This document shows, piece by piece, positions 1 to 64,000 of a DNA stretch of 64,000 nt (position 1 is its first letter; the number at the start of each line of letters is the position of its first letter). Origin of the DNA: Pagrus major (Eukaryota; Chordata; Actinopteri; Spariformes; Sparidae); contig NC_133218.1 in NCBI RefSeq assembly GCF_040436345.1, positions 23,421,070 through 23,485,069 of the forward strand. Direction: 5' to 3'. The notes under the pieces were generated by a model. The model was not told where the DNA came from. It saw nothing but the letters and a program-made list of their open reading frames with translations, and made no database searches. Position numbers and translations under genes: made by a program.

Positions 1-1
1 G

Positions 2-4336
<4,335 letters not shown>

Positions 4337-4915
4337 AATGGAGCTCCCAGTAGACAGAATCCAAGCATGCTGAACTCTCAATAACCACAGTTTACCTTTA
4401 TTTTGAAAAGTGCTGGTGGGTGACTGTGATGAGTCAATGAAAACTATAATGTCAGCTTAGTTGGTCACAAGTTGATAACAAAGGATTACTGAATGACTGA
4501 TGGCACTTTGGCTGCTGTGGAGGGTCAGACGTTCACATGCTTGTCATTACACAATCCCGCTATGTATAAACAACTGTACCTTACACTCCATTTTGTAACG
4601 GGGGTATGTCATAAACTTGAAGTTTTTCAGTTACTGTATACACTGTACATCGGACAGAAGAACACTTACGGTTGAGAGAGCTTGACACAATGTTAGTTCA
4701 GAACAGTCTGATAAGAGATTAATGATGTCCGGGACATTCCCTCTGTCTCTCCCATAAGACGTTTCAGTGAGTTTTTGGAGAGATACCCATAAATTGAAAA
4801 ATCTGGGATATAAGGACACAAGAACTTTTTAAAGTGCTGTGAAGTGAAACTGTCCTAGAAACAACGCATTTACATGTATGTTCATTATCTGAGGCAGCAA
4901 ACAGTATGTTAAAAG

Positions 4916-4921
4916 AATAAA
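4916..4921 (+). promoter_or_regulatory. ampd3: Poly(A) signal AATAAA, probable 3' end of ampd3
   Basis: A canonical AATAAA lies about 580 nt after the ampd3 stop codon and is the best signal before the lyve1 coding end on the other strand. Another AATAAA lies at about 5034. The choice is inference. Confidence 0.55.
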
Positions 4922-4984
4922 AAGTCTTCAGGCATCACAATGATTGTAATGTAAACATCGCCATCTAGTGGCAAAACTGCATCA

Positions 4985-4990
4985 TTTAAT
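4985..4990 (-). promoter_or_regulatory. lyve1: Candidate poly(A) signal ATTAAA for lyve1
   Basis: On the minus strand an ATTAAA hexamer lies about 170 nt after the lyve1 stop codon. If both this site and the ampd3 signal at 4916 are used, the two transcripts end within a few tens of bases of each other. A minus-strand AATAAA at about 4397 would instead make the two 3' UTRs overlap. Confidence 0.4.
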
Positions 4991-5161
4991 AACATCAGAT
5001 GACTGAATATACAGTACTTACAAATACATAAAAAAATAAATGCACTTTAAGGCCATTTTATAACAGAAAAAACAAGGCACACAAAAAGGAACATATTTCT
5101 GTCCTTAAAGATAATAATACACAGTAGTTGTCCACAGAGTTCTTAAAAATATCTCAAAAGT

Positions 5162-7111
5162 TTAACTTTCACTGTCGTCCACTTGTATCCTCTCATCTTC
5201 CTGAGCGTCTGTCTTGGTTTCGTTGATACTCTTCACGCACGTCCACTCTTCTGTCTGGATGAACTCTTCCTGCGGCTTCATGTCAACACTCAGAGCGCGA
5301 CTCCCTCGACTATGTACAGAGAGAAAGAAAAATCATGCTATACACTTAAGATGTAACAATAATGAAAGATTATGTATAGTATTTTCACATGGAAAGCCAC
5401 TTACATTTTTATGTATGCAATTACTATGATTGCAATAAGAAGAAGGGCACACGCTGAGGTGATTAGAATAGCTTTTCCTGGAATAAAAACACGAAAGGAA
5501 AAATACATTAGTCAAATAAAACGAAAATTACATCCTCACTCATTATTAGTATTTTGTAGTTGTAACTTTAACACGTTGAGCTGTATTATATGTACAGTAT
5601 GAACTGAATATGACAAAAATGTCCTCCACAGCATTAACTCTGTTGTAAGCAAAATTTTCATACCTCCAGAAGAGGCTTGTGCACTGCCAGTAAAACGGGC
5701 CGGTTCTGCCTCATTCTCCATGGTTTCAGGAGTTGAGGAGGAAGAAGGAAGATGGGAGGAGGAAGACGTAGAGTGGAGGTTCCGGGTGGAGTTTGCTGCC
5801 TCAGAGTGAGACTGAGTTTGCCTCGAGGAATCTCTGCTGCTCAAAGGGCTGGCAGTTGTTGTATCCTTCAATTGTGTCGCAGCATCTGTGTGTATACATG
5901 AAGGCCATGAGAGATTAGATTAGTGCTATTTAAAGTGCATGCTATTTGATAAATGTATGTTTGTATCATTCACATAATTTTAACTTCTTTTTTTTCCTGA
6001 AGGAAAGATTGTATCTGCCTCCCATTGTCTCACAGATACATCTGTGTAGACATAGTGTTGGAACATATTAAAAGGACATTTTCAAATGGGTTTCTGTACG
6101 CAAAGGTAGATATTTAGTTATATACTGTATTTAGTTAAGAAATACTGTAAAATAAACATAACTCTTAAACAAATCTTTTTTATGTACTCGTCAATTTCAG
6201 TCAAACATTTTTTCATAAATTTGGGAGCAAAGTAGTTTTCCACAATAAAATACAACTGAATACAACCTCAGTCCTAATGTATATGCAATAGAGTCTTAGC
6301 ACAGCCTTTATCAGGAGTATTCATTCACATTAATCTGAGTAAATACCTTCTGATGTACATCAAATTTCAACAGATTGTTTTGTTTAAAGAACAAAAAGCC
6401 GGGGCATGCACCACCTAACTGATTTGTGAACTAATGTGTAGCAAAGAACATCATACCTGATTCATTGAAGCAAAACACATCAAACTTATTTTTAACAGAT
6501 GCTCGCCATGTCACCAAGCCTGTCTGGTTTTGGCCACAATTAGAAATGGCCTTTCTGCGGGGGATGACTGCAAAATGCTCATCAATCCACCCAAACCTGA
6601 ACAAAACAAAACAAAACAAAACATAACATTAGGCACTTTTCATTAAACTCCACTGAGATGACTGAGGAGATCTTGTGCTTTTTTCACTTGTCTTACCTGC
6701 ATGTCTCGAAACCTCTAGTGAGAGCTTCTTTTACTTGTGCTTTTGAGGCAATGTTCACTCCGAGGGACAAGCAGAGCCTCCGAGCTTCAGAGGCATTGAA
6801 GGCATACTGAGGCTGGTTGAGGTTATTTAAGTAGGTAACCTGGAAGACTCCAGCAATACTTTTGTTCGCTGCTGGAAAAACTGGAAACAGCAGATAAGAC
6901 ATTCACAGATTTAGGTTTACTGTTTACTTGTAGATGCAGTAAATAATTTAAAATCAAACAACAAATTCTAGTTTTAGGCAAAGAAAAATAAAAATAAATA
7001 TCAAAACAACTGGAATCACCTACCTCTGATGTGGCTTGTGTCAATATCTTTGTCACAGATGACCAGAGTAATTGACAACACCGATATGATGCAAAGCCAG
7101 ATCATATTCAT
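5162..7111 (-). CDS. lyve1: Lymphatic vessel endothelial hyaluronan receptor 1 (Link-domain membrane receptor)
   Basis: Six exons are read on the minus strand: 7111-7024, 6880-6697, 6596-6457, 5885-5664, 5477-5405 and 5309-5162 (TAA). Together they give 284 residues in one open frame. Order: a signal peptide (MNMIWLCIISVLSITLVIC), a Link domain at about residues 40-135 with four Link cysteines (66, 90, 111, 133), a Ser/Thr-rich stalk suited to O-glycosylation (about 138-210), one transmembrane helix (AILITSACALLLIAIIVIAY) and an acidic tail ending IQVDDSES. Family knowledge: LYVE1 binds hyaluronan on lymphatic endothelium. Human LYVE1 is 322 residues, so this is slightly short. The ectodomain lacks the extra cysteine pair that flanks the Link domain in human LYVE1 and CD44. 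CD44 is the main alternative, but length and synteny with ampd3 and irag1 favour lyve1. The start has a G at -3 and is followed directly by the signal peptide. Confidence 0.9.
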
Positions 7112-7442
7112 GACTGCTGAGAGTAGAGACAGACGAATGGTGGGAGTGACAAAGTGCTGCACGCTTTATGTGCCTGCGAGCCAAATGACCGGGTTAAATA
7201 GAGGTGATTCTGTTCATCGGGGCGTGTGGACTCTGTCATTGCCAGAAAGTAAAGGAAAAGGAAGAGGGAAGTACTGCTCACAGGTCACATCAAGATCCAT
7301 CATATGTTCTGGGAGCAGGGCCCATGAGAAAAAGAGATAAAACTATTATGTCAGCAGAAGATCGAGCCACAGAAATGGAAGGCCAAATGCACTGAATTCA
7401 ATTTCCCGGAATAGTAAAATGATGACTCAAACAGAAATGTTC

Positions 7443-7790
7443 TTAAGGTTATAATATGTAACATTTCTGCATGAAAATCTCTTAAACCTAACAAGGCCTC
7501 TGTTATATATCTTCCTGAGCTGTGTACTTACATTATCCCAAATGTTTCAAACAATGTTAAAGCCCAGAGAAACTGTGTGTTTCACTTGGTCGCCAGGGTC
7601 AAAACGTTTGGAAGGAAGTCGGTGAATGTGTCTGAACATAACGTGAATAAAAGTTTAAGACGTTACCTTGTCTGTGAAAATTTCGACCTGAGTCACGAAG
7701 AAAGATTTCATCAGCAATGGTGGTTGTTTTACAATGAAGACGATAACTCCCATGATCCCACACTACTCTTTAAAAGGGCCTTTTTGTTCC
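7443..7790. repeat. Dispersed nonautonomous element, copy A
   Basis: Shares an ordered series of blocks with 28759-29060: a TTATATGTAACATT-type start, TGTACTTACATTATCC, TGTTTCA..AACAATGTT, AACATAACGTGAATAAAA and CCCATGATCCCAC. Confidence 0.6.
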
Positions 7791-7844
7791 TTGAGATCTG
7801 TTTGACTCCCTGACGAGGCTTGAGGTTGAAAAGCATTAGTTTGT

Positions 7845-8307
7845 TTTAAAAGGAGACCTACTCTGCTATTTTCTTTTTTCTTTTCCTTCAGTGTTTTATA
7901 AATGTTCGTTTGTATGCAAAAGATCTTGAAAGATAAAAAGGTCACAGTCCGCACCCACAGAAAACACTGCTCCTGAAACGCCTCGTCATTCTGTGACTTT
8001 CTGACATCACACTACGTCACCATGTCACACATCTGCAAAATTTATACCAAGCAGCTAGTTTGGCACGTACAAATTGATTTAGCACCGCTGCTCTGTTGTT
8101 GTTAGTGGTGCTGGCTCAGGCGTTTGTGAGCTGACCAATCAGAGGAGACCGGGTATTTTGGAGAAGGGCCTTAAAGAGACAGGAGCTAAAACGGAGCAGT
8201 ATGAGAAAACTGATGTGTTTTTTGAGCACTAAAGCATGTCAACATATTCTGATAGTAATCCAAAATAAAATTTGAACCTGAAAATGAGCATTATATGTCT
8301 CCTTTAA
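7845..8307. mobile_element. MITE-like element with short inverted ends and TTAA flanks, copy A
   Basis: It begins TTAAAAGGAGACC and ends GTCTCCTTTAA, so about 9 bp at the ends are inverted. Internal blocks (ATCACACTACGTCACCATGTC, AGCTGACCAATCAGAG, CTGAAAATGAGCAT) recur at 40385-40806, and one recurs near 25230. Confidence 0.65.
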
Positions 8308-9184
8308 GGTCTAACATGACCATGTCAGTACAATAAAGGTATTTTAATAGTTTAAAAGAGAGTGCCTTGGAGTTTTTCTTGTGATTTTTGTGTTTTGTTG
8401 TGACTGATAAACCTCTCAGACGTCACATACTGTGTTAAAAAGTGCTTTTCAGTTACGTACATAAGCGATACAATTAGTCTACACTACTTTTGTTGGATTT
8501 AAGTGAATCACAGCTCGTATTACTCGAAAAAAATCTGTTAAAAAACGTAAAACTTAAAAGAAATGACATTACATGATAGTGTCCTCATTGAGTGATTTGC
8601 ACAGTTACTAACCTCTGAGACTGGGCACTCTGTCCAAATGATTTCCTCCCATGGGGCCTTACTCAATCATGAACTTTCTTATGATCTCTGGTATCCTCTG
8701 ATGAGCGTTTGGCACACGACGACATCCCACTTCCACAAAAACATCTCTGCCCAAACCCTGACAGCAGGAAATGACGCATAGAGTGCTGACGAACATGCAG
8801 CCGTGTTTTTGGCAGATGTTAGGTGTCAATGAGGTGAGTCGGCAGAATAATTTACAATCTGGAGTTATGGAAAAGGACAAGTATCTCAGTCCTCTTAAGG
8901 GCGGGATTTGTGTGTCTATGGGGTCACATCAAGACTGGGGAACTTATATTACACGACACTAAATGGTTTCCTGCGTTAATTATGCTACTCCACTGAGAAT
9001 ATGATGATGTTTTGATGTGTTGGAAAGCAACAACAGGAATGTTGGGGAACAAAAAAATATGATTGCCATTGGTTTATTTCACTGCCTACAGTAGGTACTG
9101 TGACTGGTTTCCCCTGCTGCAATGTCACATGAGGATAAGAGTCTAACTTATCATTGCTACCCTTCAGTTTTGGTTCTGATACAC

Positions 9185-9345
9185 AAATTAGTCATAAGTT
9201 ATTAATTAGAGAGCTTTAGAGATGCGAGATGGTGGGTAGATTTTGTTATCTTTGGACAGAGCCAGGCTAGCTGTTTTCCTGCTTCAGTCTTTGTGCTAAG
9301 CTAAGCTAACAAAGCTGTATGTACTTCATATAAATGTGATAGTCG
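9185..9345. repeat. Fragment of dispersed element (GACAGAGCCAGGCTAGCTG family)
   Basis: Contains GGACAGAGCCAGGCTAGCTG and GCTAAGCTAAGCTAAC. Related copies in the opposite orientation lie at 16960-17540 and 39207-39460. Confidence 0.6.
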
Positions 9346-9429
9346 TATCACATAAGCAAATAAATGTATTTTTGCGAAAACCATTCCTTCTGAGCAATTA
9401 TAAAGATAAAAAAAAAAAGATTTCAGTAT

Positions 9430-9725
9430 GATCTTGTGGAGGAATTTTACCTGGATATTCAGAAGAAAAGTGATATCTCTGGTTCTGCTGTATCAATTTT
9501 GATCATTTGTTTTTAAACTGTCCCTAATGAGTCCAGCAGTGTTATAGGAGTTATCTAATGCTAGACCAGTGGACTGCGTTTCAAAACCAGCTGCTTACAT
9601 TACCCACAATGCAACTAAGCCTTTAGAAGGTGATTATACGTCAATGTTGTGCTCACACTTTGTTTCTGCCCCTCAGTGGTTCAAAAAGTGCATGTTAGAA
9701 GAAGCTTGGTTGCGCCTTATTTCCC
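9430..9725. repeat. Copy of the 45097-45437 palindromic element
   Basis: Shares ATATCTCTGGTTCTGCTGTATC, GATCATTTGTTTT, AGTGTTATAG, GACCAGTGGACTGC and TACCCACAATGCAACT with the 45 kb copy. Confidence 0.6.
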
Positions 9726-10044
9726 TCAATGGAATTGACTACTGTATGTTTTCAGGCACCTTTATTTAAAGGTGAAGTGGCAGAGCATAAAATCCACAGA
9801 GAACAAACAACACAGGTAGGCACACATGTGCAAAGAAGATAAAAATATAGGCCTCATACAGTCTAAACAGTGCTCTCATACAAGAAGAAAATCTCTCAGT
9901 GCTCTGAAGACACAATCCAAAATGGCACAAACTAGAACCATCAACTGCAAAATATTGCACTTAAGGGACTACTTTGGAATGTGCTCATACTTTAAAGGCT
10001 TTAAATATACATTATAGATATAAAACAACAAATAAACACATTCC

Positions 10045-10050
10045 TTTATT
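10045..10050 (-). promoter_or_regulatory. irag1: Candidate poly(A) signal AATAAA for irag1
   Basis: A minus-strand AATAAA lies about 530 nt past the irag1 stop codon. A second lies at 9761-9766. Which is used cannot be told from sequence. Confidence 0.4.
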
Positions 10051-10577
10051 CTCTATATCTTTAAATATGACTTCAAAATATCTCAGAGGCTTTGCTATCT
10101 ACTGGACCTGAGAGATTATACTTTAACATTAGAGTGTAGATAAATATACACTTTTTCTATTGTGGCATTCAATGGAAAGTGCCATATTCATTATCAAACA
10201 GTACCCAAACTAGAACCTATCATTATGTATGCATCTAATTTAAATATATACTTCAACACACTATATAATTGGTCCCTAAACAGAAATTATATTGTTTCTC
10301 TTGTTGCAGCAAACAATCTGTCAATTTTTCAGTCCAAACAAAGTTATAACTTAATTCTATTAAAGGCAGCGTCATCCATAAAGCCTCCCAAAACGCCTTT
10401 GGCCCTCCAGAGTTGGGGTCATGGATTCAAGTGAGTCTGAGTGTGGTGATATGGTAAACTGACAGAGACAGAGGACGACTGCCGCCTCTGTTATTCTGTT
10501 CTGGGGTTCTTTGGTTGTGCTGCTACACTTCGTCCAAAGATCTTCTTTATCTCCCCTCGCACACAGTCCTTCTCTGC

Positions 10578-13500
10578 TTACGTGTCCTCACGTCTGTTGT
10601 AGTAGTCACTGAAGAATGTGAAAATACTGATAACCAGACACATCACCACAAACAGCGTCAGGGCGAACCAGAGTACTCGCCGGCTCTGGTAGATCTTGGG
10701 AAAAAAACGACCCACAAGAACCAGGACCTCCTCCATCCTCCTGTGAAGACAATGACCTCATACAGTAAAGATCTGATGGCTCATTGCAGTCAACAGCTTT
10801 ATATGTTAATTCAAATGCAATGACAGGAGTTTCTTTACAGTAAACTTCACTGGGAAATTAGTAATTATAAATTAATATGCATAATTAATATATATATATT
10901 TTTGAAAAGGTTTCATATCGGACAAAATATACGTAGATACTGATATATCTGTGATAGGCCAATATCAGCCAGTAATACTGGCCAACCAATATATCATCCG
11001 GCCCTGATTTGTACTTCAATGCAGCAGACTAAAAGCTTTCTATGTACCATAAGGAGTCAGGGACGTTTCATATTATTGCGTTATGTATGGAACTTGAAGA
11101 CTGGTCATTTGGTCTGTTCACATCAATGCTACCAGAGAAAAGCATACACAACACGCTGCTGTACATTTCTTCAGTTTACCTGCTCGTCTTTATCTTCTTT
11201 CCACTCTCTTCGTCTTTATTTTTCAAATCCAGGAATTTCTCTGCAGTGTTTTCCTCTCCGTGCTTCTCTTCCATGAGCACTTTACTTTGCTTCATTCCCT
11301 CTTGCAAGCTGCATTGGAAATGTTTAGATTCTCAGGATATGCAGTGATAAAAATGCACGAAATACTGATGTCTCATCATCAGGCAGTAACTAAGAATGTG
11401 GAATTTATTGTGGAACTTTTTGTGATCACTGTAAACGTCTCAAAGTCTCTGTATACTTAACATTATATACATGAGGAAAAACTCACTTGTACAACCACAA
11501 CATAACTGATGGGACCCATAAATGTGGTAATTTATGATGAGCAACATGTTCATCATGAAGTATGTGTTTGTGTGACGGCCTCACCCTTTATTATACGCCT
11601 CCTCCTCGATCTTTGCTTTGAGCTCGGCTCTGATCTCGGCTCTGATCTCCTCTAAGTTGACTGAGGGTTTGGCTGGCTCACTTTCCTGCTCCGACACACT
11701 CTTTCCACTGCATTGTTTCAGATGGGAAAGAACAGTCAGCCTTGGACACCACCACATCACAACACTGTTGCCTTGTCTCAGAATGGACAACTGCAGCTCT
11801 GGCGGTGTGCATTACCGACACCATCACAGGCACGGCGAGTACGAACAGAAAGAAATGGAGCTGGCACTTTGCACATTTGTTATGGCTATTCTCGTCTCCT
11901 CACAGAACATCTCGCTCAGACACTTGAGAGCTCCACTCACTTTATAACCAGATATGATTGGAGCCTTGTGCCTGGACTTTGTCAAACCCTTGCACAAATG
12001 TTTAGATTACGACCCAGGATAGAACTGCAGAGGGTTTGATTATTTTTTATGCTTTCAGGGTTATTTTGACCTCGCTGGGGCTTTTTCTGCTCTGTGAGGC
12101 ACATCCTGAAGGTCACACAAACAAGCCAAAAGGTCCCTCTGCAGCACAAAATGCTTTTGATAAGAAGGATTACAAGCTCAGGCTTGTCTTGGCCCATTGT
12201 TTCAAGAACTGTTTGGTGACCTTGGAAATCAAGGAATGGCATGTGTACATGCTGTACATGCAGTCGTGCGTGAGTATGTGTGCGTACACAAAACATACCA
12301 TTCTGCTGCTGGTTGCGCTGCCTCTGTGGGAGTGTTGCTTTTCACATCGTTCGCTTCACACTAGAGAGAAGAGAAGTGAATATTGTTGAAGAATAGTATG
12401 GCTTTCTAACAATAATACACAACTAACAGGCGGGATAGAAGTATTCCCACCCTTTACTTAAAGCAACATGATGTCACTTTTTTTTTTAACTTAAAATAAC
12501 AACTTCTGAGTCATTTTGATGATACAGTGTCTTGTAATAGGGTAAATGGTGTCTCTTGGGGGGCGCCAAATCACACAATATGGCAATTTCTACATAATGT
12601 TGGTTTAAGTAAAACTACAGACTTAGTCATGTTATGGGCTCAATGTATGTATCAAAAGTAAGCACTTATTTTACAATCAAATGACCCCTGTGACTATTAC
12701 ATTGTTAAATATGACGCTATGAGATGCATCGATGTGTGAACTGCACTTTACTGTTGGGGCTGGTGCAGAGGAGCTAGTTTTAACTACTTTATATACAGAT
12801 TTGTTTAAAAAGTCAGCAACACAATTTTGCATTCGTATTTTGGAAATTTCCCTGATTTGTGGCTCATCACAGAAGTTTAGAGGAAATGTCTCTTAACCTA
12901 CCTGAATTATGACAAGAGACCCCAACTTGACCCTGCTTTTTGTAGACTGTATTTCAAAACCTCAGATAAACTCTCGGATAAATGTAGTTGATTAAAAAGC
13001 AGAACATTTCCTTCTGAAAGCAGTGGGGTAAGTGGTTTAATAATGTAACTTGGGAACACTCAAGTAAAGTACACAAACCTCAAATATGTACTTAAGAACA
13101 GTACTGGAGTAAATGTAATTAGTTACTTGCCACCACTGACACTTAATATAGATATGACCTCAAGCAGAATTTCTTATTTATAACCAGTAAATTACACCAA
13201 ACACTATTTATCCATTTTGAAATAAAAACCAATGTTTCTAACCCCAGTGTAAGTACGTCTTATTCAGCAATCTGAGTGAGTGGGTGTCACTTCATTAAAT
13301 GCTTGATGTGTCATCCTGCATCATTTCCCGACAGGACAGGAAAACCTACCAGGACAGGAAGAGCGGCACCAGTGACAGGTCCCGTGTTGGGTCCCGTGGT
13401 GGGGCTCTGGCCTGGGACTGGGCCAGGGCCGGCTGTGGCTGGAGTCTGACCCGGGATGTTCAGTAGGTTAAACTTAGGCACCACCGCTACGCTCACCCTA

Positions 13501-16500
13501 CGTCTGGGTAGAGCCTAGAGAGGAGACAGAACATGAAACAGTGTCAGTGCTGAGAATGAACCAAAAGGTTGAAGTTTGAAGCGCTTTGAGTATAATGGCT
13601 AAACAACTATACTTAAAACGTAAGCTGACATGGTGAAATGGCAAAAACATTATATCTGCATGTTAGCATGCTGACTGTGACATTTACATTGAAGTACAAC
13701 CTTATAAAGCTGCTAGCATGGCAAAAAAACAAACAAAAGAAAAACAGCTAATTATTTAAGTTTACCTTTCCAAGTGTGAGCGACATTGATCTCGATGGCC
13801 GTGGAACTCCATCATCTTTGTGATATCAGACAAAGACACACAGATAACAGCATTATGTAAAGACAGAAACCATCAATTTCTTTCTTTATCGTTCCCAAAG
13901 CTGCAGTGAAGCTGTGTAGGAACACAGTGTTAGGATACTTACTGTAAGTTACAGTGGAAAGTTTATTTTGACAGAGCACAGCAGCACTGATGCTAAAAAA
14001 GGTGCACGCTTTATCAAACCCTTGCATGGATAAATAAAGTTTCAAAATATTTTCCATCTACAAGCATTAAACCTTTTGTAGTGGAAAAATGTCAGATCCA
14101 GTTGGCTGAGTTTCTCTCTGTGTTTTCTGGTGCTTTATCTGAACGAGGTCTCCAGTGTCGTCTTACCTCCAGTGTCTACAGACCCCCCATAACAGCGATT
14201 TGAATTCTGGTTGGCCAGCTTCTTAAACTCCATCAGCTCTGCGTGGTCCTTCTCATATGTCCTCTTCAGATTTTCTACGTATTGCATCATGACCTCAGTG
14301 GCCTTGTTCATACGTTTCTCCTGTTGAACAAAGAAAAGTCAGTCAATGTAAGCCTGCAGAGGAGTTTGAACAAATGGTTCTTTGAGGTAGGGGCTGTGAA
14401 AAAAGGTGAAAACAGAAATAATCAACTGTTTCACTCAGAAAAATATAACTGTCCAATATACATTTCACTTATCCCATGACCTCACTACTATTAAGTTAAA
14501 ATATAGGTTTTTAAAGCTGAATTAATGTTTTTTTGGCCACTAGGGGGCAGACAAGCTACATAGCAAGCTGAAAAACACACACTCCTGACTTTTTTAGCTA
14601 CGTAACTGCCTACTAACTCATCCAATAGAAACAGATCAATTTATCATCATATTAGCACCGAATTCTCCGCCTTCATATGAAAAGAGTCCCAATACTAACT
14701 GGCGTATTACCTCCGCCAAGGAGGTTATATTTTCATCAGGGTTGAAGAGATTTCTATGAAATTTGGCTGGAGGATGGTTCCCGGCCCAGAATAGACCCCA
14801 TTAACTTTCGGTGTGCAAGGGACATTTCATCAGGGAATAATCAGGCGTATTTAGGTGGCTGGTATCTGTGAGTGAGTACAAATGGGGACTGTTGGGCCTT
14901 GGTGGAGGTATGTGCTCCACCAAGTGCCATTCTAGTTCTTTGTTCATGTTATGGTCTCCCCAACTCCTGAGAAAAATATCTGGCTCTTTCAGCTAGTTGT
15001 TAAGTTTGTATGTCTGCTGCAGTGTGCTTATCAGGTGTTTGCTGAAAAAATGCCTGCTAGAAACAGGGATGATGAGAGCTGTGAGAATGAACCACGCGAT
15101 AAAATGTGTACTGAAACCAAAACAATGAGCTAAAAGTGTCTAAAATTCTCCATAAAGCTGCAACATATGGTGATGGCTCTTTGGTTCATCCCTACAAGCA
15201 ACCTCCTAAAGGGACTTCTAGTCATCTGAACTGGATCAAAAACGACATGCTATTAGAGGTGACTGTGCAACTGATAGAGCCTTATCATTAGAGTGTTATT
15301 GGCAGCAGTACAAAGTAGAGACAGAAAAGGGTCATGATTCTTCTTTATAAATAGCTGAAGACCTTTGTACTGTGAAAACGGTAAATATGCTCTTTGACTG
15401 ATGTGTGCTTTGGCCGGCAGGAGGTCAGCCATGACATCAGATAAAAATCATTTGTAAAATGCTGGCATCCTGGAGAAGACAGTATATTCCAAACAATAAG
15501 ATACAGTATATAGTTCTTTCTCTTTATCTGCCCTCAACTGTCCTGCATCTGCGCTCTCTTAGTGTGTTTACACTAACTGCACCTGTCGAACTGCTCCGAC
15601 TATCTCTGCTCTGCTGGAGAGCCGTGTGGCCAGTCGGTGCAGCACCGCCACGGTCTCGATGAGGCGCTGGTAGGCCTCACGCTGCTCCAGGTTCTGCCAC
15701 TGTGGTGAAGTCATCTGCAAGAAACACAACAACATGGTGCTACAACTCTCTCAGGAACACAAAGTGTACATCACTGTCCCTTTTGTACCTGGGATTGGAC
15801 TCTTACAAGATAAATATTTACTGTGGGACACTTCCAGGAAACATTAAGCAGATAAATGAGTACTAAAGAGCCGGAGGGAGCTCTTCTTTTCTAGTGAGTT
15901 GATCTAATATCAGTTGCTGTTTTCGAGGACTGACCTTCAGTGCTCCTTTGAACTCCTCGAGTTCTTTCTCTGTGTCTTCCTCAGTCAGGTTCCTCTCTCT
16001 CTCTGCCTGTTTGAGCCGCATCTCCAGTGTGTAGTTGTCGTTGCGAAAGGCCAGTGACAGCTGGACAAATGCATTCTGTTGGGAGGAAGTCACTGCAATA
16101 TAACACTCAGAATGGCACATTGAACAGCACATTAACTAGAGATAAGGTGCTGGTGATGGCAACACGCCAACTTAGTGGAATAAATTCATAGAAAACTCTC
16201 CCACAGAACAGCACACACACATACACAAGGAAGTGTGGTTGATTACATCGTACTAAAATCCTTTTTCATTGGTGAACGTGTGAGGGAGAACCGAGCATCC
16301 CTGAGAGCAGCATGGGGACAAGCTGTGATTCTGACATTTGACCTGATGATGTTTTGCTGCCCTGATCAAAGCCAGTCAACACAGTTTTCCAACATACACG
16401 GCCCACAGCTGAGAGGAAATATACGACCTCTGACTGTCCTGATGCAGACGCATCCCCGAGGGAGCAGCGAGAGGGGCCGCAGCCAGAGCCTGACAGCGTC

Positions 16501-19500
16501 ACTAGTGTTTGCATTTTCTCCACAGGAAATCACTCTGACTCTCTTCGGTCTGATCAGGAACAGAAAACACTTTCCTGTTGACAGAGCAGCGCCAAATCCA
16601 GGCAGCAGATTTTTATGACGGTGTAATTAACTACTGTAACATAATGGGTTTGTATCAACACAGGGCTACACGTGTTCAGCAGCGAGTGGAACAAAACATC
16701 TGGCTGCACCGTGTGAAACAGTTTGGACACAGTTTACTGCTCAGAGTAAACAGATTACTGTTGGTGGTCAGTGTTGATACCCACTGCAAGATTAATTACT
16801 GTGGAGCGTTTTAAAAGTGGAAATGAGAATATGAAATTGAATATATTTTGTTTGGGAAACAAAAAATGGCACAAAGTAGCCTAAATAGCTGTAATGACTG
16901 ATTTTGAATAAATCAAGTCTCTTATTACTGTTTAGCCTTTTATATACAAGCACAGTGACTTTTGATATGTTAAATAGTTTGACATATTTGGAAATATTGT
17001 GATTTTTGCTTTCTTGTTGAGAGTTAGATGAGAGGATCGATACCACTCTCATGTCTGTACAGTAAATATGAAGCTGCTGCCAGCAGCAAGTTAGCTTAGC
17101 TTAGCATACAGACTGGAAACAGTTAGTCTTGCTCTGTCCCAAGGTAACAAAATCCACCTATTAACACTTCTGAAGCTCATTTAGTAACACATTATATCTC
17201 ACTTGATTAGTCTGTACAAATGAATAAAAAGTTGTGGTTTTGGAGGAGGCTATGTCATTAACATGCTATATGTCACTTTTTTCAATCTGTACAAAAATCA
17301 GTCAGGCAGAGACTCAAAGAAATTCTTTGTACAGATTGTTGTTTTTACACTTATGTTTTTGTATGGATTAAACAAACAATACATTACATGTTAATTAGTG
17401 ACATTGACAAGTACTAGTATGTGGATTTTGGCATGTGGTACAGACATGAGAGGGGTATCGACCTTCTCATCAAACTCTCAATAAAAAGCAGGAATTATAA
17501 TATTTCCCAATATTTCAAACTATTTAACATATCATCATTTAAACTGACAAGTACAAGCAGAGAACCACATGAAAACAACTGTGGCATGCATGGCCAAAAT
17601 AGTGAAGTTTCAATCCTTCATCATGAATGGGAATAACTGATGTTTTTCCTGATTTTATTTTGTTATTTTTAGAATAAAAAAATGCGTGATAACCGTGTAC
17701 AGATCAGATACCAACCTCAACTTCTTTTTCAGTGAGTGGTGGTGCACTGGAATGAAATCAAAGAGGAACTGTTAGTATGGTAAGTAATGTCAATGAAGTA
17801 TTTGTACACAGTAAAATTAAGATGCAAGGAGGGTTATTTTTGAGTGATTAAGGAAAAATAAAGAAAAAAAGGTAACAGTTAACTTAAGCAGCAGTTAGTT
17901 TGATACACACCAGCCTGGCAGACCTCGGTGGAGTTTGAGTTTTCTCAGCATCACATCTGAAATGTTTGGCATGGCGTCAGACTTCTCCTTCGCCTCCTCA
18001 CGACTGGCTGAGTTTGTAGAGGGTAGAGGGCCTGCAGACAGATCGCTGCATAAATCATGCATGCAGAAACACCTTTTTCCAGAGAAGTTTTAATACATGT
18101 TTCAAGTAATTCAAAACAAGTTTTAAGTCAAGACTCAAGTGCTTCTGTGTGTAAAACAAGACGCCTTTAAAGGGACTATGTAACTTTTCCTAAACTACAG
18201 AACTACAGAATAATAATAATAATAAATATTGAAATGGTAGCACAAGATAAGAAGAGTCACTAAGTCAGTGAACTCATTCAGTAAGTTCAGTAAGTTACTG
18301 TACATAGTAAAAATAACCTAGTTTGCTAATGTTAGCCATCTTAAGCTACCAGTCATACCAGACCAAGCTCAGCTTTAGCATCAAATGCACTGAAGTCCAA
18401 GTCCAAGTCCAAGTCCTGATTTTTGTGACCTAAGTTTGACTCCAAGTCCAAGTCTAAAGTCTCCAGCTCTCTCTCTCTTTCCAAAACAAAACACAAAACA
18501 CAAAAATAATTTCCTCATTTCATCTCCCACAGGTGGTCTTCTCAATCATGCCACCTGCTGCTGGAACATGAAAACAACATTTATTTCTCTGTGATGAGAT
18601 TGCCAGCAAACGGATGACACAGAGGAAAATAACAAAAGCAAATCATCATCATAATTTTCTGACTGGAACAGATTTTCCCTGAGATTCAGGAAGTGCACAC
18701 ACCCTTGGCGACAGTGCTGACTGCACCTCTGAGAGCACTCTGTCTTACATGGACAAGAGGGCAAACAAGGACTGTTACCTTTTTCCTGTTCAGCAGCTTC
18801 ACTCAAGTCTGGCAACTTGGATCCCAATATGCTTTGGTTACGCATCAGCTTGTGCTCCTGTGTAAACAAACGCACACACGTAAGAACAAAACATTTTACA
18901 AAAAGAGTAAACTGCTAATGACAGTGACATGTAATCTTCTGAACCAATTATTTACCTCTTTGAGTTTAGACAGTTTATTTAGACTCCCTGGCTGAGCAGG
19001 GAGGTCTTTGTACCCTGAAGACTTGAAGACAGAATCCCTGGGCTTGTCTGAGAGGGTTTCCTCTGGTGTAGGAGGGAAATTTGGGGCTCCATTTCTAGAA
19101 TTAAGGCCGCCTACAGCATCCCAGGAAACAGCCCTCATTAGTGGAGGGAAGGCCCCAATCGTCTTGATCTCTGCTGTACAGGGGGCCTGTTGGGTAGGGG
19201 GTCGGGGGACGGGCTTGGCCACCCCTGTAGCTGGGGCCTGGTTGGGGTTTCGGCCTGGACTGGCTCCCTCGTCCCCTTTAGTGACTGCTGGAGGACTCTT
19301 GGGTAGAGCAGGGTCACAGTTCTCCTTCTGAACAGCAAAACGTGGTGTTAGAGTCCCAGAGGACACTTTCCTCTTCTCTGTGGGCTTCCAATCCATCAAC
19401 AGCCTGTTGCCCTGAAGTTAGCAAGATATGAACTATCATTAATGCCTTTACCATCCCTGTTGTGTTAATAAACCTGCAGTGTTTGAGGTCCAGCTCTGTA

Positions 19501-22500
19501 TTTGTATTGATAAAGAATGTAGTAAACTCCTGCACACTGTCAAAACAAAAGGCTCTGTGTGGCTGCACTTAGGCATACCAGTGTTTTGAGCTAAATGCTA
19601 ACAGTAGCATGGCAACATGCTGTACAGCATACAGCTGAGGATGATGGGAATGTCATGAGTGTGTCAGGCATGTTGTTGTATACCAAAGTACTGGACAAAT
19701 TAAATCAACAAAGATCATCAGTCATTCCAATTAATGTTAAAGGGAATGTGAACCAAATTTCTTGGAAATTCATCCAATAGTTGTCGACATAGTATTTTAC
19801 TGAAAACCACAAATGTCAGCCTCATGGTGGCACTAGAGGAAAAGTTAGTAGGACTGAATCTCTGGGGACCATGACTATCTCTACGAAAGTTTTTGCAGCT
19901 CCACCCTGAAGACTTTTCTCAGGACAAGTGATAAGTTGCTGAGTTTATACACAAGTAAAGAAGAGGTCAATTAACATTTTTGCAGCTTGTGGCTCAAGTA
20001 TCAAGACGTTTAATTCCCGACAAGGGAAACCCTCCCTCCCCCTCAAAACGTAGGGTTGACAGAGTTCAGGGGTTGACTATGTTTTAAGCTCGATTTCTCT
20101 GTCATACAAACCTCTCTATCAGGTGTACATGAGATAATATTAAAGGGCTGCTGCAACTTAATCCTTCGGTGCAACTCTAACCATCAAAGTTACGTCCACT
20201 GAAAGTGCTTGTTTTTTTTGCCACTTTCAAGCTGAGGTTGTTTTTGTTGTGTTGAGGTTGTGTCTGACAACATTTCGGAAACGATCCCTACAGAGATAGA
20301 GCTTTTCGTTCAATAATAAGATCAGTTTTGTTGTCAAAAACACAAGTCTCATTCAAGGAGAAGTCTCGTTCTGAAACCACACGAGATGTGAGTTGTTGAA
20401 AGAGATGCAGTGAGTGAATCTGTTAATCTGACCTCCTGATCCTGAGTCTTTAAGTCATCTCGCACTGAAGGAACCTCCAGAAGCTACAAGAGAGGACAAC
20501 ACAGCAGATTTTATTTTGTTAATAAGTATTACTTAGACCAATAAGTATTGAGTGTTTGATTAGATTAAAATGAGGCAGGGTTGATTCTTAAATGGTTAGG
20601 GCAAGGGGAGGTTTCTGTTCATGGAGACAAAAACTGCTTTATAAGCAAATTAGAGCAGAAAAAACACAATAAAAGGGAAATAAAATGAACACGGCCAGTT
20701 TTGAATGGGGGGAAATGAGTATATATATCTGCATTACACCTAAGCCCATCGATGGATGTTGTTTTTAATAACAATTACAGTCATTTCTTTACCTGCCCAA
20801 CCAACTGAGAACTGACATGGGTCGCCTCTGAGGGTCCTACAGTGAAAAGCAAAAAGACAACCAACAAAATCAAAATTCTCACAAACCAAAAAATAATAGG
20901 AAAATAGAAAATAAGGCAGAAAAGTTCTAATTAGAAAGTAAAAAGCTGTTTCTTAATGTGTCCCCAGTCAAACAATGAAGTGCGTTACCAGTTTGAGGAG
21001 CCACAGTCAGTGAGCTGCTTCTAGATGAACATGGTGAGGATGACGGAGTTGGAGTTGGAGAAAGACCTGCGGCAAAAAAAACATTGTGAATTCAACCAAA
21101 TTGACTTAAAACCTAATTGAGTCCAGTGTGACTTCAATCGCCTTTTTAAGTAACAAGCTGAATCCAATTACAAGTATTTGAGTCTACCAGAGCACGCTCA
21201 GAAACTTCTTATCAACTCATTCTTAGTTTAATTACACGCTACAGTTTGTACCGTGTTTGTGTCTGTGTATGTGTGTTTGTTCACTACCTGTGGGTGAGTC
21301 ACCGAGGCTGCCGGTGGAGCGACGGCCGCGGCGCGTCAGGAAGCGGTCGCTGACCTTCTTGGCCTGTTCGAGCAGCTCCAGGTTCTTCTGTCGATCCTCC
21401 TCAGAGAGCTGCAGCTCAGGCAGCTGGTCTTTCACCAGGTCGATCACATTACCTGTGCTGTCTGCGAAAGACAACGCATGCATAAACAGGGACGTTACTG
21501 ACATGGTAATCAGGAAGTGTTTTTGTATTATATATTGTAAATTATTAAGAAATCATCAGGTTATAAGGCCCTGAAAAAATACAGTGTATTTAGGAGATCT
21601 TTCGGAAATGTTTAAGCGCAAGAAGGTAAAAAAGTCTTCAGACTGGAGTCACTTGAAGAGATTTAGGAGGGCTTCCTCTGTGTTAAATCTCATCCCAATG
21701 AATAATTCACAGATGGATGTCATCCAATAAATCAGCTGATGAGGGTTGGCCAGGTCAAATATATTTTTATCCTCCCTTCTCCGCAGAAACGGGCTACAAG
21801 CTAAACAAGAGTAATCAAACCAGCAGAAGCATTCAAGGCATGTGGGAGGACAGATTCATCTCTCAGGACACCGATGACCAAACTTAGTCGAAATGTTGTG
21901 AAGCTTCTTGTGTAACTACGCAGCACGAGAGCGATTATTTTCTTTTTATTCATCCTTTCTGGAAAGATAGATGTTTCAATGAAATTAATCAAAGCTGTTT
22001 GGTGAAGTAGGCACTTCAAAAGAAAGTATCCACTCAGAAACAGCTTAAAACAACTGTTCAATTATAGAAAAACACTCCAGAGGAAAATCTAGGACTCCAA
22101 GTTGGTGCTGGACGAAAGTAAATGTTGCTCATGATAACATCAAATAGTTCTCATAGTGTTGTGGTTATCTTTAGATAATTACAGCTGCAGTGTGCGTGTG
22201 TGTGCGCAGGGTTTACCCACCGACTGTTGTGATGGGTCCTCCTGATGAGTTTCTGGCCAGGCGAGCTCGGGGACTGTGTGGCCTGAGAGAGGAAACAGTA
22301 ATGATTCAGACACACTGTCCTTGTTCACAACCAAAAAAAGAAGAAAACTATTTCAGTGTTTGAGATGGTGGACGATTACCTGGCCTGCTCGAGGGGTCGT
22401 CCATCTTGTTGGACAATATTGGCCTGCTGGGGGTAGACGATGGTGGGGGCAGTCATGATGACAGCTCGACTTTCACTTGGTGTAGACTGAGAAAAAAACA

Positions 22501-25500
22501 CGAGAAAATAAAAGAGTCAAAGTTACAGCAAGACTGCAACAAACTAGCATAGCTGTAAAATATATGCTTTCTTTCATTTAACTGATATGGATGCACAGAA
22601 GGAATCGAACTGGAAAACATTTACTGAATATTAAGTCTGTAAACACAGCTGGAATGACTCATTATTAGGCTCTGGATTAAAATTGAATAATGGGCGCCCA
22701 TGGACCTCCTGCTTTATCTGACTCTCTGTGAATATTGTACGTATTGTGTTTTCATAGCACTGTTTCTCTGCTGCATGGGCAGCTGTTTTCAGTGAAAAAG
22801 CTCTACAAACCCACTGTACACTATCTGCTCAGCACCAATCAGCAGACAGACACAGTTAGTGATGGAGCATTTAGCAGCTAAAGAGCCAGATATTTCCATT
22901 AGGAGTTGGTAGAGACCAAAATCAGAGCTAAAAGGGAGTTGATATTGGATTTACATTTGCCAGGTGGCCAAAGACCTGATTCTTAATACATGATAATTTT
23001 GCTCCTTTCCTACTGGATGTGAGGAAAAGCACCTGTTTCATGACATTAACACTAGATCAAGTAAAAGACGATATGTCAGAAAATAGCAATTGCAGGTTTT
23101 AGTATTCATCAGGTAAAGAACAAATGACACGTTACACATGACAATTTCATTATATTTTGTGTGCTGGAAACCAACCAGTACTCCTGCTGCTGGAACAAAA
23201 CCCAACAGCAGGTTTGGTGTGTCCGTTCCTGGTATTTTGCTGAAACTCAACTTTATTCAGGAAATTAATCATGTAAGCACAATATCAACTGACAGGATAA
23301 AGGTATCAAAACTAGATTTTGACAAAAAGCTCCTTAATAAAACGGCCAATTCATACGTTAGAAACCCAGTTTATATTTGAGACAGTGGTGCATGTTCCCT
23401 AACAAAGTAGCATTATAACCGATGACCACAGTCAGTGAAGCTGGCTGCTATCGGGCCACTAAAGGTAATAGGCTTTGGGGGGCAGTCACCCTGACCAATA
23501 GTAGCTCAAAGCTGGGTCTCTTGGCAGTCTTTGCGCCTAGGTGTGAAGGCTGGGGAATTCTGGGGAACTGAGTTCAGTTCAGAGTCCATTTTGAAATCCA
23601 CTATGGACAACTTCATCTGTGGGTCCCAATAATAGTCTCAACAGGTTAACTGCAGCTGTGAGGAAAATGCTGAGGACGTTTTCAGCAGCAACTTTGTGCC
23701 CTACAACGTCAAGTCGTTTAGGATCAGTCATTTGTGAGAACTAGAGGCACAAAAGAGTGAATTTAAATATCCCCAAGAGAAAATGAGCAAGAGCAAATCA
23801 ATAATCAGGTTTAGACAAATGTCCCAATAATTTTGTTTTGCATAAAGTTTGAGGATCACAAACCATAGATTAAAAAAAAAAAAAAAAAGGTCAGCATCGC
23901 AGCATCAGGGGCTGACACATCTCATTCTTCTAGTCTCATGTCTAGGTCAAGCTGAAAAAAACGCTATATTTCAGCACAATAGCGTCCTTCATTCGTCTTC
24001 TTTAAGACCTCACACCTCCAGTTTGTAAAGCAGGCTCTTTGTCCAGAGCCAAAGAACGCATTATTCAACTATTTCCGCAGGCTAAATTGTACTCTTAGTG
24101 ACGAGTAAACTGAACTTAAGGTATCCAAAAATTCCTGTTTCATAAAATCCTAAAACCGACCATCAAAGGCAAGAATGCACATAAAACAGACTGAAGTCAA
24201 ACGCTAATTCCCTGAGAGCTCTTCTCAGAGTTTATCTTTGCATTAGACTCCTTTTAAAAAGTTTCCCTCTGATAGTGATGCTGGAGAAAGGCCACGTCAG
24301 TGCTGTAATAAAGGTGGATATTTTTATAGTGTTGGCATATGCTCTGATGATTAGATTACAGCTTCATTACATTCTGCAGAGAAGTCTTATCTAGTCTGTG
24401 ACTTAATGAGAGCCTGCAGCGGAAGATGATGTTCTCTGAGGTTTAACACTTTACTGTCTGCAGGATGTTTGGTTTATATTCTTCATATTGTTTTGATATG
24501 CTGAAACTGATATCTCTAAACTTGAGGATGCTCATGATTTAAAGGGTCAGTTCACACAAATGATAAAAAGATTTAATTTCCATTTACTCCTACTGGTATC
24601 AAGCAAATAGTTTTGGTTTTGAGATATCAATCTCTTAAATGCTGCTGCCAGCACAATAGGAATGGATAGATTTCGTGAGATAGGTGCTAAAAGCATCTAA
24701 AAATTACTTTTAAGAAATTCAATTTCATTCAAAAGTTTTCCCTGGAACCAATTTCAACAGAATATACTGTCTCAAATAATTTGGCGGTGAGGTTTGTGAG
24801 TTATAAAGTAATAACTGGGATAGTGTTTTCTCAAAAGACACATTTGTATTGAGTTTTTTGAAATGCAATTTTTCAGAGCACAAACAAAATTGCATTCAGC
24901 TCCATTATAGTGTGATGACAACTAGAGTTGCAGACGTGGATACCTCAACAAAAAAACCAACATAAACTTGCAGATAGTTTAGAGTCCCATAATGTCGAAA
25001 GTGAGATTTCCTGTCTTTTTTGATCATAAAGCAGGTCTTGGTGCTGTATACAGTAAATACTGTGAAAGTATAAAAACACAGCCCATTTTCAGAAACTCCG
25101 CCTTCAAACGAGCCTATTATGAGGTTGTGATGTCACAACTGTACAGTCACCGCCCTCAGCCACACGTATGGTTACAAAAACACCAGCAGAGCTGAATTGG
25201 AAATAGGGTGGGCGGTGCCAGCTCAGGCCTGTGCGAGCTGACCAATCAGAGCAGACTGGGTTTTTCACGAAGGGCCTGAGCACGGTTACTTCTTGTACAT
25301 ACTTCATCACATCGTACCACGGTCTCAGCACAATGAAGAACAACACAGACTTTGTTGTGGCTTATTTTGTGTTGTTTTGGTCATAGACAGCCCTCTCATA
25401 TTCCTGGATTTCTTGATTATGCGAATCAGCGTTGCACACCCGTGCTTGTGCTGGTACATGGGCAACCGTACCGTTACAAAGCACACCTCTTCAAATCGTG

Positions 25501-26374
25501 CCAGGACCAAGAAAGTGTAGTTCAGATGTAATTTGGATGAAATGACCCTTTAAATCTGAACAAAGTAGGACTTGCTCCTGCTGGGGCTGCCAAAGCTCTC
25601 AGATCCTATTAGAACCAATCTGGTATTCTCAAAAAAATATCAAAAGAACCAAGCATTAAAGATATTTTGTTTTTAAAACTTGCAGTCAGGTCAGTTTTTA
25701 TTTATTCAGCTCAAAGCCACAAATCACAAATTGTTCTCAAGGGGCTCCAAGTCTCCAACCTGAACTGATATCAGTGAGTTCAACCTCAGCAGTGGCTCTG
25801 CTGTGGATGATTTACTGTGATAGAAACGTAAAATGACCTTCAAAGACTCATAAAACATTCAGGATTCAGTGGAATTACAGATTAACTTGTAAACATTTTG
25901 TAGGAAACCACTAAAATACAAGTACAGATCCAAAAAAAGTAAAATATTTATCAAACCAAATCCCAATATGGTATCTTAAAGTTATCCAAATGCTTCTCCT
26001 GCTGAACTGAAAGCATTTTGAAGGCAAAGAAGACCCCTTTTGTGTGGGAGCAGACTTTAGCAGCAACACTGGTGAACTTCCTCACCAGAGTCAAATCGAT
26101 TATCCAGCGTCGGTTTTTACAGCCTCACATGCTTTAGCAAAGAGTGTGCACTCACTGTACTGGGAGAGCTGGAGGAACTGTCCAGATCCTCGGGGGAGTC
26201 CTCCTCTTCCTCGGGCAACGTTGGCATGGCGGGGGGCAGCGAGGGGCGCGAGCGGGTGTGTGGGAAAATAAAAAGTCTCTCAGCAGCACAGGGGGCGTCA
26301 CAGGACTCCTCGAAGATATGATCACTGTGTTCAGGAGGAGACCACTGCTGCAAGAGCTCCTCCTTCTCCTGGAG
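10578..26374 (-). CDS. irag1: IRAG1/MRVI1 conserved core, inositol 1,4,5-trisphosphate receptor-associated PKG substrate
   Basis: Exons, upstream first: 26374-26156, 22486-22380, 22282-22221, 21461-21288, 21066-20989, 20836-20793, 20483-20433, 19411-18956, 18857-18779, 18031-17911, 17746-17716, 16075-15935, 15714-15583, 14320-14167, 13815-13766, 13514-13350, about 11700-11585 and 10740-10578. This is about 780 residues. Conserved IRAG1 blocks are clear: [78 protein letters not shown] and [18 protein letters not shown]. The PKG/PKA-type site [13 protein letters not shown] is also present. The protein ends in a hydrophobic tail anchor ([19 protein letters not shown]) and a short lumenal tail. 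Family role: it holds IP3 receptors and cGMP kinase I-beta together at the ER and lowers calcium release when phosphorylated. The Met at 26227 ([16 protein letters not shown]) matches the start region of short human isoforms. The acceptor of the exon near 11700 is uncertain. Confidence 0.93.
10895..11010. repeat. Dispersed GATATATC/GGCCAATAT element
   Basis: A palindrome-rich block (TTCATATCGGACAAAATATACG to CCAATATATCATCCGGCC) of a kind common in fish genomes, in the last irag1 intron. Confidence 0.5.
12459..12607. mobile_element. Short TTAA-flanked MITE
   Basis: It begins TTAAAGCAACAT and ends ACATAATGTTGGTTTAA, which are imperfect inverted ends. Confidence 0.55.
13030..13142. repeat. GTACTTGAGTAAA-type dispersed repeat fragment
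   Basis: CTCAAGTAAAGTAC, GTACTTAAG and GGAGTAAATGTAATTAGTTACT blocks. A longer copy in the other orientation lies at 30062-30730. Confidence 0.55.
13590..13725. repeat. GCATGTTAGCATGCTGAC / GCTGCTAGCATGGC repeat fragment
   Basis: Short copy of the family that is clustered at 36770-37850. Confidence 0.5.
14710..14938. repeat. Dispersed element CCTCCGCCAAGGAGGTTAT ... TGCCATTCTAGTT
   Basis: The opening palindrome CCTCCGCCAAGGAGG, the middle ATTTCTATGAAATTTGG and the end CCAAGTGCCATTCTAGTT are hallmarks of a repeat abundant in fish. Confidence 0.6.
16960..17540. mobile_element. Element with long terminal inverted repeats in an irag1 intron
   Basis: About 95 bp at 16963-17059 returns inverted at 17440-17538 (shared GACATGAGAG, GGTATCGA and ATATTTCCAAATAT-type blocks). 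The interior carries TTAGCTTAGCTTAGCATACAG. Confidence 0.65.
18390..18445. repeat. AAGTCC hexamer minisatellite
   Basis: Repeated AAGTCC units, in two runs separated by a short spacer. Confidence 0.65.
19560..19915. repeat. Dispersed repeat, opposite-strand copy of the 36770-37850 family
   Basis: Contains CCTCATGGTGGCACTAGAGG, GGAAATTCATCCAATAGTTG and GAATCTCTGGGGACCATGA, the inverse of blocks seen near 36830-36900. Confidence 0.55.
24540..25553. mobile_element. Possible TTAA-bounded composite element of about 1 kb
   Basis: It begins TTAAAGGGTCAGTT and ends AATGACCCTTTAA, so the ends are inverted (AAAGGGTCA). The interior near 25080-25290 shares AGCTGACCAATCAGAG with the 7845 and 40385 elements, suggesting nesting. 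Confidence 0.45.
25690..25760. repeat. Fragment of a common fish repeat (AAAGCCACAAATCACAAATT ... CTCAAGGGGCT)
   Basis: Short degenerate match by recognition only. Confidence 0.4.
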
Positions 26375-28267
26375 CTACAAGATCACGAAGACACAAATAC
26401 ATGTACGTTATGCAATTAGATTAGTAAATAATGAGGGAAACTCTTTTTTATTGAACCACCATATTAGCTGCTGATCTTGTTTTCTGAGAAAATGATTTGC
26501 TCATGAATGGAGATATTATGAAGGAAGTCTTTCTCTGGCTAACCACAGCTAAAAAAAGATGGCAGTGGAACTCATTAAACCATCACACCATAAGCAAATC
26601 CAAGGATATCATCACTCTCCACGTCCTTGGCAGAGCCGTATTTAAGCAGAATTTCCCCGCAGGCTGTTACATCAGAAACAAAAACTATTGAAACTGAATT
26701 TTCCGATGAGTCAGTTATATGGCTTTAGAAATCTGTCAAGAGGAAGAGTCATTTCCAGTATGAATACAAGGTAAACATCGATGGAAACATGAAACATTTG
26801 ATCAGCTACGTCATCAATAAGGTGCAGTCGGCGACACTTCACTTTGAGGTAAAAGAAATAAAACTTGTACACCTGTGGACTGACAGGTGCGTAGGAGAAG
26901 ACCAAGACCAAGATCCTACCCTCTCACTGAAGTTACACAGTGCAGAAACAAGTGATAGAGACGCCATTCACCCAATTACAAGACACTGTACCATCAACAT
27001 GATTTGAAGCTGTTATTTTAAGGTAAAAAAGTTACATGCTGCTTTAAACATCACAAAACATTTTCACCCAAATGACCTTTACAACATACAGGTTCACTGT
27101 GTGTATTCTACAACATGTGGGATGCTGTTTTCTCTTGTCTTAAGAGCTGAAGTTGGCAGCAACTTTACTTCTGGCTTTCACAAACTGGACTGGACACAGG
27201 CGTTCTTGTGTTGAACATTTCTGAAGTCAAAGTGAGGGTGATGCTGAGAAAGGAAGGGTTTTTTTTTGAGGGACTGCTGCTGCTAAAACACCTCGACTCA
27301 AACACCTTGGTCATCTCGATCTGCCACGCAATCACAGCAACACAGGCAACAATCAGACGTCCTGCTGTTTCACCAATCTACAGGTGGCGCTAACACACCA
27401 AGAAACATCGTCAACAATTTGTTTTGCGACTGTTTAATGAGGAGCGAAATGCATTCAGCACCTTTGTTAGACCTGAAGGATGCACACTGTGTGTTTTGGT
27501 GAGAAACACTAAATATTAATGTAACTTTTGTTTGTTTACAAGAAAGCACCTCAGGGCACCTTTAAGTTTGTGAATATATTTATTTAATCTTTCTTAATCT
27601 TATGAATAGTGACCTGAGACGTAATCAATTTTTCATTTTTTATCAGCAATCAGAATTCTCTGCTTTAAGAAATGAGCAATCGAAAACACAAGTAAATAGC
27701 CTTCGTGACTAAGCCTGTGAAGCCAAAGTTAAACTCTTCCCACACATTGACTTTCGTCGGGCAGTTATCGTTTTGACCAGACACAAACTGACTGGGATGC
27801 ACTGGGTTGTTAAAAAACATTCAGTGTAAGTTGCTCTCACGGAGGCAGAGCTCCTGAGGGACAGTGTAAAACAAACAGAGGGCCTCGTCCATAAATTATG
27901 AGAGGAACAAACACATAAGTGCTCGCTCTGTGGAACAAGCACGGAAGACGACTGAGAGGAGAAATCGTTACTCTACACTAAATGTTTGTTTCATCTCGAG
28001 CTAATCAACGGTGGGAATTGTTACAAGACAGATCAAACTATGAGCGTGTTAAGTTGACGGCAGACAACACGATGCAGCTTTTGGCTTTGAGGAAAAAGAA
28101 AATAACTCGTCCATCACAGCAACAGAGGAAACTACACAAACACGTTCCTCAAATAGAGGCTGGTGATGATCAGGAGCGCTAATTTGAGCCAAAGTCGGGA
28201 GAGTGGACACATTTGTGGAGCATCAGCTGGGTGGATTGTAAACATTTGAGCAATATGAACTCATGAT

Positions 28268-28542
28268 ATGGTCCATATGTAAGAATTTTAGTTCTGTATC
28301 CTGTTGAAGAGGTATCTACTGAAGTTAGCATGCTCACCAGCTTGTCCTGGCCTGTCCTGGTCCAAAGCTCCTGTGCTAGTGGTGTAGGCAGCTACACTTC
28401 CCTGGTGCTCCGAGCTCACAGTCGGGACTACTAGCTCCATTGCTACCTGAGCTAACTAGCGCTAACTCTGGTGAAATACTGCCCCCTAGTTGTTCTAATT
28501 ATGAATTTGACAGGTGGCCAATTCTTACATATTGCACCTTTA
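28268..28542. mobile_element. MITE with ATATGTAAGAATT inverted ends
   Basis: The left end reads CCATATGTAAGAATTTTAG and the right end AATTCTTACATATTGCACCTT followed by TAA. These are inverted copies. Confidence 0.6.
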
Positions 28543-28758
28543 AATAATTATGATATAAATGTCTGTTAATGCTGTTTTATTTTTGTGAGAAAAAATGCTC
28601 TTTAAATAAAAAGCATCCCTACATTTTTTTCATTTTCAGAATTCGAGAGCGGTGGGCAGAGCGACACTTTACAGTCAGTTGGGATCCTCGTACTATTTTG
28701 CTTCTTAAAAGTGCAGCTCAATAGGTGTTTGCTTTTTTGCCCAGACCCCGCCGTTAAG

Positions 28759-29060
28759 TTTCAGTTTTTTAAAATGTCTTAAAACAACTAGACTTTGTTG
28801 TGTACTTGCATTATCCTAGATGTTTCCAACAATGTTTAAACTCTGTGGTAATGGGGTGTTTCATTTGGTGGCCTGTCACTATAACTTCAGAGAAAACATC
28901 TAATGAAACATCAGAGAGTGAGAAAGCTAGCCGGCGACAAGACTAAGCATAACATGAATAAAACTTGAATACATGACCTGATCCATGAACTTTTCTGCCT
29001 GACTTAAACCTGTTTTTTTAACAACACCCATGATCCCACGTCTCAGGATCCTGGGAGTTT
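28759..29060. repeat. Dispersed nonautonomous element, copy B
   Basis: Same orientation and block order as the copy at 7443-7790. Confidence 0.6.
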
Positions 29061-30061
29061 GTCTTCATTGTTTTGATTGATGGCCCCTGAGAGCCAGAAA
29101 TGATATACTGTGTGTTTAAAAAACACTTTTATTATTCAATTAGAAAACTGACTAACTGTTTCAGCTCTAAGTCGTTTCAGCTGATGTTTACCTGCAGCTG
29201 TTAACTGGCTGCACTAAACCAAAGAGAAACAGGACCTAATGTATTTAAATATTTTCTGAAGCATTGTTTGAACTTACAGCTCTTCCTATTTTAGTAGCAA
29301 ATTCATGCAAATGTAAACACAGAGCAGATTTAACCCTCTGAAGGACAAACTGTCAGGGGGTTAGCACTGGATGCTAATGTAGTCTCCATTTGTTTGGTCT
29401 CACCAAAAATAGACAGCTTTTCATATGCATGATGACCGGCGCAGGTGCCTGTCGTCACTGATGAATGAGGCGTGTAGGCGGGTGAAAGGTGTGATGAATT
29501 ATTGGTTATTTCAGAGGTATGGCATGCACTTTTACGCAGGACAAATCCTCGGTGAATTCAGGGCCAGAATATGCAGTGTGCTGTTCAATGTCATCACAAA
29601 CATGACAAGCTTCTGGGAACATATAGGGACAGAGAGGTTGTGAGTCACTGGGGAGGAAATGGGTTGTTTAACTGACTCCCAGTGAGCTGCGAGGATATTT
29701 CCTGACTACAAGTTGACTGTCATACAGGAGAAAATTCACTGCTCTTTCTCAGCAGAGGTTTAACCGCACTGCTGTTGAGCTGTGTTATCATTTAAGAGAT
29801 ACTGAACGCGTGTCTTTTAAGCTGAATCACTGTACTATCTGATCCCGTATGAACTGTCTTGTCAGTCTGCTTCTCCTCTTCTTATTTATGTATTCAGAGC
29901 TGCAGAGATCAGCTTTGAGGTGCAAATATAAATATGAGAGTGAGTCAGTGGATGTTTCTAACATGATCGTGATTAATTGCGCTTGGAGTTCAGGGAGGCT
30001 TTGGTAACAAACACCTGCATTTTTACGTGACAGACTAAACATTAATCTCAGTTTCTTTCTA

Positions 30062-30730
30062 GAAGTGGGAAGCAACAAAGTACAAATACTTTGTTACTGT
30101 ACTTTTACTGATTTTTCAGGTATCTGTACTTTACTTGAGTATTCATTTTCCTCACAACTTTTGACTTTTACTCTCTACATTTCAACACAACTATCTGTAC
30201 TTTCTACTCCTCACATTTTAGAAAACAGGCTCGTTAAGCATTTAAGGGGAATTATTGATTTTTTTCAACACCACAAAACTAATTTCAGCCTCTCAGCGCA
30301 TATCACGCACGGCACACGTAGCGAGACAAAACGACGTAAAAGACGTAACAGGACAGCAACAGACAGAGTGGGAGAGTCTCCCTGCAGCCCTCAGCCTGCA
30401 TTTTCTCATTTTCTCAACTATTCGCTCTGCTCGGGACACTTTACCAACCCAAAACTTTTATATTTGACGTTCTGGGAATGAGACTCAACTCATTCTGATG
30501 ATACCTTTGAATTATATTAATATGACGTGAGGTTCAGTTAGCTTTGCACAGAAATGGCTGGTAGAAATGTCCTTCAGCAGGATACTTTTTACTTTTATAC
30601 TTTGAGTACATTTCAGAGCCTGTACTTTATTACTTTTACTTGAGTAAAGAAGTTAAGTCAGTACTTCTACTTTCACCAGACTCCTTTTAACACAAGTATC
30701 TGTACTTCTACTTGAGTAAACAATGTGTGC
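30062..30730. repeat. Longer GTACTTTTACTTGAGTA-type dispersed repeat
   Basis: Recurrent TGTACTTTACTTGAGTA and ACTTCTACTTGAGTAAA blocks bound a non-coding middle. It lies in the large irag1 intron. Confidence 0.6.
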
Positions 30731-31648
30731 ACTCCTTTTTATGTAGCCATTTTCTATTATTCTACTTTTTCCACAGCTGTAGCTGTTGTTTCTTTCTGCC
30801 AAATAAGAAGAGGAATAATTAGACAAATAAATCACTGAGAGTTTGCATGATGACAAAGTGCTGACAGAGGCAGAAAAACTATCGCCTCTTGAAAAATGAC
30901 ACAGGCCAAACAAAGATGCCATCCTGCCCTGCGGGAGGCTTGTCGGTGCAGATAGTCTCCCCGGCCGACCATGAGACTGAGATAAATATTGCAGTGTAAT
31001 TGAATCACACAGATTATTTCCTGTGGGGGGAGACGAGGACAGAACATACAAGCCTGAACATAGACTTCCCACAAAGACATGTACAGTCTTCTTACAGTAC
31101 ACTCACTTCCTCTAAAGAAAAACATTTCTGTTATAAAATTAGCTCCTCATTGCAGCCGGGCCTACAGACGCTCTTTCCTCAGAGGGAGACGAGGGGACCG
31201 GCACCCTCCTCCCCTCCTCTGTTACATAAGCCCGCTCCCTGTTGCCAGATTTGTTTAAAATTTGGTTGTGTGAAGCACAGAGTGCAGGGCCAGCAGAGGA
31301 AGTGGTTGCTACACAGACCAATAATCTGAGATAACAGAGCAGAGGAAGTGTGTGACATGGACGGACAGAGAGATGTAGAAACAGGTGAGGGAGTACATGA
31401 ATCCTTAAGTTTTAAAAAATGCATCGAGAAGGAGAAAAGATGACGGACACAAACACCAGGTTATGTAAACTCACCCCGACAGTTAGAACAGTCCAAAACA
31501 GTCCAAAAAAAGTCCAAACGCGCACCTTCTTGCACAAGTTTGACACAGCTGCAGAGACAGAGGCTGCATGTGTCCACCTAAACGCATCACCCACTGAGAC
31601 CTCACAAGCCGATCATGTGAACCTGTCCACAGAGAGCACGCACATTAC

Positions 31649-31862
31649 CTGAGTCCGCCACTAGCGCCGTAGAGAAACACACACAGGCTGATCTCTCCAA
31701 CTCCAGCCCGACTTCCCACAGTCAAACTGTCACTCTCAGCCTTTTCCCTCAGAAAACTCCTCTATCCTCGGGGCTTCTCCTTCCTTCTCCCGTCCCCTCT
31801 GTTCCCTGTCTTTTTTCAGCAGCAGCCTCTCTTTCACTCCTGGGAGCTTTGACCATTTAAGG
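31649..31862 (-). promoter_or_regulatory. irag1: Candidate alternative promoter and 5' UTR exon for the short irag1 isoform, with CArG box
   Basis: Minus-strand reading gives CCTTAAATGG at 31862-31853, a perfect CArG box (CC, six A/T, GG), which can also serve as a TATA-like element. It is followed by about 180 nt of purine-rich UTR-like sequence ending in a good donor, CTCAG|GTAATG, at 31649. Splicing into the 26374-26156 exon would put the first conserved Met at 26227. Family knowledge: IRAG1 is high in smooth muscle, and SRF with myocardin acts through CArG boxes. Use of this site is inference. Confidence 0.45.
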
Positions 31863-31912
31863 AGAAGGGCTCTGTATGCCTCTTTGGGCTGCTGTGGAGT
31901 GTGTGTCTATGA

Positions 31913-31929
31913 GTGTGTGTGTGTGTGTG
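31913..31929. repeat. (GT)n microsatellite
   Basis: Eight or nine GT units upstream (on the minus strand) of the candidate irag1 alternative promoter. Confidence 0.8.
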
Positions 31930-32679
31930 CTGCTGCTCCACTGATCATCCCTCAACTAAAACCTGAAGAAAGTTATAAAAGTATGTTATTTTTTCCTGCA
32001 GGGTCTGTTTTGTTTCTCTAATCACACTGTGGGAGCGGCAGGAGACGATGTTGCGTGTGTTGTTGTGTGCAGGTTTGTGAGAGATTGATAGATAGATAGA
32101 CTGTGTGCGCCTGATCTGTGTTTACTCTGCAGCCCAAGAGGAATCCACGCATCCACTTCCGAGCTCTTGAAGTTCATTATTGTTTGCTAAACCGCGTTGT
32201 CAAACCTTGCACCGTTCTTGCTGCTTTTATAACGGTTACAGATTTAGGTTTTAAGTGCTGCGACAATCCTGAGTTTGGTGGAAAAACAGAGCACAGCAGT
32301 CACATTGTTCGGAGGAACACAGCTGACATTCACAGCGAGTCACAGCATCACAGTTTGAATTAACGTGAGCTGATGATATTAAGTGCTCCAGTAAAAGAAG
32401 TTGTTCATCAAAGGAGCAATTTGTACAAAAAGTCAGATGTCTTATTCGATTCAAATGAAGTTAACATCGTTTGTGCTGATTGTGTTGCTGCACGCATAGT
32501 TACGAGTAAAAGCTCTGCCTTCAAAGTTTTACCTCAGTGACAGTCAAGTATTATGATCAAACTTTACTTAAATTACTTTATATATTTAATTTACTTCCAT
32601 TATAGACAGCCTTGCTCTTTCTTATATCAGTGACCTTATAACCCCTTATTATTAGACCAGTTGCTGTTATCATTAGCCA

Positions 32680-32990
32680 GGGCGAGGCTTCGGGCAGGAG
32701 GCGGTGGGGCTTTTGCCACAAGGGCTCCACAACTGTGGAATAATCTTCCTTTGAGAATCAGGCGAGCTACCTCAGTGTCTTCCTTTTAAAAAAATCTAAT
32801 AAAATGGCTTTTAATTAGTGTATTTTCCTGTTTATGCTCTTATTCATTTGTTTTTTCCCGGATTTTTCTGTCTTTGATTCATGTTTTTATTATATTTTAT
32901 TTCCCTCTTTCATTTAATTCTTCTTCTTCTCTTACGTTTTTATGTTTTTGAAAAGTGCTCTATAAATAAAGCCTACTGTCATTATTATGA
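32680..32990 (+). mobile_element. 3' fragment of a non-LTR retrotransposon (L2/CR1-like)
   Basis: A plus-strand frame reads LWNNLPLRIRRATSVSSF, the usual end of L2/CR1-type reverse transcriptase ORFs. It then becomes broken and ends with CTATAAATAAAGCC and an ATT-rich tail. Only a dead remnant. Confidence 0.6.
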
Positions 32991-32994
32991 TTAT

Positions 32995-33010
32995 TATATA
33001 TATATATATA
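32995..33010. repeat. (TA)n microsatellite
   Basis: Short TA run at the end of the LINE remnant. Confidence 0.7.
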
Positions 33011-33239
33011 ACCCCAGTTTAAAATGCTGGTTTTAACATATACATATCATCATGTCACTCACAATATAAATCCTACAGGCTGAACATAATCTATATGTAT
33101 ACATGTGTATATATAGCAAATAATGTACACGATCCTTCCAACCCAAGTCTGCATATTTATCCAGTATTCACTTCCTTTCACTACTTCTGCTGCTTCATTG
33201 CACTACATGTACCGTTTATAACACACAGGCACAGCTGAC

Positions 33240-33475
33240 TCGCACACAGACTTTTATGGTGATCTTAATGTATATACACCTACTGTGTTTTCACATGCTA
33301 TTGTGCCGTACAGTCTGCACCGTTCATCATTCTTTATTCTTTTACATTCTTTACCTTATTTGTTCCGAGCTGACTGTCTATTCCTGTGTAAGTACGCTGA
33401 GAGCAATGTAAAACTGGAGCTAAAATCTTTGTATGTGTACACGTACAAGGCCAATAAAGCCGATCCTAACTCTGG
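33240..33475 (+). mobile_element. Second LINE-like 3' tail
   Basis: AGAGCAATGTAAAACTGGAGC then TACAAGGCCAATAAAGCCGATCCTAACTCTGG resembles the 3' end of a common fish LINE (GGCCAATAAAGCTGATTCTGA). Confidence 0.45.
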
Positions 33476-33994
33476 TCCTCTTCATACTGATGCATGTCAG
33501 TTGACGTCAGCTGCTCATTCAAACCAGGGTTTCAAACATTACTGTGGCTTTATATTTGCTTGCGTTTGTTTTTTACTGTCTTTTAAATATGATTTTAACA
33601 TTTCTTATCTTATTTTTAACACCTTTCTACGTCCCTGTAAAGCACTGTGAATCGCCTTGTGTCTGACGGTGCTGCAGACCGAATCACCGTGACGTTGTGG
33701 TAACAACAGTTGCGTCCGGGTAGAAAACTTGCCATTGTTTTGCATTGCGGAGATACGTGAAATCGGCAAACTTGTTTCTTTGTGCTGTCATTTTCAGCCG
33801 TAACTGTAATGTGTAAAGATATATAGTGAAACAAGGTGGTCTGACCGATTTGACTTTTCTACTGTGCTTATTTCACGTATTTTAAGCTCATTAGTCTGTG
33901 GCCCGACAGGGAAATCAGGTCTCCATCCTAACGTTAGTGAAAATGATGTCATCAACAAGACATGACAGCATCAAACACGCATTTTAGATTAATT

Positions 33995-34165
33995 AGATGA
34001 TGCAGTGGGGGCGCCCCGGCTCCAGTAGCTTTGTCCTCGCTGCAGCAGCAGCCTAAGGCTTGAGTCCGCCCTGTGGCCCTTTGCTGCATGTCACCCCCCC
34101 CCCATCCCGTTTCTGTCACCTCTCAATGCTGTCAATCCTATCAATGAAGCCATGACAAGGCGAAT
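33995..34165 (+). mobile_element. Degraded tRNA-type SINE
   Basis: GGGGGCGCCCCGGCTC, a degenerate head, then CCCTGTGGCCCTTTGCTGCATGTC followed by a C run and CTATCAATGAAGCCATGACAAGG, in the order of a fish SINE with (AATAAAGGCATAAAAAGG)-type tail. Confidence 0.5.
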
Positions 34166-34172
34166 ATATACT

Positions 34173-34205
<33 letters not shown>

Positions 34206-34206
34206 A
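34173..34206. repeat. (TA)n microsatellite
   Basis: Uninterrupted TA repeats following the SINE remnant. Confidence 0.85.
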
Positions 34207-34574
34207 AAAAGAAAAAAATTAGATGATGCAGGATTTTTCTACCTAGAAGTTCCTCCTCCAAAGGGTCACAAACTAAATCTGAGAAGTTGTGAGATAGTTA
34301 ACAAGTTGTGAGATAGTTAACAACAGATAGTTAAAAGTACTGATTCAAGTGTTTGCTCCACTTTTAAATACTGGATCATTTAACCTCTTGAGCCTTCAGC
34401 TGTTTTGTTGTTGTTGTACATTTCAAAGGAAATCTCTCTTTGATGGAACTGCTGACAACAAATTCATCACTTTATTATGAACGGGACTATCCTACATGAC
34501 TAGTTTAACATCGTATTGTATCTATTGTATTTTAGAAGCTTATTTTTTGTGTTTTTATTGTGAAATCATCTGCA

Positions 34575-34850
34575 AAGGGCAACACTTCACCTTCAGCATT
34601 TATAGGTAGTATGTATAAAGGGTTTATAACACACTTTGATGAAGTTGTGAGCAGATACGTGTTTAATCATCAGTTACAATATAGTTAAAATATATTTGTA
34701 ATGATGTAAACTGTCTTTATAGGAAATGTGATAATTTTTGCTTAATGCTGTACATTAATAAACATTTTAAATGTCCTCACAACTACATTAAGGTATGTAT
34801 AAACCATTTATTAAATGTCTGTAATGTTAAGTATCACCCTAAACACTAAC
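34575..34850. repeat. Dispersed repeat, copy 2 of the family at 1740-1935
   Basis: It shares the TGTACATTAATAAACA core and flanking order with the ampd3 intron copy, and includes repeated CATTTAT/TTTATAA motifs. Confidence 0.5.
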
Positions 34851-35206
34851 TAGTATCTATAACTCTCAAAGTAAAATCCCTCTCTGAACTGTAAAAGTAA
34901 AGTAAATATTCAAACAAAATACAAAAACCTCAGAATTGTAAGTGAGAACAACTTGAGCTGATGTAAAATAGTTATAATCCACCTCTGCTCAAACCACAAA
35001 CTCAAACTGCACTTTATCTTTACGTTGGCAAGCTCAACAGAAAGTGTTAATCAGCATAGCCTCTCAAAAAATAACATTTCTGACGAGCCGGTTCAAAAAA
35101 CAGACAAGATACACAAACACACAGCACATTATACGAGCAGCCCTGCCTCTACATACAGAAATAACATTATATTTTACTGCAGTAGAGCAGGAGGGAGTCT
35201 TCTTAC

Positions 35207-35235
35207 CTTGCTGCAGCCACCTCGTCCTGAGCCAC
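35207..35235 (-). other. irag1: Candidate 29-nt micro-exon linking the two halves of irag1
   Basis: A long pyrimidine tract ending CCAACAG precedes it and a strong donor AAG|GTAAGA follows on the minus strand. The 29 nt plus one carried base encode GGSGRGGCSK with no stop. The phase fits both neighbours. Confidence 0.6.
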
Positions 35236-35785
35236 CTGTTGGAGCCAGAGCACAGACAGACAAGACAGTGAACACAGCTGATTTGCATTTAACAGGAAAG
35301 CATGTGCAATGCAAATGTGATGAGACGGTTAAAAAAAGAAAAGTCAGAGTGTGCGTGTGAGAGAAGCAGAAAGAGGAAACACACAGGGGAAATAAATTAA
35401 GTTTTGTGTCCTACGAGGTTGCTGGCAGCGTGATGTCAATTTGATTGGTTTGAACTACTGTAACTCTTGTTTCAGGAAGTATCTCACCCTGCCGCCCTCC
35501 TCCTCCTCTATAGCTAGGGGCAACAATAACCTGGCAACCATTTCTGGTACACGAGGTGCTTGATCCACTGGTTGAAAGCTCTCGGCCCCAAGTAAAGGCT
35601 ATTGTGTCGTCTGCGTTAGGTGCTCTCAGGAAAAGGTCGGTAATATTGTGATACCAAGCAAAGGGCTTAACACCAGTGACTCACTGACATTTAAGTAGAG
35701 CTGAACACTTTAAAGGTCAATACAGAGGGAATAACTACAAATGCACCATGAGATATCAGAGGACGCATGTAATAAAAACAATACT

Positions 35786-36030
35786 TAAAGGTCCAGTGCG
35801 TACGATTTAGGGACATTTAGGCATTTATAATCATCAGAAACTAGGAATCGTTCTGTTTTTATATCTACAGAGGAAGCAAAGCGCTCTTTGTAGTCTTTAA
35901 TAGAGCTAGATGGTGGACGCAAAGATGGTACACATTCGGCCATTGAGATTTGCTCGCCTGGAGATAAATACGCTAAAAATGTTTTCTTGCTTTCGGGTTT
36001 ACTTCCTGGTTATGTGGCGCACTGAATACG
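35786..36030 (+). mobile_element. TTAAAGGTCCAGTG-type MITE fragment
   Basis: The start TTAAAGGTCCAGTGCGTACGATTTAG and the internal TAGATGGTGGACGC are typical of a fish TTAA element. The right end was not located. Confidence 0.5.
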
Positions 36031-36378
36031 TGCAGCAGTTTAAATCCCTTTACTGCGATAAAGGTTTAACAAATATAAAACCTCCATTAATCAAAAACAA
36101 CTTGAGTAACGCAGCATTTCACTGACAGATTTTACTTTATGTCATTACGCAAATCATTGAGTACTTGATGTACTGTAGAAGCTTGTACATACTGTAGGAA
36201 TGTGATGGTAGAAATGTCCACACAGATACGTCTGTTTTTCTCTTCAGGTCACAGCCTCTTTTTTCTCTTTCCTAGAAGCATTTAATTCACATTCCAGCTC
36301 AAGTGATTTTGGTATTTCTACCTTTGTCTTATTTGTAAATTCACCATCAAAGAGCACTTTGTTTAGAGCCACCGCACA

Positions 36379-36397
36379 GAGAGAGAGAGAGAGAGAG
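36379..36397. repeat. (GA)n microsatellite
   Basis: About nine GA units. Confidence 0.85.
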
Positions 36398-36769
36398 CAT
36401 TAGAGACCCACATTTCTAAATTATTTACATTCAGTCTCCACTGGATCTTCATTCATCACACAACCTTGTTGAAAACAGCAACATAAAACCTTAAAAACAG
36501 GTTTTATTCCTGTAACGTTACAGTGATATGCCCAAATGTGATTTAATATCTTATATTAATGTTTTATTAGTTAAAGGAAGATAAGGGAGGAATACAAAAT
36601 AGCCTTAAAAGCCTTAATGGAGGCAGATTGCTCTCTAACAGCATCAAAAACACAAAAGCACCAGTGTGTGTACTGCAGCACTGATGGACAAAACTCAGTG
36701 GTTATTATTGTTAGTAATGACATTTTTCTTCATAGGTTTATGTAGTAGCTTTTATTCATTGCTCTCTGG

Positions 36770-37850
36770 ATGGGAATGTCAGCTGCTAGGTCCACCACTT
36801 TAGTTCAGACTGAAATATCTCAACAACTATGAGGTGGATTGCCTTTAAATTTTGTACAGACATTCATGGTCCCCAGAGGGTGAATCCTACTGAGGTTGAC
36901 ATTTGTGTTTATATTGAGACAATAGCTGGCAAATGTTAGAGTGCTAAGGCGCTACACACAGATAATAATGGCAAAAATGCAAAACAAAGATAATAAATTC
37001 CGCATTTCAAATATCTTACCTGCTTAACATCGGCATGTTAATGATGTAATTGTGCGCATGTTAGCATTCTTAGCATTTAGCTCAAAGCACCACAGAGTCG
37101 CTAGCATGGCTGTAAAAATGTAGCCTATCATTTTTGCTTGTTCTGCGACAGTTTATTCGACCATTGTGATGTTTTCAAATGCCGTTAGGCCTAAAGTATG
37201 TAATGTTAGTGTGCTAACATATTAAATTAAGATGATAAATACAGCACTGTAAAAAATCAGCATGTTCTTAATGTCATTTTAATGTCTTTGCATGTTAGCA
37301 TGGCAAAGTTAGCATTTAGCTCAACGCACCACAGACCCGCTAGCCTGACTGCAGACTGCTTAGTTTAGGACTGTGTCTGTATGTGTCATACAACCTTACT
37401 TGTTTGTCCTGTTACATTTTTGTAGCCTGTCGTGATGTGTTCTCATGTGTATCGCGATAAAGTTCTGATAATCAAATGCCATTATATCTTATAATGTTAG
37501 CATGCTAAAACGCTAAACAAAGATGATGAATACTGTGCTGTAAAAATCAAACCTGCTTAGCATCAACATGTTAGCGATGTCATAGTGAGAATGTTAGCAT
37601 TTAACTAAGAGCTGCTAGCATGGCTGTAGACTCTTAGTTTTATGTATGACTGCATGCATGTGTCATGTATACTCAATGCTTGCTTACTCTGCTACAGTTT
37701 TTTAGTCCCTTCTTATGTTTTGCATTGTCTGTTGCATGTTTGTGAGGTCAATGTGAGCATATTAGCATGCTGACATTAGCAATTAGCTCACAGCCCCACA
37801 GAGCTGCTAGCATGGCTGTAGACTGTTAAGTTTATGACTGTGTGTGTGTG
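36770..37850. repeat. Cluster of related GTTAGCATGCTAA / GCTAGCATGGCTGTAGA repeats
   Basis: At least four partial copies (about 36800-37110, 37190-37360, 37490-37660 and 37740-37830) share TTAGCATTTAGCTCA, CACAGAGCTGCTAGCATGG and CTGTAGACT blocks in the same orientation. Confidence 0.6.
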
Positions 37851-37859
37851 TGTGTGTGT
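37840..37859. repeat. (TG)n microsatellite
   Basis: About ten TG units at the edge of the repeat cluster. Confidence 0.85.
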
Positions 37860-39206
37860 CTTGGGAACAGGGGTTTGCCATGCGACCTTAGTGTTTGTTT
37901 GTCCTAATACGTTTCTGTAGCCTGTTTTGTCTTGTCTGTTGTAGTGAAGTTATGATTATCAAATGCCATTGTATGCATCTGTTTTATAACAGCTTTTATT
38001 ATGTTTCTTTGATGCTGTATCCTGAAATATGTGCTTTGCTGTTGCCTCTTTTCTTGTTTAACATCAACGTGTCCAGTGATTGCAGATGAAGCCTTTTGGT
38101 TAAATCTGGCACTTTTGAAATCACACTGATTTTGGTTAATATGTGCTGCCTCTGATAAATACATTTAAAAAGTACAGTATTGTTGAGAAAATGCTAACAT
38201 TCAGCTTGTCGAAATTTGATTGGTTCAAATAAGATGAAACCTTCCTCGTATTAACAATGACTGCATTCAAATCATGAGGTGCTGTAACATTAAACTGGCA
38301 GGGCACATGTCACATTTATGCCCAACATAAAATGTTGATTGTTCATCCTTCTGCAGCTTTGAACGCAGCTTCATTTGGTAAGCAAAACAAAAAGTCCACG
38401 CCTACACTGGACGAACTTTAGACAGAGGGCTATAAAATAAACATAGAGATGATTATTGTCTGTTCATTTAAAATACAATGCTCCCCACTGAGGCCACACA
38501 CTGTTTCTCAGCAACCTCACCATGTTTCAAACCCTCCTCCACTCCATTGTTTCTCTCCACAGAGAAACAATTAAATATAAGACTTGGCCCTCTGAGCCAT
38601 CAGGAAGAATTTGGAAGTATTTGCAAGGACTTTTCCTGAAGGAATCAAAGGAAAGTGATCCTCTGGCCAAAAACTTATTGCAACATGATTAGTATCTGAA
38701 AATATGTGATGAAATGGCTACATCCAGCAGCTTCGAGGAACAGGGGTTTGCAGAACGATAATGACGATTTTGTTTCCCTTTCCCTGAGGGGAGAGGTGCC
38801 TAAAATGTAACGTGTCCCAGTTGTAACATGCACTCTTTCACTATCATGACGTCACCATGTCGGCATTTAGCAAGTGCAATACTAAACATCCCTGAGAAAT
38901 ATCAACAGGAATCATCCACTCTGCAGGGAATGGCGGCGGAAAAAACAGTTTAGCGAAAGCTTACTAAAAATTAAGACCCAAGGGTGTTTTTAAAAAGATA
39001 CATTTGTGTTTGTGGGCTATATTGTGGAGCTAAAACCCACAAAGTTGTCTATCTATGTCACAAGTCTTTTTTATGTCATGCATGCTAGTCCTAGTCAGTA
39101 AGTAACGGCAAGACATGGGCATAACCAGCGGAAAGTATTACATTATTTAAGTTTAAAAAAATCTTGTAAAAAATGAACAATGTTACACTCCCCTCGTTTC
39201 CTTACT

Positions 39207-39460
39207 TTAAAGGAAAAATTTGACATCTTGAGAAATACACTTATTTGCTGTCTTGTTAAAAGACGAGTAGATTGGTACCATTCTCATGTTAATATGGTAG
39301 GTGGTAATGGTATGGTAGGTATGGTTGTACGGCAGCTGTTAGCTTAGCTTAGCGCAAAAGACTGGAAACGGGGAAACAGCTAGCATGGCTTTGTGTGGAA
39401 GTAAAACAAATCTGCCTACCAGCACATCTAAGGATTAAATAAGTTATATTTAAGTTATTT
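39207..39460. repeat. Third copy of the AGCTTAGCTTAGC element
   Basis: Carries TACCATTCTCATG, TTAGCTTAGCTTAGC and GACTGGAAACGGGGAAACAGC in the same order as the 16960 element. Confidence 0.55.
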
Positions 39461-40147
39461 AATGAGTACAAAAAACTAAGTGTAAAAACAACATGCTGTA
39501 GGTAGTTGAGTTTTTTGTGTTTTTGTTGTGTGTATTACACAAACAAGATATAATGTGGTAATTAGGGGGATTCAGAGGTGTTGGTAGGTGGGTTTTTTGT
39601 AAAATCACTCCTGTATTGCAGCTAAAAGCCTGCATTGTGTACTTTGTGAGCACGAATCTCAGAATCAGATTTCTCAATGTCTTTACATAAACTTGCTCAT
39701 AGCACTTGAGAACCATTAAGACGTAAATGTAAAGTGGGCTGACCCACAGGCACTGAGAACAGGAAACTCACACTCACTGGTTTAGCCCTTTCAATTGAAA
39801 AAAGTCTGACAAAGTATAAAAGTTTTGTCAATTAAAATGGGCTGTAGCTAAAAATACTTCACCCTGTCTCTGTTTACATAAAAAAAAGAAGAAAATCATT
39901 CAGACCTCCCTTAATTCTCCCCATGGCCCTCTTTGATAGATAACATACCCTCCCTCAGAGCTTACTCTCTCTTCCTCCTCACTGTACCAGCTGTTGTGTG
40001 CAATGTAAATATCTGCTGGGCCTATTTTCAGACATCCTCAGGGATTACCATCAGAGAAGGAAGTAGCTTTAATTCATCAGTGTCTCACGGAGTACCCTCA
40101 ACCACGATAACACTGATGCTGTATTTCTGTCATGCAGACCATCATAC

Positions 40148-43100
40148 CATTCATGGGTAGCTGTGGAGGCTCGCTGACTTCTGGGATTACAGGAGGTGGA
40201 GGAGGACTCTCCGTTCTGTCTCCGTCTTCAGGCTCCACATTGGACTCGTCTGTACAGCCTGTGGCATCTGTTCCTGGATCAGCTGGCAGACTGGGACCTG
40301 AAGACTGATTATGAGAAACTACAAATCAACTTCATGTGTAGAATTTATATCATGTAAAATAAGTCCACACCGATGGAAGCTCCTCTCTTCCACAGAAAAC
40401 TCTGCTCCTAAAATGCCTCGTCAGTGGTCTCGCCTTCAATTCTGTGACTTCATGACATCACACTACGTCACCATGTCACACATTTGAATAATTTTTGCCC
40501 AGTTGGCACATAGGAATTAATTTAGCACTGCTGATCTGTTGTTGTTAGCTGGCTCAGGTGTGTATGAGCTGACCAATCAGAGCAGACTGAGTATTTGGGA
40601 GGTGGGGCCTTAAAGAGACAGGAGCTAACACAGAGCTTTTTAGACAGAGGGGGAATAAAATGCTGCTGCAATGGACAGTGTTAGAAAACTGCTATGTTTT
40701 TTTTTTTTGTTTTTTTTTTGTTAGCATTAAAGCATGTAAACCTATTCTAGTAGTAACCCAAAATAAAATTATGAACCTGAAAATGAGCATAATATCTCTC
40801 TTTTAATAAAGTACTATTACTAAAATTATACATTTAAGTCTTATTTGATTTAGGTTGAAAGTCCAGTGATGACGAGTGAAGCTATAAACTTTTAAATGTC
40901 AGGATAACGATGTTACAGCCTTATGGCAAAAATAGACACACACACACACACACACACACGGCACCCCCATGAGGGGTCATCAGATGCCTCTGCGGGGTCA
41001 TGAGATGAAAACAGCGCAGGAAATAGAAAATCTAATTCTGCAACAATATTAGTTATGTTTACTTTTTGGGATATTTTTCTAGTCTTTGCTATCTTCTTTC
41101 AAAAAAGTTATACTTCTTCAAGACAAAAAATTAAAAAAGAAACAAAAAAACAAAAAATGACTTAACTACTACAACTTAACCTTGTATCTACGGGTCACAG
41201 GTGAAAAAGTTTTGGTACTTCTGCCGTAAAAGTTTACATGTTCATGTGGTCCGAGAGAGGATTTTATGCAAATATTTAAAGTTTTTTTTAATGCTTTACA
41301 AATGCAATATCATCAAGTGCATGAAGTCTAAAAGATTTGCTAAGTGTATTCACACACTCTTTCACTCTTTTTTTTTATTATCAAGTTTTGCAGCACAGAG
41401 ACGAGCAGTGTCTCAACAGTGACAGTAATGTCAGAACCTCAAGTTAAAATCTTTAATACCAGCATGATTTATTCTGGCAGTTTTTGTTCCCACAGGAGTG
41501 TTATGACCTCTACAAGACAAAATAAATCCCTGATTATAAAAACATCTCCATGCAGCAGTTCCCTGGTGTTCATGTTGTAAAATACTGACTGGACGAGTCT
41601 GGACACCCGATGGCAATCATATGATTTTATAATATGCTGGCGCTTCTTCACATTATTTTACAGAATATTTAGTTAATTCAGATTATATATCCAACATGTC
41701 CAGACACTGACTTCAGCAGAGCAACATACACATAAAGTTACATCACTTTAACCAATGTAACCTTCTGAAATCAGAATCATTAAAAACAAGTATATCACTT
41801 GTTACTCTGTAGCAAAGCAAACACTGAATTTAAACACAAACCTGAGGAGGAGCTTCTTCTGTGACTCCGGCCTCCAGAACATTCAGCTGCTCGTCAGTGT
41901 CGGCGGCTCGGTCCAGAGCCTTCTCCACCCTCAGGGTGATGCTCTCCATCCTCACCCTCACCTGGCTCACCCTCCGCTCGCTCTCTCGCACCAGCTCGGC
42001 GGTCTCCAGGGCGCTGTTGACCATCGCCTCCATCCTTCTGAGGGTCGTCAGAAGGCCGTCCGCGGTCACCTGAAAGTGGGATTGCTCCTGCTCTGAGGCT
42101 GCTCCACCTGTGACCTCCGTGGCCACTGCTGCATCCCTCTGATCCTTCACCACCTTCTCCACAGCTCTGTCTGGCTCTCCTCTCTCAGTGTTGGTTCCCC
42201 TGTCGATATGAAGAACTCTACTGCTGTTCTTCTGCTCTGCGACACACTCCTGTGCAGATCTCAGAGAGGCTTGCAGGTGACGGACCTGCTCTCTCATATC
42301 ACTGACCGTCTGCTCTGCCTGCTGGAGCTTTGCTTGTGTCTCAGAGAGCTCCTGGACCGAATAGGTTTCTTTCGTCCGTGCCTTAGCGCCCTCTACACTG
42401 CGGGCTTTCCACCAGTTCACCACAGCCACCTTCTTGGCCTCCTGGATCTGACTCTGACTCCCGGTCTGGCTTTTCTTTTGCTCCAAGGCTCTGCACCGCT
42501 CCTCCACCTTCTCCCCTTTCTCCTCCCACACACACTTGTGCAGCTCCAGCTCCTGCAGCCTGAAACCACCACCACCACAGCTTTATAAACATCTCCTTTA
42601 CACACTGTTATGTCTGTAGTTACCAAGGGGTACTAAAACTGCACTTAGCCCCGATAGACCCTAACACACAGAGGACAGTAACTCATGTGGGTTGCATAAC
42701 GGAGATGCCCATAAACACACTGTCATATCCAGACACCCCTTTTATTAGCCTGAGGAAGCTTCTCAGAACAGAGACCAACATCAACCAAATCCAGTTTGTT
42801 ACCATAACAGGAAAAAGGGAGGTAAAAAACTCACATACACATTGACAAGCTGCTGCTTGATGCGTGCCTGTTGCTGCTGGCGGTGAGGAAAAGGCCTCTC
42901 TTGTGTTTCTACTGGAGCAGAGTCCTGCGTCTAAGAGATAAGACAGATTTAAACACATACATGTTACTACATGCCACAGGTATCCTCTGTTGAGTGTCCC
43001 CTCTCTGCTCACCCTCTCAGGATACTTATTGTGCAGAAGAAGAGCTATTTCTGCAGACTTGATCCTGTGGATGATGCTCTGAATATCATCGCTGTGTGTG

Positions 43101-46100
43101 TGCAGGGATGGGAGGCTGATGTCGTCCAGACCTCTGTGATGCTGCTGCAGACCAAGAGAGCGACATGAAACAGAAAACCACCACCATGAAAACATAAACT
43201 GTTGCTCCCGAGTGTTTCCTACCTGCTGCATATCCTGCATCTCGCTCTGCAGAGAGCGGTGGTTCGGAGGATCTCGACTGTAGAGACTCTGAGGACTGAT
43301 GCAGTGTCTGTCGTACCTGCCGGGGACAGACAGACGAGATGAAGCTTCAACCTTCAACTATTTGGGAAAATTCATACACAATATTGTTGAGATATTCTAT
43401 AAATCATAATGTCACTCTGCTCATAAGCTTGCAGTTATTTTTCTTTTTTTGATAAAGCCCAGGTAGATGCTTGAGATGCCTCTTGAGCTTGTGCTTACAC
43501 AAGTCCCATTTATTAAAATTACCTGAGGAGAACCTGGTGTGAATGTTCCTGTAACCTCATCAGGTCTGACTGCAGGCCCTACAACAGCAGAGCAGAGTTA
43601 ATTCATGTCTTTATTTTTCTGTTTATTTGACAGGGACAATACATCTAATCAAAATGCAACCAGCGCAATGTATACAGGATTTCTAGGCACGGCTTATTTG
43701 CAGTCCTCGTCCCTTGTTAGGCTAATGTGTGAAATAACAACCAAATGTACATTTAAAACCATTTAAATCAAATCTGATTGACTATTTTAGTTTAGTTCTG
43801 CCCACTTCCTGTACATTAATGGTGTACTCGTTCATCCCTATTTGAAATGATTAATGGTGTTATCACATTGAACATGATGTAACCTATCTGCACTACTCTA
43901 TATTAAGTATGACATGTCAAATAGGAGTGTGTAAATCAAACCTCGATCATGTTGTGATTCTCCACATGAGAGCTCTTCATCTTATCCATGAGAATGTCTT
44001 TCTGTACGGGAACATTCGAGACACGAGGTAAAATAAAAACATCCAACTGACCATTTTTTCCTGATCAAATCGCGTAGATAGACCAACCTTTGTGATTTCT
44101 CCGTCTTTCAGCGCCAACATAACCAGAGTTTTCTCGAGTTCGGCCTGCGAACATTAGGATGTTTAACTCTCAGTTCAAACTCCTAATATAGAGACAAACA
44201 CAAGTGTGTGTTTGAATTATGGATCTGTTCCTACCCTCAACTCAGCGTTGGCTTTTCTCAGTTTGTTGATGCTGTCTTCAGAACAGGTCCTTTCAAAGGT
44301 AAGTTTTTCATTCTGCGCAGACACAAATGTTTTACAAGAACAGAACATCAACTTTTTCGAAAATTTGGACTTACATTTAAGATCTACATTACCTTGTCTT
44401 CAAGCCTCCTAATGTGACCCTTCAGGCATTCAACCTCATTGCTCTGGTGATAAAAAAAGATTCAAACCTAAATATTTGCCATAAAAAATACATAAATACT
44501 TAGACGGTAGCTTCACAGGTGGGCTGCTAAGTTTGTGCTGTACCAGTTTGGTGCAGCTGGTCTGAGTGCGACCTGCTCTCTCCTGGGCCTCTTTAGACGC
44601 CCGACGGGTCTCCTCCAGTTCTTCTGTCAGGGATCTGCTTCTTGCTGCTGACCGCTGAGCACTGCACACAACCAAAAACACATAAGATCTTATTGTTTTA
44701 GTCAGCAGAGGATCCACCTTTATTCAGCCAAGAAAGAACAAGTGATCAATATAAATGTATAAAAGAATGAGGGTTGAGCCACATTATCTGAGCTGCTCGA
44801 GTGCAGTTTTCTACAACAACGAAAACCTTCTCTAAGATTTAGTGAGTGTTATAGGCAGTCTGGTCTGGTTTCAATAGCCTCATAGCCACAAAAGATGCAT
44901 AAGTCACTCTATGAATGTATAAATGTTACTACTGAAGAAGAATTTAAATATGAAAGAAAGTCTATGACATGATTTATGGTCCATTTGACAACTTTGTAGT
45001 GTATCACAGGTTCAGAAAATACAGATCATGTGACTCACATTTAAGTTGTAGATATGTTAGTTTCTGTATTAAAGAAACACATTAAAGTGTGTTTACAGGT
45101 CTTGGGGAGTACTTCTGCATATGTGAAAAAAGTAGTTCAAAGCCTTTTGTGGCTCCACAGGAAGCTGTGTGTAATCTGATAAACTGCCTCCAGTGATGTC
45201 ACTCAGTGGCTAAGTTGCATTGTGGGTAATGTAGGCACCACGTTTTGAAAAGAAAGAAGAATGTGTGAAATGAAAAGACAATATCTCTGATTCTGCTGTA
45301 TCGATTTGGATCATTTGTTTTGAATGAGTCCAACAGTGTTATAGAAATGCAGTGTTAGACCAGTGGACTGCTTTTCAGAAACTGGTGCCTAAATTACCCA
45401 CAATACAACTTAGCCACTGAGTGACCCCAAGACCTGTTTAAATAAAAATTAAGTAAATTGTTCCCATGCTTTCCACAGGTAAAATAAACATGTATCTTTT
45501 TAGTTTACTTCTGCTTCAACACAATTTTCCCAGTCAGTCTTAATGTGCATAAGCTAGATTGGACAATGCCTTTTCACTCTTTATAATTCAAGCTTCTTAC
45601 GTAGATAATATTATTTTTAAATGTAGCTAAAAAGTGCCACTTATAAGGGATCTGATTCAGGCTGCAAATTTTGCAAGTCCATATTTTAAACATATTTCAG
45701 TCCGTATTTGCACATTTAGAATCTGCTTATTAAGTATTTGGGATCTCTGATGAATGACATCTTATACTCTGTGTTAAATTTTGATTTTGTGTTGGAAGAA
45801 ACTGAAATTAAATGAGATAACGAAGTGCCTTTGTATAGTACACATGGCTTAGATGAGGAAGACAGTAGTTAAACCTCCACCTGGCCAGCTTTGCTCTCAG
45901 CTCGGTGATCTCCAGAGTAAGCTGCAGGTTCGTGTCCTCACACTGAGCCACCGTCCTCAGCAGGCTGCTGTTCTGCTCGCTCAGCTTGCGGTGAGCGTGC
46001 TTCAGGTCAGCCACGGTGCCTAACAGCTCTTTCCCATCACTGAGGCCAAACAAACAGTTAGTGGTGAAGTGTGACAACACACAGTGATAACGGGAGGTAA

Positions 46101-47038
46101 ACACGCACAGTTATTAAAGGAGTGACACTGACCAGGAACACTGGTGGCTGTCTGAGGACGCAGCTTTGCTTTGAGAACCTGAGAAATCCAAACCTGAAAG
46201 ATAAAAAGGTTCAGTGAATTGTCTTCTGATGTGATTAAGATACAATTTCTCAGAAGTCTGAACAAAACAGTGGCAGCCTACCTTTTACAGGCAGTCTAGA
46301 AGAGTCTGGCCAAGATAAATGACTGCCATCCACATCGGTGCTGAAACACAAGAACAGTCTCATAGAAAACGATGATTTATAAAAGACTTAATCAGCAACA
46401 CATTAGCTGGACACAAAAAAAATTTAACTGTGTTTGCAAAATGATTAAAAATTGAATATCATGCCTATCCGCAGCCCTACATGACATCCACAACGTTGTA
46501 GTTTTGTCTCACCTGTCCTGGCTGCACTGTGCGATCCACTGCCTCATGGTGGAGTGGAAAGTCTCTCTGCCCACATGTGGGTCCTGACAGTCAGGGTCGA
46601 GCAGCCATCGCAGGGAAGCCAGCCGGTCCTGCTCCGGACTCTGAGCCGTCATGGTCTGCAGGTACTGAAGGATGGTGGAGGCCAACACCTCTCCTGAAAG
46701 ACGAGAGAGACGCAGGAACAATGACTCTGCTTCAGATGATTATTTGAACCTGTTTTGTTGAAATCAACATCAGTCCGTGTACCTGTGCTGGAAGTGTTAC
46801 ATGTGTTATACATGATGTCAAGCAGTTCATGTTCAGAGAATCCTCCTGTGTCTTTGCTGACGTCATCCCTCGTTTCACAGTCGGGTGGCTCCCACACTGA
46901 ACATGTAGAGATGAAGAAAAGTTAAAGTACGTTGATAAACTAGAAGTATACTGTACATCTAAAGCAAATAAAACATTTGTCTTGTCTTTGATCAAATAAA
47001 AAGGAACTGCAACACTTACCATCATTTCCATCAGACAT
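40148..47038 (-). CDS. KASH5-like EF-hand and coiled-coil module, probably the N-terminal half of a long irag1 product
   Basis: Seventeen exons: 47038-47020 (ATG), 46896-46783, 46693-46513, 46340-46282, 46193-46133, 46039-45875, 44661-44544, 44443-44393, 44312-44235, 44144-44088, 44001-43942, 43578-43523, 43316-43223, 43144-43013, 42930-42839, 42559-41842 and 40304-40148. They give about 737 residues with every phase compatible. Residues about 28-105 (EVLASTILQYLQTMTAQSPE, then LLDPD and FHSTMRQWIAQC) match the degenerate EF-hand domain that opens KASH5 (CCDC155). Long heptad stretches follow (SLTEELEETRRASKEAQERA; LLTTLRRMEAMVNSALETAE), then an acidic proline-rich end (ESPPPPPVIPEVSEPPQLPM). 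The last exon ends in phase 1 at a GTATGA donor, so it is not obviously terminal. Reading on past that donor reaches a stop within about 15 codons, which would be the end if this were a separate gene. No KASH-type transmembrane tail was found between 40 and 41.8 kb. The start has A at -3. Confidence 0.85.
40385..40806. mobile_element. MITE-like element, copy B of the 7845-8307 family
   Basis: Same order of internal blocks as copy A, including ATCACACTACGTCACCATGTC. The 3' end reads ATCTCTCTTTTAA. An expanded T tract interrupts it near 40690. Confidence 0.65.
40936..40959. repeat. (CA)n microsatellite
   Basis: About twelve CA units. Confidence 0.85.
45097..45437. mobile_element. Palindromic (fold-back) element with long terminal inverted repeats
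   Basis: It starts CAGGTCTTGG and ends CCAAGACCTG. Both arms carry CACTCAGTGGCTAAGTTG and the inverse, with GTGGGTAAT next to each. The left arm has an extra insertion of about 70 bp. It lies in an intron of the KASH5-like block. Confidence 0.7.
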
Positions 47039-47087
47039 TGTGCTTGTTTCTCCTGAATCCCCCGGACTGTCACATTCTTATATGACC

Positions 47088-48327
47088 TGATAGTTTAATA
47101 AACATGAAATATATCCTTTCTATAATCTATTATGTTTAAAAGGTACAACTCAAAGTAGAAATATGACAAAACTCATAGTCTGTGTATCATTTTAATATAT
47201 TAAAATCAATAAATATCTAATATGAAATTAAATGTCTATGATTTAAACAGAAACAGGGCTACTTAGAACATATTTTCTTTGTCATCGTGCAGTGAGGTAG
47301 AAAAATAAAGAGTTTATTAACTCATAAGCAATAATAATGACAATACATGTTTTGAAGTGGAAGCACACAATAGCTCAATCAAATGTCGTACCTACTAAAT
47401 TTCCAATACAAAAATATCAATTCTGTATGTGTTGAATATACAGGTATGACAATATTGTGCACAATAAGATTATAAGGTAATGAATTTAATTGTCTTATAG
47501 TTACATACTCATCAAATATCACTTAAAAAAGAGAAATAAGTTATTAAAAAATAAATAAAATACTTACTTCTCAATCCAGTCCAGTCCTCTGTAAAGAAAA
47601 AAAAAACAAGGGTTTCAAATGATAAATCAGGAGCTTTATGTTTCCATTACCATTTCTCCAACCTTCCTCTGATTCCCTGTGATGGTTGCACAAGAAGTCT
47701 TCAAGATGCTCTTATGCTTGTTTTAACTGCTTCACATCAAAACCAGCTGACACCCCCCAGCCCACCTCTCCCCCACCTTCCTCCCCCATCCCACTCCTGC
47801 CAAAACGCTGCCCTTAATGGGTGTCAATTTAAATTCACCAGGTTCACATATCAAATTCACGGTCTGCCAGGCATTTCCTCCACTATTTGAACTTTGAAGT
47901 CAGAAAATGTAAGAAGCCAATTTCATTATTTTCAGACAATTAAAAAATAATAATACTGATATTACAAATGAAACTGGATTTTCTTCATAATTGTCTGACT
48001 TTCATCTGCGTGTTTAGTTCCGTTTGTAAATAAACTATTACTGAATCGCATTAGCTGAGTGAAAACCCACTGAGAGTATTCCTGGAGAGGCTAAATATAT
48101 TTGAATGCAGATATCCACTGTGTGTTTTCTTCAGGGAGCATCGGGTGTTCAACTTCAGGTGGAACGCTTCCAAGATCATGATCTCGCCGGACACAATTTC
48201 CGTTGCACCGTACGTCTATTTGTTTCCTATCGGAAGCATGAAGTAGCTACCAACAGACAGCGGGCTTAAACACTTTTTAAAAATATTTTTACAAATCTAA
48301 CTTCAAGTGGATTTTTCGTCCGCCAAG
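47088..48327. promoter_or_regulatory. Divergent intergenic and promoter region between irag1 (long) and ctr9
   Basis: The first long-irag1 exons point left and the ctr9 start codon points right, about 740 bp beyond the candidate noncoding exon at 47588-47568. No coding sequence was seen. The ctr9 5' UTR probably lies in 48150-48327, which is somewhat richer in CpG than its surroundings and holds an ETS-like CGGAAG near 48230. The start sites are not located. Confidence 0.5.
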
Positions 48328-58297
<9,970 letters not shown>

Positions 58298-58569
58298 ATC
58301 TTCAAATGTTCCTCACAGACTCGTCCCCTTTAATGCTGAGAAAACTCTCCACATCTGCATTTTTATTTTCTAGTAAAAGCAGGAGTTTCTGTCCACATCA
58401 TATCTTTGAATTAGCCTAGAAAAGTTTTTTTGTGACAGAGCATTATGGTGTATTCCTCACGTCTTGTGTCTTTTCAGAGATGCTGTGTTTTGTTAATGAC
58501 AAAGGTGTCAACTTTTTCTGATGAGGGTCAGAGAATGACCCAAAAATGAGTCCTTGCCTCAAAATTTCA

Positions 58570-58575
58570 AATAAA
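58570..58575 (+). promoter_or_regulatory. ctr9: Poly(A) signal AATAAA of ctr9
   Basis: The signal lies about 275 nt after the ctr9 stop codon and is followed by GT-rich and T-rich sequence. Further AATAAA hexamers occur near 59240 and 59285. Confidence 0.6.
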
Positions 58576-59305
58576 AACAAGGAATTGTGTAAGACGTGGA
58601 CCCTCTGCTTCTGTATTATACTGTTATTCTCCTGTGTCTATTCTTTTACCTTTTGTGGAAGTAAAGAGTTGCTTTTAAGATGTGAATGTGCCGTTTCATT
58701 ACATATACCTCAGCAACGAACTTAAAATTTCCTTAACCCAGGACAGTTTGATAATTTGTTAAAACTGCAAATATCTGATCCTTGAGTTGAAATGTATAGA
58801 TTCAAGTTTGCAACCAGCTGAAAATTGGCTCTGAAGAAATTTAAAACAAATTGTTTGCATCCCTTAAATGTGGATTTCATCAAAAATAGGATCAATGATA
58901 TTGATCCAAGAAGTCATTTTCCTCTTAACCAAAATCTTTAGATGTCAGTACATAAACAGGATGTTATGCAGTAAAAGATCATTTCTGTCCCATGTGACCA
59001 AGTTTATGAGCTCCATGTCTGCACTTATTTGGAGCCAAGCCGCTATGACAAATATAAGAACCTTTATGTACAATGTGCTCTAGTTCTTGCTAGATACATT
59101 GGAGATGTGTTCAGCATAACCCAACACAGCTTTGGATTTGAGGAACATGGGTAGTAAAATTCAGTTTTCATATGGTTGTGTGATACCTGAAGGAAAATGA
59201 TCAACTTATGATTTAACCCAAGTTTTCAAGATCAGCAAATAAAAACCATGCCCATGTGTAAAAAGAAAAAAAAAATCCTCAGGACAATAAAATGATTTGT
59301 TAAAC

Positions 59306-59311
59306 TTTATT
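59306..59311 (-). promoter_or_regulatory. eif4g2: Poly(A) signal AATAAA of eif4g2
   Basis: A minus-strand AATAAA lies about 1.08 kb after the eif4g2 stop codon. It would give a long AT-rich 3' UTR that ends some 700 bp from the ctr9 signal (convergent genes). No coding frame was seen between the two genes. Confidence 0.5.
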
Positions 59312-60391
59312 CAAGGTTGATCTGTAGTTGTACACTCAACTTCCTGTGCTGACACTCCAAAAGAAGGTTTAAGTGTACACGCACAGTGCATTCTTTATAA
59401 TTTCATGAAGATAAAAAGACCATTTAAAAACTTGACAAATATGGCAAACCGACGTAAAATTTTCCACACATGGTGGTGAACGACTGTAGCACAGGAAACT
59501 AAGCTTTGGCTGTCTCAAAGTTAAAATCGAGACATTCAAGTATAGTCCGAGATACATTAGAGGTATATCCATATGAATTGATAAATTAAAAAAAGGCCAC
59601 ACAGAGTTATTCCTAACAGCACAAGCGTTTTGTACATAAAAAAAAAAAGCTCTTGATTTGTTAAAATAACAGTGGGTAACTGGAATCACACTGTGCAAAC
59701 AAAAAACCATTGCTGTTAGACATCATCAAATCCAGATTGTTATGAATTTTCAGACAAAATGGTCTGCTATCAAGCACAAGGAAACCATTATTAAATCAAG
59801 GAAGCTAAAACTGCAACTTAGGATTGTTTCTACAAATCAAAGAAAGTGTATTTTACTATTGCAACGACTCATGGTGTTGAGCAAAGTGCATCTAAAAACT
59901 GATTAACAAAAGCAGATAAAAATGAGAAAAGACTCTTTGCAATGTCGGAGGCTTTTCTCTTTTGTAAACAGTTTTTAAGTTAATAGTTATGGCAGCACGT
60001 GGTGACTCCGACCAGATGTAAAAGGTGATAAATGGGTCAGGTTCTGGTGCTGGTAATTTCCTGCACATTACCTACTGTTAAAAGAAAACATTTCCCAAGA
60101 TGATTGAAATGTATAAAACATCTGCTGTAGGACATCAAAGAAGGTTGAAAATCAGAAAGAAAAGCATAAATACAATAAAGATGGTGGTGAGGCTGGCTTG
60201 ATCTGGTAAAACATTTCATAGCGGAATGAATTGTAACAGTGGTTGGAGGAAATAAACAAGACTAGAGGGGAGGAGTTGAGAGGCAAGGGCATGAAGACAA
60301 AAAAAAAGAAAAAAAAAGAAAAAAGAAATTGTATAAAGTAAAAAATAAATCTTTCATTGCATCCTGATAACACATGGCTTTGGCCTGTTCC

Positions 60392-63300
60392 TCAGTAATC
60401 TTCATCTTCAGACTCCTCTTCCTCTGCAGTCTCCAGCCAGGTCAGCCACTGGTTCACCTGTGCCATCAACACAATATCTCCATTAGGCAAAGTTATCTTT
60501 TCCTGAAGCAATCAGCTGAGTAAAACATGAATGGGCATCAGATGGCCATATCCTGTTTTGGGGCATTTTTCCTGCCTTTATTTGTTAGAACAGCTTAAGA
60601 GTGTGACCACAAGGAATCATTGCAGCCTCATTTTTATAACCCTGTACACATGATCAGAACAGTAACAGGGGCTGGACTCTGAAATCTCAGTCGCCACCAA
60701 TTTCTGTACCAACAAAAGGATGGCCAGACACTGACCAGACACTGAGAAAAGGTGTTTACATGCCACAGAATTTGGTTTTATGAGTATTCCAGCTAGCACA
60801 TCCACTTGTCTAAAACAAAGGATATGAGGTTTACATGCACTCGTCTGGAATACTCAAAAAACCTGATCATAACCAGGCTACTAGTGAGCACATAAACATG
60901 TAAAGCTGCTGTTCTGTCGGTAGCTGAAAAACTGTACCAACAAAAAATAATCTCAGGCAGTGGACATAAAATTACCTGAAATAATGCTTTCCCCTTCCCT
61001 GGATACTCTTGGTTGACATCTTCTTTCCATGAAAGGAAGCCTTCTTCTTCGATTATTTCCATGTCATAAAAGTTTACAAAGTAGCGAAGCAACATGCCTG
61101 AAAACAGAGGAGCAAATATCAAGCTTCTGCACCAACACCTTCCCTCACTCACTCAGACCAACAGTGTTACACTTAACAAGTGTGCGTACGTACCTTTGGG
61201 GAAACCCTTCGTGCTGCAGTGGACCTGCAGGGCGTACATGGCACTGACTTGCAGGTCGATGTGATCGTGCAGGAACTTCTGCATCACTGGCTTGAAAGAC
61301 AGCAGAAGTTGCTTCTCCTCATCCAGCTGCTCTTTACTGGGTGATGCATGCTGCTCTTCATCATCGTCAGGGTTGATCTCATAAGCAATGTACTGCAGGA
61401 AACTGGCAGACAAGAAGATGATCAAATTATTGTAAAGTACTTGAAGACTCTACTTCCAAGATATTTTTTTTTAAAATCAAAGATTGATTTCATTGGAAAC
61501 ATGGTCCACTGCTGTACCTGGTCATGAGGATGTTGACAAAGCCCTTGTCAGTGTGGAGTTTAGGGGAGATGTTGTCTTTGATCCACTTGTAGATGGACTG
61601 TGGAGAGGGATCTACTTTGATCTGTTTCAGCAGCTCCTTTTCCAGTTTCATGAGTGGGAACAAAAAGCTGAGACCTTTCCCCTCGAGAATCTCCAGCATC
61701 CTGTCTTTGTTCTGGTCGCATTCTATGAGAGGATAAAAAAAAATAAAAATAAAAATCCCCATCAGTACAAATAAAAGACTCACATTTGGAAAATAACATG
61801 TGGTCAGAGCATGTTTACACGTACCAGGTAGCATCTTCAGCATGTTGACCTTGCTCTGCTGGAACAGGTCACCCAGCCACTCACGATCCTTCAGTTTGAC
61901 CATCTGCTGCAGACAGAGCAGGAACAGTGGGAAATGTGCACCATTCTCCAGCGGATGGGCCAAATCGGTGATGCTGACCAGGTCTACAATGATGGCGCGA
62001 GCTGCAAACTGTGCCAGGTAGGACTTAACCAGCGGGATTTCTTCCTCGATCTTAGGACACTGGTCCAGAACACCCAAAAAGGCCTATCAAATACAAACAT
62101 AATGGTTAGTGCTGAACTACCGCTTCACATTCAGATGGTAAAAGGTTTTTTACATTCCGATTAATTTAAACAATTTGAAGGTTACAACACTGACCTGCAT
62201 TAGATTTTCTCCAGTGACAATGCCCTCGGTGCAGAGTGCATGGACCAGGGTGCTTGCATGTTCTTTGTCCTCATCTGAACGATCAAGGGAATAGACCACA
62301 ATCTTGTTCAGCATCTCGGACAAGAAGTGCTTTGGAGCCTTCATCTCCCTCACAGCATTCACTGCCTCATCGATGTTCTTGCTGTTCAGGTAATCTGCCA
62401 CCAATGTCTCCTGAAGAGGAAATGACAGTCAGATTTAGTATGCTAGACATACAGTATAACGTGGATAAAAGGAAGCACACAGTGAGAAACGTACGGTCAT
62501 TTTCTGCAACTCTTCCTTTGTGGGAGGAGCTTTTTTAGTTGACTTGGCAGGTTTTTCCTGAATAGGAGGAGGGTTGATTTTCAGGCCAAGCTGTGGAGAC
62601 TAAAAAAAGAAAGCCAAATGAGTATATGTTCACTGGGACTACCACATCAGTTCAACAGATATGTTTATAATGTAAAGAATGTTACCTGTCCTAGCGGTGA
62701 ACCTTGGGCAGGAATCATTGTCATCTGTGGCTTCTGCACTTGTTTTTTATTCAAGATGAAGGACTGTGCTGGCCTCAGACTGACCTAAAGGGATGAAGAC
62801 AGCCAACAGGATCGATTTAAATGGAGCCCAGCCTACTCCCAACATAAAGACGCAACAAGAACAAACATGATCTTAGTTTATGAATGCAAGTGGTCGTACC
62901 TCATCAGCATTGAGCTTCCCTTTCTTGCTGAAACGTGGAGCCATATCCTTGGACTGCATCTGCATCTGCATCTGCGCTGAGTGATTCTGTTTATGGCTGA
63001 AAACTGGTGAATTCTGCCCCTTTGAAAAGAGATTTCACAGATTTATAGTGAGGAACACTGACTTCCTAGATTCACTAAAACAAAAAGGACAAAGAAACAT
63101 ACACTGTAGATGTGCTGTACATACCTGGCTTGGTTTTATGTATGGTTTGCTTCCTGCTTCAAACTGAGGCTGGTGTGAACCGTTGCCGTTAACAGTATGG
63201 CCATTGTAGTGCGGGGTTGTGCGATGACGTCCCATGGTTGGGGAATAGTGGTCCTGAATGACCCCTGGACCTGTACCTATGCTGATTCCTACCAAAAACA

Positions 63301-64000
63301 AGACAGCAAACATTAAAAACATTGATAGAGGAGGTTTGCTTGATTGATACATCAAGGTGATGGCGTATTGCTCACATACCAGGCATTTGTCCAAACATAT
63401 CAGCCAGTCCACCAAGAGGTTCCCTGTCAAACTTGATCTTCGTTGGCAGAAAGGAGTTCTCCATGAAGAAGTCATTCCTCATTGCATCGGATGAAGGTGG
63501 AATAAAAACACCCAAATCCTGCAACACACAATCAGATTGTAAGGATAAAAAGGTAAATATTTGATATCATGAATCATTCTAAAAACAGACAATTCATCTC
63601 CAAAGTAGACCTGGTAGACTAACCTTTACTGCATCCTGACGAACTTGGTTGATCGTCTTCGGTCCGTTGTCAACGTGAGCTTTACGAGGCGACCAGTGGT
63701 TCGCCCGCAGCTCCACTGTATTCTGCAGCAGGAAACGAATCCTTGCTGGCAGCTCCTTGTTGATCGTTAAGGACTGCATGCGGCCAAAGTACTGATCCAT
63801 CAAAGACTGGAATGAGAATGTACTCGTTAGTAAATGGAACAAAGATTTTAGGCAACACTGTCATTTGGTTGTTTTCCCCACATACTCACCCTAGCCTTTG
63901 CGTGATCAAGTTTAGGTCCCACTGTTTTCATTATCTGACAGAGGCATTCCAAATCTTCACCCATATCCTTGAGTTGGACTCTCTTCTTCTTATCCAACAG
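60392..64000 (-). CDS. eif4g2: eIF4G2 (DAP5/NAT1), C-terminal 665 residues; 5' exons lie outside the window
   Basis: Thirteen exons: 64000-63890 (partial), 63806-63624, 63518-63380, 63288-63125, 63019-62900, 62784-62686, 62599-62495, 62410-62195, 62083-61825, 61722-61518, 61402-61194, 61097-60976 and 60457-60392 (TGA). Phases all agree. The order matches human DAP5: the end of the MIF4G domain (RIRFLLQNTVELR), a linker with GGLADMFGQMPG and SPTMGRHR, the MA3 domain (REMKAPKHFLSEMLNK; VKSYLAQFAARAI) and the W2 domain (LRYFVNFYDMEIIEEEGFLS), ending NQWLTWLETAEEEESEDEDY. DAP5 lacks the eIF4E-binding region and drives cap-independent or alternative cap-dependent translation. Human eIF4G2 starts at a GUG codon, but that end is not in the window. 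No truncation or frameshift was seen. Confidence 0.96.

Follow-up and report, generated by a model that had tools for sequence, protein, structure and literature searches.

The window, a stretch of 64,000 nucleotides from Pagrus major (C4:23421070-23485069; positions given without a contig are counted from its first letter), carries on its minus strand a block of exons resembling KASH5, followed by exons for the core of IRAG1. This arrangement raises the question of whether the two blocks belong to a single gene with one long product, or are two neighbours that happen to lie in the same order and orientation. A chain of 38 coding exons can be followed through both blocks, from an ATG at 47038 to a TAA at 10578, as a single frame of 1591 codons plus the stop that contains no internal stop codon. 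All 37 introns are of the GT-AG type, and the phases match at each of the 37 junctions. The chain consists of 17 head exons (47038-40148), one exon of 29 nt (35235-35207) and 20 core exons (26374-10578). The first-pass annotation had proposed that head and core exons are spliced in one frame, and the junctions bear this out; its 17 head exons and its 29-nt exon also stand, but the 18 core exons it listed come to 20, and its totals of 36 exons and about 1527 codons are replaced by 38 and 1591. An acceptor near 11700 that it had considered uncertain is an ordinary AG before 11707, in phase. The features of the locus are given below.

48328..48330, plus strand: start codon of ctr9, head-to-head with the irag1 head
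47568..47588, minus strand: candidate upstream exon, 5' of the irag1 start codon, with acceptor ttttctttacag and donor gtaagt, by eye
46513..47038, minus strand: irag1 coding exons 1-3, with the ATG at 47038 and the EF-hand pair (residues 35-98; EF-hand_9)
43523..46340, minus strand: irag1 coding exons 4-12, of which exons 6-12 encode the KASH5-type coiled coil (residues 148-333; KASH_CCD)
41842..43316, minus strand: irag1 coding exons 13-16, end of the head; exon 16 (42559-41842) has 718 nt and ends in phase 0
40148..40304, minus strand: irag1 coding exon 17, linker, 157 nt, phase 0 to 1
35207..35235, minus strand: irag1 microexon 18, 29 nt, phase 1 to 0
26156..26374, minus strand: irag1 exon 19, the first 49 codons of which lie upstream of the presumed short-form Met 26227
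10578..22486, minus strand: irag1 exons 20-38, the IRAG1 core including its coiled coil, transmembrane anchor and 13-residue tail

The candidate upstream exon (47588-47568) was also picked by an ad hoc gene finder. The methionine at 26227, which presumably starts a short form and opens the conventional IRAG1 core, is taken here to be the equivalent of the human start.

The gene facing irag1 is presumably ctr9, a name that we take from its N-terminus, and its TPR exon matches Pfam. The starts of the irag1 head and of ctr9 are 1.3 kb apart (47038-48328), with a CpG-rich patch between them, and the sequence suggests that the two have a common promoter region. A synteny scan of four exons placed the AMP deaminase, link-domain and TPR exons above the Pfam cut-off and the MIF4G exon below it (27.6 versus 30.8). 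We assume the order of the human neighbours of IRAG1 to be AMPD3, LYVE1, CTR9, EIF4G2, and we regard this order as present here, with names beyond the domain assigned by eye. The link-domain (Xlink) exon, at 6693-6902 on the minus strand, appears LYVE1-like by eye.

A Pfam search of the product, which the first-pass annotation had recommended, returned EF-hand_9, KASH_CCD and MRVI1, all above cut-off. Residues 35-98 correspond to EF-hand_9 (44.6 bits, cut-off 37) and residues 148-333 to KASH_CCD (137.3 bits, cut-off 43.3), consistent with the earlier description of the first half as KASH5-like; residues 1061-1580 (query residues 325-844) correspond to MRVI1 (PF05781; 403 bits, cut-off 27), and the second half is thus plain IRAG1/MRVI1, as had been claimed. 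When the genome was scanned with the MRVI1 profile, the best exon on C4 reached 90 bits. Sequence searches of the PDB yielded only generic coiled coils for the head (best E 0.076) and a single chance-level match for the core plus tail (E 0.21).

KASH5 (CCDC155), a transmembrane dynein activating adaptor, shares with irag1 an EF-hand_9 pair followed by KASH_CCD, and it is tail-anchored. Between its coiled coil and its membrane helix lies an unstructured region, and the protein ends in a SUN-binding KASH peptide (PMC9242646), whereas irag1 has the IRAG core, with its 403 bits for MRVI1, before the anchor and carries no KASH peptide. Nine KASH5 residues surrounding the helix of the dynein light intermediate chain have been named by Agrawal et al. 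(2022; PMC9242646). Compared with a human KASH5 sequence that fits all nine of the positions quoted by those authors, five of these contacts are identical in irag1 (Y60, R73, L77, F97 and M101) and four are changed (I36L, T40M, V64M and L98H). Measured against the same sequence, three of the nine are identical in the paralogue irag2, described below. The calcium ligands of EF-hand 1 are degenerate in irag1. As the EF-hands of KASH5 bind dynein without binding calcium (PMC10071310), the degenerate loops are no objection to a similar role in irag1. We lean slightly towards the view that the irag1 head binds dynein. CRACR2a and other adaptors with an EF-hand pair likewise place this pair on helix 1 of the light intermediate chain, ahead of a coiled coil (PMC9242646), but they are not IRAG-family ER proteins; the likeness is one of mechanism only, and binding by irag1 is presumed.

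At the opposite end of the product, the only strong membrane helix is defined by a 19-residue window with a hydropathy of 2.8 at residue 1560 (about 1560-1578). Thirteen residues follow this window and end in REDT, and a SUN-binding KASH peptide, with its PPPX end, is absent from the irag1 C-terminus. Mammalian IRAG1 (MRVI1) has the same MRVI1 core, a coiled-coil region that binds IP3 receptors and a C-terminal ER anchor. This coiled-coil region is described as the part of IRAG proteins used for IP3 receptors (PMC10298018), and by analogy we infer that the irag1 core binds the IP3 receptor and cGMP kinase.

The continuity of the long frame depends on the exons that join head to core, which were scored for coding character with exons 17-19 kept out of the training set. 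Exon 17 (52 codons) is coding-like in frame, with 4 of 25,532 overlapping intronic windows being open and scoring as well. In exon 19, the 49 codons that precede Met 26227 are also coding-like, 7 of 25,646 intronic 50-codon windows being as good. The 29-nt exon has good splice sites, and within the stretch of 13.8 kb two phase-fitting open rivals, both of which use an acceptor at 31548, score slightly higher than it does; this exon is the softest part of the irag1 model, plausible and not unique. The splice-like candidates in intron 18 (31548-31457) have this acceptor in common, two scoring above the 29-nt exon and one near it, and they could be alternative exons. Because exons 17 and 18 together total 186 nt, fusion of the head to the core is independent of the 29-nt exon: the phase is 0 both at the end of exon 16 and at the start of exon 19, and the two join in frame.

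Several alternative ends are predicted in the same region. Skipping of the 29-nt exon alone would end the product after 749 codons, ahead of the membrane anchor. The acceptor of exon 17 is weak (3.9 bits), and use of a near-equal competitor (3.6 bits) located 7 nt downstream would lead to a stop after 719 codons. Read-through of the exon 17 donor (40148) would add 16 residues and then reach a stop at 40098; an ATTAAA lies 25 nt farther on, at 40073, and is possibly the intronic poly(A) end of a head-only mRNA, made either by itself or together with the fusion. Since intron 17 spans 4.9 kb and intron 18 spans 8.8 kb, an internal promoter may account for most of the irag1 mRNA. A scan for membrane-type terminal exons between 41842 and 26374 gave ten candidates, none with a PPPX-type end, the best having a hydropathy of 2.06 as against 2.8 for the real irag1 anchor. 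In intron 18, ten candidates for a separate first coding exon of a short irag1 passed the set thresholds, none of them convincing.

Searches of the same genome (786 Mb) revealed a second locus with EF-hand and KASH_CCD exons, on C14, in which exons for an IRAG core occur about 20 kb downstream of the KASH_CCD exon on the same strand.

C14:8903665-8933491: irag2 (lrmp), with EF-hand, KASH_CCD, IRAG core and a KASH tail ending in LRHNGQPPV

We assign this locus to irag2 on the strength of its tail, which is matched by the KASH peptide of human IRAG2 in PDB 8b46 (E 4e-10), and of its core, which scores 332 bits with MRVI1. Its head scores 64.8 bits with EF-hand_9 and 212.6 bits with KASH_CCD, and it aligns with the irag1 head by BLASTP with E 4e-29 and 28% identity over 309 positions. 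When exons 3-13 of irag1 are set beside modelled exons 2-12 of irag2, phases are equal at 11 of 11 and lengths at nine of 11, one of these nine being a 57-nt exon added by hand after the gap had been read. The irag2 chain is the output of an ad hoc gene finder whose only training sequence was irag1. On irag1 itself this finder overpredicts: at the strictest of the settings tried, it recovered 33 of the 38 exons and predicted 43 in all. Ten of the 11 exons compared came from an unforced run, and six of those served as anchors for the final one. Continuity between the head and the core of irag2 (8913772-8927020) is a model and the weakest part of the chain, including two poor mini-exons (8920718 and 8922900). 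About 8 kb upstream of irag2, single exons match branched-chain aminotransferase profiles below the whole-protein cut-off, in agreement with what we take to be the human BCAT1-IRAG2 neighbourhood. Just upstream of the irag2 head there is also a long coding-like exon (C14:8901490-8902216; NPVESICRKLQTIQ...) with no Pfam match.

A long head joined to an IRAG core is already known in kind for IRAG2. The N-terminal region of zebrafish Lrmp (IRAG2) is described as homologous to KASH5 (Garner et al., PMC10071310), Lrmp is the product of futile cycle, maternal mutants of which show no fusion of the pronuclei (PMC9481976), and the fue mutation, in the EF-hand, blocks pronuclear migration (PMC10071310). 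The in-frame layout that the first-pass annotation had envisaged for a fish protein with head and IRAG core is upheld. A KASH5-like front of this kind has been printed for zebrafish Lrmp/IRAG2; the new point is the IRAG1 copy. Among the matches listed by a literature search that covered few subscription papers, there was no report of a KASH5-like head on IRAG1. Zebrafish Lrmp resembles the product described here in being an IRAG-family protein with a KASH5-homologous N-terminus, and irag2 of the same genome shows that layout together with the KASH tail. In contrast to Lrmp and irag2, irag1 resides in a different syntenic block (AMP deaminase, link-domain gene and ctr9), has a more divergent head and lacks a KASH peptide in its luminal tail.

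Taken together, these observations suggest that head and core very probably belong to one gene. That irag2, in the same genome, repeats this order speaks for one ancient gene over two neighbours, and a single gene is the simpler account because unrelated neighbours would have had to keep order, strand and phase at two ancient paralogous loci. The opposing account, in which a KASH5-like gene at 47-40 kb is followed by a separate, conventional irag1 at 26-10.6 kb and the frames are compatible by chance, appears distinctly improbable to us. It is weighed slightly higher because of the ATTAAA at 40073, which, with the stop at 40098, makes a head-only mRNA possible on paper, as does the alternative acceptor with its stop at codon 720. 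The start of mammalian IRAG1 lies near the position of exon 19, which also counts for two genes, as do the lengths of mammalian forms a and b, which at 911 and 859 residues (PMC10298018) are too short to include a head of roughly 735 residues. On the other hand, the head block ends in a splice donor and no convincing membrane or KASH exon emerged from the scan, the coding signal runs on upstream of the short-form Met in the same frame, the order and strand of the two blocks recur in irag2, and the zebrafish fue mutation, located in the EF-hand, has been assigned to lrmp itself (PMC10071310, PMC9481976).

If there is one gene, as we favor, the upstream block is likely to be the 5' half of irag1, and its sequence predicts a long, ER-anchored, IP3-receptor-linked Irag1 with a dynein-adaptor-like head. 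A related reading, which overlaps with this one in gene structure and differs from it in function, holds that the long mRNA is made and that its head is a relic without a dynein function, being either a dimerising coiled coil only or non-functional. Although irag1 scores below irag2 in both KASH_CCD (137 versus 213 bits) and EF-hand_9 (45 versus 65), has degenerate calcium ligands in EF-hand 1 and carries a histidine at pocket position L98, we regard a relic as unlikely: the EF-hands of KASH5 bind dynein without calcium (PMC10071310), irag1 retains more of the nine contacts (five) than irag2 (three), whose zebrafish counterpart is described as functionally required, and the frame is intact over 735 codons with an exon structure common to irag2. 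We give almost no credence to a LINC component, that is, to the long product as a true SUN-binding KASH protein like irag2/KASH6 and KASH5. The KASH5-like head and the KASH peptide that ends the sister paralogue irag2 would fit such a role, but only 13 residues follow the membrane window of irag1, and they end in REDT; we rejected irag1 as a KASH protein on account of this tail, which is too short and has no PPPX.

For the long, ER-anchored Irag1 that we favor, a mechanism can be proposed. Starting from the promoter region common with ctr9, transcription would yield a long mRNA with 38 or more coding exons, to be translated into a tail-anchored ER protein of 1591 residues. The head would dimerise via its coiled coil, and its Ca2+-insensitive EF-hand pair would hold helix 1 of the dynein light intermediate chain, as KASH5 does, with the IRAG core binding IP3 receptors and cGMP kinase. 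The short luminal tail would keep long Irag1 in the ER and out of a SUN-bound LINC complex; since irag1, unlike irag2, has no SUN-binding end, an ER role is more likely for it than a nuclear-envelope role. In this way long Irag1 would serve as a dynein adaptor of the ER and its IP3 receptors. The conventional headless IRAG1 might come from a second, internal start near exon 19, and inclusion versus skipping of the 29-nt exon might switch between the anchored adaptor and a soluble head of 749 residues.

The recurrence of this layout in irag2 also bears on the origin of KASH5. Across the whole genome, KASH_CCD gave four matches and EF-hand_9 gave nine, with C14 and C4 the only places above cut-off for either profile. 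Of the two weaker KASH_CCD matches, the one on C15 is a repeat-like frame, and the one on C11 is a long coiled coil that by eye resembles rootletin. Six of the seven weaker EF-hand_9 matches were inspected, five of which are calmodulin- or troponin-type by eye, the sixth, on C15 and seen in antisense frames only, fitting the same type; the seventh, on C8, gave no locus. The irag2 head (266 residues), used as a genome query, returned seven matches, all on C14 and C4. A separate kash5 locus was found neither above cut-off with EF-hand_9 or KASH_CCD nor with the irag2 head anywhere in the genome. A third KASH5 locus was accordingly rejected, irag1 and irag2 being alone above cut-off, and absence at this sensitivity is not the same as proven loss. 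In passages of two reviews, no meiotic KASH partner is named for zebrafish. An additional locus was detected for the IRAG core.

C7:18268235-18270180: third IRAG-core (MRVI1) locus, with no head match

Directly upstream of this locus is a ribosomal L1-family gene, judged by eye to be rpl10a, and close by is a nuclear-receptor gene judged in the same way to be ppard. TEA-domain genes occupy five places in the genome. On C4 one of them is separated from irag1 by 0.27 Mb, on C7 another is separated from the IRAG-like locus by 3.8 Mb, and the genome scan found none on C14 or C23. In human, where the positions of the TEAD genes, KASH5 and BCAT2 provide the background, TEAD2 is located beside KASH5, TEAD1 on the IRAG1 arm and TEAD3 beside RPL10A. 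The data are compatible with, and are not proof of, an origin of IRAG1, IRAG2, KASH5 and the C7 gene as four products of the vertebrate genome doublings.

Because neither hallmark KASH5 domain has a third locus above cut-off, KASH5, IRAG1 and IRAG2 may be ohnologues, and the suggestion in the first-pass annotation that the KASH5 and IRAG families share an ancestor is strengthened by the repetition of head and core, in that order, in irag2. We consider the matter evenly balanced as to whether IRAG1, IRAG2 and KASH5 arose from one vertebrate gene that had all of the parts, with lineage-wise loss and with the adaptor roles split between irag1 and irag2. Such an ancestor would have combined the EF-hand head, the KASH5 coiled coil, the IRAG core and the KASH tail; the IRAG core would since have disappeared from mammalian KASH5, the head from mammalian IRAG1 and IRAG2, and the KASH tail from fish irag1. 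On this view the dynein adaptor at the ER and IP3 receptor would be long Irag1, and that of the LINC complex would be irag2, perhaps in meiosis as well.

Should the long product be made, a dynein-adaptor head and a scaffold for the IP3 receptor and cGMP kinase would be united in one ER polypeptide, and sites of calcium release could be moved or held by a microtubule motor. The same reading, if true, would explain the origin of KASH5, and it would make irag2 and irag1 candidate dynein adaptors of fish meiosis and pronuclear migration.
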